Source: Okeania sp. KiyG1
Lineage (GTDB): Bacteria; Cyanobacteriota; Cyanobacteriia; Cyanobacteriales; Microcoleaceae
DNA length: 64,000 nucleotides
Reading direction: 5' to 3'
Assembly (NCBI RefSeq): GCF_014132355.1
Contig: NZ_BLZO01000184.1
Coordinates: 153,629 to 217,628 of the forward strand
In this document: piece after piece, positions 1 to 64,000 of the stretch
Layout of the letters: each line of letters opens with the position of its first letter
Numbering within the stretch: position 1 is the first letter of the stretch
Position numbers and translations under genes: made by a program
The notes under the pieces: generated by a model
What the model was told of the DNA's origin: nothing
Database searches by the model: none
Seen by the model: only the letters and a program-made list of their open reading frames with translations

Positions 1-92
1 AGAAGGTTTTGATAGTTATACTGAAATTCATGGCTTGGCTCCATAGTGTTTATGATATTCAAGCAAGTTATGGAACTATATATAAAATAGTT

Positions 93-113
93 TCCTAGGT
101 CATGCTGCGCAAA
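93..113 (+). repeat. PAL21 module inside transposase
   Basis: Twenty-one bases (TCCTAGGTCATGCTGCGC then AAA) interrupt an otherwise continuous transposase reading: GTT before and CGT after rejoin as valine-arginine. Being 21 bp it preserves the frame. Same module as at 6755, 7506, 13083, 13118, 21487, 22029, 31836, 33093 and 37121. Confidence 0.7.
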
Positions 114-189
114 CGTTATCAATGTTAATTGCCAAACTTAAAGTACCACGTCCAGTTAATATTAAACAACAAAAAGATGCCTTCAATAA

Positions 190-345
190 TTGATAATTGA
201 TAATGGATAATTGATAATTACCTCTCCCTAAAAGGAAGAGGATTGAATAAAAGGAAAATTTTTTCTTGTTTCCCCTTGAAAGGGGAGGCTTTAAACCTAA
301 ATTATTTAATTATTTAATTATTTAATTCTTAATTCTTCGGTAAAT
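190..345 (+). repeat. R1 double-palindrome repeat, copy 1
   Basis: AT-rich heptads, then ACCTCTCC..GGAAGAGGATTGA, GGAAAATTTTTTCTT, a CTTGAAAGGGGAGGC-type palindrome, TTTAAACCT and CTTCGGTAAA. The same order of blocks recurs at 6632, 11221 (reverse), 12478, 14540, 16578 (reverse), 21680, 34718 and 38600 (reverse). Here it splits the IS630 transposase between the reading ..QKDAF and KKLPELI... Confidence 0.75.
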
Positions 346-928
346 AACTTTTAAAAAAACTCCCAGAGTTAATTAAGTTTTTGTTAGATAAAAATCAAGA
401 AATTTTGAAATATGCTCATAAAATTCGTTATTGGTGTCAGGATGAAAGTCGTTTTGGGATGAAAACTGTTTCTGGACGAAAGGTAACTCTCCCTCGTAGT
501 AAAACCAATTGGAAAAGAACAATGGAAATTTTTATATAGATGGTTATATGGTTTAGTAGAGCCATTAACAGGGGAAAGCTTTTTCTTTGAATTTACTCAC
601 CTTAATAGTATTTGCAAATGAATTGTTTTTAGAATTATTTGCAGAGCAATTCAAAGATGAAATTCACATAATTCAGCTAGACAATGGTGGTTTACACAAA
701 GCTTTAAACTTAAATCTTCCTGAGAATATTATTTTATTGTTTCAACCACCATATAGTCCACAAATTAATCCCATAGAAAGATTATGGCAATACATTAAAG
801 AAGATTTTAAGTGGATTAATTTCGACAGTATAGAAGAGTTACAAAATGCTCTGACTAAGAGTTTAAATAAATTAACCCAAAAAGTAATATCTCAAATAAC
901 TGGCTGGGAATTTATTATCAATGCTTGA

Positions 929-1124
929 TCAATGGCCAATATTTAGCACTGCGATCGCATTTAAGTATCCAATATTTTCAAAGTGATTGCACTAAAGTAT
1001 TTGTAACATTCTTTTTTCACGCTTGGTATAATACACTACCTGTAGAGGGCGAATGCCATTCGCCCCTACTGACTCCTAAATAATTAAGATTAATATCATG
1101 CACTAATTCACCAATGCCAAAAAA
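929..1124. other. Intergenic, repeat ends only
   Basis: Holds a HIP1 site (about 953), the short palindrome GGGCGAATGCCATTCGCCC (about 1049) and one MITE-C right end ending ATTCACCAATGCC (about 1113) without a recognised left partner. No gene seen. Confidence 0.5.
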
Positions 1125-2123
1125 TTAACCGTGTTTTTTCAGCCAGCTAAACATAGCGCGCAAGTCTTTACCCACTTCTTCAACAGGGTGTTCTGCTTGT
1201 TGGCGACGCATGGCGGTAAATACAGGTTTGCCTGTTTGGTTTTCCATGACAAACTCGCGGGCAAATTGACCAGATTGAATTTCGCTTAAGATTTTCCGCA
1301 TCTCGGCACGAGTTTGGTCATTAACGATGCGAGGGCCACGAGTATAGTCGCCAAATTCAGCAGTATTGGAGATACTGTCGCGCATATTTGCCAGACCACC
1401 TTCAACAACAAGATCGACAATTAGTTTAACTTCGTGGAGACATTCAAAGTAAGCTAATTCTGGCTGATAACCTGCATTTACTAGAGTTTCAAACCCAGCT
1501 TTGATTAATTCACTCAGGCCACCACAGAGAACAGCTTGTTCGCCAAAGAGGTCAGTTTCGGTTTCTTCTCGGAAACTGGTTTCGAGGATACCTGCACGAG
1601 TACCACCTATACCTTTCGCATAAGCCATAGCGCGATCGCGTGCTTGACCAGAAGCATCTTGGAAGATGGCAAATAGACAAGGTACTCCTTCTCCTTGTTC
1701 ATAAGTGCGTCTGACTAAATGTCCTGGCCCTTTAGGGGCAACCATGACCACATCTACGTTTGATGGAGGAAGAATTTGACCAAAATGAATATTAAAGCCG
1801 TGGGCAAAAGCTAGAATTTTTCCTTCTGTGAGATTAGGTTCAATTTCGTTTTTATAGACAGTTTTCTGTACTTCGTCTGGCAAAAGAATCATAATTAGGT
1901 CTGCTTTTTCAGCAGCTTGGTCTACTGGGTAAACATCTAAACCTGCTTCTTTTGCTTTATGGGCAGACTTACTGCCTGGATATAGTCCTACAATTACTTT
2001 TGAGCCACTATCTTTGAGATTTAGGGCGTGAGCATGACCTTGGGAACCATAACCAATGATGGCAATAGTTTTGTCGTTTAAGATGTCCAGATTGGCATCG
2101 GAATCGTAGTACATTCTGGCCAT
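1125..2123 (-). CDS. ilvC: Ketol-acid reductoisomerase (NADP+)
   Basis: Second step of branched-chain amino acid synthesis: isomerises and reduces 2-acetolactate or 2-aceto-2-hydroxybutyrate with NADPH and Mg2+ (cytoplasm). The 332-residue product has the class I length. It starts [15 protein letters not shown] and carries the Rossmann fingerprint [13 protein letters not shown] (about 24-36), the [11 protein letters not shown] and [16 protein letters not shown] signatures, and the C-terminal Mg2+/knotted domain motifs [12 protein letters not shown] and [12 protein letters not shown](V)EGGL. The first ATG is taken as the start because the family begins here. No neighbour from the pathway is present; in cyanobacteria ilvC often stands alone. 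The family identification is very secure. Confidence 0.98.
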
Positions 2124-2495
2124 TGTTTTTGTCTCCTGTCAGCAACTATATATTATTTATGCAAAACTTCTATTGTATCAAATATCGGTAAAATTTTCTA
2201 CTCTACACCCTATAACCCAGGTAGTGGTGCATTGTCATGGTGGTTTATTTTGACTACTCCCCGGAGGTTAGTCACGGGGAAACAAGCGCAGATACTACGC
2301 AACAGGATAAATCCATGTTGCTCCGTCTATTCTTAGCTGACCAAAGATATACTCTTTGGGGACAATTTCCGCGGTGCCCCTACACAGTCGGCTTAAGTAG
2401 GGGCGTTAACGATAGTTATGCGCAAGCTTTCGGCCGGAAAGCTGACGCATAGCTGACGAATGGCGTCCCTACAGCTTTGCGGCTTACTTTTGTGA
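2124..2495. other. Intergenic with palindromic repeats upstream of ilvC
   Basis: The ilvC leader is followed by short inverted modules, for example CAAGCTTTCGGCCGGAAAGC around 2422 and a GTAGGGGCGTTAACG block. Open frames on the plus strand (2237-2452, 2477-2668) run through these repeats, have no recognisable sequence and were not called. No clear promoter was picked. Confidence 0.4.
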
Positions 2496-2708
2496 TTATA
2501 TTTGCAGCCCCATTACAGTCTGCATTAATACACCAATTACTACTACTCCTATACAAACCACGCTGTCTTGATGCAGTCGCTCATGGGGGAAACCCCCTTT
2601 GGCGGCGCTGCATCGCTTTATTCTTTTCGGTGATGGTTTCCAATCATTGGGTTTCTCACCATAATTAGGTAGATCGTCACCATCTAAAAATGAAGGGGCG
2701 AATGCCAT
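2496..2708 (-). pseudogene. Possible small membrane protein with a repeat spliced in
   Basis: Not recognised. The frame reads DGDDLPNYGEKPNDWKPSP, then KRIK, then a 16-residue stretch encoded by PAL49 (2568-2616), then a hydrophobic helix VVCIGVVVIGVLMQTVMGLQ and a stop. Removing 48 bp leaves a continuous ..KRIKDSVVCIGVVV.. reading, which suggests a genuine ~50-residue tail-anchored protein before the insertion. The apparent start lies inside another repeat (GGGGCGAATGGCATTCGCCCC), so the true N-terminus is lost or remodelled. It may be a pseudogene or an in-frame remodelled gene; this call is weak. Confidence 0.35.
2568..2616. repeat. PAL49 hairpin module, copy 1
   Basis: 49 bp with outer arms GATGCAG/CTGCATC and inner arms GGGGG-AAA-CCCCC. 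An essentially identical copy lies at 3895-3943 inside tnpB. Both copies interrupt coding-like sequence. Confidence 0.8.
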
Positions 2709-2865
2709 TCGCCCCTACAAGTATAACTTTCTTCTGTTTCTATAAATATTATTCCATATTCAGAGCATAACTGAGCTATTCTTTCTTTGAGTCTAGCTGT
2801 CGGAATTGGTACAAATACAGAAGTAATAATTAATTATTAATTATTAATTATTAATTATTAATTAT
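2709..2865. repeat. AT heptad repeat
   Basis: Tandem TTAATTA units at about 2828-2868 run into the 3' end of the pentapeptide-repeat gene. No gene seen in the rest. Confidence 0.6.
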
Positions 2866-3387
2866 TTAATATCCATCAGGTCCAATAGTAGTGTCATTGT
2901 GTTCTGCCATAGATAAATCAACTTTTTTAGCTCGAAATAAATTACACCATCCCAATTTAGCATTATTTAATTTTGCCTTCTCTAGATTAGCTTTTCTTAA
3001 ATCTGCGTGCCTTAAATCTGTGTCTGTGAGGTCTGCATTATATAAATTTGCACCTTGTAAATTGGCTCTATTCAAATTTGCACCACTCAGAATAGCATGA
3101 CGTAAATTAGCTCTCGATAGATTTCCTAGGGAAATATTTGTATTAGATAAGTTAGCTTGATAAAGTTTAATATCTCCCATTTCTACTTCTTGCAAATTAC
3201 ACCCTTTAAGATTAGCTTGATTCAAATTTGCATAAGGCATATAAGCTCTTGTTAAATCACTACCCTTTAAATTAATTCCTTCTAAATCAGCTTCAAACAA
3301 TTCAATATTACTCAAATCAATGCCACAAAATTCTCTTTGACCCTCCGCGTATCTTGCCAGTAATTCCTCTGCACTCATTTTCTCCAT
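2866..3387 (-). CDS. Pentapeptide-repeat protein
   Basis: 173 residues. After a short lead (MEKMSAEELLARYAEGQ) nearly the whole chain is tandem A(D/N)LXX pentapeptides, for example LSNTNISLGNLSRANLRHAI and LQGANLYNADLTDTDLRHAD, predicted to fold as a right-handed quadrilateral beta-helix. There is no signal peptide or membrane segment, so it is probably cytosolic. Function cannot be assigned; family members range from gyrase-mimicking proteins to structural adaptors. Two ATGs (codons 1 and 4) could start it. It is followed downstream by AT heptads and stands alone, with no operon partner. Confidence 0.85.
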   Translation of the reverse strand: MEKMSAEELLARYAEGQREFCGIDLSNIELFEADLEGINLKGSDLTRAYMPYANLNQANLKGCNLQEVEMGDIKLYQANLSNTNISLGNLSRANLRHAILSGANLNRANLQGANLYNADLTDTDLRHADLRKANLEKAKLNNAKLGWCNLFRAKKVDLSMAEHNDTTIGPDGY

Positions 3388-3555
3388 CTTAATATTTTTA
3401 TAACTACTTGATTAGCAGTTGATAATTATTATTTAATAAATAAATAATAAGTATTTATACTCAGCTTTTTTTATTAAGCTTAATATTAAGATGGCCTTAT
3501 AAAAATTACTGCGATTCTAATCCTTTTTTAAGATTTTTGACACTCCACGCACCTA
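3388..3555. other. Intergenic: pentapeptide-gene leader and IS right end
   Basis: AT-rich leader of the pentapeptide gene; 3535-3570 carries the TGACACTCC..GAGTGGATTCTTGG hairpin typical of the tnpB-side end of IS200/IS605 elements, where a guide (reRNA/omega) RNA would end. Whether that RNA is made is unknown. Confidence 0.45.
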
Positions 3556-4880
3556 TTAGCGAGTGGATTCTTGGTTTGCTGACGCAACGCTGCGCGAACA
3601 CTGACTCAAGTTGTCTTGACAGGTATTGCTACCAACCAAGATAGAGCTTAAATCTCCCCAAGCGTTAAGGTCTTCTGACCAACTTCCCCAATGCCCTTGG
3701 GTAGCTTTTTTAAGTATGTTTAATGCTGCCATTTTGTCTCTATCTTCAACGTATCCACAGGAACAAACATGAGTTCTAACTGATAAAGACTTCTTGATTA
3801 ATTGACCACAATTAAAGCATTCTTGACTGGTATAAGCGGGATTTACAGCAATAGTTAATCTACCGTATTTCATCCCAAAATACTCAATCCATTCTTGATG
3901 CAGTCGCTCATGGGGGAAACCCCCTTTGGCGGCGCTGCATCGCTTTTCTTAATTGCGACCAACCAGCATCATTAATACTTTTAGCTAGTTTCTTGTTTCG
4001 CACCAGGTTTTGACCTTTAAATCTAGCCTTCGGCAAGCCGCTTCGCGTCTACATAAGCGATCAAGTCGTTGGACTGAATTAAACGGAGTGCTAATCTTTT
4101 CGCAAACTCTTCTCGCTGCCTACTTACTTTTAAATGTCCCTTGGCGTACTTTCTTCTAGCCTTGATGTAGTTGTTAGACTGCTTTTTTCCTCTGTTAAAC
4201 TTCTTGGACTTTCTCTTGTTTAGTTTATTAAGACGCTTTTGTGCTTGGCGATAATATTTAGGAGGTTCTACAATATTTTGATTGCTATCAGCATAGAGGT
4301 ATTTTAAACCCATATCTAAACCTACACACTTTTTAGTAGGTTCTAATTGAGAAGTGATATCTCTGACATCAAGTTTTAACAATAACTGGACAAAGTAGCC
4401 ATCAGCACGTCTAACTATTCTTACTCGTTGAATTTGCCATTCTTGGAAATAAAATAAATCTCGACTACCTATTAACTTTAGTTCACCAATGTTTTTACCA
4501 TCGGTGAAAGTTATCCTCTTGGTATCTCGATTAAGTTTCCATCCTGACTTTTTCAACTCAACAGAGTGCGTCCGTTTAGCGTATTTAGGGTATCCCTTTT
4601 TGCCAGGAATATTGTTTTTGCAGTTATTGTAGAATTTAAGGATTGAAGTCCAGGTTCGTTCGCAAGCTTGTTGACAAGCCGTAGAGTTGAGGTCTTTGAC
4701 AAAAGAATATTCACTTCTTAATTGAGTCGTGTATTTATAAATATCCTGTTGTCCGACACCCTGATTATCTTCCCAGTATCTCAGGCATTTGTTCCGCACG
4801 AATTGGACTGTACGAATTGCCTCATCGATAGCTGAGTATTGGTGTTTTTTACCCCTAAGCTTGTACTCTAAAACAAACAT
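3556..4880 (-). pseudogene. tnpB: RNA-guided nuclease TnpB, disrupted
   Basis: The N-terminal part (4880-4023) begins MFVLEYKLRGKKHQYSAIDE and reaches RuvC-I (KKCVGLDMGLKYLYADS, catalytic Asp). It stops after LIAYVDAKRLAEG. The C-terminal part (3873-3556) has the zinc ribbon SQECFNCG..CSCG and RuvC-III DRDKMAALNILKK. Between them lie three lesions. A GC-rich palindrome at about 4025-4050 replaces the RuvC-II glutamate region (family reading ..YEDL). One base is missing in an A-run just after DLKVK. PAL49 is inserted at 3895-3943 between LRK and EWIEYFG. The protein is therefore dead as read. This is a clear case of small palindromes landing in a gene. Confidence 0.9.
3895..3943. repeat. PAL49 hairpin module, copy 2
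   Basis: Inserted in tnpB. Removing 49 bp restores ..SQLRK-EWIEYFGMKYGR.., the normal TnpB reading. The module itself also brings a TGA in the tnpB frame. Confidence 0.85.
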
Positions 4881-4948
4881 CTTGCGTTATTGACCTAAAA
4901 AATTAATCATCATAGCACAATAAAAGCTAGATTGACATAAATCTATCA

Positions 4949-4984
4949 AAAGCCGTCCTCCACTACGCTAAAGGACGGGGCTTT
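4949..4984. repeat. Subterminal hairpin of IS200/IS605-type element
   Basis: Inverted arms AAAGCCGTCCT and AGGACGGGGCTTT around CCACTACGCTAA. This sits at the 5' side of tnpB, the usual place for the left-end hairpin recognised by Y1 transposases. Confidence 0.5.
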
Positions 4985-5061
4985 CAACCCATATTTCCGG
5001 TAAAATTTTTATTCATAAATGTCAAAATTATAGTTATACCAAATAATACCTAACAAGAATT

Positions 5062-6597
5062 ATGACAGAAGTTAAACAATCCATCGCTCAACACTACCAT
5101 GAGCGGACAAAATACGACCCAGAAACAATAGGAAGTAAGAACCGCCAACTAGACTGGGAAACACAACCAATACCATTCAAAGAATATAAAGTTGGGACAA
5201 CTATTGACCTCAAACCCTATCTGCAAGAACAAATTAATCAAGAAAAAGATTTAGAAGAAGGAGAAAGGCTATCTAATTTATTTTTATGTAGCTATGGCTT
5301 AACTGGTAAAGTGGCAACAATGATGGGAAATCATTACTTAAGAGCTGCTCCCTCTGCTGGGGGTCTGTATCCTGCGGAGGTTTATTTAATTTCCCGTGGG
5401 ACACCTCTATTACCTGCCGGACTATACAATTATCAGGCCAAAACTCATTCCTTACTCAGATTTTGGGATAATAGAATCTGGCCAGAATTGCAAGATGCTT
5501 GTTTTTGGCATCCAGCTTTAGAAAATACAAAATTAGCGATCGCCATAACTACTATTTTCTATCGCTCTGCTTGGCGTTACGAAGACCGAGCATATAGAAG
5601 AATATTTTTAGATACAGGCCACTTACTAGGTAATATTGAATTAGCTTCTGCTTTCACTAACTACCGACCTCACCTAATTGGTGGGTTTACCGATGAAGCA
5701 GTAAATCAAATACTTTATCTAGATACTCAAGAAGAACAGGCGATCGCTATTGTTGCTCTGGCAGACCTACTAGATATTGAACAAAATCTCTCACAATGGG
5801 AAAGTGCTTTACCTTCTAGCACTCAAACAGATTATCCTCTGATTCCAGATGGCGAGCTGCTAAAATATTTACATCAAGCTGCTCACATCAACTCAAATTC
5901 TCCAAAAGTGCCTACCTGGAAAACAAGAGAAACTCCTGAATACTCAGAAGATAAATACAACTTTCCATTCTGTACAAAAGTCTCCACTGTCACTCCCTCT
6001 ATCTCATGGGGAAGAGACTTAGGATCTTTAAGAAAAACTATTCTCAAAAGACGCTCTACTCGGGAATATACTGGGGAACCAATTAGTTTAAAAGAACTAT
6101 TGGCCGTATTAGATTTTACCTATCAACCCCATCATTATATTAATCAAGGTTTAGATCGTAACCCCGATCATTTTGACCTGAGTTTAATCCAAACATTTAT
6201 TGCCGTTTCGGGAGTAGATGGTTTAGAAGAAGGTTGTTATTATTATGCTCCAGTAGCTCAAGAGTTACGACAAATTAGGTTTAAAAATTTCCGACAAGAG
6301 CTACATTATCTTTGCTTGGGTCAGGAATTAGGCAGAGATGCTGCTGTTGTACTATTTCATACTGCCGACCTCAAAAAAGCTGTAGCAAAATATGGCGATC
6401 GTGTTTACCGTTACCTTCATGCAGATGCAGGCCACCTTGGACAAAGACTAAATTTAGCAGCTATTTATCTTGATTTAGGTGTTAGTGGTATCGGTGGTTT
6501 CTTTGACGATCGCGTGAATGAAGTTTTAGGTATTCCTCTAGATGAAGCCGTTTTGTATATTTCTACTTTAGGAGCCACTTCAATAATTAATAATTAA
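5062..6597 (+). CDS. SagB/ThcOx-family FMN dehydrogenase, two nitroreductase domains
   Basis: 511 residues with tandem nitroreductase-fold domains. The N-terminal half (about 60-235) shows LRAAPSAGGLYPAEVYLISR and the Y(K/Q)A-rich core. The C-terminal half (about 325-510) shows RRSTREYTGEPISLKELLAVL and the HADAGHLGQRLNLAAIYLDLG..GIGGFFDD core. SagB-type enzymes are FMN oxidoreductases that oxidise azolines to azoles in RiPP pathways. Stand-alone cyanobacterial homologues, as here with no cyclodehydratase or precursor nearby, have no proven substrate. The ATG start follows ACAAGAATT. The last codons and the stop lie in a TTAATAA heptad array (6584-6631), so the repeat has supplied the C-terminus IINN-stop. 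Confidence 0.85.
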   Translation: MTEVKQSIAQHYHERTKYDPETIGSKNRQLDWETQPIPFKEYKVGTTIDLKPYLQEQINQEKDLEEGERLSNLFLCSYGLTGKVATMMGNHYLRAAPSAGGLYPAEVYLISRGTPLLPAGLYNYQAKTHSLLRFWDNRIWPELQDACFWHPALENTKLAIAITTIFYRSAWRYEDRAYRRIFLDTGHLLGNIELASAFTNYRPHLIGGFTDEAVNQILYLDTQEEQAIAIVALADLLDIEQNLSQWESALPSSTQTDYPLIPDGELLKYLHQAAHINSNSPKVPTWKTRETPEYSEDKYNFPFCTKVSTVTPSISWGRDLGSLRKTILKRRSTREYTGEPISLKELLAVLDFTYQPHHYINQGLDRNPDHFDLSLIQTFIAVSGVDGLEEGCYYYAPVAQELRQIRFKNFRQELHYLCLGQELGRDAAVVLFHTADLKKAVAKYGDRVYRYLHADAGHLGQRLNLAAIYLDLGVSGIGGFFDDRVNEVLGIPLDEAVLYISTLGATSIINN

Positions 6598-6631
6598 TAA
6601 TTAATAATTAATAATTAATAATTAATAATTA
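6584..6631. repeat. TTAATAA heptanucleotide array
   Basis: About seven AATAATT/TTAATAA units begin inside the last codons of the SagB-like gene and run into an R1 repeat. Similar heptads precede or follow R1 copies at 12440-12480, 16673-16720 and 34690-34720. Confidence 0.85.
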
Positions 6632-6754
6632 TTACCTCTCCTTGAAAATAAGAGGATTGACGCAAAAAGGAAAATTTTTTCTTCTCAGGACTTACGCACG
6701 GACACTAAATTCAGTGAGGGCGCCATTCGGAGCTTTGCGCTAGCAAATGCCATT

Positions 6755-6776
6755 TCCTAAGGTCATGCTCCGCAAA
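6755..6776 (+). repeat. PAL21 module (22-bp form)
   Basis: TCCTAAGGTCATGCTCCGC then AAA, placed exactly between ATGCCATT and CGCCCCTAC, a palindrome that is uninterrupted elsewhere (1049, 2699, 38780). Confidence 0.7.
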
Positions 6777-6816
6777 CGCCCCTACAGATGGCGTTTTCAA
6801 GGTGAAGCATGCGTAA

Positions 6817-7065
6817 TATAGAATCCGGTTATATAGTATAGCGCTGCGCGCAGGCAACAGGCAACAGGCAACAGGCAACAGGGGGAATAAAAAGCTTATC
6901 AGATAAGACTTTTAGCTATTGGACACCTCCTGCAATTTGTAAATATGCCAGCGCACATTGCTATATATGTTGATAATTTCTTAAATTACTTCAAACCTTT
7001 AATCTCCCCTACTCCCCCACTCCCCCACTCCCAACTATACAATAACTATTCAACCGGATTCTATA
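6817..7065. mobile_element. MITE-A, copy 1 (nested in MITE-D)
   Basis: Ends TATAGAATCCGGTT and AACCGGATTCTATA, TAA on both sides as a 3-bp target duplication. Carries four GGCAACA units (about 6852-6881) and C-rich heptads; no transposase. A small ORF at 6945-7172 crosses its right end and was not called. Confidence 0.85.
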
Positions 7066-7173
7066 TAAGTCCTGTTCTCTTGGTCGATTGGATATGGCTA
7101 GGTTTCCTCAGCATCCCTCGACCGCTTTTTTCTCCTTTAAAGGAGAGGCATTTTACTTTAATTATTCGGTAAA

Positions 7174-7283
7174 AATAAGTTGTACAAATTTTATCTGGGA
7201 TAAATTGTGATATCATGTCCGTTTGTATAGTTAGGAGCCATGTAAGAATAAGTTGTACAAATTTTATCTGGGATAAATTGTGA
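7174..7283 (+). repeat. 37-bp direct repeat with 36-bp spacer
   Basis: 7174-7210 and 7247-7283 are identical (AATAAGTTGTACAAATTTTA.. to ..GATAAATTGTGA). The spacer contains the left end of a MITE-A-like element (TATCATGTCCG, 7211) and a GTTTGTATAGTTAGGAGCC block resembling PAL21 variants. Looks like a duplication made during an imprecise insertion or excision. Confidence 0.8.
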
Positions 7284-7477
7284 AATATAGCTTCCATTAA
7301 AAAAACTGTTCAAGTTATTTTTACACGACTACTTAGTGTAAACGTAAGGGTGAATATCTACAGGAAATAATGGTTTTTTTCTTGCGAGGGTAGCCTTCGG
7401 ACCTCTTCCCTCTTCCTTCGGACCTCTTCCTTCTTCCTTACCTTTGTTATACAAGACCGATGCTACCGGACATGATA
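7211..7477. mobile_element. MITE-A, copy 2 (atypical)
   Basis: Left end TATCATGTCCG after TGA; right end ACCGGACATGATA before TGG, so the target duplication is imperfect. The interior includes half of the 37-bp direct repeat and a CTTCGGACCTCTTCC tandem. Confidence 0.55.
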
Positions 7478-7505
7478 TGGAACATAGCTGTTTTGAATCT
7501 AGCTA

Positions 7506-7527
7506 TTTGCGGAGCATGACAAACGGA
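7506..7527 (-). repeat. PAL21 module
   Basis: TTTGCGGAGCATGACAAAC then GGA, between AGCTAT and AATGCTGATAGC; same contact sequences as in MITE-B ends. Confidence 0.55.
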
Positions 7528-7585
7528 AATGCTGATAGCTATAACTATAAGTAGTGCATCATAGAATAAAAATATAGAGTTAATT

Positions 7586-7948
7586 ATGAGTAAAATCTTG
7601 GTAGTGGACGACCAACATTCTCATCGGGAAATGATTATCAACCTCTTAAAAAAAAGTGGCCTCAAGGTGAAATCTGCTAATAGTGGACTACAAGCATTGG
7701 AGCAAATAGAAATACATAAACCTGACTTAATCATATTGGACATTGTGATGCCAGATATTAACGGTTATGAAGTTTGCCGTCGTCTCAGATCGAGTCCCTC
7801 GACAAAAGATGTACCAATAATTTTTTGTTCTATTAAAGGAGAAGATTTTGACCATTATTGGGGTATTAGACAAGGTGCAAATGCTTACATTGCCAAGCCA
7901 TTTCAACCACGAGAACTGATCGGCACGGTGAAGCAACTGTTAAAATAA
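7586..7948 (+). CDS. Single-domain response regulator (CheY-like receiver)
   Basis: 120 residues, receiver domain only. The acidic pair is D8-D9 (ILVVDDQ), the phospho-acceptor is D52 (LIILDIVMPD), the switch Ser is S82 (IIFCSIKG) and the conserved Lys is K104 (AKPF). There is no output domain, so it probably signals by protein contact, as PilH- or CheY-type regulators do in cyanobacterial motility and phosphorelays. No kinase is adjacent. The W92 and GIRQGANAYIAKPF context resembles PatA/PilG-PilH-type receivers, but the specific pathway cannot be inferred. The ATG start follows an AT-rich leader with no strong Shine-Dalgarno. Confidence 0.9.
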   Translation: MSKILVVDDQHSHREMIINLLKKSGLKVKSANSGLQALEQIEIHKPDLIILDIVMPDINGYEVCRRLRSSPSTKDVPIIFCSIKGEDFDHYWGIRQGANAYIAKPFQPRELIGTVKQLLK

Positions 7949-8029
7949 TTTTGCCTAGTGAACCTGGTTATATCAAGTCCGGTATAATCAGGTTCGTAGT
8001 TTTGCTCTAGCCGCCATTTAACGAAGTCA

Positions 8030-8158
8030 TATCATGTCCGGTAGCATCGGTGTAATTAGATGGGGAGATGGGGAGGTGGGGAGGTGGGGAGATGGGGAAA
8101 TATTTGGTAATGGTTGAAAATGGAACATTTTTTTATACCGAATTAAACGGATTTGATA
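8030..8158. mobile_element. MITE-A, copy 3
   Basis: TATCATGTCCGGTAGCATCG at the left, ..ACCGAATTAAACGGATTTGATA at the right, TCA duplicated on both sides. The interior is GGGGAGAT-type heptads. Same subtype as copies at 21785 and 31414. Confidence 0.85.
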
Positions 8159-8591
8159 TCAGAAGTCAGAAGTAGGGGGGAAAAATTATCAATTATTCCC
8201 CTCCTGGGAGGGGAGGGGCGAGGGGTGGGTTGCCTGTTGCCTGTTGCCTGTTGCCTCTTTTCTAGAGATGTCTAATTTGCTAGTTAGGGCTTGCTGATTA
8301 ATTCTCAAAGTATTGACTGATATTGGCTAAGTGCGTTTTTGGGTTAAAAAAAGTACCAGCTTTTCGGTGGAAAAAGCTTAAAAAGCTAGTATTTTGGGAT
8401 GATTATGGCAGAAAAATTGTCTCTCAATTTTTCCGACTACCTCCTCTATAATTCCCATTTATTCTGTCTTCCCCTCCCCTCCACCGGAGGGGCTAGGGGT
8501 GGGTTGGGAGGGGAGGGGCGAGGGGTGGGTTGTCTCCTGTCTCCTGTCTCCTACCCCTACTAAAAGACTTTTGAGCGCAAACCCTAGTTAC
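8159..8591. other. Intergenic 3' of mscS-like gene, repeat-filled
   Basis: C/G-rich inverted block (CCCTCCTGGGAGGGG), GCCTGTT heptads, then an inverted-repeat element at 8287-8583. The plus-strand ORF 8499-8693 is antisense to the microsatellite and is not a gene. Confidence 0.6.
8287..8583. mobile_element. Inverted-repeat element with 7-bp duplication
   Basis: Ends GGGCTTGCTGA and TGAGCGCAAACC (imperfect inverted repeat GGG(C/T)TTGC), flanked by CTAGTTA at 8280-8286 and 8584-8590. A related left end occurs at 62951 and a related right end, in inverse orientation, at 12668. The right duplication touches the stop codon region of the mscS-like gene. No ORF. Confidence 0.6.
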
Positions 8592-10280
8592 TTATTCTTG
8601 TTCTTCATCTCCTTCATCTCCTTCATCTTCTTCATCCTCTTCATCTTCTTCATCTTCTTCATCTTCTTCATCCTCCGGGTCTGGTTCTTCTAGACCCTCC
8701 TTACCTTTGCGACCGCCACGATGGGGAATTTCAATCCCTTCTTCTTCAAAAGCTTCCACAATCATTTTACGCAAACACAATTCTATATCTTCGTTTGTGC
8801 CCGGTTTAACTTGTGTCGTCGTCTGAATTAGTAACTGATATCTATCAAAGCTTTCAACCCCGTCTACCTCAGTTGCTTCTAAAACATCCTCATTCTCCTG
8901 CTTTAATTTTTGTCCCACTGCTTCTATAACTTTGTAAACCTGTTCGAGATTAGCATCATAAGCAACACCGACACTTACCCCAGCTTCACTATATTTGGAA
9001 TAGTTAATAATATTACCAATTTCGCCATTGCGAATAATATAGTCTTTATCGTCAAAACTAATACGGGTAGTTTTAAGTTCGATCGCTGTAACATAACCTT
9101 TTATATCATCAATTTCCACAAAATCACCTACTAAGTAGTAACCTTCAAATAAATTAAACAACCCAGCTACTACATCTTCAACAATACTCTGTGCTCCCAT
9201 GCTCACACCAAGACCAAGAATACCAGCACTTGCGAGTACAGGAGTAGAGTCAATACCGAGGACATTGAGAATAGCAATCATTGCACCAACGTAGGTGAGA
9301 TATTTGAGGGTACTCTCGAACAATGGTAAGAGGGTTTCTCGTCTCTTTCTGTTAATTTCATCTAACTCTTCGTCGTCACCAAGTAGAAATTTTCTGGCCA
9401 AAAGCTTACCAATTTCTTCAATCACACGGCTAGTATAAAATATGCCGACGATCTGAATCACTATAGGTCCAATAGTTGCTAGATAGGCAATAAATTCTAG
9501 TTGCTTAAACACTAGAGTTGCCATAGACAAGTAGATTACATACTCAAGACATCGTTTTGACAAGGGGATGAGATGGCGGAGACTATCATATAAGCGTAGC
9601 AGCTTGTTAGAACTAGGACTGGAGTATTTTTCGCTGAGAGCATCTAGTGTGTCGATAATTATGATGTTGGCTTTGACCAGAACTATGCCTACTGCAATAA
9701 TGACATATATCCTCAGAGCAATATACATATATTGCGGAATTATTTCTGGTAGTTGGATAAATTGAGTACATAAGGTTAGACTCAACAGCCAAATAATGTT
9801 AATTAGGTTGAGACTGACAAAGTTAAAGAAAGATTCTATATTTTCATCATTAGCTGTAATATGTTCAAATCTTTTGGTGCGATCGCACAGGTTGTCTATT
9901 AAACGTTGGAGGTAAGGTTGGGTAATAGCTACGAAGAGTAATAAGAATAAACTTCTGCCTACTCCCATACCTAGATTTTCCCAGAATTCTTTGGGAATAG
10001 TATTAATAAATGATTTGGTGTATTCTAGTAGATTTTCTCCTTGATATATTAACCAACTATTAAATCCTAATATCAGGATTCCGAGTAATCCACCACTTAG
10101 GATTAATATAGTCTGGATATTCTTTTGAGTATTTTGAATTGTAATTCTAATTTTCTTACTTGAAACAGCTTTGGTTAGTTGTTTTAAAATTTCTCCAGCT
10201 AACCAATTAATTATGCTGAAAATCACGAGTAGCAAACCAATTTCTGCTACTATAACCAAGAAATTTTGTACTGCCAACAT
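8592..10280 (-). CDS. MscS-family mechanosensitive ion channel
   Basis: 562 residues, inner membrane. Several N-terminal helices (about 5-30, 55-80, 105-125, 155-185, 190-215, 245-290) precede the MscS core, with TM3 A/G-rich helix ASAGILGLGVSMGAQSIVEDVV (about 348-370), beta-domain LVGDFVEIDDIKGYVTAIELKTTRI and NGEIGNIINYSK. Such channels release solutes on hypo-osmotic shock. The last ~30 residues are almost all Asp and Glu, encoded by a 9-bp microsatellite (8602-8672). An acidic cytoplasmic tail is not a family feature and may be polymorphic in length. Start ATG at 10280. Downstream, an inverted-repeat element abuts the stop. Confidence 0.9.
   Translation of the reverse strand: MLAVQNFLVIVAEIGLLLVIFSIINWLAGEILKQLTKAVSSKKIRITIQNTQKNIQTILILSGGLLGILILGFNSWLIYQGENLLEYTKSFINTIPKEFWENLGMGVGRSLFLLLFVAITQPYLQRLIDNLCDRTKRFEHITANDENIESFFNFVSLNLINIIWLLSLTLCTQFIQLPEIIPQYMYIALRIYVIIAVGIVLVKANIIIIDTLDALSEKYSSPSSNKLLRLYDSLRHLIPLSKRCLEYVIYLSMATLVFKQLEFIAYLATIGPIVIQIVGIFYTSRVIEEIGKLLARKFLLGDDEELDEINRKRRETLLPLFESTLKYLTYVGAMIAILNVLGIDSTPVLASAGILGLGVSMGAQSIVEDVVAGLFNLFEGYYLVGDFVEIDDIKGYVTAIELKTTRISFDDKDYIIRNGEIGNIINYSKYSEAGVSVGVAYDANLEQVYKVIEAVGQKLKQENEDVLEATEVDGVESFDRYQLLIQTTTQVKPGTNEDIELCLRKMIVEAFEEEGIEIPHRGGRKGKEGLEEPDPEDEEDEEDEEDEEDEEDEGDEGDEEQE
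8602..8672. repeat. 9-bp microsatellite (TTCATCTTC) in coding sequence
   Basis: About eight tandem TTCTTCATC units encode (D/E) runs at the channel C-terminus. Every unit is a multiple of three, so slippage changes tail length without a frameshift. Confidence 0.85.
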
Positions 10281-10508
10281 TTGGGAAAGCTCCTAAGTTG
10301 TTTAGTTGTTTTTTTAGAGCTAAAAAATTTTCACTCTAATGTACCTCAAGCAATAATTTTTCTAAATTATTTTATTCATCTAAATTATACCAATTATTAA
10401 TCCTTGACAAACTCTCTATTAACTCTTGGTCATTTCAGTTATCATTTATCAGTTAACATTACCTCCTACTGAAGTAGGAAGCAAGAAAATACTGAATATT
10501 CTTTTTTT

Positions 10509-10673
10509 GGCGGAGGTATGATATTTTGTCCGGATAAGAGCACGAACAAAAAATTTTCTCCTTCTACTACTCTTTATTCTTCTTTCTTTCCTCTCTTTAT
10601 TCTTCTTTCTTTCCTCCCTACTCCTGACTCCTAAATAATTAAGATTAATATCATGCACTAATTCACCAACGCC
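10509..10673. mobile_element. MITE-C, copy 1
   Basis: Left end GGCGGAGGTATGATA, right end ATTCACCAACGCC; flanks CTTTTTTT and CTTTTTGG are similar but not identical. The interior closely matches the element at 15888-16040 in inverted orientation (TTGTCCGGATAAGAG, CTTTCTTTCC, CTCCTAAATAATTAAGATTA). Confidence 0.65.
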
Positions 10674-10679
10674 CTTTTT

Positions 10680-10796
10680 GGCGTTGCTGAATACTGGGAT
10701 GATTTCGGCGCTCCGCGGGGACACACCGGACACACCGGACACGGGGATTATGGTTTCTGCTAGGAGTGACAAAATCATCCCGCAATTATGCAATGC
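10680..10796. repeat. Inverted-repeat element abutting MITE-C
   Basis: GGCGTTGCTGAATACTGGGA at the left; the right end read in reverse complement starts GGCATTGCATAATTGCGGGA. Six T-rich bases separate it from the element at 10509-10673. No matching target duplication was found. Confidence 0.5.
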
Positions 10797-10851
10797 CTAC
10801 TAAAAGGTTCGTATTTTTGCTTCTCTTGGGGAGACTCTAAGACCGCACTAA

Positions 10852-10991
10852 TATCAAATCCGGTTGAATACTTATTATATGAGATGGGGGGATGGGGAGA
10901 TGGGGAGATGGGGAGATGGGGAGATGGGGAGATTTAAGGCGAGAAAGTGTGGATAGAATTATAAACATATACAGTATAACCGGATTCTATA
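10852..10991. mobile_element. MITE-A, copy 4
   Basis: TATCAAATCCGGTTGAATAC at the left, AACCGGATTCTATA at the right, TAA duplicated (10849-10851 and 10992-10994). GGGGAGAT heptads inside. Confidence 0.85.
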
Positions 10992-11220
10992 TAACTCATC
11001 GCGTCGGCGACAGACAACAGTATCAAATTCGGTCGAGAGAGAGAACAGGAATATAGAAAAAGAGAAGTATGTAAAAAAGGTATAACTATTATAATTATTA
11101 TAATTATTGTAGTTGGATGGTAGTACTAAAGATGTAAGTGCATTGGTTAATATATTGCTTTAATTGTTAGAGCTTAAACTGCAAAAATCATTACTTGTTT
11201 ACCATTACCTAAATATTGTG

Positions 11221-11575
11221 GTTTAAAGCCTCCCCTTTTAATATCATTTTCGGTTGAATACTTATAAATAACTTAGCGAGGAGTCAGGAGTCAACCCACC
11301 CCTAACCCTTCCCAACCCACCCCTAACCCCGACCGTGGAGGGGAGGGGAAGTCAGGAGTCAACCCACCCCTCGCCCCTCCGGTGGAGGGGAAGAAAGGAG
11401 AAAAATCAAGATAATTTAAGTATTTCAAGATAATTTTAGTATTTATTCGGTACTGTCAGTTCTGAAATTTTATTTATAACTGACCCGTCCGAACATGATA
11501 TAAGGGGATAATAAATAAAAATTTTCCTGTTCGTCAATCCTCTTCTTTTCAAGGAGAGGTAATTCGCGCATTCTA
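11221..11575 (-). repeat. R1 repeat, copy 3, split by MITE-A
   Basis: Reverse orientation: GTTTAAAGCCTCCCCTTT then, after the MITE-A, AGGGGATAATAAATAAAAATTTTCC.. and ..AATCCTCTTCTTTTCAAGGA. The insertion falls in the centre of the CTCCTTTAAAGGAG-type palindrome. Confidence 0.75.
11242..11500. mobile_element. MITE-A, copy 5 (in R1)
   Basis: TATCATTTTCGGTTGAATAC left end, CCGAACATGATA right end, TAA on both sides. The interior carries the AACCCACCCCTAACCC / GGAGGGGAGGGG cassette also found in other elements. Confidence 0.85.
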
Positions 11576-11700
11576 AATTCGCGCATTCTAAATTCTTGAA
11601 CATTGGAGTATTTTATATAGCAGTCGAAGGAAAGGTGAGGACATATCAAAAGCTTAAAACTCAGACAACGCAATATTTTTCCTTCTGCCTTCTGCCTTCT

Positions 11701-12435
11701 TCAATTTGACTCTTTTTCTCTTTCTAATCTACTACTAACTGCCCTATAGTTAATACGGTAGACATCTAATCTTTCTACTGCTTCGGCAGCAACAAAAGTA
11801 TCTTGAGGTATTTCTTGCAGTAAATCTATAGCTTTTTGCCATTTAGCTTGAGCTTCTTGCCATACCTCTAGTGGATGAGGGGGGTTTTGCACAATTACAC
11901 TTGCTTCTGTGCCTAACTTTTTAGCATTAACTAACTTAGAGGTTGCTGTTTTTTCTACAATAAGTTTTTCTCGGAGATTATTATAATCTTGGCGGTAAGT
12001 TTGAAGCAGTTTACTAGCCTCTTTTTCAACAGTAGTATCCTCAGGAATTTCTTCTAATAATTTAATAGCTTCGAGTAACTTTGCTTCTGCTTCTTCCCAA
12101 GTCGCTAAAGGCAGTGGTGGATATTTCACCGTATTCTTACCTTGAACATTTAGTTTTTTAGCTTCTTTTAAATCTTTTTCGGCTTGTTGTTGTTCCAAAA
12201 GAGCTTGTTCTTCAGGAGAAACAATTACTATTTTTTGACTAGCTTGTAGAGCATAAACGACGATGCCTACTTCTATCATTAGAATAGATAATAATAAGAT
12301 TATCAAACGTTTCTGGGAAAAAGATTTTTCTTCAGAAAGTTGTTCTTCCTGTTGTTGCTGTTGTTCTATTTGTTGTAGTAAATCTTGAGAATCTAAACTT
12401 TTCTCAAGTTCGCTTAAAAGTTGATTTGGTTCCAT
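11701..12435 (-). CDS. Single-TM protein with duplicated helical domain
   Basis: No named family recognised. From ATG at 12435 (MEPNQLLSELEKSLD; a start five codons upstream is also possible) the 244-residue chain has a Gln/Glu-rich cytosolic coil (IEQQQQQEEQLSEEKS), one TM helix at about 43-63 (RLIILLLSILMIEVGIVVYA) and an outer part with two homologous ~65-residue units. Each unit reads PPxPLxxWxEAxAKxxxAIxLLxEIPxDTxV, then an EA..L..YR..Y helix. Other cyanobacterial proteins carry this repeat, usually unannotated. It is likely a membrane-anchored helical hairpin protein facing the periplasm. No operon partner. Confidence 0.7.
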   Translation of the reverse strand: MEPNQLLSELEKSLDSQDLLQQIEQQQQQEEQLSEEKSFSQKRLIILLLSILMIEVGIVVYALQASQKIVIVSPEEQALLEQQQAEKDLKEAKKLNVQGKNTVKYPPLPLATWEEAEAKLLEAIKLLEEIPEDTTVEKEASKLLQTYRQDYNNLREKLIVEKTATSKLVNAKKLGTEASVIVQNPPHPLEVWQEAQAKWQKAIDLLQEIPQDTFVAAEAVERLDVYRINYRAVSSRLEREKESN

Positions 12436-12929
12436 GGCTAAATTCAACAATTAATAATTAATAATTAATAATTAATAATTACCTCTCCTTGAAAAGAAGA
12501 GGATTGACGCGGAGCGTGAAAATTTTTTCTTATTTCTCCTTTAAAGGAGAGGCTTTAAACCTTAATTATTCGGTAAAAAATATTTACCCCATCGATCAAT
12601 AGTACCACATTAATCACCTAATCTGCTGTAACATTTAGAAGTAGGGAAAAGGGGACATAAAATATCTTTAGGGTTTGCGCTTCACTAGTCTTTTAGTAGG
12701 GGTAGGAGACAACCCACCCCTAACCCCTCCCAACCCACCCCTAACCCCTCCCAGGAGGGGAGGGAAAGACAGGAGACAGGAGACAGGAGAAATGGGAATG
12801 AGCGAGCAGGTAGGAGTAAGAATTTTCCCAAGATTGTTCTGCCCAACTATGCGTCTAAAATACTAACTTTTTGAGCATAAAGAGCTGAAAACCAGGCACT
12901 TTTTTCGACTCCAAAAAGGCACTTGTCTT
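12436..12929. other. Spacer with R1, heptads and GC-rich cassette
   Basis: TTAATAA heptads (12447-12480), R1 copy 4 (12478-12580, uninterrupted), then from 12668 a sequence matching in reverse the right end of the element at 8287-8583 (TAGGGTTTGCGCT.., CTTTTAGTAGGGGTAGGAG), with the CCCACCCCTAACCCC cassette. ORF 12675-12866 is inside this and rejected. Confidence 0.65.
12478..12580 (+). repeat. R1 repeat, copy 4 (uninterrupted reference copy)
   Basis: TTACCTCTCCTTGAAAAGAA, GAGGATTGACGC, GAAAATTTTTTCTTATTT, CTCCTTTAAAGGAGAGGC, TTTAAACCTTAATTATTCGG, TAAA. It contains two palindromes, CCTCTCCTTGAAAAGAAGAGG and CTCCTTTAAAGGAG. Confidence 0.8.
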
Positions 12930-13147
12930 GTAAGCATTCAGCAGTCAGCTATCAGCTATCAGCTATTAACTTATTATCTTAGAAGGAGAATTCAAAATGA
13001 TGTTTATGCAGCATTCACTAGGAAAGAAAAAGGTAACAAGCTAACTTTACTATATTACATTACGCTCAAAAGCTGAATGCTGTTTCGGAGCATGACAAAC
13101 GAAAATGCTAATAGCTGTTTGCGCAGCATTCCGCAGGAAATGCTTAC
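12930..13147. mobile_element. MITE-B, copy 1
   Basis: GTAAGCATTCAGC at the left, AATGCTTAC at the right, exact 8-bp duplication CTTGTCTT (12922-12929 and 13148-13155). Inside are AGCTATC tandem units and two PAL21 modules (13083-13102, 13118-13138). Lies about 90 bp 3' of the ABC permease gene. Confidence 0.9.
13118..13138 (-). repeat. PAL21 module in MITE-B right end
   Basis: TTTGCGCAGCATTCCGCAGG then A, placed inside CTG-AATGCTTAC. A shorter variant at 13083-13102 (TTTCGGAGCATGACAAACGA) is in the same element. Confidence 0.65.
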
Positions 13148-13233
13148 CTTGTCTTTATATGTCAATGCTTTTAGATTTAATCAGCAAGCCCTATTTAAGT
13201 ACATATATACAAATGATTTTGCCCACCTACTCA

Positions 13234-14016
13234 TTAACTAGAAGCACTTGTATAGTAGCGCAAAGCCAGCCTCCAAAATCTAATAGAAGCAAATAACAAC
13301 CCACTTGCCAAAACAAAAGAACCTATTATCCAAGTTCCTCCAATTCTACCTAAGATTGCTTCAGTTGGCACAGTGGTTAAAAATGCAACTGGTACTAAAA
13401 AAGTAAAAAAGAAACGATAAGCATTGGGATAGGCGGCCATTGGGTATCTTCCTGCTTCTAATAAACCTTTGAGGACTTCTGTCACATTATAAATTTTTAC
13501 GAACCAAATACTTGTTGAACCCAAAATAAACCACAGACTATAAAGAGTAATTATTCCACAGACAAAGGGTACTAAACTAAGCAAATAATTATCTATTCCT
13601 AAGCTTAATTTACTACCAGCATATCCCAATAATAGAATACCGAAAATTATATCTGGTATTCCCCAAGGAGAAACTGTACGAGTAGAAAGCCAAAATTGAC
13701 TGCTGATGGGTTTTAGTAGTACAAAATCTAGAGTGCCTTCTTGTACTTGTTCTACAATGCGATTTAGATTTGGAATTAAAAAAATAGCGGATATACCCTG
13801 TAAAATAGTGAAAATTGCTAAGACAATTAAAGCTTCTTCCCAATTCCAATTCTCAAATTTATAGTCTGTTCTATAAAATAAAAATAACCCAAATAAGCTA
13901 CCTAATAAATTCCCTAAACTGCTAATTGTTGCTATCAAAAAATTGAAGCGGTATTCTAATTCAGCAGCGATCGCTGCACCCCAAAATAATTTTAGTATTT
14001 GTAGATATCGTTCCAT
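13234..14016 (-). CDS. ABC-2 type transporter permease (DUF990-like)
   Basis: 260 residues, about six TM helices: 20-50, 62-85, 115-140, 145-170, 200-220, 228-250. It opens MERYLQILKLFWGAAIAAELEYRFNFLIAT and contains the conserved cytosolic loop VQEGTLDFVLLKPISSQFWLSTR typical of PF06182 permeases. These pair with an ATPase and a second permease of the same family for export of an unknown substrate. Neither partner is in the window, so subunits must come from elsewhere. It starts at the ATG at 14016. A MITE-B sits just downstream. Confidence 0.85.
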   Translation of the reverse strand: MERYLQILKLFWGAAIAAELEYRFNFLIATISSLGNLLGSLFGLFLFYRTDYKFENWNWEEALIVLAIFTILQGISAIFLIPNLNRIVEQVQEGTLDFVLLKPISSQFWLSTRTVSPWGIPDIIFGILLLGYAGSKLSLGIDNYLLSLVPFVCGIITLYSLWFILGSTSIWFVKIYNVTEVLKGLLEAGRYPMAAYPNAYRFFFTFLVPVAFLTTVPTEAILGRIGGTWIIGSFVLASGLLFASIRFWRLALRYYTSASS

Positions 14017-14074
14017 TTTTATTTGATTTCACCAGAAAATTTACATCTTGAAAAATTATAGCGCTACTTGAATA

Positions 14075-14118
14075 GGCAACAGGCAACAGGCAACAGGCAA
14101 CAGGCAACAGGCAACAGG
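14075..14118 (+). repeat. GGCAACA heptanucleotide array (STRR type)
   Basis: Six tandem GGCAACA units, the short-tandemly-repeated class known from heterocystous and filamentous cyanobacteria. Also four units at 6852-6881 inside MITE-A. Confidence 0.85.
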
Positions 14119-14134
14119 GAATAGCAAGCTGTAA

Positions 14135-14325
14135 TATCATGTCCGGATAAGAGCGTGATAAAAAAACTTTCTCCTTCAACTCCAGTTCTTCTTCTTCCTT
14201 CTTCCAACTTCAGTCTTCCCTCCTGACTCCTGACTTCCCCTCCCCTCCACGGTCGGGGTTAGGGGTGGGTTGACTCCTGAGGACTCCGTCGTTATTTATT
14301 TATAACTGTTCAACCGGACATGATA
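14135..14325. mobile_element. MITE-A, copy 6
   Basis: TATCATGTCCGGATAAGAGC at the left, ATAACTGTTCAACCGGACAT..GATA at the right, TAA both sides. The interior has CTTCTTCTTCC runs and the CCCCTCCACGG..GGGGTTAGGGGTGGG cassette. Confidence 0.85.
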
Positions 14326-14539
14326 TAAAAGGGTTTTAGGATTGAAAAATGTCCGCGCCCAACTCTTGTAGTGCTATATACCAAAATCATGTTTAGTTTA
14401 GACAAATTTTATCTGAGGCTGCACAGAGTTACGAAAAAGAAGATGATTCGGGAGTTTTAGCAATTATTGAATTAGAGTTAAATTCGCATTCCAATTGATG
14501 TATAGCAGTTCAATAATGTATAATTTAGAATTTATAATT

Positions 14540-14843
14540 TAGAATTACCTCTTCTTATAAAGAATATCATGTCCGGGTAATTAGTGATAAAAAAACTTTC
14601 TCCTTCTCGTTTTCTTTCTTCTCCTTCTTATCCTCTTTTTTCTTCTTTCTTTCCTCCTGACTCCTGTACGGGTGGCGTAATTAGGAGCATGACAAACGGA
14701 AATCACCCCTACGACTCCTGACTCCTTAGTCGTTTATTTATAACTGTTCAACCGGACATGATATAAGAGGATTAGATAAAAGGATTTTTTTTCCTTTTTC
14801 TCCATGAATGGAAAGGCTTTATACCTGAATTTTTCGGTAAAGG
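14540..14843 (+). repeat. R1 repeat, copy 5, split by MITE-A
   Basis: TTACCTCTTCTTATAAAGAA before and AAGAGGATTAG.. after the inserted element; ends TTTTTCGGTAAA. The insertion falls in the loop of the CCTCT..AGAGG palindrome. Confidence 0.75.
14565..14763. mobile_element. MITE-A, copy 7 (in R1)
   Basis: TATCATGTCCGGGTAATTAG left end, AACCGGACATGATA right end; flanks GAA and TAA (one mismatch in the expected duplication). Contains a PAL21-like block splitting a GGGTG..CACCC palindrome at about 14668-14708. Confidence 0.8.
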
Positions 14844-15095
14844 TGGGGTATTAATTTTAATAGACATCTCAAGAAAAAAAGGGAGTAGGGAGCAGGGAGT
14901 ACTAAGGAGTGAAACAGTGATATTTCTTATTTCCTATCTCTCTCCAACGAAGGTGGATAAAAAGAATATTGAGACCATCCATTAAAGGTAATTCTGACAA
15001 GATAATAAATTGAATTTCCTCTTATTTCACCACAAATCTACAAACAACTTATCAAAAGAATAAATCTTGGTCTTTAGTCTTTATTTCTCTTTGAT

Positions 15096-15761
15096 TCAAT
15101 TAATCAAACTTGGAGAAGTCAGAACAAATACATCTCGATATCCTGCTTTTTCAGTTACAGGTTTAATTGGAGTTGTAAAGTGGAAAAATTCATGGTCATT
15201 TACCAATAATAAATCCCCGGAATGGAGAATTTTACTAAACACAGGTTTTTCTTTTTTCGCAGTATAAAGATGGGTTGCACCTCCTTGAATATTATGTCGA
15301 TCTACTGCAAATATACCAATAAAATCTGTGCCATCTCTATGAATACCTTCCGGTGCTGGATTACCTGAATTATTAGGGGAACAAATAGTTCTGATTTGAT
15401 GAACTCCAATATCTGCTTCTGGATGTAGTTTGCAGGAATCGCAGAAAGCTAAAATCATTTTTTTAAAGTTATCTAAGACAATAAGTCCGTCGTCTAATTC
15501 GGCAAATTCTCTTTTAATGCCTCCTACTAGGGGATTATAATTTTTACTTTGATAAAGATAACCGTGAGGCTGTTTTATTAACTCTTCCCCTGAGATAATA
15601 AAACGAGAAAGTCTTCTGTAACGATACTTAGCTTTTATGTAGGGATCGACTGGAAGAGCGGAAAAAAATTCTTCAAAACCTTCCATGCTAATAGAATTTA
15701 CCTTTTTGTAGGTAAACATAAAAGCATAATCTAAATGAATTGAATCTAAAACTCTTTGCAT
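15096..15761 (-). CDS. 2OG-Fe(II) dioxygenase family protein (PF10014 type)
   Basis: 221 residues. The jelly-roll core shows the iron triad: HRDGTDFIGIF gives H..D (about H140, D142) and the distal His is in NDHEFFHFTTPI (about 191-197). The 2-oxoglutarate-binding Arg is in GYRDVFVLT near the end. The spacing and VHQIRT..GNPAPEGIHRDG block match the free-amino-acid hydroxylase family that includes L-isoleucine 4-hydroxylases. The substrate here is unknown. It stands alone, flanked by long repeat spacers, and starts at ATG 15761. Confidence 0.85.
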   Translation of the reverse strand: MQRVLDSIHLDYAFMFTYKKVNSISMEGFEEFFSALPVDPYIKAKYRYRRLSRFIISGEELIKQPHGYLYQSKNYNPLVGGIKREFAELDDGLIVLDNFKKMILAFCDSCKLHPEADIGVHQIRTICSPNNSGNPAPEGIHRDGTDFIGIFAVDRHNIQGGATHLYTAKKEKPVFSKILHSGDLLLVNDHEFFHFTTPIKPVTEKAGYRDVFVLTSPSLIN

Positions 15762-15887
15762 AAATATTTCTCCCTATTTTTATAGAGCAAAATTTTAGTT
15801 TTATACAACTATATTTTTAATATAGCTCAGATTTCTGAGAAGTGTTACTAAATAATATACAAAGTATGAATTTTTGTTAAAAAATGT

Positions 15888-16040
15888 GGCGTTGGTGAAG
15901 CCCGTGTATGATTTTAATCTTAATTATTTAGGAGTCAGGAGTCAGGAAGAAAGAAAGAAGAAGAAAGAATAGTAGAGGGAGAAAGTTTTTTGTTTGCACT
16001 CTTATCCGGACAAGACATTATACCTCAAATTACCAACGCC
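15888..16040. mobile_element. MITE-C, copy 2
   Basis: GGCGTTGGTGAAGCCCG at the left, AATTACCAACGCC at the right, exact 8-bp duplication AAAAATGT (15880-15887 and 16041-16048). The interior matches 10509-10673 in reverse. Confidence 0.9.
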
Positions 16041-16117
16041 AAAAATGTATAATACTAATTGAATAAATGTTGGCTAAAAATAGCTAGGCTATTTATTAGG
16101 AGTCAACCCACCCCTAA

Positions 16118-16436
16118 TATCAAATCCGGTTGAATACTTACTATACAGTTGAGAGTAGGGGACCCACCCTAGCCCCTCCCCCGACCGTGGAGGGGACCCA
16201 CCCTAGCCCTCCCAGGAGGGGAATTTAGGGAGTGGGGGAGATTAGATAGACATCTGGTAATAATAAAAAATCAATATCGTGATTCGTACAGAAATTATCA
16301 ATTATTTCCCTGTACGAACCTTGCATGCAATGTCCCTACTATGCATGGAAGAGATGTCTAATATTTAAGTAATTTAAGAAATTATAAACAAATATTATAC
16401 AACCGGATTCTATGTGCAACCCCACCGGATTTGATA
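16118..16436. mobile_element. MITE-A, copy 8
   Basis: TATCAAATCCGGTTGAATAC at the left, CACCGGATTTGATA at the right, TAA duplicated. An additional internal AACCGGATTCTATG end near 16401 suggests an older copy extended by a second right end. Confidence 0.8.
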
Positions 16437-16577
16437 TAACCCCTCTGCTCCCAGGAGGGGAAGTAAGGAGTCAGAATCAATGTTTTTTATACTATTTAGT
16501 CAAAGGGAGATTTCCTGTAAAATCTTTTAGTCACTCCAATTATTGATAACATTCTTAGATTAACTTTTTCCTTCTTA

Positions 16578-16720
16578 TCGAATAATTAAGTTTTAAAGCC
16601 TCTCCTTTAAAGGAGAAAAAGAAAAAATTTTCCTTTGAGTCAATCCTATCCGTTTTCAAGCAGAGGCAATTATTAATTATTAATTATTAATTATTAATTA
16701 TTAATTATTAATTATTGAAT
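16578..16720 (-). repeat. R1 repeat, copy 6, plus heptads
   Basis: Reverse orientation: CGAATAATTAAG, AAAGCCTCTCCTTTAAAGGA, GAAAAAATTTTCC, GTCAATCCTATCC..AGAGGCAATT, then TTAATTA units. Confidence 0.8.
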
Positions 16721-16736
16721 TCTTCCTTCTTCAAAA

Positions 16737-17498
16737 TTAACCTCTTACACCTCTGACCAAAGCTTGACAACCTTGTAAGAAAATACTCACATCTATACCT
16801 AATCCAATATATTGAACTCCACAGTCGATCCATTTTTTAGCAGTTTCAGGATTATTAGTAAAAGTACCGACAGTTTTACCCGAATTTCGGATAATTTCTA
16901 CTGCTTTTTGCATTAATTCAACAACTCGAATATCATCTACCTCCCCAGGAATACCTAAAGATTGAGATAAATCATAAGGGCCGAGAAAAATCACATCAAT
17001 ATGAGGAACTGTAACAATTTCTCTCAGATTTTCGATGCCTTTTGTACCTTCTACATGAACTACAACTAAAGATTCTGCATTTAATTTATCGGTTATATTA
17101 CTACCTGCTGAAGTGTAAACTCCTGCACGAGTTCCGAATGATAAACCACGGCAACCAATGGGATTATATTTTGCACTTTGCACTACTATTTCTGCATCGG
17201 TTATTGTTTCTATTTGTGGAACTTGTACACCCGTACTACCAATATCAAGAGCACGTTGAATTTGTGAAGCATCGTTTTTGCTGACCCTGACAATAGGTGC
17301 AATACCAACACAGTCAGCAGCACGACAAAGGTCTTCTGCAACTAAAATATTTAGAGGTCCGTGTTCGAGGTCAATGACTGCAAAATCAAATCCTGCTATA
17401 CCGCAAATTTCTATGAATGCAGGGTAAGCGCAATTCATAAAAGGTCCGAGTACAACTTCGCCGTTTTTGAGTTTTTGTTTGAGTTGATTTTTTTGCAT
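16737..17498 (-). CDS. HpcH/HpaI-family class II aldolase
   Basis: From ATG at 17498 (MQKNQLKQKLKNGEVVLGPF) 253 residues; a longer frame reaches 17588 but its extra 30 residues do not fit the family. TIM-barrel motifs: AVIDLEHGPLNI (catalytic-base region), APIVRVSKNDASQIQRALDIGSTGVQVPQIE (PIVR and metal-site Glu), RGLSFGTRAGVYT (substrate Arg) and VIFLGPYDLSQSLGIPGE (metal Asp and substrate loop). Members cleave 4-hydroxy-2-oxo-acids (HpaI, YfaU, GarL) to pyruvate plus an aldehyde with a divalent metal. The exact substrate is not decidable from sequence, and no catabolic neighbours are present. Confidence 0.88.
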   Translation of the reverse strand: MQKNQLKQKLKNGEVVLGPFMNCAYPAFIEICGIAGFDFAVIDLEHGPLNILVAEDLCRAADCVGIAPIVRVSKNDASQIQRALDIGSTGVQVPQIETITDAEIVVQSAKYNPIGCRGLSFGTRAGVYTSAGSNITDKLNAESLVVVHVEGTKGIENLREIVTVPHIDVIFLGPYDLSQSLGIPGEVDDIRVVELMQKAVEIIRNSGKTVGTFTNNPETAKKWIDCGVQYIGLGIDVSIFLQGCQALVRGVRG

Positions 17499-17937
17499 AG
17501 TTGATAAATATATAGAAAAGAGGTAATAGGGAATAGTAGTGGGAGCATCTTGCTCCCGTTCCTGGTATTTCTTATTCCTGTATACCATTACTATGTAAAA
17601 CTACCAACAATATTACTAGAGAGTTTGGAGACCAAACCCCTACCAAGAATTTTAAATTTTTGGAATAATGCTTATACATTATCCGGATTAATTCCTCTTT
17701 CCTTGAGCATTTATACTGCTCTGTCTGCACGTTGTTTTTCCTGAATAGTTTTGTAGAATGAGCATTTTGCCTTTTCATTGTTTTATCCTGAACAAACACT
17801 CAGCTCTTGGTATTAGCGGTTAAAGAGATGATTTTTTGCTAGGAGTAACATTCTTAGTCGGGTATTCAGGGCGATCGCTTTGGATGACCTTTAAATTTTT
17901 ACCTCTTGATTTACTAACGCCCAAATTTAAACTTTAG
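17499..17937. other. Intergenic, nothing convincing
   Basis: Two overlapping opposite-strand ORFs (17550-17744, 17572-17799) have no recognisable sequence. A GGAGACCAAACCCCTACC-like repeat occurs at about 17625 and again at 18806. One HIP1 site near 17872. Confidence 0.4.
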
Positions 17938-18675
17938 GTGCAACTGATGACTACTTCACAAAATCCAAACAATAAAAACACTCAAGCAAATCAAAAAAAT
18001 TTCTTGCACAGATTTATTGAATCTTTCCGTAGAAATAGTACGGTATTTGTTGTTGCTACTATTGCTAGTATTATGATTTCTATCATAGGATTTGTTGTTG
18101 ATTTTGTAGAATTTCAAGCAATTATTCATCCTCCAATAGATATTAGCAATTATAAATCGGGGTCGGTTTTGGTCAAAATCACAGGATGGTCAGAAACATC
18201 TTATAATTTTGCTGAACAAGATGGAACAGATGGACTCAGAGCTTTTTTTGTTCAGAGATTCAAAGGAAAATCTGAACAAACTTCTATGATTTATACAGAC
18301 CATCAACCTACGGATCGAATGCTAAATAAAGGTGTATCTGCAGAGAAAGATATTAGTGTTCTTAAAAATGTAGACTACGAAGGCACAATTCCTGATATTA
18401 CCAAACCCATATCAAAAAGAAATTCTCAAACGCTTCTTGCACGACTTATTCAAGCCAGTAGAAATGAAGAACCTGTTTGTCTTTTTGTTTATGGTATACG
18501 TGATAATGAAAAGTCTCAATTCTTGAATATTATAGACTTTAAAACAGTGAATCAAAATTTTCAAGATGAATATAATACTCTTATAAAAGAAGAAAATCCA
18601 CATAGGAAACAAGATAAATTAGTTAAGTTAACTGGGGATGCTTGCTCTGGTCTTGGTAAACCCTTATTTGAGTAA
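17938..18675 (+). CDS. Hypothetical single-TM protein
   Basis: Not recognised. 245 residues from GTG 17938, or 242 from ATG 17947 (MTTSQNPNNKN). The N-terminus is Asn/Gln-rich and cytosolic, with one TM helix at about 36-60 (VFVVATIASIMISIIGFVVD). The soluble domain then includes SGSVLVKITGWSETSYNFAEQ, SLLARLIQ and VCLFVYGIRDNEKSQFLNII and ends LTGDACSGLGKPLFE. No Cys pair or lipobox. It stands alone between repeat-poor spacers. Codon use resembles the neighbours. Probably a real gene because of the compositionally normal, long, unshadowed frame. Confidence 0.65.
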   Translation: MQLMTTSQNPNNKNTQANQKNFLHRFIESFRRNSTVFVVATIASIMISIIGFVVDFVEFQAIIHPPIDISNYKSGSVLVKITGWSETSYNFAEQDGTDGLRAFFVQRFKGKSEQTSMIYTDHQPTDRMLNKGVSAEKDISVLKNVDYEGTIPDITKPISKRNSQTLLARLIQASRNEEPVCLFVYGIRDNEKSQFLNIIDFKTVNQNFQDEYNTLIKEENPHRKQDKLVKLTGDACSGLGKPLFE

Positions 18676-18843
18676 TTATCAAAATATCAATCCTTGGTTG
18701 ATAGATATTTTGACTCTCGAATATGAGCTTTCGTTAATCAGCAAAAAGCTGTTTTTTTAACAACCATTAATATTTTGAGTAAATAGAGAAAATAGGGAAC
18801 AGGAAAGTCTAGGGGTTTTGTCTCCAAACCCCTACAAATTATT

Positions 18844-19452
18844 CTATTTATCATCATCCTTTTCTACTAATTGAACTAGGTTTTCCAAAACACCATAAAC
18901 TATTGGCAAATTATCTATAGTGAAATTCCCAGAATCTTTGATAAAATTGTCTGCCACAAGGTTTCCAAACTGCCATAAATTACCATCTGTAACAATTCCA
19001 TATACTCCCCTGAAAAAATTATCATTTATTTTCTGCGACGCGAACAACTCTGCCAGACATTGCCCCCAACCATGCTCAAAATCATTTTTCTTGGCTTCAA
19101 CAACAATAACAATAGGCTTTTCTAATACAGTTTTACCAAGTTCAGAACGTCGTGAAAAAATATAGTCAGGTGTTCCAGAGAGAATTTCATCGTAATAAAT
19201 ACTTTTGCGAATCCAAAATGAATATTTCTGATAATATTTCTTATAAACTTCACGCAATAGTGGCGAGATTATAATTTCACTGCGAGATGCTTCTGAGGCA
19301 AACAAATCTATATTTTCTTTGTTAAATTCAAAGTCTTTGATAAAACTGTCTGAAGGCAATAATTATTGACTAATTATTAAATTCTCTTCTGAATATTTAA
19401 CTCTATACTTTTTTTGTACATCCGAGATTGTTTTAAAATCACTGAAAGCCAT
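18844..19452 (-). pseudogene. PD-(D/E)XK-like endonuclease-fold protein with an internal stop
   Basis: The full reading begins MAFSDFKTISDVQKKYRVKY at 19452 and meets a single TAA at 19365-19363 after ..NLIISQ. It then continues in the same frame, LLPSDSFIKDFEFNKENIDL, to 18844. The C-terminal 171 residues hold the nuclease-like core: GTPDYIFSRRSE (motif Asp), IVIVVEAKKNDFEHGWGQCL (E-x-K and Gln) and ELFASQ. In cyanobacteria such proteins are common orphans of unknown role. One base change would restore a ~202-residue gene, so this is either a very young pseudogene, a sequencing error or readthrough. The short TTG-started form at 19359 is less likely. Confidence 0.75.
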
Positions 19453-19488
19453 ATTTAATAGCAGTTTTATAAATGTTTGCTATAAATA

Positions 19489-19684
19489 GATATAGCGGTT
19501 TTCAGTCTGGTGAGCTACATCAACGATCCCCCTAAATCCCCCTTAAAAGGGGGACTTCCAGTTCCCCCTTAATCCCCCTCCCGTCCCCCTTGGGAAGGGG
19601 AAGCCAGAGGATGCTGCGCTTTTTGTTAAACGGGGGTTAGGGGGGATCTCCAGCGCTGTACCTCACAAAGGGTAATGCTATAGG
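19489..19684. repeat. Long-inverted-repeat element with GC cassettes
   Basis: Left TATAGCGGTTTTCAGTCTGG..GAGCTACA, right TGTACCTCACAAAGGG..TGCTATA; imperfect ~40-bp ends. The interior is CCCCCTAAATCCCCC / GGGGGATTAAGGGGG-type palindromes plus a GATGCTGCGCTTTTTGTT module also at 29240-29325 and 26525. No clear target duplication beyond TA. Non-coding. Confidence 0.55.
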
Positions 19685-19857
19685 GGTTTTTAGGAGTCAG
19701 GACTCAGGAGTCAGAATTCTCAATTCTCAATGGTAGAGACTTTGTATGAACATCCCTACTTTTTAAGGCGAAATGTTTTTGGAGGGTTTCTCAAAATTCC
19801 CATTACAAAAACAACTTCTAAATTCTGAATTCTGAATTCTAAATTCTAAATTCTAAC

Positions 19858-21390
19858 TTACTGCACCGTTACCACTTCTTCTACACTTTCATTTGCCAAG
19901 CGATCGACTGCTCGTAAAGCATAAGTTCCTGGCGTAACTCTCACCGCATTAGTAGCAGAATTTAATACTTGTACAAGTGTCCATTGATTACCTGTTTGCT
20001 GATACAACGTCCAAGAACGAACATCTCCAGTATTATCAGCACTCCAACTAATAACATCAGAATTAACTTGTATTCCTGTAGGTGGTGCGGGAGGTTGGTT
20101 ATCTAACCACGGCATCGCGGGGGGTAATGCGGGAGTTGGATAAACTGAACTTTTGAACACATTATTCACACCTGCAAAATTATCTCGAAACATCTTCATA
20201 CTAAAAAAGATATTTCCTAAAGAAAGTTGACTTGCTCTCTGACGAGAAATTGCAACTTGTCTCTCAAACTCAGATACTGACCAACCCGAAACTTGCAACT
20301 GACTTAAATAGTTTCCCGCATAAATATGACGGCGTTGTGGGTTTTGTTGTAACCACCAATTTAACAAAACTGGATAACTTTGTTGAGGGGGGTCGATTCG
20401 CCAATAAAGTTGCGGTGCTAAATAATCTACCCAACCCTGCTCCATCCATAATTTCACGTCAGCATATAAACCTTCATATTGATCGAACCCGACAATACCA
20501 GGAGGAGTCCCTGGGCGATAAATGCCAAATGGACTAATGCCAAATTTTACATAAGGTTTCTCAGCGTGAATACCTTGGTAAAGACGTTGCACCATATTAT
20601 TTACATTCTGTCGTCGCCAGTTAGATACAGAGAGAGTACCGCCAGATGCTTTGTATGCGTTATAAGTTTGGTAGTCGGGGAAGTCTTGTCCCCTTTGAGG
20701 ATAGGGGTAGAAATAATCGTCAAAGTGAATGGCATCAACATCATAACGACGGACTACATCCATTATGGTGTTGAAAGTTTGGTCTTGAATAACTTTCGCC
20801 CCTGGGTCCATCCAAACATTGTTGCCGTATCTATAAGCATATTGGGGATATTTGACCGCCATGTGATTTCCATCAAAGGAACCATCATTGGGACTAAGTT
20901 GAGCGCGGTATGGGTTAAACCAAGCATGGAGTTCGATATTGCGTTTATGACTTTCGGCGATCGCAAATTCTAGTGGGTCGTAATATGGTTGTGGTGGGGT
21001 TCCCTGTTTACCTGTCATCCAACCACTCCAGGGTTCAATGGGAGAATCATAGAGAGCGTCTCCATTGGGTCGAACTTGCAATACTAAAGCATTGAGGTTA
21101 AGTTCTTGCATCCGGTTGAGGATGTTGAGTAATTCTGATTTTTGTTGCGCGACAGATAGACCACGTTGGGAAGGCCAGTCAATATTGGCAACGGATGCTA
21201 CCCATACTCCTCGAAATTCTCTGGGGGAAAAGGAGGAGGGTTGTTGAGCAGTGGCGGTTGGTAGATAGGTGTAGATTTGAGTGAGGGTTAGTCCAAATAT
21301 TATTAGGCAAGTCCATAGGAGGTTTTTGGGTCGAAAGCGAATATTCGGAGGGATGTTAATTTTGGAAAATAGTTTGCTGATTAAGTTCAT
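19858..21390 (-). CDS. Secreted glycoside-hydrolase-like protein (GHL10/DUF187)
   Basis: 510 residues. A positively charged N-terminus and hydrophobic helix (about 27-47, LLWTCLIIFGLTLTQIYTYL) end near TATAQQ: an export signal. The catalytic-fold domain starts FSPREFRGVWVASVANIDWP, with LNALVLQVRPNGDALY, ELHAWFNPYRAQ, DVDAIHFDDYFYPYP (putative acid residues) and GISPFGIYRPGTPPG, the hallmarks of the YngK/FenI-like family. The C-terminal ~85 residues form a fibronectin-III-like module (PPAPPTGIQVNSDVISW..). Likely acts on cell-wall or extracellular glycans; activity is inferred from fold only. Starts at ATG 21390; single gene. Confidence 0.87.
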   Translation of the reverse strand: MNLISKLFSKINIPPNIRFRPKNLLWTCLIIFGLTLTQIYTYLPTATAQQPSSFSPREFRGVWVASVANIDWPSQRGLSVAQQKSELLNILNRMQELNLNALVLQVRPNGDALYDSPIEPWSGWMTGKQGTPPQPYYDPLEFAIAESHKRNIELHAWFNPYRAQLSPNDGSFDGNHMAVKYPQYAYRYGNNVWMDPGAKVIQDQTFNTIMDVVRRYDVDAIHFDDYFYPYPQRGQDFPDYQTYNAYKASGGTLSVSNWRRQNVNNMVQRLYQGIHAEKPYVKFGISPFGIYRPGTPPGIVGFDQYEGLYADVKLWMEQGWVDYLAPQLYWRIDPPQQSYPVLLNWWLQQNPQRRHIYAGNYLSQLQVSGWSVSEFERQVAISRQRASQLSLGNIFFSMKMFRDNFAGVNNVFKSSVYPTPALPPAMPWLDNQPPAPPTGIQVNSDVISWSADNTGDVRSWTLYQQTGNQWTLVQVLNSATNAVRVTPGTYALRAVDRLANESVEEVVTVQ

Positions 21391-21441
21391 TTTTGGACAA
21401 TTTGGATAATTGACGTTGTTGAATGGTAATAATTTTTAGAT

Positions 21442-21586
21442 CGGGACTTACGCAAAATATCAAATTAGACCCCATCTGTAGGGGCGTTTGCGGAGCATGA
21501 CCTTAGGAAATGGCATTTAACCTCCCCATCTGTAGGGGCGAATGGTATTCGCCCTCCCCATAAGTAGAGTCTCTGCGTAAGTCCTG
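21442..21586. mobile_element. MITE-D, copy 2
   Basis: CGGGACTTACGCA at the left, TGCGTAAGTCCTG at the right (12 of 13 matched). TAGAT occurs immediately outside both ends (21437-21441, 21587-21591), giving a 5-bp duplication. Inside, GTAGGGGCG palindromes with a PAL21 copy (21487-21508). Confidence 0.75.
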
Positions 21587-21784
21587 TAGATTAAGTATCA
21601 ACGCAAAACATAAGTTTTTCAATTTTATCTTCAGCTACTTACCATTACATTTCAGCAAGGCAGGATAATTTAACTTTATAGTAAATCTAATTCTCCTAAA
21701 AAGGAGAGGCTTTCAACCTTTGGAAATTAATGATCAATTTTATGATTTGTTAATATTCTTTAAATTTTTTGAAGTTATAGCTGA

Positions 21785-21919
21785 TATCAAATCCGTTTAA
21801 TTCGGTATAAAAAAATGTTCCATCTTCAACCATCCCCCCATCCCCCCATCCCCCATCCCCCCATCTCCCCATCTCCCCATCTCCCCATCTAATTTATACC
21901 GATGCTACCGGATTTGATA
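21785..21919. mobile_element. MITE-A, copy 9
   Basis: TATCAAATCCGTTTAATTCG at the left, GATGCTACCGGATTTGATA at the right, TGA duplicated. Inverted orientation of the 8030 subtype; CATCTCCC heptads inside. Confidence 0.85.
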
Positions 21920-22028
21920 TGATTTATCAAGTAAATATTCAGAAACTGAATTCTTTACTGTACTTAGGCTTTGCGATTTATTGTCTAGTCAAACCCAAAT
22001 TACTAAAAGCTAGGTAATATAAGACTTT

Positions 22029-22049
22029 TCCTTGGTCATGCTGCGCAAA
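22029..22049 (+). repeat. PAL21 module upstream of HEAT-repeat gene
   Basis: TCCTTGGTCATGCTGCGC then AAA, preceded by CTTT and followed by CAGCTAA. About 90 bp before the gene start, so it may add structure to the leader. Confidence 0.6.
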
Positions 22050-22138
22050 CAGCTAATTTGTAAACTTAGCTCTTAGTACAACTGTAGTTTTTTTTATTTG
22101 TTAGGATGGTAGAAAAATACTAAAGAAATAACTTTCAG

Positions 22139-23799
22139 ATGGATACTTTAATAAGAATAGGAAGTCGAGGGGATCAAGTTATTCAGCTTCAAGAACAATT
22201 AAATAACTGGGGATTTCCAGTCGGGGTAGATGGAATATTTGGCCCTGAAACTCGTGCTGCAGTTATTCGTTTTCAGGAATCTGAGGGGCTGAATCCAGAT
22301 GGAATTGTTGGTCCAAAAACAAATAAAGTTTTTACGGATAGAGATGTTCTAGTTAGTGCAATTCAGGAATTAGGAAGGATACAATTAGAAGAAAATCCAA
22401 CGAACACCCTTGGTATTCAACAACCAATTATTGTTGAACTAAGAGAAACTTTTCAATCTTTAATAGACATTATAACAGATACTGGTACTAATAATGATGT
22501 TCTAGAGATTGCAATTGATGTATTAGGAAAAATACAATCAGAAGAGGCTGTTCAACCTTTAATTAACATCATCACAAATACTGATACGGATACTTCTGTT
22601 CGTCTATTGGCAATTTGCGTATTAAAAAACATAAAATCAAAAGAGGGTATTCCACTTTTAATTAACATTATTCAACCTTTAATTAACATCATCACAGATA
22701 CTGATACGAAGACAAATGTTCTAAAGATTGCAAATGAAGCATTAAGAAACATTACTGATGAGATGAATATAGATGTTCTAAATATTTTAATTGAAGCATT
22801 AAGAAACATAGAATCAAAAGAAGCTGTTCAATCTTTAATTAACATCATCACAGATACTGGTAAGGATAGTGATGTTCGTATGGATGCAATTAGAGCATTA
22901 GGGTACATAGAACCCAAAGAGGCTGTTCAACCTTTAATTAATATCATTACAGATACTGGTAAGAATAGTGATGTTCGTGATAGTGCAATTTACGCATTAG
23001 GAAACATAGAATCAAAAGAGGCTGTTCAAGCTTTAATTAACATCATCACAGATACTGGTAACGATAGAGATATTTGTATGTCTGTAATTAACCAATTAGA
23101 AAGGATAAAATCAAAAGAGGCTCTTCAAGCTTTCATTAATATCATAAAAGATTTAAATTTAATTAAACTCATAAAATATACTGATAAATATGTTCGTATA
23201 TTTGCAATTAAAGTATTAGGATTAATCCAAGAAAAAGAGGCTGTTCAATCTTTAATTGAAATCATGAATAATGATACGGATATAGATATTCGTATATTTG
23301 CAATTCAAGCATTAGGAAACATACAATCAAAAGAGGCTGTTCAAGGTTTAATTAACATCATAAAAAATACTGATAATGATGTTAGTTCTAGTGCAATTGG
23401 AGTATTAGGAGACATACAATCAAAAGAGGCTGTTCAACCTTTAATTAACATCATAAAAATACTGATACGGATAGAAATATTCGTTCTAGCGCAATTTATG
23501 CATTAGGAGACATACAATCAGAAGAGACTGTTCAACCTTTAATTGAAATCATGAATACTGATACGGATAATAGTCTTCGTACTGATGCAATGCGCTCATT
23601 AGGATTGATAAAATCAAAAGAGGCTGTTGAACCTTTAATTAACATAATAAAAAATACTGATACGGATAGAGATATTCGTTATAGTGCAATTAGAGCATTA
23701 GGAAACATACACTCACCAGATAAAAGATTTGGTGGTTGGGGCGACGGCACGGGTGATGAGGTGGCAAAAAGAATTCGAGAGATGATGGGGAATAAGTAA
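22139..23799 (+). pseudogene. Peptidoglycan-binding / HEAT-repeat protein, frameshifted
   Basis: The N-terminal PG_binding_1 domain (about 3-60) has RIGSRGDQVIQLQEQLNNWG, DGIFGPETRAAVIRFQ and GLNPDGIVGPKT. About twelve EZ-type HEAT repeats follow, each ~31 residues (SKEAVQxLINIITDTGxDxxVRxxAIxALGxI). At about 23450 the frame is lost: the unit written ATCATAAAAATACTG has one A fewer than its sister unit ATAATAAAAAATACTG at 23644. The frame then continues from 23460 to 23799 with two more repeats and the tail GGWGDGTGDEVAKRI. Fused length is about 553 residues. Loss of one A in a homopolymer could be a sequencing error, a phase-variable switch or a true null. Role: probably a cell-wall-associated scaffold; no signal peptide is visible. 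Confidence 0.8.
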
Positions 23800-23819
23800 T
23801 TAGGTAAAGCTTGATGTTT

Positions 23820-23945
23820 TTTTCTATAATTATACTCACCTCTATTACTATATTTCTAGCTTTTTTTAGGCACAGATGATGCAAGAACAAACCCAATTTT
23901 ACTAGCACTTTTTATGACGTTACTGATGTGTGGGCATTTTTGGTA
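23820..23945 (+). pseudogene. Duplicated relic of the next gene's membrane region
   Basis: This stretch matches 24430-24540 closely: both read ATTATACT(C/T)ACCTCTATTACT.. and translate as IILTSITIF(L/I)A and, after a frameshift, ARTNxxLLA(L/F)F. It is out of frame and truncated, a fragment copy of the TM segment of the downstream pentapeptide protein. It ends before a lone MITE-C-type end (CTGATTCAGCAACGCC region, about 24004). Confidence 0.65.
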
Positions 23946-24054
23946 ATTACTAAACTATTGAATAACAACTATTTCAAATTGTTCAATTTTTTTTTCGTAC
24001 CTTGATTCAGCAACGCCCTTTTTCTTGGTATTGAATGTATTGTATTTAAAAAGA

Positions 24055-25914
24055 ATGTTTAAAGATTCCCAACAGCAAAACTTCCAAGGTGGTACTTCCA
24101 AAAGCCAAGATGGTCTTAATTTTAGCTATAGCCATAAAAAGATTCAAGGAAAAGACTTTTCTAGAAATATACTTGTTGGTGGAAATTTTCGTTATGCTCA
24201 AGCTGGGCTAAAAATAAGTTGGTTGCTGGTTTTAGGAATAATTTTATTATTTTTAGCAATGCTAGGTGGATTTATCTGTGCCTATGCAGGGGCTTTTATA
24301 GCTAGTATATTGATATTCGACAAGCAACCTTGGATTGCACTATTATTCCTTGCTGTTTTTGCATTAGTTTTATTTTTGGGTTTTATTTTCATCACAATTT
24401 TTAGAGGTATAGGTAAAGCTTTATGGCTTTTTGGTTTAATTATACTTACCTCTATTACTATATTTATAGCTCTTCCAGGCACAACTTATGCCAGAACAAA
24501 CGCATTGTTACTAGCATTTTTTATTGGTGTTAATATTTCAGGGGTATTGTTAGAAGCAATTGCGATCGCAGTGATGAGAATTTCTTTCCCAAACAGAATG
24601 TTAGTATTATTGATTCAATTTGTAACTCTAACCGCAGCAATATTGGGAATAATAGCAGGGAGTGGGGGTAAGCGTTTGATCGAGAGTCCAGCTTTTGTCA
24701 CAATTTTGGTAATTGTAATTCCTGCCACGATAAGTTTGCTCACTCTAAGTATTTTTATTGGTTGGCGTGCTGTGGTTGGCGATCGCAAATATGCTTTGGT
24801 TAGAAATATTGCAATTGTTCTATGCAACTATGGAGGAACGAGCTTTTACGAAGCAAATTTAACTGATGCCAACTTTTCTGGCGCTAGTCTCAAAAACACT
24901 GACTTGAGAAAAGCTATTCTCACTCGCACTTGTTGGTTAAATGCTAAAAATTTAGATAAAGCTAGACTTGAAGGAACTTACTTAGAAAATAAAATAATTC
25001 GTCAATTGGTTGTAACAGGCAACGGACGAGATCAGAATTTTGACAATTTAGACTTACGGGGATGTAACTTACGATGCGCTGACTTAACCAATGCTAGTTT
25101 TATCGGGACAAAATTGAGCGAAGCTACTTTAGAAGGGGCAAACCTAACTGGAGCAAAACTTGTTAAAGCTCAACTGTATGGCACTAATCTGAGAAATACA
25201 ATATTAACAGGTGCTTATATTCAGGATTGGGCAATTTCCCTGGATACCAATTTTGAGGGAATTAAATGCGATTATGTTTATATGCGTTTAGGTACAGAGG
25301 AAAACCCCGATCCTTGGCGTAAACCAGACAACCGCAATGAAATTTTTAAAGATGGAGACTTTAGCAGTTTTATCGCTCCTATTATCAAAACTCAACAACT
25401 TTATCAAACCCAAAATGTAGACCTACGGGAAGTAGCAGAAAATTATTCAATTTTAGATATATTTCACCATGAAGGAGTAGACCCCAGTGCAGCAGCAATA
25501 GCTTTTCAAAGATTAATAGAAAAATATCCAGAATCAGGATTACAAGTTCTTTCAATTGAAGGGCGAGGTAATGATAAAATTCACTTTCAAGCACAAGTTA
25601 CTGATGAAATTAACCGCTCACTCCTCAGTCAAGAATATAATGAAATTTATCATCAAATAAAATCAGGAAGTTATCAAGATTTATTAGCACTTTTAGCCGG
25701 AGTTAGCGAAAAAGATAAATATATTGTCGAGTTGAGAAACTTATTAGAAACCGCCTTAAAGCAGAACAGATTTTATGTTCAAACCTATCAAAAAACCCAG
25801 AATATTGAAGTCCAGAAAGGTGATTATCGAGAGACTTCTATTAACGATCGAGGGAGTTATGTTGAAGGCGATACTCATAATAACTCCCCAGAGAAGGAAA
25901 GGGACATAAACTAG
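24055..25914 (+). CDS. Multi-TM pentapeptide-repeat protein
   Basis: Start chosen at ATG 24055 (MFKDSQQQNFQGG); the frame is open to a TTG at 24025. About 619 residues. The N-terminus has pentapeptide-like NFSYSHKKIQGKDFSRN. Five to six hydrophobic helices follow at about 55-85, 95-125, 130-150, 155-185, 190-215 and 220-245. A long pentapeptide block (FYEANLTDANFSGASLKNTD, then DLRGCNLRCADLTNASFIG) leads to a helical domain, and the C-terminal tag reads GDYRETSINDRGSYVEGD. That tag is repeated in the convergent neighbour. Probably a membrane-tethered scaffold; biochemical role unknown. A 110-bp copy of its TM region lies just upstream. Confidence 0.8.
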   Translation: MFKDSQQQNFQGGTSKSQDGLNFSYSHKKIQGKDFSRNILVGGNFRYAQAGLKISWLLVLGIILLFLAMLGGFICAYAGAFIASILIFDKQPWIALLFLAVFALVLFLGFIFITIFRGIGKALWLFGLIILTSITIFIALPGTTYARTNALLLAFFIGVNISGVLLEAIAIAVMRISFPNRMLVLLIQFVTLTAAILGIIAGSGGKRLIESPAFVTILVIVIPATISLLTLSIFIGWRAVVGDRKYALVRNIAIVLCNYGGTSFYEANLTDANFSGASLKNTDLRKAILTRTCWLNAKNLDKARLEGTYLENKIIRQLVVTGNGRDQNFDNLDLRGCNLRCADLTNASFIGTKLSEATLEGANLTGAKLVKAQLYGTNLRNTILTGAYIQDWAISLDTNFEGIKCDYVYMRLGTEENPDPWRKPDNRNEIFKDGDFSSFIAPIIKTQQLYQTQNVDLREVAENYSILDIFHHEGVDPSAAAIAFQRLIEKYPESGLQVLSIEGRGNDKIHFQAQVTDEINRSLLSQEYNEIYHQIKSGSYQDLLALLAGVSEKDKYIVELRNLLETALKQNRFYVQTYQKTQNIEVQKGDYRETSINDRGSYVEGDTHNNSPEKERDIN

Positions 25915-25938
25915 CAACCTTTCTGTGAGAATTTGTTT

Positions 25939-26319
25939 TTATTTGCCTTGAATTTTGGTATTTTGCCACTCTTCCAAAGCATCAATCACAAAACTCGCTG
26001 CCGGATGATTTAAAATTTGCTTAAAAGCACTCACACCACCAGCTTTTAATGCACTAAAGACTCGATTCATTAAAGCAGGATTAGTTTCAATTTGTTCAAT
26101 TACTTCCCCTGCTATTTTTATGTTTCCAGTCATCGTATTAGTAGGATTATTTTGACTTAGTTGTTCTAGCAATTGTTGAATTTCATTAGCAGCATCAGCC
26201 AGGTTTTGTTTTTCTGCGGAATTATGATAGTAATCTCCTTCAACATAACTTCCTTGGTCATTAATATTTGTCTCATGATAATCACCACTTCCCATTTGTA
26301 TATTACGTTCGCCAGTCAT
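25939..26319 (-). CDS. Small partner protein with GDYxETxIND tag
   Basis: 126 residues from ATG 26319, chosen because AAGGAGATAAAACA lies directly upstream; the frame continues 180 bp further through repeat DNA. The N-terminus MTGERNIQMGSGDYHETNIN continues with GSYVEGDYYHNS, the same tag as the C-terminus of the convergent pentapeptide protein. The C-terminal part is helical (AANEIQQLLEQLSQNNPT, VFSALKAGGVSAFKQILNHP, SFVIDALEEW). Such tag-plus-helix proteins are common in cyanobacteria next to pentapeptide or STAND genes, with no known biochemistry. The shared tag suggests that the two proteins co-assemble. Confidence 0.7.
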   Translation of the reverse strand: MTGERNIQMGSGDYHETNINDQGSYVEGDYYHNSAEKQNLADAANEIQQLLEQLSQNNPTNTMTGNIKIAGEVIEQIETNPALMNRVFSALKAGGVSAFKQILNHPAASFVIDALEEWQNTKIQGK

Positions 26320-26446
26320 TGTTTTATCTCCTTGATTAGAAGTGTTAAAATTAGATTTATTACTAGGTATAAAAGTCCCAGTTTTAGCAATTGAATTTTC
26401 CCTATTTCTAGTATACCACTGAGAGGTTGTCTGAGAAGTCCCATTT

Positions 26447-26690
26447 GCTACATCTAAGCCCCCTAAATCCCCCAATTTTGGGGGACTTAAAGATAGCAAA
26501 TTGACTCTTTATTCCCCATTCAATAAAAAGCGAAGCATCTTCTGGTTTCCCTCTTTCCAAGGGGGACGGGAGGGGGATAAAAAGGGGGACGGGAGGGGGA
26601 TTAATAAAGGGGGACTTAAAGATAGCAAATTGACTCTTGTTCCCCCCAAAGTTGGGGGGCTAGGGGGGCAAAATTCAGTATCAAAAAACT
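26447..26690. repeat. G/C-rich palindromic cassette cluster
   Basis: CCCCCTAAATCCCCCAATTT / GGGGGACTTAAAGATAGC blocks, two copies of GGGGGACGGGAGGGGGAT, and an AAAAAGCGAAGCATCTTCTG module. GACTTAAAGATAGCAAATTG occurs twice (about 26484 and 26612). Non-coding; upstream part of ORF 25939-26499 and ORF 26501-26707 lie here. Confidence 0.6.
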
Positions 26691-26699
26691 TTTCAGATA

Positions 26700-26800
26700 T
26701 CCTCTGAGGAATTAAATCTTGAGGTATTCCTGCAATCGTAATACTATTAAGTCCTAACTGATAAGCAAAATCATAAATTTGTCCAGCTCCTGAAGCTTAA
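26700..26800 (-). pseudogene. Short coding relic of unknown protein
   Basis: The minus strand reads ASGAGQIYDFAYQLGLNSIT, then IAGIPQDLIPQR, before entering the palindromic cassettes. It has coding-like composition but no start and no family recognised. Possibly the surviving piece of a gene destroyed by repeat insertion. Confidence 0.3.
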
Positions 26801-26810
26801 AACCTCATTC

Positions 26811-27476
26811 CTAAATACCAGAAATCTTCCAACTATCTAAAAGTTTCTGTAATTTTTCATCACTAAAATCATTAATAACAATACTCGCTCCTACCTCTAA
26901 TAAAGATTCAGGTTCATGGGTAGAAGCAACTCCTACTGTGTAAATTCCTGCTCCGACTGCTGACTTAATTCCCGAACGAGAATCTTCAAAAACAATTGCC
27001 TCTTCCGGGGAAATTTCCAATTTTTCTAAACATAATTTATAAGGTGCAGGATCGGGTTTTTCCACAGTCATTACCCCACCTAATATTACTAATGGAAAAG
27101 TCTCTGTTAACTGCAAAACATCTAACATAAATTCAGCATTTTCTGGAGGTGCATTTGTCACGACCGCTTTCTGAAGTTTTTGTTTTTTAACCCATGCAAT
27201 AAATTCTAATAATCCTGTCATTGGTTCTAAGCTTGTAGCCATTTCTCGAAATTTAGCTTCTTTATAATCTGCTAGTTCTTCTACTTCTGTAGTTGATAGG
27301 TGTGGTAGTAATTTTTTCAGAATTGTGGGATTGCTTCCACCACTAATTTTTTCCTTATAAGAGTTATGGTCAATTACTATTCCGTAATTATTTAAAATTT
27401 CTTTCCATAGCTGGAAATGTAAGGGGTCTGTATTGACTATGGTGCCATCGAGGTCAAATAAAATTGCTTTTAGCAT
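26811..27476 (-). CDS. HAD-superfamily hydrolase (beta-PGM-like)
   Basis: 221 residues. Motif I is ILFDLDGTIVNTDPLH (nucleophile D8 or thereabouts and D+2), motif II VVTNAPPENAEFM (Ser/Thr position is T), and motifs III/IV LEKLEISPEEAIVFEDSRSGIKSA (Lys and acidic pair). The helical cap carries LHFQLWKEIL and KISGGSN. This is the subfamily IA phosphatase/mutase layout, as in beta-phosphoglucomutase and GPH-type phosphatases. The substrate is likely a small sugar phosphate and cannot be fixed. Starts at ATG 27476. No operon. Confidence 0.9.
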   Translation of the reverse strand: MLKAILFDLDGTIVNTDPLHFQLWKEILNNYGIVIDHNSYKEKISGGSNPTILKKLLPHLSTTEVEELADYKEAKFREMATSLEPMTGLLEFIAWVKKQKLQKAVVTNAPPENAEFMLDVLQLTETFPLVILGGVMTVEKPDPAPYKLCLEKLEISPEEAIVFEDSRSGIKSAVGAGIYTVGVASTHEPESLLEVGASIVINDFSDEKLQKLLDSWKISGI

Positions 27477-27808
27477 CTCTTATATAGATAGTGTTTACTT
27501 TATGAGGTCTGAACTGAAAATTGAATGTTTCAGAGAAGGTCTAGATCGAAAGCTCGTGCAATGAGGGACAATTAAAGCTTAAAAGTATTGATTTATATAA
27601 ATTTTAGCCCTCTTACTGAACAGTTATTTAACAAAATGATACTATCATTGTATCAACTTAATTCGGTGGTGGTGCATACCAATGGTAGAGAGAATGTGGG
27701 AGATGTGAGGAGTGTGGGAAGAAATTACAAAACATATATGCTTTCACCATTACTATGCAGGACTACCCTTAATTCTAATATCTGAATAAAATAAGGCATC
27801 AAAATAAT
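27477..27808. other. Intergenic, nothing recognised
   Basis: Plain AT-rich spacer between the HAD gene start and the antitoxin gene end. The ORF at 27588-27785 has no convincing sequence. Confidence 0.4.
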
Positions 27809-28135
27809 TTAATATACAATTTTTATCTCTCCATACTTACTTTTTGGTGATTTAGGTTTAATCACTATTTCAATATCTTGATCTAGATAATTGAGAAACT
27901 GAAATAATTGGTCAGAATCAAATTCTTGCAATAGACCACTGATAAGTCTCGAAATTTTTTCCTCACTAATACCTAATAACTCTGATGCTGTAGAAAGAGT
28001 TAATTGACGTTCATTAATTAGTTCACATATACGGTTAGCAATTTTGGCCTTGGCTAGAGTTTTTTCAGCATTATTAATACCTAAATCAGCAAATACATTA
28101 CCACTACTTGCAGTTATTAAAGTTTTATCACTCAT
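27809..28135 (-). CDS. XRE-family antitoxin (HigA-like)
   Basis: 108 residues with a central helix-turn-helix: ANRICELINERQLTLSTASE followed by LLGISEEKISRLISG, the layout of HigA-type antitoxins and XRE domains with an atypical 3' tail (VIKPKSPKSKYGEIKIVY). It overlaps the end of the toxin gene by 8 bp (28128-28135), so translation was probably coupled toxin-first, as in higBA modules. It would bind its own promoter and neutralise HigB. With the toxin broken, it is now an orphan. Confidence 0.85.
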   Translation of the reverse strand: MSDKTLITASSGNVFADLGINNAEKTLAKAKIANRICELINERQLTLSTASELLGISEEKISRLISGLLQEFDSDQLFQFLNYLDQDIEIVIKPKSPKSKYGEIKIVY

Positions 28136-28672
28136 TATTATTATCCTCTTGATTATTTATAAACGATTCATTAAAATGTTGTTCGGCTATTTTCAGTCGT
28201 TGCTTAATTAGTTCAATATCTTTTTGAGGTGTTTTTATCCCTTTTTTTGATTTTTTCTGAAAAGCATGAGGAACATAAATAACACCTTTTAATTTTACTG
28301 TATAAACAGCTCTATAAGTATCTCCATCAAAGTCTTCTACTATTTCAAGTATTCCTCCGCCTAAACCTTTGATATCATGTTCGGTTGAATACTTACACTT
28401 TGGAGGAAGGAAGGCAGAAGGCAACCCACCCCTCGCCCCTCCCTCCTGGGAGGGAAGGCAGAAGGGAAGAAAAGGTTAAAAGGGATAAAGTTTTTTTATA
28501 ACTGATTATCCGAACATGATATGAGATGTTTAACACTTATGTATTTACTACCTACTTGTGCTTAATACAAAGCAAATCCAATCTCATCTTTGAAGGATTC
28601 AGGAAACTCTCTTAAATTTTTCAATGAATCCCCAATCCAAAACAGGGGTTTAATTTTTTCGTCACTAGCCAC
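28128..28672 (-). pseudogene. HigB-type toxin (phage Gp49-like), split by MITE-A
   Basis: The reading begins at GTG 28672: VASDEKIKPLFWIGDSLKNL, REFPESFKDEIGFALY, a TAA where family members have Gln, then AQVGSKYISVKHL. There a MITE-A (28373-28521) intervenes. The reading resumes as KGLGGGILEIVEDFDGDTYR, AVYTVKLKGVIYVPHAFQKK, SKKGIKTPQKDI, the hallmark of RelE/HigB-fold mRNA interferases. So the gene has one nonsense codon and one mobile insertion. The 98-residue frame ending at 28128 starts inside the MITE and is an artefact. Loss of the toxin with retention of the antitoxin is the safe decay order. Confidence 0.92.
28373..28521. mobile_element. MITE-A, copy 10 (in higB)
   Basis: TATCATGTTCGGTTGAATAC at the left, ATTATCCGAACATGATA at the right, TGA duplicated (TCA in the gene direction). 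Removing the element and one TGA rejoins ..VKHL-KGLGG.. exactly: an internal proof of the ends and of the 3-bp duplication. Confidence 0.95.
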
Positions 28673-28724
28673 AATATAAGTATTGTGACATATTTTTATA
28701 GATATTTTAGAGCTGGAAAAAATC

Positions 28725-29039
28725 TTAATTAATTAAGCGATCGCGTACTCTTTGAGGGTGAAATTTCGCCTCATTTTTTCGACGTACTTCTTGTGCTATT
28801 TTTTGTCGTTCCTGTAAATACTTTTCTACTTCTTCTTGATGCCTTAAATAATAGACAATAACTGCATAAACATCTGCTAAATTTAATGATGGATATGCCA
28901 AACAAATTTCTTCTGCTGTTGCTCCTTGTTGAAAAACATAAACAACTGTATCTAGGGTAACTCGTGTTCCGGCAACTAGAGCTACACCATCCGTATTTAT
29001 AGTCAAAGGAATAGGTTCTGCTGCAATTGAAATTGTCAT
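28725..29039 (-). CDS. DUF433 family protein
   Basis: 104 residues from ATG 29039 (MTISIAAEPIPLTINTDGVA); the longer frame adds 15 residues read from a repeat and is less likely. Core motifs LVAGTRVTLDTVVYVFQQGA and TAEEICLAYPSLNLADVYAV, then IVYYLRHQEEVEKYL, are diagnostic for DUF433, a winged-helix-like family. Its members often serve as antitoxins for PIN-domain (DUF5615) toxins. Here the expected downstream PIN gene is absent; only a higBA-type module follows. The tail is charged (RRKNEAKFHPQRVRDRL). Confidence 0.85.
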   Translation of the reverse strand: MTISIAAEPIPLTINTDGVALVAGTRVTLDTVVYVFQQGATAEEICLAYPSLNLADVYAVIVYYLRHQEEVEKYLQERQKIAQEVRRKNEAKFHPQRVRDRLIN

Positions 29040-29115
29040 AATATTTTTGTTACTAATAAGTAAGAAGGAAGAAGCAAGAAGCAAGAAGGAAGAAGTAATA
29101 AGTAAGAAGAATTCA

Positions 29116-29384
29116 GGCGTTGCTGATTCTGGGTATGATGCAAGCCCCCCTAACCCCCCAATTTTGGGGGGAATAAAACTCTAAAAGTCCCCCGTTTTAT
29201 CCCCCTCCCGTCCCCCTTTTTTATCCCCCTCCCGTCCCCCGCAGGATCGGGGGAAGCCAGATGTTGCTTCGCTTTTTGTTGAACGGGGGAAGCCAGAGGA
29301 TGCTGCGCTTTTTGTTAAATGGGGGATTTAGGGGCTTGAGCAGAACCAAACAATAGCGCATTCATACTTCAATTCAGGAACGCC
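29116..29384. mobile_element. MITE-C, copy 3
   Basis: GGCGTTGCTGATTCTGGGTA at the left, ..TACTTCAATTCAGGAACGCC at the right, exact 8-bp duplication AGAATTCA (29108-29115 and 29385-29392). The interior is filled with CCCCCTAACCCCCCAATTTT palindromes and two GAAGCCAGA..GCTTTTTGTT modules. Confidence 0.9.
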
Positions 29385-29595
29385 AGAATTCATTAGTGGA
29401 TAATGAATAATGAACAATGGATAATGAAAACTATCTCTAATTATCAATTATCAATTATCCATTATCCATTGGTAATACCATTTTGAAAAAACAATTTTAC
29501 AAACAGTAAGTCTGGTTAAAAGACTTTCTAAAAAATGGTATTAAAGCCATTCATTCTGACTCGGTCCTCCTGACTCCTGACTCCTAAAATCCTAG
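29385..29595. other. 3' spacer of sdhA
   Basis: TGGATAATGAATAATGAACA inverted with TTATCAATTATCCATTATCC (about 29398-29470): a long, AT-rich hairpin-forming repeat 3' of sdhA. No gene. Confidence 0.5.
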
Positions 29596-31323
29596 TTAAT
29601 ACTTCCGTTCCTGTGGCTCAAACATTGTAACTGCCACAGGTCGATAACCAATATCAATTCCTGCTAACGAATAATATGCCAAAGTATGCTGTAAAAACCT
29701 CTCATCATTTCGTTGCGGAAAATCTTCCCGACTGTGAGCACCCCGACTTTCCTGACGACTCAACGCCGAACTTAAAATTGTTTCCCCCACCACAATAATA
29801 CTCCGCAACTCCAACGCCTCAATAACCTCCGTATTCCACAACTTACCCTTATCATCCAAATAAACCTCCTGATATTGCTCCTGCAATTGCTTCAATTTTT
29901 CCAACCCTTCCTGCATCACATTCTGAGAACGAAATACACCGCAATGCTCAGTCATCGTATCCTGAAACTGCTGCCGTAAAAAATCAATACGATATTCTCC
30001 CGAACGGTCCAACAACCCTTTAATTTGTTCTCGTGCCTCCTGAATATAAGGTTCTTCCTCAATATTCGGCAATTTGCGACCTTCCACAAACTCCGCGATC
30101 GCTGCCCCAGTCCGTCGCCCATAAACCACACATTCCAACAAAGAATTACTTCCCAAACGGTTCGCCCCATGCACCGAAACACAAGCACATTCACCCGCAG
30201 CAAACAACCCATCCACCAAAACATCAGCACTAGCAAAAACTCTACCATCAGTATTAGTAGGAATGCCGCCCATAGAATAATGAGCAGTGGGACGAACTGG
30301 CATCGGTTCGTTCACCGCATCAATACCTACAAGACGATGTGCTTCTTCCCAAGCAAACGGTACTCGACTCATAATTTTTTCCCGCCCCATGTGACTCAGA
30401 TCGAGATAAACAAACGGACCACCCGCAGTACCATCCATATTAATTCCGCGACCAGCACTAATTTCCAAAGTAATAGCACGGGAGGTAATATCGCGGGGTG
30501 CCAACTCCATGCGACTAGGAGCATAATTTTTCATAAAGCGATCGCCTTCACTATTAATCAGATAAGCACCCTCACCGCGCACCGCTTCAGAAATCAAAAC
30601 TCCTGCTGGATATAAACCTGTTGGGTGAAACTGTACAAACTCCATATCTTGCAGAGGAAGGCCAATCATTGCTGCCATTGCCAAACCGTCCCCAGTAGAA
30701 GCATAATCATTGGAAGTGGTATTAAATACCCGACCATAACCACCAGTGGCAAACATTACTGCTTTTGCTCGCAGGACAACAATTTCACCATCCAGAATAT
30801 GGTACATAACCACGCCTTTTGCCTGACCATCTTCGAGTATCAGGCGCATTACATACCATTCCTGATAAATATGCACCCCATAACGTCGGAGGTTATTTAC
30901 CAATTCATGCAAAATAGCGTGACCAGTTTTATCCGCAGCGTAACAAGTCCGGTTGTGGGAGTGACCGCCAAAAGCACGTTGAGCAATGCGACCATCTGGC
31001 AACCGAGAAAATAATACCCCTAAATGTTCGAGGTCAATAATTACATCTGGTGCTTCTTTTGCCAAAATTTCTACTGCATCCTGGTCAGCTAGATAGTCGG
31101 AACCTTTGACTGTATCAAAAGCATGAGCTTTCCAACTATCTTCAGGGTCTACATTTTGGAGAGAAGCTGCTATTCCACCTTGAGCTGCTACCGAGTGGGA
31201 ACGAATGGGGTGAGTTTTGGCAACAACTGCCACATTTAAGCTAGGATTTTTGCGAGCTATTTCTACAGCAGCGCGGCTACCTGCTAGACCGCCACCTACT
31301 ATTATTACGTCGTGTTCTAACAT
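29596..31323 (-). CDS. sdhA: Succinate dehydrogenase/fumarate reductase flavoprotein subunit
   Basis: 575 residues, full length. FAD dinucleotide-binding start VIVGGGLAGSRAAVEIA; FAD-linkage loop SHSVAAQGGIAASL; active site HPTGLYPAGVLISEAVRGEG; substrate and catalytic region RPTAHYSMGGIPTNTDGRVF; FAD-C RLGSNSLLECVVYGRRTGA; C-terminal R(E)SRGAHSREDFPQRND. It oxidises succinate to fumarate and, with SdhB, feeds the plastoquinone pool in cyanobacteria. sdhB is not adjacent, as is usual in the phylum. Starts at ATG 31323. GC content is higher than the surrounding spacer, as expected for a conserved gene. Confidence 0.97.
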   Translation of the reverse strand: MLEHDVIIVGGGLAGSRAAVEIARKNPSLNVAVVAKTHPIRSHSVAAQGGIAASLQNVDPEDSWKAHAFDTVKGSDYLADQDAVEILAKEAPDVIIDLEHLGVLFSRLPDGRIAQRAFGGHSHNRTCYAADKTGHAILHELVNNLRRYGVHIYQEWYVMRLILEDGQAKGVVMYHILDGEIVVLRAKAVMFATGGYGRVFNTTSNDYASTGDGLAMAAMIGLPLQDMEFVQFHPTGLYPAGVLISEAVRGEGAYLINSEGDRFMKNYAPSRMELAPRDITSRAITLEISAGRGINMDGTAGGPFVYLDLSHMGREKIMSRVPFAWEEAHRLVGIDAVNEPMPVRPTAHYSMGGIPTNTDGRVFASADVLVDGLFAAGECACVSVHGANRLGSNSLLECVVYGRRTGAAIAEFVEGRKLPNIEEEPYIQEAREQIKGLLDRSGEYRIDFLRQQFQDTMTEHCGVFRSQNVMQEGLEKLKQLQEQYQEVYLDDKGKLWNTEVIEALELRSIIVVGETILSSALSRQESRGAHSREDFPQRNDERFLQHTLAYYSLAGIDIGYRPVAVTMFEPQERKY

Positions 31324-31413
31324 TAAGTAAATCTCTAATAGTTTTATGCTTTTATTATTTTATACCAAATAGACATCTCCAGAAAAAAGGGAGTAGGGAG
31401 TAGGGGAAAATAA

Positions 31414-31592
31414 TATCAAATCCGGTAGCATCGGTGTAATTAGATGGGGAGATGGGGGACCCACCCCTAACCCCTCCCTGGAGGGGAATGTGGGGATGGG
31501 GACCCACCCTAACCCTCCCTGGAGGGGAGAAATATTTGGTAATCGTTGAAGATGGAACATTTTTTACGTGCCGAATTAAACGGATTTGATAT
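31414..31592. mobile_element. MITE-A, copy 11
   Basis: TATCAAATCCGGTAGCATCG at the left, GCCGAATTAAACGGATTTG..ATA at the right, TAA duplicated. Same subtype as 8030 and 21785; CCCACCCTAACCCTCC cassettes inside. Confidence 0.85.
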
Positions 31593-31726
31593 AATTGATA
31601 TATCTAGTTCGATAATTGATTTTATTTTTTATTTATTATTAGAGATGTCTAGTTTAAAAAAGGTATTTATATCATTTTCTGACGGGTCATTTCATTTATC
31701 ATTTATCAGTACCTTTTTCTGAGATA

Positions 31727-31765
31727 AAAAACCCACCTGTGTCATTAAGCAGGCAGGTTTTTAAC
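31727..31765 (-). terminator. Probable intrinsic terminator of the 32068-32379 gene
   Basis: AAAAACCCACCTG and CAGGCAGGTTTTT arms around a TGTCATTAAG loop, with the 3' arm running into T's on either strand. Points at transcripts from the minus-strand gene 300 bp away; a MITE-B (31827-32053) now separates gene and terminator. Confidence 0.55.
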
Positions 31766-31826
31766 TTTTTAAGTACCTCGAATTAAATGAGGACTTTAGT
31801 TTTCGGTGTTGCTCAATTCAATGTCA

Positions 31827-32053
31827 GTAAGCATTTCCTGCGGACTGCTGCGCAAACAGCTATTAGCAGTCAGCTCTTAGCTTTTTAATGAATTAACCAA
31901 GTATTTGCTTAACTTCTACTACATTTTTGAACAAAGAATTGAAGCACAAGAACAACAAGCCTAAATTGTCTACTAAAGGTAATGAAGCTGAAGTCCGCAG
32001 TTCCGACCTTATGAGGCTAGCTGATAGCTGACTGCTGACCGCTGTTTGCTTAC
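31827..32053. mobile_element. MITE-B, copy 2
   Basis: GTAAGCATT at the left, GTTTGCTTAC at the right, flanks CAATGTCA and CAAAGTCA (7 of 8 match). PAL21 at 31836-31856 in the left end. Begins 14 bp after the stop of the neighbouring gene. Confidence 0.85.
31836..31856 (+). repeat. PAL21 module in MITE-B left end
   Basis: TCCTGCGGACTGCTGCGC then AAA splits GTAAGCATT-CAGC, the end sequence that is continuous in copies at 12930, 32866 and 43714. Confidence 0.75.
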
Positions 32054-32067
32054 CAAAGTCAAAACAT

Positions 32068-32379
32068 TTAGCCTAGAGAAGTTGCTGGTTGCTGACCAGA
32101 CATTGACGTTTGAGACTCTTCTTCTTCGTTAGGTTCTACTGAAAGTACTTCAATATGATTTAATAAGGTCGTTACAAAAGCAAAAACTAGGAAGGGTAGA
32201 GACAAAACCACGATTAAAGCAATAGCTCCTAGAGCATAGACTTGGCTACTGCTAGTCCAAAGGGCAATTCCTCCAGCTATACTCAAGAATACCACTATTA
32301 ACCAAACAATAATTTGGCCATAAATGTCGCCGAAAGTGAGTGTGCATTGGATACGATATTTTTGGAGATTATTCATCAT
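32068..32379 (-). CDS. Small two-TM membrane protein
   Basis: 103 residues, family not named. A soluble start MMNNLQKYRIQCTLTFGDIY is followed by two TM helices, about 21-42 (GQIIVWLIVVFLSIAGGIAL) and 48-72 (YALGAIALIVVLSLPFLVFA). The tail is acidic and low-complexity (EPNEEEESQTSMSGQQPATS). Proteins of this shape are conserved among cyanobacteria without function. It starts at one of two adjacent ATGs. Its 3' end is followed at once by a MITE-B, which separates it from its probable terminator. Confidence 0.7.
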   Translation of the reverse strand: MMNNLQKYRIQCTLTFGDIYGQIIVWLIVVFLSIAGGIALWTSSSQVYALGAIALIVVLSLPFLVFAFVTTLLNHIEVLSVEPNEEEESQTSMSGQQPATSLG

Positions 32380-32865
32380 TTTTACTTCGTTACATTACTT
32401 CAATTTTTAGGTTAGACGTATTGTCAAACCACAGTAATTTATAGGTTAGACCAACTGTCAAACTAGAGTAAAATTTATTACGATCAAAATCGTAATTGTT
32501 ACAACACTTTACAGTTTTTCACTGTAAAATAATATAGTTGTTACAAAAGTAACAATTAAATCTTTTTTATCTTTTTTATCTACATTTTTCGGCGTTGGTG
32601 AAAAGAGGTATGAGGGGTTGGTGAAAACAGGTATGATTTTCGTGCTTAGGTAACAGGGAATAGGGAATAGGTAGGGACGTTGTATATAACGTCCCTACAG
32701 ATTATTTCGTTTACGGCTCGCCCAAATATCTTAATTCTTATGTTGATTCACCAATGCCAGGAAAAGAATATCTAAAGTTAGAAGAAGGAAGAGGTTATTT
32801 TAGATTTAAATATTCTATTTATGATCTTTTTCTTTCTACCATCTTCCTTCTTCCAAAGCTGATAT
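32380..32865. other. Leader of small membrane-protein gene; MITE-C-like end pair
   Basis: A duplicated 33-bp unit with GTTAGAC..TTGTCAAAC..AGTAA (about 32411-32470), then a GGCGTTGGTG..TTCACCAATGCC pair (32591-32758) resembling MITE-C but without a matching duplication. TAGGGACGTTGTATATAACG palindrome inside. Confidence 0.5.
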
Positions 32866-33122
32866 GTAAGCATTCAGCTATTAGCTATCAGCTATCAGCC
32901 AAAAGACTTACTCTTTAAGAGCAGTGTTTAAATTAACAACTGACTTTAAGGTCAAGGGAAGCAACTTTTGTAGTAAGACAATTAAATATTGCTTTTATCG
33001 TAAACTAAAAGCAATAGCTGTTAACATAGTTCCGACCATAGGAGGCTAGCTGAAGTCCGCAGTTCCGACCATAGGAGGATGGCTGACGGCTGTTTGCGGA
33101 GCATTCCGGAGGAAATGCTTAC
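32866..33122. mobile_element. MITE-B, copy 3
   Basis: GTAAGCATTCAGC at the left, AAATGCTTAC at the right, exact 8-bp duplication GCTGATAT (32858-32865 and 33123-33130). PAL21 at 33093-33113 in the right end. Ends 12 bp before the stop codon of the TPR gene. Interior shared with copy 37112 (TTTTGTAGTAAGACAATTA). Confidence 0.95.
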
Positions 33123-33133
33123 GCTGATATTAA

Positions 33134-34282
33134 TTAATCTTCCAATTCCGTCATAATAGTTTCCACTTTTTCTTTACCTTCATAATTATTCTGTTTCTCA
33201 AACAATTTTAAAGCCGTTTCAAAAGACTTTCTGGCTTCTCGATCGCGCTCTCGACGGTGAAGAGCTAACCCCATTTTATAATGAGCATCTGCATTATCGG
33301 GATTTTTCTTAATTACTTGCCGATACATAATTATTGCTTGTAAATAATCCTGACTTTCTAAAAGTATCTCTGCTGCAGCAAACCTAGCTTCTACTAGATC
33401 GGGATTAGCATAAGCAGCTCTTTGATAAAATTTCAAAGCAGCTTGGGGATTATTTTGTGCTTGATAAATTTCCGCAATTTGAAACTGAATCTCTCCATTT
33501 CGAGGTCCTAGACGAGAAGCTAATTCCAGGGCAGCTAAACCACCATTAATATCTCCAGTAGATAATAAAGCAGTTCCTAACTTGATTTGCATTCCTGCAT
33601 TTCTCGGAGATAATCTAACCGCTTCTCGAAGTGCTTGTAATGCTTCAGGAAAACGTTCTTGTTTTAATAATGCTAAACCCATTGAAGCATAAGCTTCAGC
33701 ATTATTAGAATCAGACTGAATTGCTACTTGATATGCAACGATCGCCTCATTGTATCTTTCTAGGCGAAACAATGCAGCACCTAATCCTAAATGAGCATTA
33801 ACGTTATTGCGGTCCAGTAAAGAAGCACGGCGATAAGCTTCAACTGCAGCTGGATAGTTTTCTAACTTAGCCATACTATACCCCAAACCATATTGAAAAT
33901 CTGCTTTATGAGGTTCAATAGCGATCGCCTGTTGATAAAACTGACTTGCAGCTTGAAAATTTCCTTGGACTGCCTCTAAATAAGCAATACCAGAATATAT
34001 TTTTGCATTTTTTGGGTCTAAACGTGCGGCCTGTTGATATATTATTACCGCTTGTTGGTATTTACCCGCATCCGCTAGCGCTCTTCCTTGGCGTAGTAGT
34101 TTGTCTAAGTTGGAATTGACAGATTGATTTTGAGCCAATAATTTGACTCCACAACCAGGAAAAATACCTATATTTATCCTAGATGTTTCTTGACAAGTAA
34201 CCCCATAGGCAATAGAAGGAATAGTGGCCGTTATTGTGGCCACTACTAAACTACTAAATATTGATACTGTTTTTTTGTACAC
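33134..34282 (-). CDS. Exported TPR-repeat protein
   Basis: 382 residues. The N-terminal signal (MYKKTVSIFSSLVVATITAT..SIAYGV) is followed by a short Cys-containing linker. Nine to ten tetratricopeptide repeats start near residue 58 (LDKLLRQGRALADAGKYQQA) and end near 370. Canonical repeats include AKIYSGIAYLEAVQGNFQAA, AHLGLGAALFRLERYNEAIV and AHYKMGLALHRRERDREARK. A TPR solenoid in the periplasm or thylakoid lumen usually acts as an assembly adaptor; no partner is visible. Starts at ATG 34282. The MITE-B 12 bp downstream probably forms the transcript 3' end. Confidence 0.88.
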   Translation of the reverse strand: MYKKTVSIFSSLVVATITATIPSIAYGVTCQETSRINIGIFPGCGVKLLAQNQSVNSNLDKLLRQGRALADAGKYQQAVIIYQQAARLDPKNAKIYSGIAYLEAVQGNFQAASQFYQQAIAIEPHKADFQYGLGYSMAKLENYPAAVEAYRRASLLDRNNVNAHLGLGAALFRLERYNEAIVAYQVAIQSDSNNAEAYASMGLALLKQERFPEALQALREAVRLSPRNAGMQIKLGTALLSTGDINGGLAALELASRLGPRNGEIQFQIAEIYQAQNNPQAALKFYQRAAYANPDLVEARFAAAEILLESQDYLQAIIMYRQVIKKNPDNADAHYKMGLALHRRERDREARKSFETALKLFEKQNNYEGKEKVETIMTELED

Positions 34283-35074
34283 GGCCAGTCTGAAATATTA
34301 AGTGTTCGTAGAAATTATTAATCATAGCACCGCTTTGACATCTTCTCCGGCCTAAAGGGGCGGAGAAAAAACCGAACCTTAGTTCCTCGACGGGTTGATG
34401 TTTTGCGGGTTCAGAGCTTCCGCTAATACTGGGTACTGCACCCACCCCTCTTTCTCCCCCACATTCCCCTCCTGGGAGGGGCTAGGGTGGGTCCCCCATC
34501 TCCCCACATTCCCCTCCTGGGAGGGGAGGGGCTAGGGTGGTTCCCCCATCCCCCCATATTGCTAGTGACAATGAAAATCTTCTGAATGTCTACTTCTGCT
34601 TGAATATCTTTAAGAATAGGGAGGGCTAAATTTTTAGGACCATACACTGAGGATTGAATATACAGACCCACCGACTATCGGTATCAGTTCAACAATTAAT
34701 AATTAATAATTAATAATTAATAATTACCTCTCCTTTAAAACGGATAGGATTGACTAATCATGAAAATTTTTCTTCTCTTGGTAGATACGCCACTATTATT
34801 CCCTCCATACTTTTTTCATCACACTTGATTTCCAAATTCCAGATAAAAACGCTATATTTTTTTCAAAATACAAATACAGTCACCCCTATATTCTGCTATT
34901 TATGGGAATTGCAAAATAAATTAAGAAGTTAGAAAATTTAAGATAATTCTCAGCAAGAATGCAATACAAACCGCAAGAATTAGAAATACAAACAAATATT
35001 TAGCACTTACTATCTAATTTAAGCTCTCATCCGAAATTTAACGGAGAGATAAATAATTTGATTGGGAAAAAATA
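34283..35074. other. Spacer with IS605-type end and R1 fragment
   Basis: 34334-34420 reads TTGACATCTTCTCCGGCCTA..GGGCGGAGAAAA..CGACGGGTTGATG, the subterminal sequence of an IS200/IS605 element without any gene. Then C-rich CCTCCTGGGAGGGG cassettes. The minus-strand reading SSVYGPKNLALPILKDIQAE at 34560-34680 may be a gene relic. R1 fragment with heptads at 34690-34775. The final ~150 bp precede the spondin gene, with a TAACGGAGAGAT Shine-Dalgarno-like site at 35040. Confidence 0.5.
34334..34420. mobile_element. Orphan IS200/IS605-type end
   Basis: TTCTCCGGCC..GGGGCGGAGAA hairpin followed by CCTTAGTTCCTCGACGGGTT. Sequence-level resemblance to tnpB-element ends; no tnpA or tnpB nearby. Confidence 0.4.
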
Positions 35075-35902
35075 ATGAATATAAATAGTAAGACTTGGCT
35101 AAATATTCGTGGAGCGATCGCTACAGCAATAGCGGTAACTTCTACCTTTGCTATGACATCTACAGCAACAGCAGCAAGATTAAAAGTTACAGTAGAAAAT
35201 GTTGCCCCCACTAATGGTTTCTTTTTCTCTCCATTATGGGTAGGTTTTCACGATGGCAACTTCGACATTTTTGACTTAGACCAACCAGCACCCGCATATC
35301 TCGAAGCATTAGCAGAAGATGCTAATACAGGACCCATCACCACTGCTTTTGCTAATAGTGGCGCAGGCCAGACTCAAGCTACAATATTAGGCCCAACAGG
35401 CCCATTTCAGGTGCTTACTGCTGGCGATCGCGCTTCTATGACATTTACTCTAGATGGCAGTCTAGCTAGCAGTCGCTATTTCAGTTATGGAGCAATGGGT
35501 TTGCCAAGTAACGATGCTTTTATTGCTAACGAAAACCCACTAGGGATAAGAGTTTTTGATGAAGAGGGCAACTTCTTGGGTGCTGATTTTATTGTTACTG
35601 GCGATCGAGTGTGGGATGCAGGTACAGAGGTCAATGATGAAGTTCCAGGAAATACTGCAGCTCTTGCTCAAGCAGCTCCTAACACAGGTGTTGATGAAAA
35701 TGGAGTTGTTAAATTTCACCCTGGTTTTCTCGAAGGTGGTAATATTCTAGCAGCAGCACCTAATGGTGATTTTACTGCTCCAGATTATGAGATCGCACGG
35801 ATAACTATTGAATCAGTACCTGAACCTACAACTACTTTAGGATTATTTGCTTTTGGTGGGTTTTTATTACTGGGAAATTTGTTCCAGAAATCTTTTAAAT
35901 AG
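35075..35902 (+). CDS. Spondin-domain protein with PEP-CTERM anchor
   Basis: 275 residues. Signal peptide with AFAMTSTATAA (about 20-33). A spondin_N-type domain follows, starting LKVTVENVAPTNGFFFSPLW and VGFHDGNFDIFDLDQPAP, with ALAEDANTGP and PNTGVDENGVVKFHPGF, which has Ca2+-binding-like acidic loops. The C-terminus is VPEPTTTLGLFAFGGFLLLG then a basic end (FQKSFK), the PEP-CTERM sorting signal recognised by exosortase. It is expected to be exported and processed into the outer layer or EPS. No exosortase is in the window. Starts at ATG 35075 after GATTGGGAAAAAATA. Confidence 0.9.
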   Translation: MNINSKTWLNIRGAIATAIAVTSTFAMTSTATAARLKVTVENVAPTNGFFFSPLWVGFHDGNFDIFDLDQPAPAYLEALAEDANTGPITTAFANSGAGQTQATILGPTGPFQVLTAGDRASMTFTLDGSLASSRYFSYGAMGLPSNDAFIANENPLGIRVFDEEGNFLGADFIVTGDRVWDAGTEVNDEVPGNTAALAQAAPNTGVDENGVVKFHPGFLEGGNILAAAPNGDFTAPDYEIARITIESVPEPTTTLGLFAFGGFLLLGNLFQKSFK

Positions 35903-36093
35903 AGGGTTTGTATTAGACATCTCCGGAAAAGAGGGAGTAGGGAGTAGGGAGTAGGGAGTAGGGAAGAAATTGAAAAAGCAAGGGAGTAGAGAGTAGCTAG
36001 TTAACGATCTAAGTACAAAAATTGGGATAATCTATTTTCTGCTATTCCCTAAGTAAATCCCGATAGGTATTCCTTTCAAGTTCATTCTTCTCC
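35903..36093. other. Spacer with GGGAGTA heptads
   Basis: TTAGACATCTCCGGAAAAGA then four GGGAGTA units; same outer TAGACATCTCC motif as 31368, 36931 and (inverse) 37018. Nothing else seen. Confidence 0.5.
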
Positions 36094-36579
36094 CTAATTT
36101 TCCCCTGCTAAAGTCAAAACCTGCTCATAAAGCTTTACTGAAATTCTCGTCCCCTTTACCTGCATCTCATTCAAAATATCCTTAACACTTTCCAACAAAC
36201 CCCGACGCTTTGCTAACAATAAAATTCCCACAGTACCAATTAAAGGTAACTTTCTAGCCATAGCAACTTTACGCGCTGCCTTTTCATCAATCAACAACTG
36301 AGAAGCTCCAATCTCTTCAGCTAAAGCAATAGCTTCAGATTCTCCTAAATGTAAATTAAAAGACTTTTGTAACTCCTCAACTAGCTGCTGATTATTTACT
36401 GTTACAACCTCCAACCAAGACAAGTTTTGTACAAATTTCGCGACTGGATGCGTTCCTTTTTGTAATTCATTAAAAACACCTTGCGGAATCACAACTTTAC
36501 CAAAAATTTGAGGCAATAAATCAAGATGTTTAACCTTAGCTAGCTCACTAATTGGTGTAGTATCAGAAACAATAATCAT
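36094..36579 (-). CDS. DUF3368 PIN-like toxin
   Basis: 161 residues. The PIN fold is indicated by the N-terminal acidic residue in MIIVSDTTPISELAKVKHLD, LHLGESEAIALAEEIGASQL (second acidic cluster) and LLIDEKAARKVAMARKLPLI (third). DUF3368 proteins are predicted RNases of type II toxin-antitoxin pairs. It starts one base after the stop of the UPF0175 gene (36580), a tight operon with the antitoxin first. All acidic positions seem present, so it is probably active. Its last codons give LTLAGEN. Confidence 0.88.
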   Translation of the reverse strand: MIIVSDTTPISELAKVKHLDLLPQIFGKVVIPQGVFNELQKGTHPVAKFVQNLSWLEVVTVNNQQLVEELQKSFNLHLGESEAIALAEEIGASQLLIDEKAARKVAMARKLPLIGTVGILLLAKRRGLLESVKDILNEMQVKGTRISVKLYEQVLTLAGEN

Positions 36580-36870
36580 TTAAGAAACTTGCTGATTTAA
36601 AATTAATTCGGCTTCTTCGACTTCTTGACGTAATTCCTCCAAATCTTGCGAATCATCAAAAATAGAAATCCCCCATTTATTCATCATTTCAATTATTTCA
36701 AAACGATTTACACCAAGAATTTGTGCAGCTCGGCCACTACTAATTTCTCCTACTTCTAATAAAGCCATTACATATCCCTCTTTCGCTTTTTGTAAAGCTT
36801 TTTCTCGAACTTCAGCTGAAACCTGAATATTTTCCAACCCTTCATCGGAAATTGTTAAAGCCATTTTCAA
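36580..36870 (-). CDS. UPF0175 family antitoxin
   Basis: 96 residues. The HTH-like core VALLEVGEISSGRAAQILGV followed by NRFEIIEMMNKWGI is typical of UPF0175, the DNA-binding antitoxin next to DUF3368 PIN toxins. The start ATG at 36870 (MKMALTISDEGLENIQVSAE) is preceded by AGGAGATTTTGAA on the minus strand, a good Shine-Dalgarno. First gene of a two-gene operon. Expected autorepression by the pair. Confidence 0.88.
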   Translation of the reverse strand: MKMALTISDEGLENIQVSAEVREKALQKAKEGYVMALLEVGEISSGRAAQILGVNRFEIIEMMNKWGISIFDDSQDLEELRQEVEEAELILNQQVS

Positions 36871-37111
36871 AATCTCCTAACTCTACAGTTTTATTTTATC
36901 TTTAAACCAGTTAACTCAACATTACCATAGTATTAGACATCTCCAGAAAAGAGGCAATAGGGAACAGGGAGAAATAATTGATAATTTATAGATAAAAATT
37001 TATTTTATTTTTGATTTTTGGAGATGTCTATGAGTGACAAAAAAACTCCCTATTCTTCCCTAGTAACTTCTCTATTATTTATAACTATTTAACCGGAAAT
37101 GATATAATATA
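36871..37111. other. Leader of TA operon plus MITE-A right end
   Basis: TAGACATCTCCAGAAAAGAG at 36931 and GGAGATGTCTATGAG at 37018 form an inverted pair. AACCGGAAATGATATAA at 37091 is a lone MITE-A-type right end. The next bases begin MITE-B copy 4. Confidence 0.5.
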
Positions 37112-37339
37112 GTAAGCATTTCCTGCGGAATGCTGCGCAAACAGCTATTAGCTGTCAGCTATCAGTAACAAGACTCTCTCATATAGGAAAGTGTTTAAAT
37201 TAATATAGACTTTAAGGGCAAGGGAGCTAACTTTTGTAGTAAGACAATTAATAAATCTTTTATCCAAAACTAAAAGCAATAGCTGTTAACGCAGTTCCTC
37301 CAGATGAGGCTAGCTGATGGCTGACGGCTGAATGCTTAG
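37112..37339. mobile_element. MITE-B, copy 4
   Basis: GTAAGCATT at the left, GAATGCTTAG at the right, flanks ATAATATA/ATAACATC (6 of 8). PAL21 at 37121-37141. Ends 11 bp before the stop codon of the DUF488 gene. Confidence 0.85.
37121..37141 (+). repeat. PAL21 module in MITE-B
   Basis: TCCTGCGGAATGCTGCGC then AAA, same site as in copy 31836. Confidence 0.75.
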
Positions 37340-37350
37340 ATAACATCTAA

Positions 37351-37773
37351 TTATTTCAAATGCTTTACTTGAGCTGAAATTAATTTATTCAAACAATTAG
37401 CAACTTCAACTCGATGACATCTAGCTGGGTCTAGTTCAGCACATAGTAATAGAATATTTCCTTGAGCAACAATTTCTGCAATTTCACACAAATCTGCATC
37501 TACTTTTTCAGGGGTAGGTGAAACCCAATTTGCTTTACCTGATGTATTTCCTAAAGAAACTTTAGATATATATTGAATATTTTTGGATTGGCAAAGATTT
37601 TCTATTTTGTCTCCATACCATCTACGACTCCAAGCACGAGGACTTTTCCTCACATCAATCACACACTTAACATCAAAATTTTGTAGATATTCTAAAAATT
37701 GACTGTAATCTTTACGATTTCCGTAGCCAAATGTCAGTATATATTTATTTGAAAATGTCTCTGAAATATTCAT
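37351..37773 (-). CDS. DUF488 family protein
   Basis: 140 residues. Starts MNISETFSNKYILTFGYGNR, then KCVIDVRKSPRAWSRRWYGD (DVR signature), YISKVSLGNTSGKANWVSP and the C-terminal LLLCAELDPARCHRVEVANC Cys-His block that defines DUF488. These small proteins may be nucleic-acid-linked or thiol enzymes; function is unproven. It lies 14 bp downstream of the decayed gene 37788-38513, so both were probably co-transcribed. A MITE-B follows 11 bp later. Confidence 0.85.
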   Translation of the reverse strand: MNISETFSNKYILTFGYGNRKDYSQFLEYLQNFDVKCVIDVRKSPRAWSRRWYGDKIENLCQSKNIQYISKVSLGNTSGKANWVSPTPEKVDADLCEIAEIVAQGNILLLCAELDPARCHRVEVANCLNKLISAQVKHLK

Positions 37774-37787
37774 TGTTTTTTCTCTAT

Positions 37788-38513
37788 TTAGAACAAGCTT
37801 AATTGAGTAATAATCGTAGGATAAACTACGCCTATAATCATAAAATAATTTTTGTAGTTTTTTAAATTACCTACTATAAAGTATAAGTCTTTCTTGTTCA
37901 TAAATTCAACCTCTAGCTTTTGTCTTACTTTTTCTACAGCTTCTTTTTCCTTTCCTATTTGAGTCGAACTCAAAGATTTATCTCGACATTTTCGATAAAG
38001 CTCTTGAATTTCCCAATCACTAATACTATAGCAATGTTTATCTCCATCTTCATCAATAAACTCATATCCAAACTTATAAGGTATTTTCTCAAGTTCTACT
38101 GTTGGTTCAAACAAATCTAACTGATCTAATACAGCTTGCTGTTTTGGTTTCCAATTACGTTCAGTTTCCTGACAAAAATATTTTTTAATTATCTTCGGCT
38201 TGATTATTCCTAATGATTTATCTTGATTTTTATTTCTTTAATTGACTTAAATTGTAATGGCAGTAAAAGTTTTTTTCGTTCCTCCCAGTTATTACTTGTT
38301 TTGATCTTTCTTAAAACCTCTATAGAAGAATCATCTATACGAAAACTTTCTGCTCTATAATCTTTATCATTTTTTTCAATTAAAGCCCTAATAATAGACC
38401 ATCTAGGATAGCGCTGATCAAAATCCAATTGTCAAAAGCGAATAGGATAAATTCTAATCCACTCAAGAGGCTTTTCGTCTTCACTCAGCAATATTCCTGC
38501 TGTGCAGACAGTT
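37788..38513 (-). pseudogene. Conserved DUF488-associated protein, decayed
   Basis: Pieces in order: TVCTAGILLSEDEKPLEWIR then IYPIRF, stop (TGA at about 38434), QLDFDQRYPRWSIIRALIEK, ERKKLLLPLQFKSIKEI, frameshift near 38215, QDKSLGIIKPKIIKKYFCQE, QLDLFEPTVELEKIPYKFGY, and the last part ISDWEIQELYRKCRDK, KKDLYFIVGN, FMIIGVVYPTI. The whole reads like a single ~230-residue protein of a family found beside DUF488 genes. At least one stop, one frameshift and a missing start are seen. Two ORFs (37788-38114 and 38210-38428) are its remnants, not separate genes. Confidence 0.78.
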
Positions 38514-38888
38514 TATTGATATTTTTGACTAATTGAAGGGTATGTTTTAGTAGCAATTAGTATTTTTTTTGATTCCATATTATACAATCTTGATTTATTA
38601 CCGAATAATTAAAGTTTAAACCCTCTCCTTTAAAGAAGAAATAAGGAAAAAAATCCTGTTCACTAATTATATCAAATTCACTTAATTCGATATAAACAAA
38701 TTTGCCATCTTCAGCTATTAGCAAATCTTTCTAAATTCTCTTTCCTCCTGTACGTTTGAGCGTGTAAAATTTTACTTTTAGGGCGAATGCCATTCGCCCC
38801 TACGACTTCCGTGAAACGGTATTTGAGCCTGTAAAATCTTACTTTTGACTTTTGACTTTTGAATTTTGACTTCCATGAAATGGTATAA
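38514..38888. other. Spacer with reverse R1 fragment
   Basis: R1 copy (38600-38655, reverse, TTACCGAATAATTAAAGTTT..CCTCTCC), a TATCAAATTC-type partial MITE-A end (38669), and GAATGCCATTCGCCCCTAC (38783). ORF 38711-38965 was rejected. Confidence 0.55.
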
Positions 38889-41800
38889 CTATCTCCCTTC
38901 ACAAAGAAGCCGATCGCTCTCTTTAACATCGGGACTATTCTGCAAATAGTCGTGAACAATATCACAACCCCGTGCCAATAAATTATCTAAATCAAAGTTC
39001 CATAATATTGCTACCCGGTCTCTACCAACTGCACCGAGAATTTTACCATCTGGACTAAAGCTAACATCCATTACCCCTTCTCGAATACCTGCTAGACTCA
39101 CCAACTCTTCACCATCAATAGTCCAAATTTTCACCGTCCCGTCATCACTACCACTAGCAATAATTTTGCCATCAGGAGTAAAACTCAGACTATTCACTTG
39201 ACCCTGATGACCTCTGAGAGTAGCGATCGCTTGACCTTCAGGAGTTAATAATTTAACTGTATTATCAGAACAAGCTACAGCAAGAATTTTTCCATTTGCA
39301 CTAAAAGTCACCTTCTTCGCAACATTACACAACCTTTCAACCTTTCCTAGTTCCTCACCCTCTATGCTCCATATTTTCAGCACAACCTGACTCTTACCCC
39401 CAACACCAACAGCAGCGATCGCCCTCCCATCCGGTCTAAAAGTCACACTTCTGAGTTCAGAAATACCCCCTGGAATAGTCAATAATTGTTGACCGCGAAT
39501 ATTCCATAATTTAATCGTTCCATCCAAGCTAGCAGTTGCCAACATTTTACCATCCGGACTATAGCTAATACTATAAACCCGGTCCTTATGTCCTAAAAGA
39601 GTCGCATTACCCAAACCAGCCAAATTCCAAACTATTCCCATTCCATCGGCACTTGCAGAAGCCACAGTTTGACTATCCGGACTAAAGCTCAAGCTATAAA
39701 TACCCCGTTTATGTCCTTTTAAACTGGCTAACTCCTCCCCATCTCGACTCCAAATTTTCACATTTCGGTCGTAACCACCAGTAGCGATCGCTTTTCCATC
39801 AGGACTAAAACTAATAGCTGTAATATAACTGGTATGACCTTTGAGGGTAGGCAGTTTTTGTTCTTGAAGATTCCAAAGTTTAATGGTATTGTCAGCACTA
39901 GCAGAAACAAGAGTTAATCGATCGTTACTCAAACTGAGACTACTAACCCAGGTACCATGACCCTTGAGAGTAGCTATTTCTCGACCATAATGAGTCCAGA
40001 GTTTAATCGTGCCATCAGAACTTCCAGAAACAATAGTTTTGCTATCAGCACTAAAATTAACACTGACAACTGGACTCTTATGACCTCTGAGAGTACCTAG
40101 TTTTTTACCATCTATACTCCATACTCTCACAGTACTATCCCAACTTGCAGTGGCAATAGTTTTACCATCCTGACTCACACTCACACTCAAAACTCTGTCT
40201 TGAAAACCTTCGAGAATAGCCAATTGTTTGCCTTGAGAGTTCCATAACTTCACCGTTTTGTCTTCACTAGCAGAAGCTAATACTTTACCATAACTGACAC
40301 TGTAAATTTTATCCTGATGTGCTTGAATAGACTTCAATAGTTTCCCTTGAAGATTCCATAATTTAATCGTTCCATCTACACCACCAGAAGCGATCGTCTT
40401 TCCATCAGGACTAAAACTCACACTATTAACTGCTCCTTTATGTCCTTTCATTGTTACTAATACTGTACCATTTTGACTCCAGAGTTTCACAGTACCATCA
40501 TCACCAGCAGAAGCTAACATTCTACTATTAGGACTAAAGTCAACACTGTAAACCGCGCCCTGATGTCCTGTTAAGGTAGCTAATTCTTCCCCAGAGTTAC
40601 TCCAGAGTTTTATCGTACCATCATCGCTAGCAGAAGCAATTATTTTTCTATCCTTGCTCAAGCTAATGCTATTGACAGGTTGTGTATGTTCTGCTAGTGT
40701 TCTGCGCGTACTCACACCATAAACAGTTTTGCCCAAAGCAATTAAAACTCGCATTCTTACATCTGCTGCTACTTCTGAATTATTGCCTAATCTCGTGCCA
40801 GCTTTGATAGCAGTAAGTAAAGCATCAAACCTTTGGTTAGCAGTAAACTGATTTTTTGCCAATAAGCTCAAAGCATTAAGTTGGGAGTTTAATTTCTCCT
40901 TTTCTGCAACTTGCCAATTAACAAAAGAAAATCCACTTAACCAACCTAAAATTAAAATTAATCCTATTATACTCCTGGTGCGAAAATGGTTTTGAAAACG
41001 TTTTTGGTTGATACTTTTTTCCAGAAATTCTTTTGCTAATACAGACACAAAAGCACTATCAGCATCACTTTCTAATAAGTTTTCAGCTAAACTTAACTTG
41101 CGCCCAGTTAGTAAATATTTACCCGATCTATTTTTTTTCAGCCACCTTTGAGCATCAGCTTCCATACCAGGTTTTTGTTTAATTGCCTCCCGGTTTGACT
41201 CTATCCAAAAATTTAACTGAGACCAATGATTAATAATAGTATTATGGGCTAATTCTACTACTGTTACTGTTTGATTATTGTTTTGATAGTTTGTGAATTT
41301 AGTAGTAATAATTAATCTTGCTTTTGCCAATTTTTTCAGTACCTTACTCACAACTGCTAATGACTGTTGAGGGGTAATTAGATCGGTTTTTAATACTTGT
41401 TTGCAGCTTACTACTGTATCTTCATTTATTTGTACCAGTTTGAGAAATATCTGCTTGGCAACTTGACGTTCTCTAGCATTGAGGGAGTGATAAATTGCAT
41501 AAGCTTGTTTTTCTAGACAACCTTTTACACCACCTAAATTAATATATTGATTCAGAGTAAATTGGTCTGTTCGACGCTGTCGCCATAGTTCCGTTAGAGT
41601 ATATTGTAATAATGGTAAATTAGCGTTACTTTCTGTATCTACAATCATTTGTTCCACTAATTCTGGCTGAATTTCTATACCTACTTGTTTGACTGGTTCG
41701 GCGATCGCTTGTTGCAACTCCAGTCGAGTCATCGGTGTTACTGTCACTAAATGAGATTGAATTTGTCTAGCTAATCCAGAATATTCCTGCTCAAAGCATT

Positions 41801-43430
41801 TACCCAAAAATTCAGCCCCCATAGTTATAATTAACAGAAAAGTATTACTATCTTGGTAATTTCTGTCTATTGCTCCCATCAAACATTCAAAAAATTGCTT
41901 TCTTTCAATTTTGTCTAAACACAGGGTAAAAACTTCCTCAAATTGGTCTACTACCATCACTATTCTCGGTACTTGAATATTTTGCAGCACTTGTCTAAAC
42001 CCACTAGCACCCTGTTCCATTAATTCTTCGATTTCTATGGGCAAATGAATTATACGTTCAGGATCGGTCTTTTTTACCCCTTGCTCTAGGTTTTCATTGT
42101 CAGAATTTTCTGTTTTCAGTGGTGCTACGAGACCGGACTTTCTTTTTTCTGGCGATCGCCTACGAGGTCGTTTTGTTTCTTGTTTTAGTGGTGGAGGTGG
42201 AGCGGGAATAGATGATTTTGGCAGTCGCTTTTGTTGTCCATCCTGCTGAGAAGTTGATGATAATTCTCGATCTTTAGTAGCGTAAAGTTGTAATGATTCT
42301 TCCTCTGGAGTTGTTATTTCTTCTGTTGTCGGCGTTAACAATGTCTGTAGTTGATAATCTACAAATGCTGCTGCTAAATTTTTTAAAGGATGTTCCCCTG
42401 GTCTAATAATTAAAATTGGCCAAGTGTTACTTCCCGACAATCTTTGCCCCAGCTTAAGTTGATATAATAACCCTGCTTTTACTAGACTTGACTTACCAAT
42501 TCCACTAGCTCCGACTACCGCTAAAAAATTCCGAGAACGAACCTTTTCTAAAAGTACATTTGTTAAAGTTTTCCGACCATAAAAATATTTAGAATCTTTA
42601 TCGTTAAACTCAAATCCAGCTAATCCTTTATAAGGGCAAACTCCGGCCGTCAAATCTGGATTTTCTGTTACTTCTTTTTCCCCTGTCAAAATAATTTCAT
42701 TCCCAGAATTATTAAATACTGGATGTAGATTAGAAAGACTTATTTTTCGATTTATATAGTCTATTAAATTATAATTTGTTACACAAAAATTTGGATAATT
42801 TTCTGGTTCTAATGCTTCTAATAAACAACTTGTGAGAAAGCTATATTCTGAATTTATTTGTGTTGTATAAACTTCTATTTCTTGAGAAACAAAAATATAA
42901 CACCTATCATTATAAGTTGACTCTATATTACTAAGACTTGTTTGTAAGAAATCAATTTTTTTTCCCTGATGGTAACAGTCTAACCATACTATTTGTTGTT
43001 TGACAGGAGATTTTTGTAATAGTTGACTTAACCAATGTAGTGAAATTCCCCATTTTCCTTTTTGAGGGTTCGTATCACTGGTTGCTAAAAATCCTTCTTG
43101 TACCCCCCCTTGTTCATCTAATAAACTATTTCCCACAAAAAACAATAAAGCAGTTTCAGGAATATTATCTAGAGGATTAAATAATTTAGAAATAGCCTCT
43201 TTCAAAGCATTTATTTCACAATTTTTAATCTTAGGATGAGGATCTACTTGCCAAGAACCCTCTATATTAGCCCCTGGAAAGCGCTGCACTTGAAAATTCC
43301 CATAGGTCTCTAATAGTTGAGCGATCGCCTCTGCATCTGCCGCTGGTTTAATCAAATTTCGGGGTTGAGCAGAGCTATCTTTCAGCAAAGGATAATGATT
43401 GATGCCTACTACTAATGCTTTTCGGTTCAT
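38889..43430 (-). CDS. Caspase-like / nSTAND NTPase / WD40 giant protein
   Basis: 1513 residues. (1) Residues 1-260: caspase-like (C14) fold, start MNRKALVVGINHYPLLKD. The usual catalytic loop FSGHG is FFVGNS (N101 in place of His), while the Cys loop is kept as WLDCYHQG (C152). (2) Residues 266-830: nSTAND ATPase, with PYKGLAGFEF, Walker A GASGIGKSS (307-315) and Walker B VMVVDQFEEV (491-500), with a Pro-rich insert at 370-460. (3) TM-like helix near 853-872 (SIIGLILILGWLSGFSFVNW). (4) About fourteen WD40 repeats to residue 1500 (GHQGAVYSVDFSPNSRMLAS). This is a threat-sensing (STAND) architecture common in multicellular bacteria. The His loss suggests a pseudo-protease or an altered dyad. 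Confidence 0.93.
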   Translation of the reverse strand: MNRKALVVGINHYPLLKDSSAQPRNLIKPAADAEAIAQLLETYGNFQVQRFPGANIEGSWQVDPHPKIKNCEINALKEAISKLFNPLDNIPETALLFFVGNSLLDEQGGVQEGFLATSDTNPQKGKWGISLHWLSQLLQKSPVKQQIVWLDCYHQGKKIDFLQTSLSNIESTYNDRCYIFVSQEIEVYTTQINSEYSFLTSCLLEALEPENYPNFCVTNYNLIDYINRKISLSNLHPVFNNSGNEIILTGEKEVTENPDLTAGVCPYKGLAGFEFNDKDSKYFYGRKTLTNVLLEKVRSRNFLAVVGASGIGKSSLVKAGLLYQLKLGQRLSGSNTWPILIIRPGEHPLKNLAAAFVDYQLQTLLTPTTEEITTPEEESLQLYATKDRELSSTSQQDGQQKRLPKSSIPAPPPPLKQETKRPRRRSPEKRKSGLVAPLKTENSDNENLEQGVKKTDPERIIHLPIEIEELMEQGASGFRQVLQNIQVPRIVMVVDQFEEVFTLCLDKIERKQFFECLMGAIDRNYQDSNTFLLIITMGAEFLGKCFEQEYSGLARQIQSHLVTVTPMTRLELQQAIAEPVKQVGIEIQPELVEQMIVDTESNANLPLLQYTLTELWRQRRTDQFTLNQYINLGGVKGCLEKQAYAIYHSLNARERQVAKQIFLKLVQINEDTVVSCKQVLKTDLITPQQSLAVVSKVLKKLAKARLIITTKFTNYQNNNQTVTVVELAHNTIINHWSQLNFWIESNREAIKQKPGMEADAQRWLKKNRSGKYLLTGRKLSLAENLLESDADSAFVSVLAKEFLEKSINQKRFQNHFRTRSIIGLILILGWLSGFSFVNWQVAEKEKLNSQLNALSLLAKNQFTANQRFDALLTAIKAGTRLGNNSEVAADVRMRVLIALGKTVYGVSTRRTLAEHTQPVNSISLSKDRKIIASASDDGTIKLWSNSGEELATLTGHQGAVYSVDFSPNSRMLASAGDDGTVKLWSQNGTVLVTMKGHKGAVNSVSFSPDGKTIASGGVDGTIKLWNLQGKLLKSIQAHQDKIYSVSYGKVLASASEDKTVKLWNSQGKQLAILEGFQDRVLSVSVSQDGKTIATASWDSTVRVWSIDGKKLGTLRGHKSPVVSVNFSADSKTIVSGSSDGTIKLWTHYGREIATLKGHGTWVSSLSLSNDRLTLVSASADNTIKLWNLQEQKLPTLKGHTSYITAISFSPDGKAIATGGYDRNVKIWSRDGEELASLKGHKRGIYSLSFSPDSQTVASASADGMGIVWNLAGLGNATLLGHKDRVYSISYSPDGKMLATASLDGTIKLWNIRGQQLLTIPGGISELRSVTFRPDGRAIAAVGVGGKSQVVLKIWSIEGEELGKVERLCNVAKKVTFSANGKILAVACSDNTVKLLTPEGQAIATLRGHQGQVNSLSFTPDGKIIASGSDDGTVKIWTIDGEELVSLAGIREGVMDVSFSPDGKILGAVGRDRVAILWNFDLDNLLARGCDIVHDYLQNSPDVKESDRLLCEGR

Positions 43431-43713
43431 GCACGGTAGCCCATTTTAGTCAACAACTAGCCAACTTATTATAATATCATGTCTCTTTAAACATCGACAA
43501 TGAAAATTTTAGGGAACTAGGGAATAGGGAATAGGGAATAGGGAGAAATTTATCAGAGAACACATTTTTATTATCTCTAATTAATGAGAGTTAAAATAAT
43601 AGCAATTTGATGTGAGGCTGTACAGAATTATCAAATTCACGATTGGGATTCTAGTTCCTTTGTTTTAAGATTTAAGAAATGTTAAAAGAAATGATTTTGT
43701 TCGTGACTTTTAC
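43431..43713. other. Leader of the STAND gene
   Basis: GGGAATA heptads (43511-43545) and a TATCATGTCTC partial end (43472). No gene. Confidence 0.45.
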
Positions 43714-44035
43714 GTAAGCATTCAGCCGTCAGCTATTAGCTATCAGCTATTAATTTGGGAGAAGGTAAAAAGAATTGAGAACTTGAGACAGAATAAAAGT
43801 TACTGTTAAAGTCTCCTTCCTAAACCTGAGAAGTAATGAATAATTACTAATTGCTGTTAACGTAGTTCCTCCGGAGGAGGCTAGCTGACTGCTAATAGCT
43901 GAATACTTACGGTGTTAGATAAATTTTTATCCTCTACAGCATCAGACCTATAAGCACTATTTAAACTGTTGAAAATTATCATTTAATCATTACCGAAAAA
44001 TGCTGATAGCTGATGGCTAACGGCTGAATGCTTAC
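43714..44035. mobile_element. MITE-B, copy 5 (long form)
   Basis: GTAAGCATTCAGCCGTCAGC at the left, GGCTGAATGCTTAC at the right, exact 8-bp duplication ACTTTTAC (43706-43713 and 44036-44043). A second, internal end-like sequence GCTGAATACTTAC at 43898-43910 shows the element is extended by ~125 bp, so it may be two elements sharing one left end. Confidence 0.9.
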
Positions 44036-44154
44036 ACTTTTACAACTCTAGCTTACAGAGGTTTTCCTGATTGGACTTCACGAGTATCTACTAATTTGTA
44101 CTATTCTTGATGCTATTTATACCGTCTAATCCTCTTTTGTGTAATATCATATCC

Positions 44155-44334
44155 GGATAAGAGCGCGATCAAAAAAACTTTCTCCTTCTTTCTCCTTCTT
44201 TCTACCCTCCTGTCTCCTGTCTTCCCCTCCCCTCCTGGGAGGGGCTAGGGGTGGGTTGGGAGGGGAGGGGCGAGGGGTGGGTTGTCTCCTGACTCCTTAG
44301 TCGTTTATTTATAACTGTTCAACCGGACATGATA
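44155..44334. mobile_element. MITE-A, copy 12
   Basis: TATCATATCCGGATAAGAGC at the left, GTTCAACCGGACATGATA at the right, TAA duplicated. Same subtype as 14135 and 14565; CCTGGGAGGGG cassette inside. Confidence 0.85.
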
Positions 44335-44506
44335 TAACAAAGCCCGCCAATAAATAAAATTATCAAATTATCAAAACGTCTCAGCGTTAACCAACTCAAC
44401 CCGTTTGGGATAAGATTAGTTATATCAACTACCCAAAGTTGTTGGGATTTGGTAACAAGTAGTAGGATTTAATACATGGCACAATATAAGCAAGCACTGG
44501 TTAAGG
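44335..44506. other. Leader of sulfotransferase gene
   Basis: An upstream ATG at 44476 begins MAQYKQALVKD, which resembles the missing N-terminus of cytosolic-type sulfotransferases but is out of frame by one with the main ORF. A small indel near 44505 may have shortened the annotated start. Confidence 0.45.
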
Positions 44507-45355
44507 ATGGTAAAAAACCCAGAAGGTCTAATTGTCTTTCCTGCGTTCATTACCCAGAAGGAAATGGATGCGCTTAAGGATTTTAGAGTCGGCGATCGGG
44601 ATACATTTGTAGTAGCCTATCCTAAATCTGGTACGACATGGATGGAGCAAATTGTTCACTTGCTTGCTAGCAATGGAGAGCAAGGCGATAAAGTATTAAG
44701 TGAAGCAGTTCCTTGGCTAGAAGGTGCTGCAACTCGTTATGGAGGTTTGGATAATTTGATCGTAAATAGTGGCGATCGCCGTTATTTTCATAGTCATTTA
44801 CCCTTGTCTCTGATGCCAATGTTTGGAGAAACCAAGGCCAAATATATTTATGTTGCTCGCAATCCCAAGGACAATGCTGTCTCCTATTATTATCATGCTT
44901 GCAGCAAAATGGGATACGAGGGTAGTTGGAAGGAATTTTTTCAGCTATATGTTGAAGGCAAAGTTGCCTATGGCTTGATATTCGATCATGTTTGGGAGTG
45001 GTGGAAAGCTAGCCAAAATTCAGATAATGTGATGTTTGTCAAGTACGAAGATATGAAAAAGGATTTAGCTCAAGTAGTTACCGATGTTGCTAGCTTTATA
45101 GATATCCCCTTAACTTCGGATTTACTGGATGCTGTGGTTGCTGCAAGTAAATTTTCGGCAATGGCCATCAATCCGAAGGCTAATCTTGATTGGGTTCCCC
45201 AGCGAGAAGGTATTCCCAAACATATGCGAAAGGGAATAGTTGGAGATTGGAAAAACCATTTATCCTCAGAAGAGAATACGATCATTGATGCTCTATATCA
45301 ATCAAGAATGGTACAATCTGGTCTAGAGTTTGAATTTGAGTTAAGCAGAAGTTAG
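44507..45355 (+). CDS. Sulfotransferase domain protein (PAPS-dependent)
   Basis: 282 residues, cytosolic SULT fold. The 5'-phosphosulfate loop is VVAYPKSGTTWMEQIVHLLA (about 32-51). The 3'-phosphate-binding part is KYIYVARNPKDNAVSYYYHA with RKGIVGDWKNHLS near the end. A histidine in RYFHSHLPLSLM is at the usual catalytic-base position. It would transfer sulfate from PAPS to a hydroxyl or amine acceptor, in cyanobacteria often a natural product or glycolipid. The next gene downstream (30 bp) is a truncated oxygenase-like ORF, which suggests a former tailoring pair. Confidence 0.9.
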   Translation: MVKNPEGLIVFPAFITQKEMDALKDFRVGDRDTFVVAYPKSGTTWMEQIVHLLASNGEQGDKVLSEAVPWLEGAATRYGGLDNLIVNSGDRRYFHSHLPLSLMPMFGETKAKYIYVARNPKDNAVSYYYHACSKMGYEGSWKEFFQLYVEGKVAYGLIFDHVWEWWKASQNSDNVMFVKYEDMKKDLAQVVTDVASFIDIPLTSDLLDAVVAASKFSAMAINPKANLDWVPQREGIPKHMRKGIVGDWKNHLSSEENTIIDALYQSRMVQSGLEFEFELSRS

Positions 45356-45385
45356 AGTATTTTTCAATAGGAGCAAACTTTCAAT

Positions 45386-45720
45386 ATGTCTTTTCAACAG
45401 TTAGAATGCTGTGATTTTCTCACCACAGAGTCGTTAATGGCACTAATTAACAGTCAAGTTCTAGCAATTAAAGTTCCTAATTTTGTCGAATCACAACTCT
45501 GCGACCGATTGGCCAATTGGTATAAAACACATCGGAAGCAAGAAACATATACTACAGAGTATTATATTAACGGAATTCCAGTTCAAAAAAGATGTGGGTG
45601 TGATTAGAATCGGAACCCTTACTTAACTCTTGTTTATATAATTGGCGTTGGCGGAGCAAGTGCGGCAGCTATATCGCTACTTAGTATAACCTTGGACGGA
45701 AAAGATACGGTTAGGGGTTC
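45386..45720 (+). pseudogene. 2OG-oxygenase-like gene, truncated
   Basis: The first 73 codons (MSFQQLECCDFLTTESLMAL, INSQVLAIKVPNFVESQL, CDRLANWYKTHRK, ETYTTEYYINGIPVQK) resemble the N-terminal part of prolyl-hydroxylase-like 2OG oxygenases. After RCGCD a stop appears, and a neighbouring frame continues VIRIGTLT.. for a short way. The HxD..H core is absent. Resemblance was judged by eye only; it is a dead N-terminal fragment, adjacent to the sulfotransferase. Confidence 0.55.
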
Positions 45721-46098
45721 TATAAGCCCCTGTATCCATCAACGCCCTATCCCACATTTACTGAACATCCTTCAATGAACCCAAACATCAAGGAAAAGTT
45801 GCATCTCTCCCATTAACCGAGAGCTTCACCCAGATTTAGTATTATCCCCTGTCAAACTCCGCCACATAACATACGGTCTCAACCATCGCATCTGCTCCCT
45901 TGATAAGCAACAAGGAACAGATTTTTTCTGGCAACTTTTGCTAGCAGTTGATAGGCAACAAACAACAGACAAAAAGGAAGAGATTTTTTCAGATAATGAG
46001 CGGTACAAAAAAAGATTTTTCTGAGAAATTTTGCTTCCAGTTCCCAGAAAAGGTTTAATAAAATTACTGATTTTCTCGAAATATCTATTATCCTTTGA
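45721..46098. other. Unassigned, possible coding relic
   Basis: Plus-frame reading INRELHPDLVLSPVKLRHIT then YGLNHRICSLDKQQGTDFFW to a stop near 46022 has coding-like flavour but no start and no family. AGCAACAAGGAACAG and AGGCAACAAACAACAG are GGCAACA-like. ORFs on the minus strand overlap each other and were rejected. Confidence 0.35.
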
Positions 46099-46224
46099 TA
46101 TAGAATCCAGTTGAACATTTGTCATGGCCACGATAGGAAGGAATTTCCTAAACTCCTGAGATTACTTCCTTCCACGGAGTGTAAGTCGCAATGACTTGGA
46201 TATAGTAATTATCCTGATTTGATA
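46099..46224. mobile_element. MITE-A, copy 13
   Basis: TATAGAATCCAGTTGAAC at the left, TATCCTGATTTGATA at the right, TGA duplicated (46096-46098 and 46225-46227). Carries the last codons and stop of the sigma-factor fragment (46162-46795), so it ended that gene. Confidence 0.75.
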
Positions 46225-46795
46225 TGACTCCACCGAACTTTCGACACACCCATCTTTTTCTACCTCAACTACCTCGACACACCCTATTTCTGTTAATTCT
46301 GTAGCGGTTTCCAAAATCATCTGACCAACTAGCTCTCTTGACTCGACTGAGCTATCAACACACTCTTGTTTTTCTGCCTCTACTACCCGATCGCCCTCTT
46401 TTTCAACCGATACCGTCGCCATTTCATGAATTTTCTGACCGACATTATCCCTTGCCACAGAACTATCCACAGACTCAGCTTGTTCGGCTTCTACTACCTC
46501 AGGTTGTGATGGGGGGATGGGGAGATGGGGAGATGGGGAGACAGTCGCCGTAATCTGATCTTCCGACTCGATTCTCTGCTGATTTTTCCCATTTTCCTTT
46601 AAGGTAGACGACTTCCGACTCGCCCTCGCCGTAACACTCACTTTCTCTTGGGTCTCTAGAAAATAGCTGCTCAACTTCTCTTTGAGCTGTTTCCTCGCCC
46701 GAGATATTCGCCTGGACACATTTTCGTAGGTTATCCCTTGGCGTTGGGCAATTTCTGTATGGGTTAGCTCTTGGTAAAAATGTAAAATAGGCGAA
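46162..46795 (-). pseudogene. Sigma-factor gene fragment (region 4 and tail)
   Basis: Begins at about 46795, without start, with LHFYQELTHTEIAQRQGITY, ENVSRRISRARKQLKEKLSS, YF: identical at this level to region 4 of the sigma gene at 48569-50026. A Glu-rich tail follows with three repeats containing VVEAEKQECVDSSVES and VGQMILETATELTE. Its final residues YQIRIITISKSLRL come from a MITE-A. Region 2 is absent; upstream, at about 46795, sequence identity to the sigma gene stops and unrelated plus-strand coding sequence begins. A rearranged, inactive copy. Confidence 0.85.
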
Positions 46796-46941
46796 GGTGA
46801 CTCAGCTTTATGAGCAGGGTGCGGATGTTTGCCGCATTGAGTCTTTCCTTCGCCATTGGTGGAGTTGGGTTAGAGCTGGGGTCTTTGCTTCCCTAAACAG
46901 CGATCAAATTGATAAATCAGATCAGCGTTGGTGGTCATCTA
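46796..46941 (+). pseudogene. C-terminal fragment of unknown protein
   Basis: The plus frame reads VTQLYEQGADVCRIESFLRH, then WWSWVRAGVFASLNSDQ, IDKSDQRWWSSKL, stop. No start; joined at 46795 to the sigma fragment. No family recognised. Marks a recombination breakpoint. Confidence 0.4.
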
Positions 46942-47105
46942 AGTTGTAACACACAGACCCCGGTAGGACGATTGGCCTCTCTGCCAAAGAACGCTAGCTT
47001 TGGACACGGGACCTATACCTTTTTTGGTATGACGGATGCAGCAACAGGCCTCCGCCGCAACGCGATATGATATTCGCGCTCGCACACCGCCACCGACCCA
47101 TAAGC
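46942..47105. other. Intergenic, nothing recognised
   Basis: GC-richer than the rest of the window (e.g. GACCCCGGTAGGACGATTGG, CCTCCGCCGCAACGC). No gene, no known repeat. Confidence 0.4.
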
Positions 47106-47609
47106 CTAACTCTGCAGGTTGATCACTGGGATTTTCAGCGCTTTTTCTTGTTCATATGCCTCTTGATAACTGATCTTGTAGGTAGGTATCACCGCTAGGT
47201 CAACATCATAACGGTTGGGTGGCTCATAGGCGGCATCAACGTCACGTAGGTACTGGATTTCCATGTAGAACGTTTTCCGCACATTTCTATTCGGAGCAAT
47301 CGTCCCATGCGAAATAAGCACCCGATCATCAAATTGGCCAGTAGATATCCTGGATATCGCCGGATGAACGTACCGCACCGAGTCGTCTGAGTAATCATTG
47401 TGATCATCAACAAATATTCCCGCTGTGACATCAGATAAGCTAACCCTGCCAATATTATATATTGTGTAAGTTAACTTCGCCACCATCTTCTTTCCTTTAC
47501 GGTCCAGAAAGATTTGCGATGGGTATTCGAGTTTTACACGAATGTGGTCGTCGAAATCCTTAACAGAACTTGTCATTGCGCCGGTAGACGTGATGATATT
47601 GATTGACAT
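47106..47609 (-). CDS. Hypothetical protein, beta-rich
   Basis: 167 residues, not recognised. Reads as alternating beta strands with Asp/Asn-rich loops: KDFDDHIRVKLEYPSQIFLD, KMVAKLTYTIYNIGRVSLSD, VTAGIFVDDHNDYSDDSVRY, GTIAPNRNVRKTFYMEIQYL, VDLAVIPTYKISYQEAYEQE. The LxYTIxNxGxVSLSDV..GIFVDD pattern resembles immunoglobulin-like CARDB folds. No signal peptide. Base composition is GC-richer than the neighbours outside 46.2-52.4 kb, so it may have been acquired. Starts at ATG 47609. Confidence 0.6.
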   Translation of the reverse strand: MSINIITSTGAMTSSVKDFDDHIRVKLEYPSQIFLDRKGKKMVAKLTYTIYNIGRVSLSDVTAGIFVDDHNDYSDDSVRYVHPAISRISTGQFDDRVLISHGTIAPNRNVRKTFYMEIQYLRDVDAAYEPPNRYDVDLAVIPTYKISYQEAYEQEKALKIPVINLQS

Positions 47610-48568
47610 TTTGCGAACTTTGAATACTACATATATCAGACGGCTGTTCGGGGAATTTATGACAAATTTGCTTCTTCTCGCCGACTATAATAGTATTTTT
47701 CGCTCATTACCCGGCTTAGTCATATGGAACGATAACCTGGTAAAGCATGCACGCTTTGGGAAGTCCCCATGACTAGAATGCTGAACCAAATTTCAATCTG
47801 ATAGAGCCAAGAATATGTTTGCGCACGTAGTGAAACACAATTGGGAAAAGGGATGAGCTAATAGAATAGCGTACTGTTTATACCAGCACAGATGATGCCT
47901 CTTTCTCAATAACCATACATTCCTCATAAACGCTCGTTACCCTCTTACTGAGCTACGAAACGAACTAAGGATTCGGATTATTGACTTTCTCCTGAAACTG
48001 TTCCTCAAACGGGGGTTAACCAGTAGCGAATCTTGTGAGGTAAAAATTGCACTTCTAAATACAAAGAACTAACCTGTAGTGGCTATATCCTATAGACAAA
48101 ACTCCGTCATACCTAATCCCGTGGTAGCTCACCAGCTGTCCAATTGCTAATGGGACGCTCTCTCTCAGCCGGTTTCTCACAAGCGCTCCCAAACAGTAGG
48201 ATGACTAGCTATGCACTAAAAGTCAATGGCGCATCACTGCGCACCACTTCCGGCAACCGTTTCTCCGTCCCTTCCTCCCGCTCAGAAGTTTCTCACCAAC
48301 GCTCTCGCCTTGTGCGTGCCATACAATGGCTAATGTATAATTCACCTGACAATTTGACGATGATTCTTCCCCTCACTTGCAAGCTGGAAAAATTTCCGCT
48401 CACAGAAATATTTGCTGTGGGGTGGTGTGGCGGTTAACTAGCTGTTTGAGTTTACAGCGTTCCACCTCATAGAGTTGTACTACAACTGGGTCTTACCTAG
48501 GCAAAATGTACTTAATCACCATCGAGTCTTGAACAGAGAAACAACTGCGTTAACGCTAGTGTTCCCTG
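47610..48568. other. 0.96-kb gene-free stretch in the island
   Basis: No MITE, R1 or heptad seen. The ORF at 48144-48437 reads implausibly (many Ser/Arg, no motif) and ORF 47542-47772 is antisense to the hypothetical gene. The sequence between 47780 and 48130 has no open frame of note. May be degraded coding DNA. Confidence 0.45.
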
Positions 48569-50026
48569 TTAATAATGGTAGGCTAATTTGCGCCCGCCTG
48601 TACTCAGTAGCTTGAATAGCAAAGCCTTCAAGTTATCGATTGGCCCCGCGAAGTTTCTCACGCTATCCCTTGCCTTGAGCATTGCCTGAGACATTGTTTC
48701 AACGGGAAAGCCAACCAGCGAATTAAAGGAGCAAGGGTTTGATTCCCCCGCTTCCACAAGAGAGGTGCTTGTATACTGTTGGGGTAGAATCAACATAATA
48801 CTCATACCCGCCTCCTGGCCTCTCCTTTCTTCTTTTCTTTTTGCCGTTTTTATAAAAACACAATCCGCAAAAAATAGGTAGTCAATAAGAGAAGCGAATC
48901 GGCGTTCCGCAGTCGGTTGTTCCTGATAGGCAAAGTACTCTTCCTCTGCTCTTAATTGTTGAGAATCAAGGATATTGGTTGCTAATATAAAACGACCAGC
49001 CGGTTTGTTTTCTGTATCATAAAACGAGGTATTCTCTACCAGGGTTAATTCTTGTTTATAGACATTATCCCAAGACTCCACTGAACTATCCACACACTCA
49101 GGTTTTTTCACCTCTTCATACCCAGTTGCATTCAGAGGTAGCGCATTCATTTTGGACCCGTCCCCGTGTCTTTGCGTCTCCAGGTCTGTCTCAACATCAT
49201 TCTTTGAAAGCAACTGCGTATCAAATGATGGGGAGACAGTGACTGTCTCCAACCCAATATTTTCTTGCGACTCTATTGTCTGTTGCTTTTCCTCATTTTC
49301 CCATGAGGTAGATGACATCTGAGGATCCCTTGCTGTTACACTTATATCATGTCGGCATAATTGCCCATTTGAAAAACTTCCCTGCGTCCCCGCGTCCCCG
49401 CGTCCCCGCATCAGTCCTAACTGGCAGTCTTCAACCTGACATGATTTTACTTTCTCCCCCGTCCCTCGAAAATAGCTACTCAACTTCTCTTTGAGCTGTT
49501 TCCTCGCCCGAGATATTCGCCTGGACACATTTTCGTAGGTTATCCCTTGGCGTTGGGCAATTTCTGTATGGGTCAGTTCTTGGTAAAAATGTAGAATAAA
49601 AGTTTCCCTCAAGGTTTTTGGTAAGTTAGCGATCGCCTGTCGTATCTCAGTGGACTTTTCCTCTCTCTCCAGACAACTCTCTGGCGTCGCAATCGTTGAG
49701 CCGATACCAATATCTTCAGTATCCCCCACCCATTCTATACTTTCTACACCCACAGCCCCTCGAGAACGTTGTCTGATGATATCAATACAGAGGTTGCTAG
49801 TCAGTTTGAATAGCCAAGCCTTCAAGTTATCGATTTTTCCAGCATATTTCTGTATCTTTTCCCAAGCCTTGAGCATTGCCTGAGACAAAGCATCTTCGGC
49901 ATCCGTTGGGTTAGAGTTCATAAATTTGAGACAACACCGATAAAGCTGGTCCTGATATTCAGTCCATTGTTGCCAAAACATAGATGTGAGCTCGGAGTTG
50001 CCTTGTTCTGTTAAAGCACAGTCCAT
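48569..50026 (-). CDS. Sigma-70 family (group 4-like) sigma factor with long tail
   Basis: 485 residues. Region 2: TDAEDALSQAMLKAWEKIQK, then YAGKIDNLKAWLFKLTSNLC, IDIIRQRSRG (about 41-91). Region 4: LPKTLRETFILHFYQELTHT, EIAQRQGITYENVSRRISRA, RKQLKEKLSS (about 133-182). No region 3, as in ECF-type factors. The 300-residue tail is low-complexity with VKKPECVDSSVESWDNV. Its last 45 residues, TMSQAMLKARDSVRNFAGPI DNLKALL, repeat region 2, so a second sigma fragment is fused in frame (about 48600-48700). Upstream, 50067-50293 is near-identical to 51536-51769 before the next gene. Confidence 0.88.
   Translation of the reverse strand: MDCALTEQGNSELTSMFWQQWTEYQDQLYRCCLKFMNSNPTDAEDALSQAMLKAWEKIQKYAGKIDNLKAWLFKLTSNLCIDIIRQRSRGAVGVESIEWVGDTEDIGIGSTIATPESCLEREEKSTEIRQAIANLPKTLRETFILHFYQELTHTEIAQRQGITYENVSRRISRARKQLKEKLSSYFRGTGEKVKSCQVEDCQLGLMRGRGDAGTQGSFSNGQLCRHDISVTARDPQMSSTSWENEEKQQTIESQENIGLETVTVSPSFDTQLLSKNDVETDLETQRHGDGSKMNALPLNATGYEEVKKPECVDSSVESWDNVYKQELTLVENTSFYDTENKPAGRFILATNILDSQQLRAEEEYFAYQEQPTAERRFASLIDYLFFADCVFIKTAKRKEERRGQEAGMSIMLILPQQYTSTSLVEAGESNPCSFNSLVGFPVETMSQAMLKARDSVRNFAGPIDNLKALLFKLLSTGGRKLAYHY
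48590..48700 (-). repeat. Second partial copy of sigma region 2, fused at the 3' end
   Basis: CAAGCCTTCAAGTTATCGAT / GCCTTGAGCATTGCCTGAGA blocks occur at 48611-48692 and 49809-49887 in the same orientation. Internal duplication of about 90 bp that became the C-terminus of the same reading frame. Confidence 0.8.
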
Positions 50027-50066
50027 TATTTGTTCCCTGGATATTGCTTACTATCGACTAATGACG

Positions 50067-50293
50067 TAAGGATAACTACTTCTTTGACCTATAAAACCCT
50101 ATATAATTTGGCTGGTTTTCCTATGAGGTTCTACTGGTTATTGCTGATGACCTCTTGCGCCAGAAGTTCGGAAGGCACTGTGGGAGGCAAAACTATTGCT
50201 GTGACTCAATTTGAGAGGGGTGGGAACGGCTTAAATTAACAGGGTAACTGCCATGCCTCCATAAGTCTAATTATTTGTCAACCCTATAAAACT
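50067..50293 (-). promoter_or_regulatory. Duplicated upstream region, sigma-gene copy
   Basis: About 227 bp, roughly 80% identical to 51536-51769. Near the gene: TTTGACCTATAAAACCCTAT then ATAATTTGGCT; far end: GTCAACCCTATAAAAC. It ends 40 bp before the sigma ATG. The placement in front of two genes of the same orientation suggests a common promoter and operator, perhaps read by the sigma factor itself (inference). Confidence 0.65.
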
Positions 50294-50588
50294 AATAACC
50301 CAAGCTGTGGGTTATGTGGAGTTCATTATTTACTGGAGTTTAGACTATGACTTTCATAGCCGAGTCTTCTTTTTGGGCTGAGAGTTAATGAGTTTGGCTA
50401 AGGTTTATCTTCTTTGTTAGGAGTTTGGTCATTTCTCTTTTTACAACCATTATTATTATTGATTTTTCAAGAATCAAATTGATAGTTTAGCACACTAAGT
50501 ACGGAAGACCCAGGTTTATCAAGTACAATCCCCTTATGGAAGCTTTCCATGAGGGGATTATACGACGCAATTTTCTGTGAGCAATTAA
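50294..50588. other. 3' region of the secreted-protein gene
   Basis: Contains the 50527-50559 hairpin; the rest is plain AT-rich sequence with no gene. Confidence 0.5.
50527..50559 (-). terminator. Hairpin after secreted-protein gene
   Basis: AATCCCCTTATGGAA and TTCCATGAGGGGATT arms, about 15 bp with one G-U pair, loop of two to four bases, 30 bp after the stop codon at 50589. No T-run follows, so it is a hairpin or weak terminator. Confidence 0.5.
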
Positions 50589-51512
50589 CTAGCGACTTAG
50601 ATTAAAAACATTTAGCTTAGAAATCTCAGACTCGAGTTTTTCAACTCGCTTTTCTAAATCTTTAATTTTGCTTGTTGGGTTAGTTGAGATTCCTTTATCT
50701 TGGTATCCTGTCCAAGAGATAGGAAGTCCCTTACACTCTCCAAGGTACCCAATTTGAGAAGGATCAACTACTTTAAAGTCAAAAGTATGACCATATTCAG
50801 GATCCAACTCCTCTCCTTTCTCCCAGCAGATATCGCTTTCGCCGATAGTCTGTGTTATCTCGAAATCTACTATTACATCGCCATCTGGACTATTACTAGG
50901 TGTGAAATAACCAACTATGTGGGCGAATGCTCCGGTTGGGGGGTATGGGTGATATATATCAGCTTCAAGTTTCTTCCCCTCATCAATATCTTGTTGTAGT
51001 AGACTTCCTACTATCTGATATCCTTCACCAACACAGGCTACAATTGGCTCTCCGTTTGGGTCGTCAACATCACGAACTTTAATTGAGAGACAATCTGTAC
51101 TTTCATCTGCTTGCTCATTAAGAAGGCGAACACTCAGTAACTGTTTTGCCTCCATAGGCTCAACGTGCATGAAATAAGACTTATACCCCTCTAGCTGGTC
51201 AACAAAATCTGGTTGGTTAAAGTCCCAGGTGAGATCGGGATATTTATATTCTATTGGCAGTGGTGGAGTAGTGTACCATATCCATACTTGAGACTTTTTG
51301 CCTACTTCGGCGGATTTGAATTTTGTGGAGTCTATTATATACGACGCATAAGGATCCATATCCTCATAGTACGTTGATGAACCACCAAAATTGACATCTT
51401 CGTAAAACACTGCTCCTGTCTCAAGCTCATCAGCAAATACGTTGTGGGGAAAAACAGTTATTCCCAAGAAACAGAAAAACAAGACAAGTAATAAGCTACA
51501 GATTTTTTTCAT
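50589..51512 (-). CDS. Secreted protein, crystallin-like start and coiled-coil end
   Basis: 307 residues from ATG 51512 (MKKICSLLLVLFFCFLGITV; signal peptide to about residue 26, FADELETG). A beta/gamma-crystallin-like Greek-key segment, TGAVFYEDVNFGGSSTYYED, follows directly. The middle part (60-275) is beta-rich and acidic with four Cys, including TDCLSIKVRDVDD and VACVGEGY. The end is a short leucine zipper, SKIKDLEKRVEKLESEISKL. Not assignable to a family. Its upstream region is the duplicate of that before the sigma gene. It probably acts outside the membrane and may oligomerise through the zipper. Confidence 0.7.
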   Translation of the reverse strand: MKKICSLLLVLFFCFLGITVFPHNVFADELETGAVFYEDVNFGGSSTYYEDMDPYASYIIDSTKFKSAEVGKKSQVWIWYTTPPLPIEYKYPDLTWDFNQPDFVDQLEGYKSYFMHVEPMEAKQLLSVRLLNEQADESTDCLSIKVRDVDDPNGEPIVACVGEGYQIVGSLLQQDIDEGKKLEADIYHPYPPTGAFAHIVGYFTPSNSPDGDVIVDFEITQTIGESDICWEKGEELDPEYGHTFDFKVVDPSQIGYLGECKGLPISWTGYQDKGISTNPTSKIKDLEKRVEKLESEISKLNVFNLSR

Positions 51513-51535
51513 TACTACAAACTCAATCAACAATC

Positions 51536-51769
51536 TAAGGATAGCTTTTATTTGACCTATAAAACCCTATATAATTTGGCTTGTTTTCCTATGAGGTTCC
51601 ACTGGCTATTATCTCGGAGCTCTTGTGTCAGAAGCAAAGGAAGGAACTGTGGGAAGCAAAATTATGTGACTCAATTTGAGAGGAGTGAGAACGCCTTAAC
51701 TTAACAGGTCAACTGCTATATCTGCATAAGTATAATTATTAGTCAACCCTATAAAACCTATATAATTGG
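51536..51769 (-). promoter_or_regulatory. Duplicated upstream region, secreted-gene copy
   Basis: Same as 50067-50293: TAAGGAT, TTTGACCTATAAAACCCTAT, CCTATGAGGTTC, ACTGTGGGA..GCAAAA, TGTGACTCAATTTGAGAGG, GTCAACCCTATAAAACCTAT. Ends 24 bp before the ATG at 51512. CCTATAAAAC occurs at both borders, giving a pair of direct repeats ~195 bp apart. Confidence 0.65.
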
Positions 51770-52036
51770 TACTCAGTTTTCTTCGATTCGAGGTGTTCGC
51801 TGTCAGTCAATCCGTGAATACCTCTTATCTGTCTTTGCCTATACTCACCAATTTGAAATGAGTGAAAGCCTTATTCTCTCGTTACCCTCTAAACAGTTAC
51901 CTTTTGTTTGTCAAAAATTGCGCTGTGAGATCGTCTTATAAATAGAGCTACAGAGGACAGAACATCAAATTTTGTCCAAAGTCCAATAACAAGGGATGTC
52001 TAAACAACCCATAAGCAATCTAAAAGGAGAATTACG
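51770..52036. other. Leader of the 113-aa gene
   Basis: Ordinary sequence with AAAAGGAGAATTACG (52022-52036) as a strong Shine-Dalgarno before ATG 52037. No other element seen. Confidence 0.5.
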
Positions 52037-52378
52037 ATGATGATCAAATACCAAAACAAATGCATCCTGAGTGTTAAGAAAGCCGACAATTTGATGAATG
52101 TCTACCTCAATGCCGACTCCGGGGAAGCTAACGGGACACTCTTCGGCTACTCTACTAACGGACTAGGCGCAGCACCTCCAAATGCCACGGTAGATCTCGT
52201 CCCTGCGCTGCAAGGTGTTGGAGGATCTGGCAAACTTTCAATCATCGGTGCCAACTTTAGTGGCGGTGGATCAATGGAAGTAGAGATCGTAACCGACGGC
52301 ACTTCGCATCAGGTCGTTAATGAAAATTTAGGTGTGTTTACTTCCAAGATGTGGAGCGTAGATATCCAAAAGAACTGA
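52037..52378 (+). CDS. Small hypothetical protein with strong RBS
   Basis: 113 residues, MMIKYQNKCILSVKKADNLM, NVYLNADSGEANGTLFGYST, NGLGAAPPNATVDLVPALQG, VGGSGKLSIIGANFSGGGSM, EVEIVTDGTSHQVVNENLGV, FTSKMWSVDIQKN. It looks like a single beta-sandwich domain with Gly-rich loops; no signal peptide, no Cys-rich motif. No family recognised. A strong Shine-Dalgarno (AAGGAG, 8 bases before ATG) and composition like the neighbouring island genes make it a likely real, well-expressed gene. It diverges from the secreted-protein gene, with about 520 bp between them. Confidence 0.6.
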   Translation: MMIKYQNKCILSVKKADNLMNVYLNADSGEANGTLFGYSTNGLGAAPPNATVDLVPALQGVGGSGKLSIIGANFSGGGSMEVEIVTDGTSHQVVNENLGVFTSKMWSVDIQKN

Positions 52379-52507
52379 TCTGGTCAGTAAAGCTGTAAGC
52401 TTCTCTGCTGATATTTCGTTGCCGTCGTCACGATAAACCCGGTTTCTAGAGAATACTTGACCGGCTCTCTAGTCTACGGCAACAGCATAGCTGAACTGCC
52501 TTCTGCC
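52379..52507. other. Spacer, nothing recognised
   Basis: Convergent gene ends only. Confidence 0.4.
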
Positions 52508-55500
52508 TTATTCCTGCGACTCGACCCAAACAATATCAAATATCAACTCATAAATCCGATTATAAACCTTGATATCTCCCTCTTCCTTCACCACCAAACC
52601 CGACAACAACAATTCCTTCTCCTCTAAAGTACCACCTGCCGTCACCTGACCTTGAGTTAAAATTTGTCTGTATAAATCTAGCAACTTACAACTAGGCTGG
52701 GTACTATCAAGAATCCGATCGCGTATAGTTCTTAAATGTTCGGGTTCATCTTGTACTTCCCAATTTTCTATCACCTGAGCTTGGACTAAATTCTCCACCC
52801 ATTGAGCTTCCTCATCAGTGGGAATAGGAGATGAGCAGTCCCGGATCATTCTACAAATCTTTTGAGTGAGAAACGGTTGCCCATTTGTCCAAGACAAGAC
52901 TTCTTGCAAGACGATTTGCGGATTACTCACCTTTTCTGTCAACCCTTGCAGTAGAGGTTGAGCTTCTTGTAGTTGAAAACCTTTTAAATGAATAGCTTGA
53001 CCAAGATTAAATGGTGTTCTTTTGGAGTCAGAGATTAAATCTGAAGGGGTAGCTACTCCCAATAACACAAAAACTAAACCTTGATATCGGGGATTAAGAC
53101 TACGTTTATTATAGCAAGCACGAATTAGGGCAAAAAACTCATTCACTGAAAAATCCAAGGCGAGGATATTATCAATCTCATCTAAGAAGACTACTATTTT
53201 TTTTGCAGGCAGCTCATTATCAAGCTTGACTTCAGTTAAAAGAATATCTTCAATAAACTGACTTAAGCATTGTAAGGGAGAAATATCTTTGCGTTCATTC
53301 CACCAAGCTTTGAAATTAACCTTGTCTAACAAATCAAAGCCCTGCAATAATTCGATCATCAATCCTTTGTACCATTGCTCTGGTGTGACGTTATCACTAC
53401 TAATGGAGGTTATATCAATGGTTGCACAAACCAGATTTTCTCGTTGTAGTTGATGCACCATGCTCACCATCAGACTGGATTTTCCCATCTGACGCGGGTT
53501 GAGAATATAACAAAATTCTCCTTTTTTCAAAGCTTGATAAAGTTCTCTGTCTGCGGAACGCACTACATAAGTGGGAGCATTACTGGGTAAACTACCCCCT
53601 ACTTGATAGTCATAAGTGGAAGTGTCTTCTGCACTGCGCAACAGAGCATTTTCGACTCTGAGGATTTCTAACTGGAGGCGTTCACTTTCTGCTTGTTGGC
53701 GTTGAGTGATGTCTTGAAAAGCAGCTATGGCATAAACTATTTCACCTTTGTCATTGAAAACCGGAGTAGCAGCAACTTCTAGGGGAATAAATTTATCTCC
53801 TTGGTGAATTGTCAGATTATCAATAGTTGTACTTTTACCTTTTAAAGCTTGCACAATTGGTTGTTGCTCGGTGGGATACAATTGCTCCGTTCCTGAGAGG
53901 TAAACTTGATAAGCTTTGGTGAGCTCAGTTGAATCGCTTTGGGTGATAATGCCTTTACCTAGTATTTGTTGAGCAGTTTGATTAGCGTAGTAAGGTTTAC
54001 CCTTAGCGTCTGTGACAAAGATACCTATGGGTACTGCTTCCAGAAACTGAGCTAGTCTGGTTTCACTTTCACGCAATACTTCTTCTGCTTGTTGCCGTTT
54101 GACAATTTGCTGTTTTAAGGATAAATTAATATTAGCCATATCTTCATAAAGCTTGGCATTTTTGATAGAGATAGCCACTTGAGAAGACAGTATTTTTAAC
54201 AGTTCTAATCGCTCCGGTGTAAAAGCTCCAGAGGTTAAATTGTTTTCTAAGTAAAGCCAACCCATAAAATCTCCTTGATACAGGACTGGGTTACATAAAA
54301 GCGATTGAGGTTGATTTTTAATCAGATACAAGTCTTGAGCAAAAATAGATTCGGGAACATCTTCCGAGTTTAACAAAATAGTTTCTTGGGTTCTTTTGAC
54401 ATAATTAAGTATAGATAAAGGTAACTGTAACTCATCTTGGATTACTGCTGGTTTATGCAAAACTAACTGGTCATTTTCCAGAGATGTCATCGCTTCAATA
54501 AAAAGCCGATTCTCCTGCTCTAAAATCAAGTAACTGATTTGAGCACCAGCATTCTTCATTAAGATTTGCATCAATTTCTCGAGTAGTTTATCAAGAGTGA
54601 TTTCATTAGCTAGGCTTTGGGAAGCTTGAATAACTGTGGTTAAATCGATAACTTCTGTAGCCTTGGCAGATTTAAAAACAGGCTGAGTACCGGATACTAA
54701 TGGTTGCGGTGGAAATCTTGCCGATACTGGAGCAAGGAGTTGTGGATATCTTGATTCCAAATCTTTGACTTTAGCTAACGCTCCCCAAGCAAGATAACCA
54801 TGATATGCTTTGCTCATGTAGGTTGTAGCGATTTCTTCCCTACCTAAAGACAGATAGAATTCTGCTGCTCTTTCGTAAGCAAGAGCTTCATCTTGAATAT
54901 ACCCCTGGTCTTTGGCACCGCGAATGGCGCAGTCGTAATACTCCATCGCCAGCAGAGTTTCTCCCAACACCCGAGCTTTTTCTGCTTCAACCAGCTCATA
55001 CTTATGTTGATAATTCATTGGACAATGATCTGCCCAATATTTCATTTTCTCTTGATTTGCTACTACTTGGTTAAGACTCTCTGGGGAGTCCTTTTCTATC
55101 TCTAGATTACCGGGAAAATAAGCATGGGGATATGAGGCTAAAATAGCTAAAGAATAGTAAAAATTATGCTGGCTGAAGATAATTCCTGCTTGGACAAAAC
55201 CAGCATATTTAAACCCAATCACCGCATATTTGATAGCATCTTGATAATCTTTAAATAAATAGCAAAGCAGACATTTAGCAAAATACAAACTAAACAGGGA
55301 TATTAAATCATTAGTACTTTCTAAATAAGATTGCATTTGGTTCTCATCTAGATAATTCCCAATCAACAATAGCTTATTTGCCGACTCTCCTCTTAAATTT
55401 GCTACTAACTGGCTATCTATACTGCACATACTAAATTGATGCTTTTGTTGAAATTGTTTGATAAATTTAAGATATTTTTTTGATTTTTTTTGTACATCGT

Positions 55501-58500
55501 CTAAGTTGTTGCCATTAAAAAATAAATGAGCACAGTAAAAATTAGCAGCATGACAAGCATGTTCTATATCACCGACTTCTAATCCACTTTGAATAGCTTG
55601 AAAAAGAGGTTCAATTGTTTCCCTACAATGCTTCTTACGGTGTTTAATATTAATCGACATTGCTACAAGAAATTTAGATTGAAGCTCTTTAGCATTCAAC
55701 TGAGCTAAGAGCAGTTCAGCTAAATTATTTAATTCATACGCGGTATCTATATCAGGTACGAACCAACTTGTTATAGAACCATAAGTAACATAAGCAAAAA
55801 TAGATGGTGGTGAATTTCCATATTGCCGAGAAATATCCACCATAGTATATAAAATAGGTAAAGCTAATGTACTTTCTTCAAAACAAGCAGGCGGAAATAT
55901 CAGTATTAAAATTTCCATTGCTGCAAGTTGATTATTATCGGTTATTCTAGGGAGCTGTGCTAACTCCTCAATCTTCAATTCTTGAGGTGGTAATTCAGAT
56001 AAGGTTACTCCTAATTCTTTTAAGGCAGTTAATCCTGTTTCTAGGGCTGAACTGATTTTATTTTGAGCTAGCAGGAGCTGTGTTTTTAGCTGATATAGCC
56101 GGGCTTTTTCTAGTAGATATTTGACTGTTTTTAGAGCTAAATTGCACAGTTGAAAAGCGGGTTCTAAATTAGCATTAAGGTATTCGGTTTCTGAAGCTTC
56201 AAAATGCAAATCGAAGGCTAACTGATATTGCTCTTCCCAACTGGCCGCATTTAAAAGTTGCAGACCTACATTAAAATAGTTGACAGCAGCTTCATAAGCT
56301 GTAGCTGCCTTAGCTTTCTTGCCAGCAATGAGATTTAATTTAGCTAACTCATATTTTTCAGTTTCCGTCTGCAAAAAATTAGTGCCAAAATTCAATTGAT
56401 TCACTACTAAAAAAATCTGCTCTTCTTGCTCTTCTTGGAGATTATTTTTGAGCAACAGTTGACCGATTTGATAATGAGTTATAGCAATTTCTGATTCAGG
56501 TATCAAAGAATAAGCAGCTTGCTGTACTCGGTCATGCAAAAACTTATAATTAACCTCAACATTTTGCTGTTGAAAATTTAGTGATTCTGACTCTGAGAAA
56601 ACTAGCGGGATTTTATAGGTATCAGACAGAGGTAAAATTAACCCCGCCATAAGTGCAGGTAACAGTTTTTTTGCTGCATATATTTCTGAGTTTTCATTAA
56701 TTACAGCTAGAAGCTTGAGGTTAAAACTATTACCAAGACAAGCAGCAAATTTTAGGAGTCTTTGTGAAATAAATGGTAAATCTTGAATTTTTTTGGCAAT
56801 TAAATCAATAATATTATTACCTAAAATTTTCGTAAATTTATGATGATTTAAATCTAAATTCCAATGACAACTAGCAGTCTGATAAACCAGTATTTTTTCA
56901 GTATATAGAGTTTTGAGTAACTGAGTTAAGAAGAAAGGATTGCCTCTGGTTTTTTCAAAAATCAACTCCGACAGAATCTTTAATTGCTCGGCATCTATAT
57001 TTCGGCTTAAGCTGTCGCCAATTAATTCCGTAACCTGAACTTTAGACAAAGGTTCAACTACAATATTATTAATAACCGTGCCAGTTTCTCTCACCTTATC
57101 TATAGTTTGAAATAATCGATGACTGGCAGTTACTTCATTATTTCGATAGGCTCCAATAATCAATAGATATTTACTACTATCATCAGTACTGATTAACTGC
57201 ATCAGTTTCAGAGAAGCTGCATCTGCCCACTGTAAATCGTCTAAAAAGATAACCAAAGGATGTTCTGGTTGACAAAAAACATGAATAAATTGTTGAAATA
57301 CACGATTAAATCTATTTTCCGCTTCCAATAAACCTACTGCTAATACTTCTGGTTGTGGTCCGATAATTAATTCTACTTCAGGTATAACATCAATAATGAT
57401 TTGACCATTAGCCCCTAAAGCCAGCAGTAATTTTTCTTTCCAAGTAGCAATCTTGGCTTCACTTTCGATTAATAACTGACGAATTAACTCTTGAAAAGCT
57501 CTAATAAAAGCACTATAAGGAATATTTTGTTTAAGCTGGTCAAATTTGCCTCTAATAAAATATCCTCTGTATTTAACCAGAGATTGAGAAACTTCATTAA
57601 CAATCGATGTTTTGCCAATACCTGAGTAACCTGAAACCAAGGTTATTGCCGTTGTTCCTTGAATTACTCGATAAAAACTATCTAATAAAACTTGTACTTC
57701 TTGTTCTCGTCCATAAAGTTTTTGTGAGATAATAAGTTGATTACCCTCATCCCCCTTACCCAGGACAAAATCTTCAATTTTTCCTCCAGTTTCTAGTTGC
57801 CATAAACAATTTTCTAAGTCAATTTTTAACCCTGTAGCACTTTGGTATCTATCCTCAGCATTTTTAGCTAAGAGTTTCATGATGATATTTGAAATAGCTT
57901 CAGGAATATTTGCTTTTTCTGTAGGATTTGTGGGTTGTCTTGCCATGTGGCAATATAGCATTTCCACTGGATCATCACTGTAAAAAGGTACGATGCCAGT
58001 GAGCATTTTATAAAAAGTAATCCCCAAAGTATAAAAGTCAGTGCGATAGTCTAGTAAACGATTCATTCTTCCCGTTTGTTCGGGAGAAATATAGGTAAGA
58101 GAGCCTTCTTGCCAGTCAAGATGACTAATTGTTTGTTGCTCTGGGGGCAGAAGAATAGCACGACTAAAGCCAGTAAGTTTTACTTCTTTGGTTTGGGGAT
58201 TAATAAAAATATTATCAGGTTTGATATTATTATGAATAATCGACCGCTTATGGATTTCAGTTAGAGTTGATGATAAGGAAATAGCAATTCTGAGGAAATC
58301 TTTACTAGAGAGTTGATTGATCTGAAGAAACTGAGATAAAGGTTGACAGCCAAAGTCTTCTAAAATTAAAGCTAAATGATTTTGCTGTCTCTCTAATTGA
58401 TAATGTTTAACGATGCTTGGACAATCTATAGTTTTAGAGATTTGATATTCTTGTTTAGATTGGGTAATATCTTCCAAGGTTGCATCTGCAAGGGGAAGTA

Positions 58501-58609
58501 TTTTGAGCAATACTGGTTGTTGGCTTGTATCGTCTATTCCTTTATATAAAATAGTTTTTTGATTAACAAATAGAGTTTCTGTGAGCTTAAATCCAGGAAC
58601 TACAACCAT
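52508..58609 (-). CDS. Kinase-like/AAA/GAF/PAS/AAA_35 multidomain signalling protein
   Basis: 2033 residues from ATG 58609 ([20 protein letters not shown]); a frame to 58654 adds 15 less likely residues. (a) 1-265: Hanks-type kinase fold, Lys36 kept (PVLLKIL), but the catalytic loop is HNNIKPDN (126-133, Asp to Asn) and DFG is GFS (147-149). (b) 295-700: AAA_16 STAND-like ATPase, [15 protein letters not shown], Walker [10 protein letters not shown] (327-335), Walker [13 protein letters not shown]. (c) 700-1290: helical/TPR-like. (d) 1340-1490: GAF ([20 protein letters not shown]). (e) 1510-1640: PAS ([20 protein letters not shown]). (f) 1680-2033: AAA_35 with [19 protein letters not shown]. 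The kinase is predicted inactive. A histidine kinase normally follows GAF/PAS in this cyanobacterial family; here an ATPase replaces it. Confidence 0.92.
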
Positions 58610-58798
58610 AATAGTTTTTAGATAAATGATTGTGGCAATACTACCACAATACACAAGTGATCATTGCTCTAATTGTGAGGGAATTTAGGGGGAAAGTGTA
58701 AATTTTAATTTTTTTTTGCTGCCTAACCAGAAGAGACAAAAATGATTGAAAGCCTCTTCTGGTATTGCTTACACTATCACGCAGTCAACCCTATTTAA
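58610..58798. other. Spacer with inverted repeat
   Basis: CCAGAAGAG and CTCTTCTGG (9 bp, about 58728-58765) around an 18-base loop lie 40 bp 3' of the carotenoid-oxygenase reading. No T-run in the gene direction, so possibly a processing or Rho-dependent end. Confidence 0.45.
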
Positions 58799-60896
58799 TC
58801 AGGGGTTGTTACATACCTGATCAATTTCACTCTTTAGTGTCTCTTTGTCTTGACGAGAAAAGGAAGAAAGACGCCAATTATCTATCCAAGTATCTAAACC
58901 ATGGGTTACATCTCCACTATCACTAGAAGAACCACTGTCAGATATATTTTTCAACCACGCTGTGTGCAATGTCAGTCCAAAATTTAGCTCTTCATGCCAC
59001 AATTTACATACTGGTCCTTCTTGGAGAGCAGCAGCATCAAAAATCCAGATTTCACTCCTATCTGGAGTAAAAGCAACACATACAATGTAACCATCGGTAG
59101 GGCTATCTGTTCCACCCTTGCGTGGAACAAACTGTGGTGAAAACCCTATGTAACCTGGGGGAAACTTGTAATAGTCTTCAAAGGTCACTGACTCAGCATC
59201 CAATCGATATAAGCAAGAAGGTATACCTGCTTCGGCTAGTTCAATAACTTGATTCAATTCTACTGTTCTATATTCATAGTTTAGGTATTGATCATACATA
59301 AACTTAGTTGTCAGCTCTTCCCAAAGTCCTAGAGAAGTCCAGTAAATTTTATCCAACTTATTTAGAGGAGTGTGACCTGGAAAATTAGGACTATTATAAG
59401 TATACAATCCTGCTCCCCAAGTGAGACCTTCATCCAAATTATCATTAATCGAAGATTGAACAGACGCTTCTTCACTAAGATCTATGACATGGCGTCCCAT
59501 TAAGCTAATATCCATTTCACCTATCTGTATCCCTAACAATTCAGGAGGTATCTTCTGATTGCCTTGGGCTAATTTATCTCCCTTACGGAGCCATTGGGCA
59601 ATATCCCAAGCACAAATATGGGCAGTATTAAGTGTAATTTTTGAATCACTATTCTCATGAGAGTAATCCACTAAAAAGTGAGATATTTCACGATGTATTT
59701 CTACTTGATGTGCCTCGACTTCTGCTGAACCGTTTAAGTTTTCGCGAGGTACTATATATATCATGTTCTCCGGTGATGGTGTAATGCGGAGCAGCTTTCG
59801 TAACGGCTTTGTGAATAGAGATAGAGGAAAAGGGAAATTATTGATCATCTGCTCAATTCCAATAGCAAAAGATGTATCTATTAGAACTAGATATTTCTCA
59901 GTTATCCCAATCTGATGCATACTTTGGCGAATTTTGATTGGTTTACCCCTGAAATCAACTATCTTCCACTTTTGCAAATTCTCTGTAGCATCCCATTTCA
60001 TCACATAGACAAAATTATCTAGACTTAAAAAGATTGAATATTTAGACAAAGTACCCTCCAAATTAATTCAAGATATTGAATTAGATTGATCAACCAATCA
60101 AAGATTCCAAATATTTTTTATCAGTTCTGGATTTTGTTCTATTTCCTACTATTATATTAGTGAGCAGACTGAAAGACCAAGGAAATATTCTCAATAAATT
60201 CAATAATGACCTAGAGTAATTAACAGTAAACATCTCTTCTGTCTGGTGGTCGAAGATCGGATGAGCAGTGCTTAAAATTGTTGGGAAAAGATGTCTTGGT
60301 TGGTTGGGATCTGGTATCCATTCATCCAAACTTCCAACCGGAGCTTTTACATCGAGGGTCTTTGTATTAATTTCGTAAGGGATACCTGCATCATAAGTTA
60401 TTAACAGGCGTTCATGGTTATCTTTACCAAATTTAAAGGGAACAAATGCTGTATTTAATTGATTGCGAAGACCAAGTGCAGGAGAAAATCTGATCAATCC
60501 AAAATTATAAAATTTTAATATTTCACGATATTTTAAATCTGGACTTTCTTCAATTTTTTTGTCAACTTTGTAATCGGGAGAATTGGCAATTTTTTGCTTC
60601 CATTTTACTTTACCCTCCTCGTCAAAATCAAATCGATAAATCATTCCGTCACCATTCATAAATGTATTTCCGTTATCATCTATCAGATTACGTTGACTAA
60701 TCCTTTTATATATGTCCTTTAATATAGGTCTCCCTTTGTCGTCAACCTCAAAATTACCGACTGGTGCAACTATAAACATATGACCATGTAAACCAGAAGG
60801 TAGCTCTCCTTCTAAAATTGTCAATTCATCTGAAATTTCTTTACGATTCGCATCCATAATAGATCGTGGAACTTGCGTAACTTGATGTTTAACCAT
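58799..60896 (-). pseudogene. Carotenoid cleavage oxygenase, split frame
   Basis: Part one, 60896-60090: MVKHQVTQVPRSIMDANRKE, GELPSGLHGHMFIVAPVGNF, TFMNGDGMIYRFDFDEEGKV, STAHPIFDHQTEEMFTVNY (iron-ligand His). Part two, 60061-58799: YSIFLSLDNFVYVMKWDATE, SMHQIGITEKYLVLIDTSFA, SHFLVDYSH, TAHICAWDIAQWL, LHTAWLKN (further ligand His). Together about 700 residues, the RPE65/CCD family. The 28-bp gap has VDQSNSIS then TGA then INLEGT in another frame, so one frameshift plus one stop break it. All four ligand histidines look present, so decay is recent or the break is a sequence error. No carotenoid genes are near. Confidence 0.82.
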
Positions 60897-60978
60897 TGCC
60901 TTCTCTTTTTGATTTATAATTTATTTAGTAGTCTACTTTAATTGAGCAGAAAAATACAGAGCTTACGACCAAGATTAA
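60897..60978. other. Short spacer
   Basis: Leader of the oxygenase gene between two genes on the minus strand (60896 and 60979); a GCGATCGC site follows at about 60981 inside the AAA gene. A shared transcript of the AAA gene and the oxygenase gene is possible. Confidence 0.4.
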
Positions 60979-62307
60979 TTAGCGATCGCTCATTTCCTTT
61001 AACGCTTGCTGGAAATAATCTCGATACAACTGACAACTAATAACTGCCTTATTATTAGATAATTTAATTAACCCCATACTATTTAACTTGTAAGCCTGGA
61101 TCGGTTCTAATAATATAGGTTCAGTAGCCACTACCACTTTACTCAAAGCGCTTGCTAATTCTGAGTTTTCGTACAACTTCTCTTGATGACGATTCAAGTG
61201 ACTTGCATAAATTCCTGTAGAGGTAGGAGCCGTTTTTAATAGTTCTTTCAATGTCATTTTCTCCTGACTAAGATAATAAATAGCAAGATGCACTAGAGCA
61301 GGATGTCCTCCTACCATCCTCATCAAAAGATTTGCTTCTTCCCCATCTATCCAGCTTAATTCGTAACATTTAGCTAATTCTACAACTTCTTCCCAACTCA
61401 AACTACCTAGCTGTATAGGCAATCCTACATTGAAAGGTGACTGCTTAAGTTGCAGAGGGACATAACTTTCAGTTGAGTGAACCACCACTAAGCGCAACTT
61501 CTGCCACACCAAAGTTGTTTTAGCTTTCTCATACCACAAACGTAACAAAGAGAAAAACTCTTTTGCTATTTTCAGATTCTCAAAAACCTGATTCACTTCA
61601 TCCAGAGCTAGAAGTAAGGGTGCGTTGATTGATTTTAGCAAATAATTTTGGAAGTATAAATTGCAACTAGCCTTACATCCCAGCTCCTCATCCCAATAGT
61701 CATCTAACTTGATCTCTAAGTCTAGCTCATGGGTAATATTAATACAAAAAAAGCGCAAGAAGGTGCTAACATCCCTGAAAACTTCTTCGTCTAACTGTTG
61801 CAGATTGAAATAAATGGTGTGATAGCCCGACTCATTTGCACGCTTAATAAGACGGAGTAGCACAGAAGTTTTGCCCATTTCTTGAGGTGATTTTATTCTT
61901 ACCAAGGCTCCAGGTTTCTGAATCTCTGCATATATTTTATTTTCAATATCAGACCGTCTGATATAATATTGAGAATCTAAAGATATAACTCCCGAAGGAA
62001 ACAGAGGCTTTTCTTTCCAGACCATAAAAAAATTTTTAACTAATTTCATGCAGTTTCTTTTGCCCACCCTTTGACCAATAAGACAAGAAAGTTTTTTAAA
62101 TAAACTAGGGGCAACAATATTGGTAATATAACCGCAGCTATAGTTTTTCTCTAGGGCTATTTGGTCATAGGTATAATCCCGCCAGATACCCTTAAGAGTT
62201 TGTGTTTCTATGGTACTTAGAGGAGAATAGGAAATCTGAGGCAGTCTGAGATTTATGGTCTCTAGGACAAAATCTATGTCTAAATCTTTAGTTCTTTCTT
62301 CACACAT
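60979..62307 (-). CDS. AAA_35-type ATPase with vMAP-like N-terminus
   Basis: 442 residues. N-terminal helical/HTH part (1-95): LSTIETQTLKGIWRDYTYDQ, IALEKNYSCGYITNIVAPSL, FKKLS, the vMAP (vWA-MoxR-associated) N-terminal style. ATPase 110-430: YYIRRSDIENKIYAEIQKPG, Walker A SPQEMGKTSVLLRL (about 139-152), Walker B APLLLALDEVNQVFENL, sensor-like VVVHSTE. The family accompanies conflict-linked effectors and FGE- or caspase-like partners. Here the FGE-like C-terminal half is divergent, 45 bp away. It starts at ATG 62307 and lies upstream of the oxygenase reading. Confidence 0.82.
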   Translation of the reverse strand: MCEERTKDLDIDFVLETINLRLPQISYSPLSTIETQTLKGIWRDYTYDQIALEKNYSCGYITNIVAPSLFKKLSCLIGQRVGKRNCMKLVKNFFMVWKEKPLFPSGVISLDSQYYIRRSDIENKIYAEIQKPGALVRIKSPQEMGKTSVLLRLIKRANESGYHTIYFNLQQLDEEVFRDVSTFLRFFCINITHELDLEIKLDDYWDEELGCKASCNLYFQNYLLKSINAPLLLALDEVNQVFENLKIAKEFFSLLRLWYEKAKTTLVWQKLRLVVVHSTESYVPLQLKQSPFNVGLPIQLGSLSWEEVVELAKCYELSWIDGEEANLLMRMVGGHPALVHLAIYYLSQEKMTLKELLKTAPTSTGIYASHLNRHQEKLYENSELASALSKVVVATEPILLEPIQAYKLNSMGLIKLSNNKAVISCQLYRDYFQQALKEMSDR

Positions 62308-62351
62308 ACAATGGTCTATCGTAAGTTTTACACTATTTCAAACATAATACT
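62308..62351. promoter_or_regulatory. Short divergent spacer
   Basis: 44 bp between the AAA_35 gene (minus) and the FGE-like reading (plus). If both are expressed, their promoters overlap here or lie inside the genes. Confidence 0.3.
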
Positions 62352-62912
62352 TTGATTGTTTGTCGTTACAAATTATACTGGACTTTGGACAACAGAAAAG
62401 TGCTGAAAAATCAAAACCTCATAATCCTCTCACTGTTATCAGCATCAACTTTTAGTTTAGGTGATGCAGGAGATCTAAGAGGTGGTTTAAAAGAATCTAC
62501 TTATACCTGGGGTAAAGAATATTCTGCCAAAAAAGCCAACACCAGGCAAGGATTTTTTCCCTTTCTCAATACCAAAGCGGATGGTTACTTGGGAACTGCT
62601 CCCGTTGGTTCGTTCAAGTCGAATGGTTACGGTTTGTATGACATGACAGGTAACGTTTGGGAATGGACAGCCGACTGGTATCGGGTTGAACGCAAAGACA
62701 TGGCTCATAGCCTTAACCCAGAAGGCCCCAGCCAAGCCGAAAGTTTTGACCCCAAAAAACCCGTCGAGGGTGCGTTACACGTGATTAAGAGAGGTTCTCA
62801 CCTCTGTGCGCCCAACTATTGCAGTCGATACCGTCCAACTGCACGGGAGTCCCAGTCACCGGATACTGGAACCACTCACATTGGTTTTCGCCTCGTCAAA
62901 AATTTGGGCTAA
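62352..62912 (+). pseudogene. Formylglycine-generating-enzyme-like protein, C-terminal half
   Basis: 186 codons. The family homology begins near residue 37 (GDLRGGLKESTYTWGKEYSA) and continues KANTRQGFFPFLNTKADGYL, GTAPVGSFKSNGYGLYDMTG, NVWEWTADWY. The C-terminal core is VIKRGSHLCAPNYCSRYRPT ARESQSPDTGTTHIGFRLV. It keeps two Cys (LCAPNYC) at the catalytic positions of SUMF1-type sulfatase-modifying enzymes. The N-terminal half of a normal ~300-residue enzyme is missing, and residues 1-36 look unrelated (YKLYWTLDNRKVLKNQN, possibly a chance frame). So it is a truncated copy, perhaps cut by the same rearrangement that set the AAA gene beside it. Confidence 0.75.
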
Positions 62913-63151
62913 CTAAATAATGAATAATTAATAATGAATAATTAATAATTAGGGCTTGCTGATTAATCCTAAAAGTATTGACTGGCATTGGTTTTAGTGT
63001 TTTATAGTTGAAAAAAATACCAACTTTTCGTAAGTATTCAAGCAGATGTGATATTATGATAAACCTACGGCTCGCTATGCTAAGGCAACAAAAAGTGAAC
63101 CGACGGACATTTCGTCCAGAGTTCAATATTATTGTTTAGAGGTTTTTCTTA
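62913..63151. other. Spacer with heptads and an element end
   Basis: AATAATGAATAATTAATAAT units, then TTAGGGCTTGCTGATTAATC..AAAGTATTGACTGGCATTGG, the left-end sequence of the element at 8287. GAGGTTTTTCTTA (63140-63152) could serve as ribosome site for the next gene. Confidence 0.5.
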
Positions 63152-64000
63152 ATGATTTTGAATCGTATTTGGAAGCATCTGTGGAAGAATGTAGTGGTTA
63201 TTGCGATCGCCACTACTTTCTTTTTGAGTGTCGCTGTCCCCCCGGCGACAGCATGGAACCTATTGGACTTCTTCAAAGGGTTTGACTGGTTTAGTAAATC
63301 CGAACCCGCTCCCACCAGCACTGCTGCCGACTCAGAGGCCACAACCTTTACCCTACAACTTCTCCATGCTTCCGACTTTGAAGCTGGCCTGGAAGCTCTG
63401 GAGGACGCGCCTCGTTTTTCAGCCGTCCTCAACGCTCTCAAAGAGGACTACCCCAATACCCTTTTCCTTTCCTCTGGAGATAACTACATTCCCAGTCCGT
63501 TCCTATTTGCGAGTGGCGACCCGGCCATGAGTGAAACCCCTGTGGGTAAAGCGGGTATTGGCCACGCCAATATCGAAATCCATAACCAACTGGGTGTCCA
63601 AGCTTCCACTTTTGGCAACCACGATTTCGATCTGGGCACGAAGGAAGTGAGCAACATCATTCAACCTTCTGGCGAATACCGTGGAGCGTTGTTTCCTTAT
63701 CTGAGCGCGAACTTAAATTTCAGTACAGACCCTGACTTGGCAGACCGGGTGACGGAAAACGGACAAGAGATTAGCACGCTGGCAGCAGGAGAATTAGCAG
63801 GAACGGCGATCGCAACTGTTGGTGGCGAAGAAATCGGCATCGTTGGTGCAAGCACACCATTGTTACCTGCTATCGCCTCCACAGGTGAGGTGATCGTACT
63901 CCCTGAAAATGACACTGACTACGATGCACTGGCTGCTGATATTCAGGCTGCTGTAGACGAGTTGACGGCAACGGGCATCAACAAAGTGATTCTTTTGTCC
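63152..64000 (+). CDS. Secreted metallophosphatase / 5'-nucleotidase-like, partial
   Basis: Open frame from ATG 63152 to the window end (283 codons, no stop). N-terminal signal (KHLWKNVVVIAIATTFFLSV AVPPATA). The calcineurin-like fold is shown by TTFTLQLLHASDFEAGLEAL (metal-binding block I, with Asp; His usual), LKEDYPNTLFLSSGDNYIPS (block II, GDN), QLGVQASTFGNHDFDLGTKE (block III, GNHDFD) and AIATVGGEEIGIVGASTPLL. This layout is that of periplasmic UshA-like 5'-nucleotidases and phosphodiesterases. The C-terminal domain lies beyond the window. Codon use is GC-richer than in the neighbours. Confidence 0.85.
   Translation, partial: MILNRIWKHLWKNVVVIAIATTFFLSVAVPPATAWNLLDFFKGFDWFSKSEPAPTSTAADSEATTFTLQLLHASDFEAGLEALEDAPRFSAVLNALKEDYPNTLFLSSGDNYIPSPFLFASGDPAMSETPVGKAGIGHANIEIHNQLGVQASTFGNHDFDLGTKEVSNIIQPSGEYRGALFPYLSANLNFSTDPDLADRVTENGQEISTLAAGELAGTAIATVGGEEIGIVGASTPLLPAIASTGEVIVLPENDTDYDALAADIQAAVDELTATGINKVILLS

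Follow-up and report, generated by a model that had tools for sequence, protein, structure and literature searches.

The window (the whole 64,000-nucleotide stretch of DNA that was analysed) carries a short module, denoted PAL21, at ten sites. These had been located in the first-pass annotation, and the module is indeed present at all of them, as eight strict copies, one variant and one degenerate copy; the strict form, TT[TCC N6-10 TGCTNCGCAAA]C, fits 8 of the 10. The sites, with their hosts and empty counterparts, are the following:

93..113, plus strand: AGGTCA-type PAL21 insert of 21 nt within a degenerate, IS630-like stretch of transposase; exactly these 21 nt are missing from the G004 relative
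6755..6776, plus strand: AAGGTCA-type PAL21 insert of 22 nt within a GCCATT|CGCCCC palindrome whose syntenic counterpart in G005 (L202:17440) is empty
7506..7527, minus strand: PAL21-like insert of 22 nt, GTTTGTCA type; the next base is T, not C
13083..13102, minus strand: degenerate PAL21 copy of about 20 nt, adjoining the copy at 13118
13118..13138, minus strand: PAL21 insert of 21 nt in a MITE-B end (GTAAGCATT|CAGC)
21487..21508, minus strand: AAGGTCA-type PAL21 insert of 22 nt within a GCCATT|CGCCCC palindrome whose counterpart in G004 (L197:1809) is empty
22029..22049, plus strand: PAL21 insert of 21 nt, TGGTCA type, matching the strict form
31836..31856, plus strand: PAL21 insert of 21 nt in a MITE-B end; G004 carries a different 23-nt sequence there
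33093..33113, minus strand: PAL21 insert of 21 nt in a MITE-B end
37121..37141, plus strand: PAL21 insert of 21 nt in a MITE-B end

The longest frame in the stretch around site 93 matches the Pfam domain DDE_3, which is known from IS630-type transposases, and the stretch itself is a degenerate transposase region. An earlier suggestion that removal of 21 bp restores the IS630 reading here stands only as regards the gap: the G004 relative of window positions 1-1033 has an exact 21-nt gap at 93, along with other indels and a changed base right after the gap, whereas the restored reading is unconfirmed because the joined flanks are still full of stop codons.

The core ATGCTSCGCAAA, with up to two mismatches, occurs 18 times in the window versus 7.98 +/- 3.06 expected, a number that none of 100 shuffles reaches, and the exact core ATGCTGCGCAAA occurs 266 + 258 = 524 times in the 11-Mb genome, versus 0 for the reversed pattern. 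These counts rule out a chance origin of the repeats. Among 101 strict copies, the length is 21 nt in 83, 22 nt in 12 and 23 nt in 6. Thus, the length is not always a multiple of three. The idea that PAL21 preserves reading frames is weak: 8 of 215 copies have long open frames on both sides, compared with 1533 of 4000 random TT|C sites.

Insertion sites and host repeats

The existence of hosts with and without PAL21 was borne out by the empty sites in G005 (for 6755) and G004 (for 21487), and such empty counterparts give good support to the view that a small unit of fixed size inserts cleanly. Altogether, 39 of 229 copies (38 of 226 distinct ones) have a counterpart with identical flanks and nothing between them; in the window, 3 of the 10 sites match a relative that lacks just 21 or 22 bases. 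When all pair matches are considered, matched flanks enclose the strict module in 110 cases and nothing in 73; a single base and two bases were each seen once, and in 59 cases the intervening sequence had another length, 33 of these last being 20-23 nt long. The empty sites show zero duplicated target bases, and PAL21 has one orientation relative to the target. The target, originally described as ATT/CAG or ATT/CGC, can be narrowed to TT|C with A or G as the next base: over 24 host clusters, T occupies -1 in 23 and -2 in 20, C occupies +1 in 21, and +2 is A or G in 23. T|C junctions occur in other stem families as well, one of them in the loop of a GTAG-type REP (L251).

The hosts of PAL21 include CAGCTAT-type heptamers, MITE-B ends and, in two cases (L015:1110 and L042:13441), PAL21 itself. 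When 139 copies were clustered by both flanks, 24 host clusters were obtained (72 by the left flank alone), with 88 copies in one cluster and 22 in another; the clustering is single-linkage, so shared heptamer repeats may chain unrelated hosts. The possibility that all copies descend from one older host sequence, named in the first-pass annotation as what would refute independent insertions, is thus realised in part: given the size of the two largest clusters, part of the copy number is probably due to hitch-hiking, many copies having multiplied along with the host repeat. However, a single ancestral host cannot account for all copies, because 24 clusters remain (72 by the left flank). Empty sites for copies in this genome were found in 6 host clusters.

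The two-hairpin layout and its relatives

The general unit, as read from the sequence, is [X TN(N)C X'] A [NGC TNC GCN'] AA, typically X3-TNC-X3'-A-TGC-TNC-GCA-AA, that is, two small hairpins with T..C loops on one strand and G..A loops on the other. The last T of the host pairs with the A after X', completing the first hairpin. Family members have the shape, loops and ends in common and differ in their stem sequences. With the layout fixed and both loops left free, 856 kb of the same genome yielded 108 matches, of which 86 had T..C in both loops, with 8 different stem pairs. A search of plasmids with the PAL21 consensus gave weak matches only, two of them in Nostoc, and these led to the Nostoc units: on Nostoc/Trichormus plasmids (630 kb), which come from a distant group of cyanobacteria, the same 21-nt layout recurs with other stems, both loops being T..C in 16 of 18 matches, with 6 stem pairs. 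Six Markov-4 controls yielded 14 matches to the layout, none of them with T..C in both loops. Exactly 21 nt is the length of 68 of the 86 matches in the Okeania genome and 14 of the 16 on the plasmids. When hairpin 2 is fixed while hairpin 1 may vary, 39 distinct triloops and 23 distinct tetraloops are seen as the first loop; 24 of the former are TNC and 16 of the latter TNNC. Single C-closed GNA-loop hairpins, counted by distinct stems, are barely above the control (46 versus 40.7 with 4-bp stems and 20 versus 13.3 with 5-bp stems), which indicates that the signal sits in tandem pairs.

Compensatory stem changes are seen within the common secondary structure, except that the common GGTCA subtype fails for hairpin 1 and keeps the second hairpin alone; further paired-stem comparisons agree, but the rows compared there were picked for being paired. 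For the PAL21 consensus (both strands, as DNA and as RNA) and the CCTCC type, folding programs never chose the double hairpin as the best fold, and none of the folds was exceptional relative to shuffles; for the Nostoc unit, the programs do choose it. The programs' best consensus fold, TGCG/CGCA pairing over an 8-nt loop, was dropped: the TAC and TCC loop variants, which are frequent, abolish it but leave the TTCC/GGAA stem in place.

Several known kinds of repeats resemble PAL21. In Nostoc, the 2008 study by Elhai et al. is said to describe small dispersed repeats (SDR1-8) of 21-27 nt that are mobile, occur in many contexts, including heptamer tandem repeats, mini-transposons and copies of themselves, and have a common secondary structure with compensatory changes and little sequence similarity. 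PAL21 shares with them the length (21-23 nt), the dispersal over the 24 host clusters, the nesting in heptamers, MITE-B ends and its own copies, the compensatory changes in a common secondary structure (hairpin 1 of the GGTCA subtype excepted) and exact insertion. It differs in its host group (Okeania/Trichodesmium/Hydrocoleum) and in its stems, which are unlike those of the Nostoc units examined. The target differs too: SDR5, according to PMC4390886, inserts in HIP1, between nucleotides 3 and 4, in contrast to TT|C then A or G for PAL21. One double hairpin lies inside a HIP1 site split as GCGAT|CGC (L193). On these described features, we file PAL21 as a new family within a known kind, the cyanobacterial SDRs. 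The first-pass annotation's unknown mechanism still stands as regards micro-insertion itself, but the kind of element is familiar: exactly inserting micro-repeats have already been described in Nostoc.

GTAG REP/REPIN elements, which are moved by RAYTs and are thought to move as single-stranded DNA, are likewise short structured DNA repeats with hairpins. Unlike these, PAL21 is an asymmetrical double hairpin of about 21 nt with T..C loops, and no GTAG (or CGTC) tag was found by eye at the hairpin foot in the copies read; the letters GTAG appear only inside the complement strand where the loop is TAC. Furthermore, PAL21 is inserted inside REPs, which here are its hosts. MITEs are also non-coding and present in many copies but are much larger (70-300 bp according to PMC3733652), whereas PAL21 lacks terminal inverted repeats and target duplication. 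Integron-like recombination, with a G|TT cut, was considered because the modules end in AA|C; judging from the sequence, it appears not to fit the other junction. No Rfam family matched the window above the gathering score.

Possible routes of movement

We consider it somewhat short of even odds (roughly 0.45) that PAL21 belongs, as one family, to an SDR-type superfamily of micro-mobile elements about 21-25 nt long, which move through a single-stranded DNA intermediate; this is the route that we prefer. The moving form would be the strand with GNA or GNNA loops, which would fold into two unusually stable, nuclease-resistant mini-hairpins. A putative structure-recognising enzyme that breaks and joins DNA would insert this strand at a G|AA site where the DNA is single-stranded, for example, at a replication fork, and many copies would then probably have multiplied as passengers of larger repeats, such as MITE-B, GTAG-type REPs and heptamer tandem repeats. 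The exact insertions and the conservation of shape and loops rather than stem sequence speak for this reading. Counting against it are the folding results given above, the loss of hairpin 1 in the GGTCA subtype and the near-control numbers of single GNA-loop hairpins. No such inserting enzyme was found in this analysis, and none is known for mobile elements of about 21 nt. The complement strand of the typical module bears C-GNA-G or C-GNNA-G mini-hairpins, which match the known ultra-stable DNA mini-hairpins such as GCGAAGC. PMC4686876 describes mini-hairpins with GNA and GNNA loops, in short synthetic DNA and aptamers, as very resistant to heat and nucleases. Our literature search on GNA triloops found no paper.

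Movement as folded RNA, by reverse splicing or reverse transcription, reportedly proposed by Elhai for the SDRs, is a possible but rather unlikely alternative. The conserved structure with paired changes suits RNA equally, and genic copies favour one orientation with respect to the gene (7:1), the sense direction in nested windows (13:5, 9:2 and 6:0; p 0.014 to 0.005); this lean, which the Nostoc set (n=19) does not show, is easier to reconcile with an RNA step or with selection than with DNA alone. By our count, 9 of 16 distinct TNNC tetraloops also fit UNAC, an RNA loop motif. Conversely, a stable RNA tetraloop on the complement strand would need GNRA, which, in our reading, none of the seven TNNC loop types yields, and 207 of 215 copies lie outside long open frames. 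The lack of Rfam matches in the window counts little against RNA because SDRs may be missing from Rfam. We deem it unlikely that PAL21 entered MITE-B, CCTCT-type palindromes and RAYT-linked GTAG REPs a few times and then spread chiefly as a passenger, multiplied by the transposase of the host element. The concentration of 88 of the 139 copies in one host cluster and 22 in another speaks for this possibility, as do modules inside TTGGGTT...AACCCAAC repeats near RAYT genes and the fact that 7 of the 10 best-scoring RAYT loci have the module, or else its second hairpin, at a distance of up to about 400 nt; yet it cannot make the first insertions into so many host clusters, with empty sites in six, and leaves the layout common to the Nostoc plasmids unexplained.

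Direct movement of the modules by a RAYT or another Y1 tyrosine transposase is very improbable. In a family sample, the top-scoring RAYT group (at least 195 bits) is present in 7 of 11 module-rich versus 3 of 30 other genomes (uncorrected for kinship; one of the three is broken up by stop codons), but 40 of the 41 genomes, module-rich and module-poor alike, have RAYT-type genes (E <= 0.001). Among 12 RAYT loci examined, 5 have, up to about 400 nt away, a full module ending in A[AT]C, and at 2 others the second hairpin alone is present; at least 3 of the five modules lie in a GTTGGGTT REP. In the best RAYT loci, proximity to RAYT accompanies the REP hosts, and PAL21 lacks the GTAG foot tag. In this genome, 7 of 24 Y1 loci (5 distinct places; raw count) have a module or double hairpin no farther than about 1.5 kb away. 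Finally, any single empty/filled pair could be an exact deletion, but immobility, with selective loss of the exact unit or chance repeats, is scarcely credible given one unit in many hosts under one target rule and the excess of exact cores over the reversed pattern.

Returning to the single-stranded DNA route, we tentatively suggest that PAL21 and the Nostoc units may belong to a class of smallest mobile DNA elements that is defined by structure, spread over two cyanobacterial families and served by a dedicated putative insertion enzyme. The sole conserved features of this class would be the two GN(N)A mini-hairpins, the 21-nt layout and the TT|C target, and mini-hairpin stability may serve as a survival device. 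A length of about 21 nt is near the lower limit of anything able to move. The common rule (TT|C target, 21-nt two-hairpin layout, T..C/G..A loops and free stems) brings several families of repeats together as a single testable system and offers a direct DNA-versus-RNA test.

Copies of the module and empty counterparts

Direct reading of the ten window places at which the first-pass annotation put PAL21, a 21-22-bp GC-rich insert, found the module at all of them: eight follow the strict form TT[TCC N6-10 TGCTNCGCAAA]C, the copy at 7506 departs from it by one base at the module end, and that at 13083 is degenerate. With up to 2 mismatches allowed, the core occurs 18 times in the window versus 7.98 expected, a count attained by none of 100 shuffles. 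Across all 198 contigs of the genome (10.98 Mb), there are 524 exact occurrences of ATGCTGCGCAAA and none of its reversed control pattern. An 856-kb sample of this genome (the window plus the fetched loci L009-L048) holds 101 strict copies, of which 83 are 21 nt long, 12 are 22 nt and 6 are 23 nt.

The hosts had been said to occur with and without the module, as is borne out by a comparison of flanks across 196 loci (1.97 Mb, some overlapping; set aside were the Nostoc loci, the first eight loci and a locus duplicating the window), in which counterparts were matched over 24 bases of each flank with at most 4 mismatches per side. An empty counterpart with the same flanks was found for 39 of the 229 strict copies entered (38 of 226 distinct ones); 17 of these 39 are own-genome copies and belong to 6 host clusters. 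When all pair hits are counted, the matched flanks enclose a strict module in 110 cases and directly adjoin in 73; one base and two bases occur once each, and a sequence of another length in 59 cases (20-23 nt in 33 of these). In the window, relative G005 is empty at the place corresponding to 6755 and relative G004 at that corresponding to 21487. At 93, the G004 counterpart of window 1-1033 lacks exactly 21 nt; the remaining window sites have no orthologous empty counterpart among the fetched loci. At 31836, G004 carries a different 23-nt sequence at the same place (L196:8522), and for the own-genome copy at L030:8362, a relative (L199) has a different unit of similar length; these sequence comparisons suggest replacement or repeated use of a site. 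Window 1-1033 is itself a degenerate transposase region (longest frame matching Pfam DDE_3), with several further indels beyond the module.

Target site and hosts

Filled and empty sites alone do not distinguish insertion from exact loss; it is the many hosts sharing one target rule that do so. Single-linkage clustering of 139 looser copies, in which shared heptamer repeats may chain hosts, gave 72 clusters by the left flank, 42 by the right flank and 24 by both. Among the 24 representatives of the latter, T precedes the unit at -1 in 23 and at -2 in 20, C follows at +1 in 21, and position +2 holds A or G in 23. The site that these base counts define is TT|C plus a following purine, to which the unit keeps one orientation; this sharpens the ATT/CAG and ATT/CGC sites originally proposed. 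Descent of all copies from one older element with shared host sequence, the explanation weighed against independent insertion, fits part of the set, namely, the clusters of 88 and 22 copies, but not the 24 clusters as a whole. Both large clusters consist of host repeats, namely MITE-B ends (GTAAGCATT|CAGC) and a CCTCT-type palindrome, so that a large share of the copies probably arose by amplification as passengers. The window and L009-L048 (for example, L043:3843) are very rich in heptamer tandem repeats, among them CAGTTAT, AATAATT and AAGTCAG, and in palindromes high in G+C. Only 8 of 215 distinct copies are flanked on both sides by 210-nt open frames, compared with 1533 of 4000 random TT|C sites; thus copies inside genes are rare or removed.

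Several genes of the RAYT type (Y1-type transposases linked to REPs) at the best such loci of the family (L242-L251; for example, L247:1981-2106) are flanked by GTAGGTTGGGTT...AACCCAACA arrays, a clear GTAG-type REP set, and some of these REPs carry a PAL21-class unit in the loop. In the own genome, 7 of 24 Y1 matches, at 5 distinct places, lie within ~1.5 kb of a module or double hairpin. RAYT-type genes are present in 40 of the 41 genomes of the family sample. The best-scoring RAYT group occurs in 7 of 11 module-rich versus 3 of 30 other genomes, but the REPs of this group themselves host modules. We make no claim for any mover.

Two hairpins and the moving molecule

The typical unit reads TCC-TNC-GGA-A-TGC-TSC-GCA-AA. 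Hairpin 1 extends to TTCC/GGAA by pairing of the final host T with the A behind GGA; hairpin 2, TGC/GCA here, has the general form NGC-TNC-GCN', with T-A, C-G, A-T or, rarely, G-C as the outer pair. Other stem families share these junctions, for example, T|TGC-TAAC-GCA-A-AGC-TCC-GCT-AA|C, T|TGCG-CTC-CGCA-A-GGC-TAC-GCC-AA|C and, within a GTAG-type REP (L251), T|ATCC-TAAC-GGAT-A-AGC-TCC-GCT-AA|C, with a junction mismatch in some counterparts. The CCTCC family fits the shape, but its left junction replaces T; in the common GGTCA subtype, only hairpin 2 is retained. Further micro-modules in the window and L009-L048, such as TGCTACGCA-TAACTACGTTAACG, seem to be built of the same TNC-loop hairpins.

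When the loop of hairpin 2 is held at TNC and hairpin 1 may vary, TNC makes up 24 of 39 distinct triloops and TNNC 16 of 23 distinct tetraloops (1 in 16 expected for each with equal bases). On the opposite strand, these T..C loops read G..A, and PMC4686876 reports that GNA and GNNA loops closed by G-C pairs give DNA mini-hairpins very resistant to both heat and nucleases. The complements of the tetraloops, namely GTCA, GTTA, GATA, GCCA, GGCA, GACA and GCTA, include no GNRA, which counts against movement as RNA. UNAC is an RNA loop motif, and it fits 9 of the 16 tetraloops on the first strand; moreover, those copies that lie in genes favor the sense strand, and the double hairpin is not the fold that folding programs choose for the PAL21 consensus. 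Because of these three observations, we consider single-stranded DNA no more than the likely moving form.

Spread and relation to known repeats

The sequence GGAATGCTSCGCAAAC occurs at 441 places in the own genome and in none of 385 others (an even sample of the phylum containing no congeneric genome). Among 40 genomes, TTTCCTNNGGNNATGCTSCGCAAAC is present in 8, comprising the own, all five other congeners and two from one other genus of the family. Among 80 matches listed in a collection scan (at least 100 matching stretches), 71 are from Okeania, Hydrocoleum CS-953, Trichodesmium MAG_R03 or a Microcoleaceae MAG; unrelated bacteria, hit once each, account for the other 9. In the longest alignments, the own DNA is 93.7-94.8% identical to three Okeania genomes, 81.6 and 90.6% to two further ones, 88.6% to Hydrocoleum CS-953 (and 94.0% over 1002 nt) and at most 87.0% to Trichodesmium. 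The source of the window is thus probably an Okeania or a near relative.

A covariance model was built from nine units picked for pairing, so that pairing in its rows is no independent evidence. With ~54 candidates per genome scored, 36 of 146 phylum genomes reach E <= 0.1 at least once, and the own genome does so 57 times. Family f18, probably Nostocaceae, contributes 17 matching genomes with 8 to 63 matches each, and at least one genome without a match (G086); outside it, G147 has 25 (weak), G043 14, G149 7 and the rest 1 to 3. In the window's own family, with up to 150 candidates scored, 11 of the 41 genomes carry 64 to 150 matches; of the other 30, two reach 21 and 11, and 28 stay between 0 and 8.

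Nostoc and Trichormus plasmids (thirteen stretches, 630 kb) were searched for the arrangement T|X loop X' A NNN loop NNN' AA|C with both loops free. Of the 18 matches, 16 have T..C in both loops (14 of these are 21 nt long and 15 are preceded by TT), with stems CTC/GGC, CTC/CGC, TCC/CGC, GTC/CGC, CTCC/CGC and GCC/CGC. In the 856-kb sample of the own genome, the layout has 108 matches, and T..C stands in both loops of 86; in six Markov-4 controls it has 14 in all, none of this kind. A layout-free scan yielded 9 + 7 distinct tandem pairs with both loops T..C in the own DNA (tri- and tetraloop hairpin 1, respectively) and 9 + 0 in Nostoc, against 0-2 in each control. One Nostoc double hairpin (L193) splits a HIP1 site, GCGAT|CGC, much as PMC4390886 describes for SDR5. 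At L237:23853-23972 in a Nostoc plasmid, 120 nt are annotated as an Erm(K) resistance gene, a length that looks too short for a whole gene.

Given its size, context, exactness and shared shape, PAL21 groups with the small dispersed repeats (SDRs) reported by Elhai et al. 2008, probably as a new family from a different cyanobacterial group. The present analysis itself arrives at a shared TT|C rule, a fixed layout of 21 nt and the reading of the loops as G..A.
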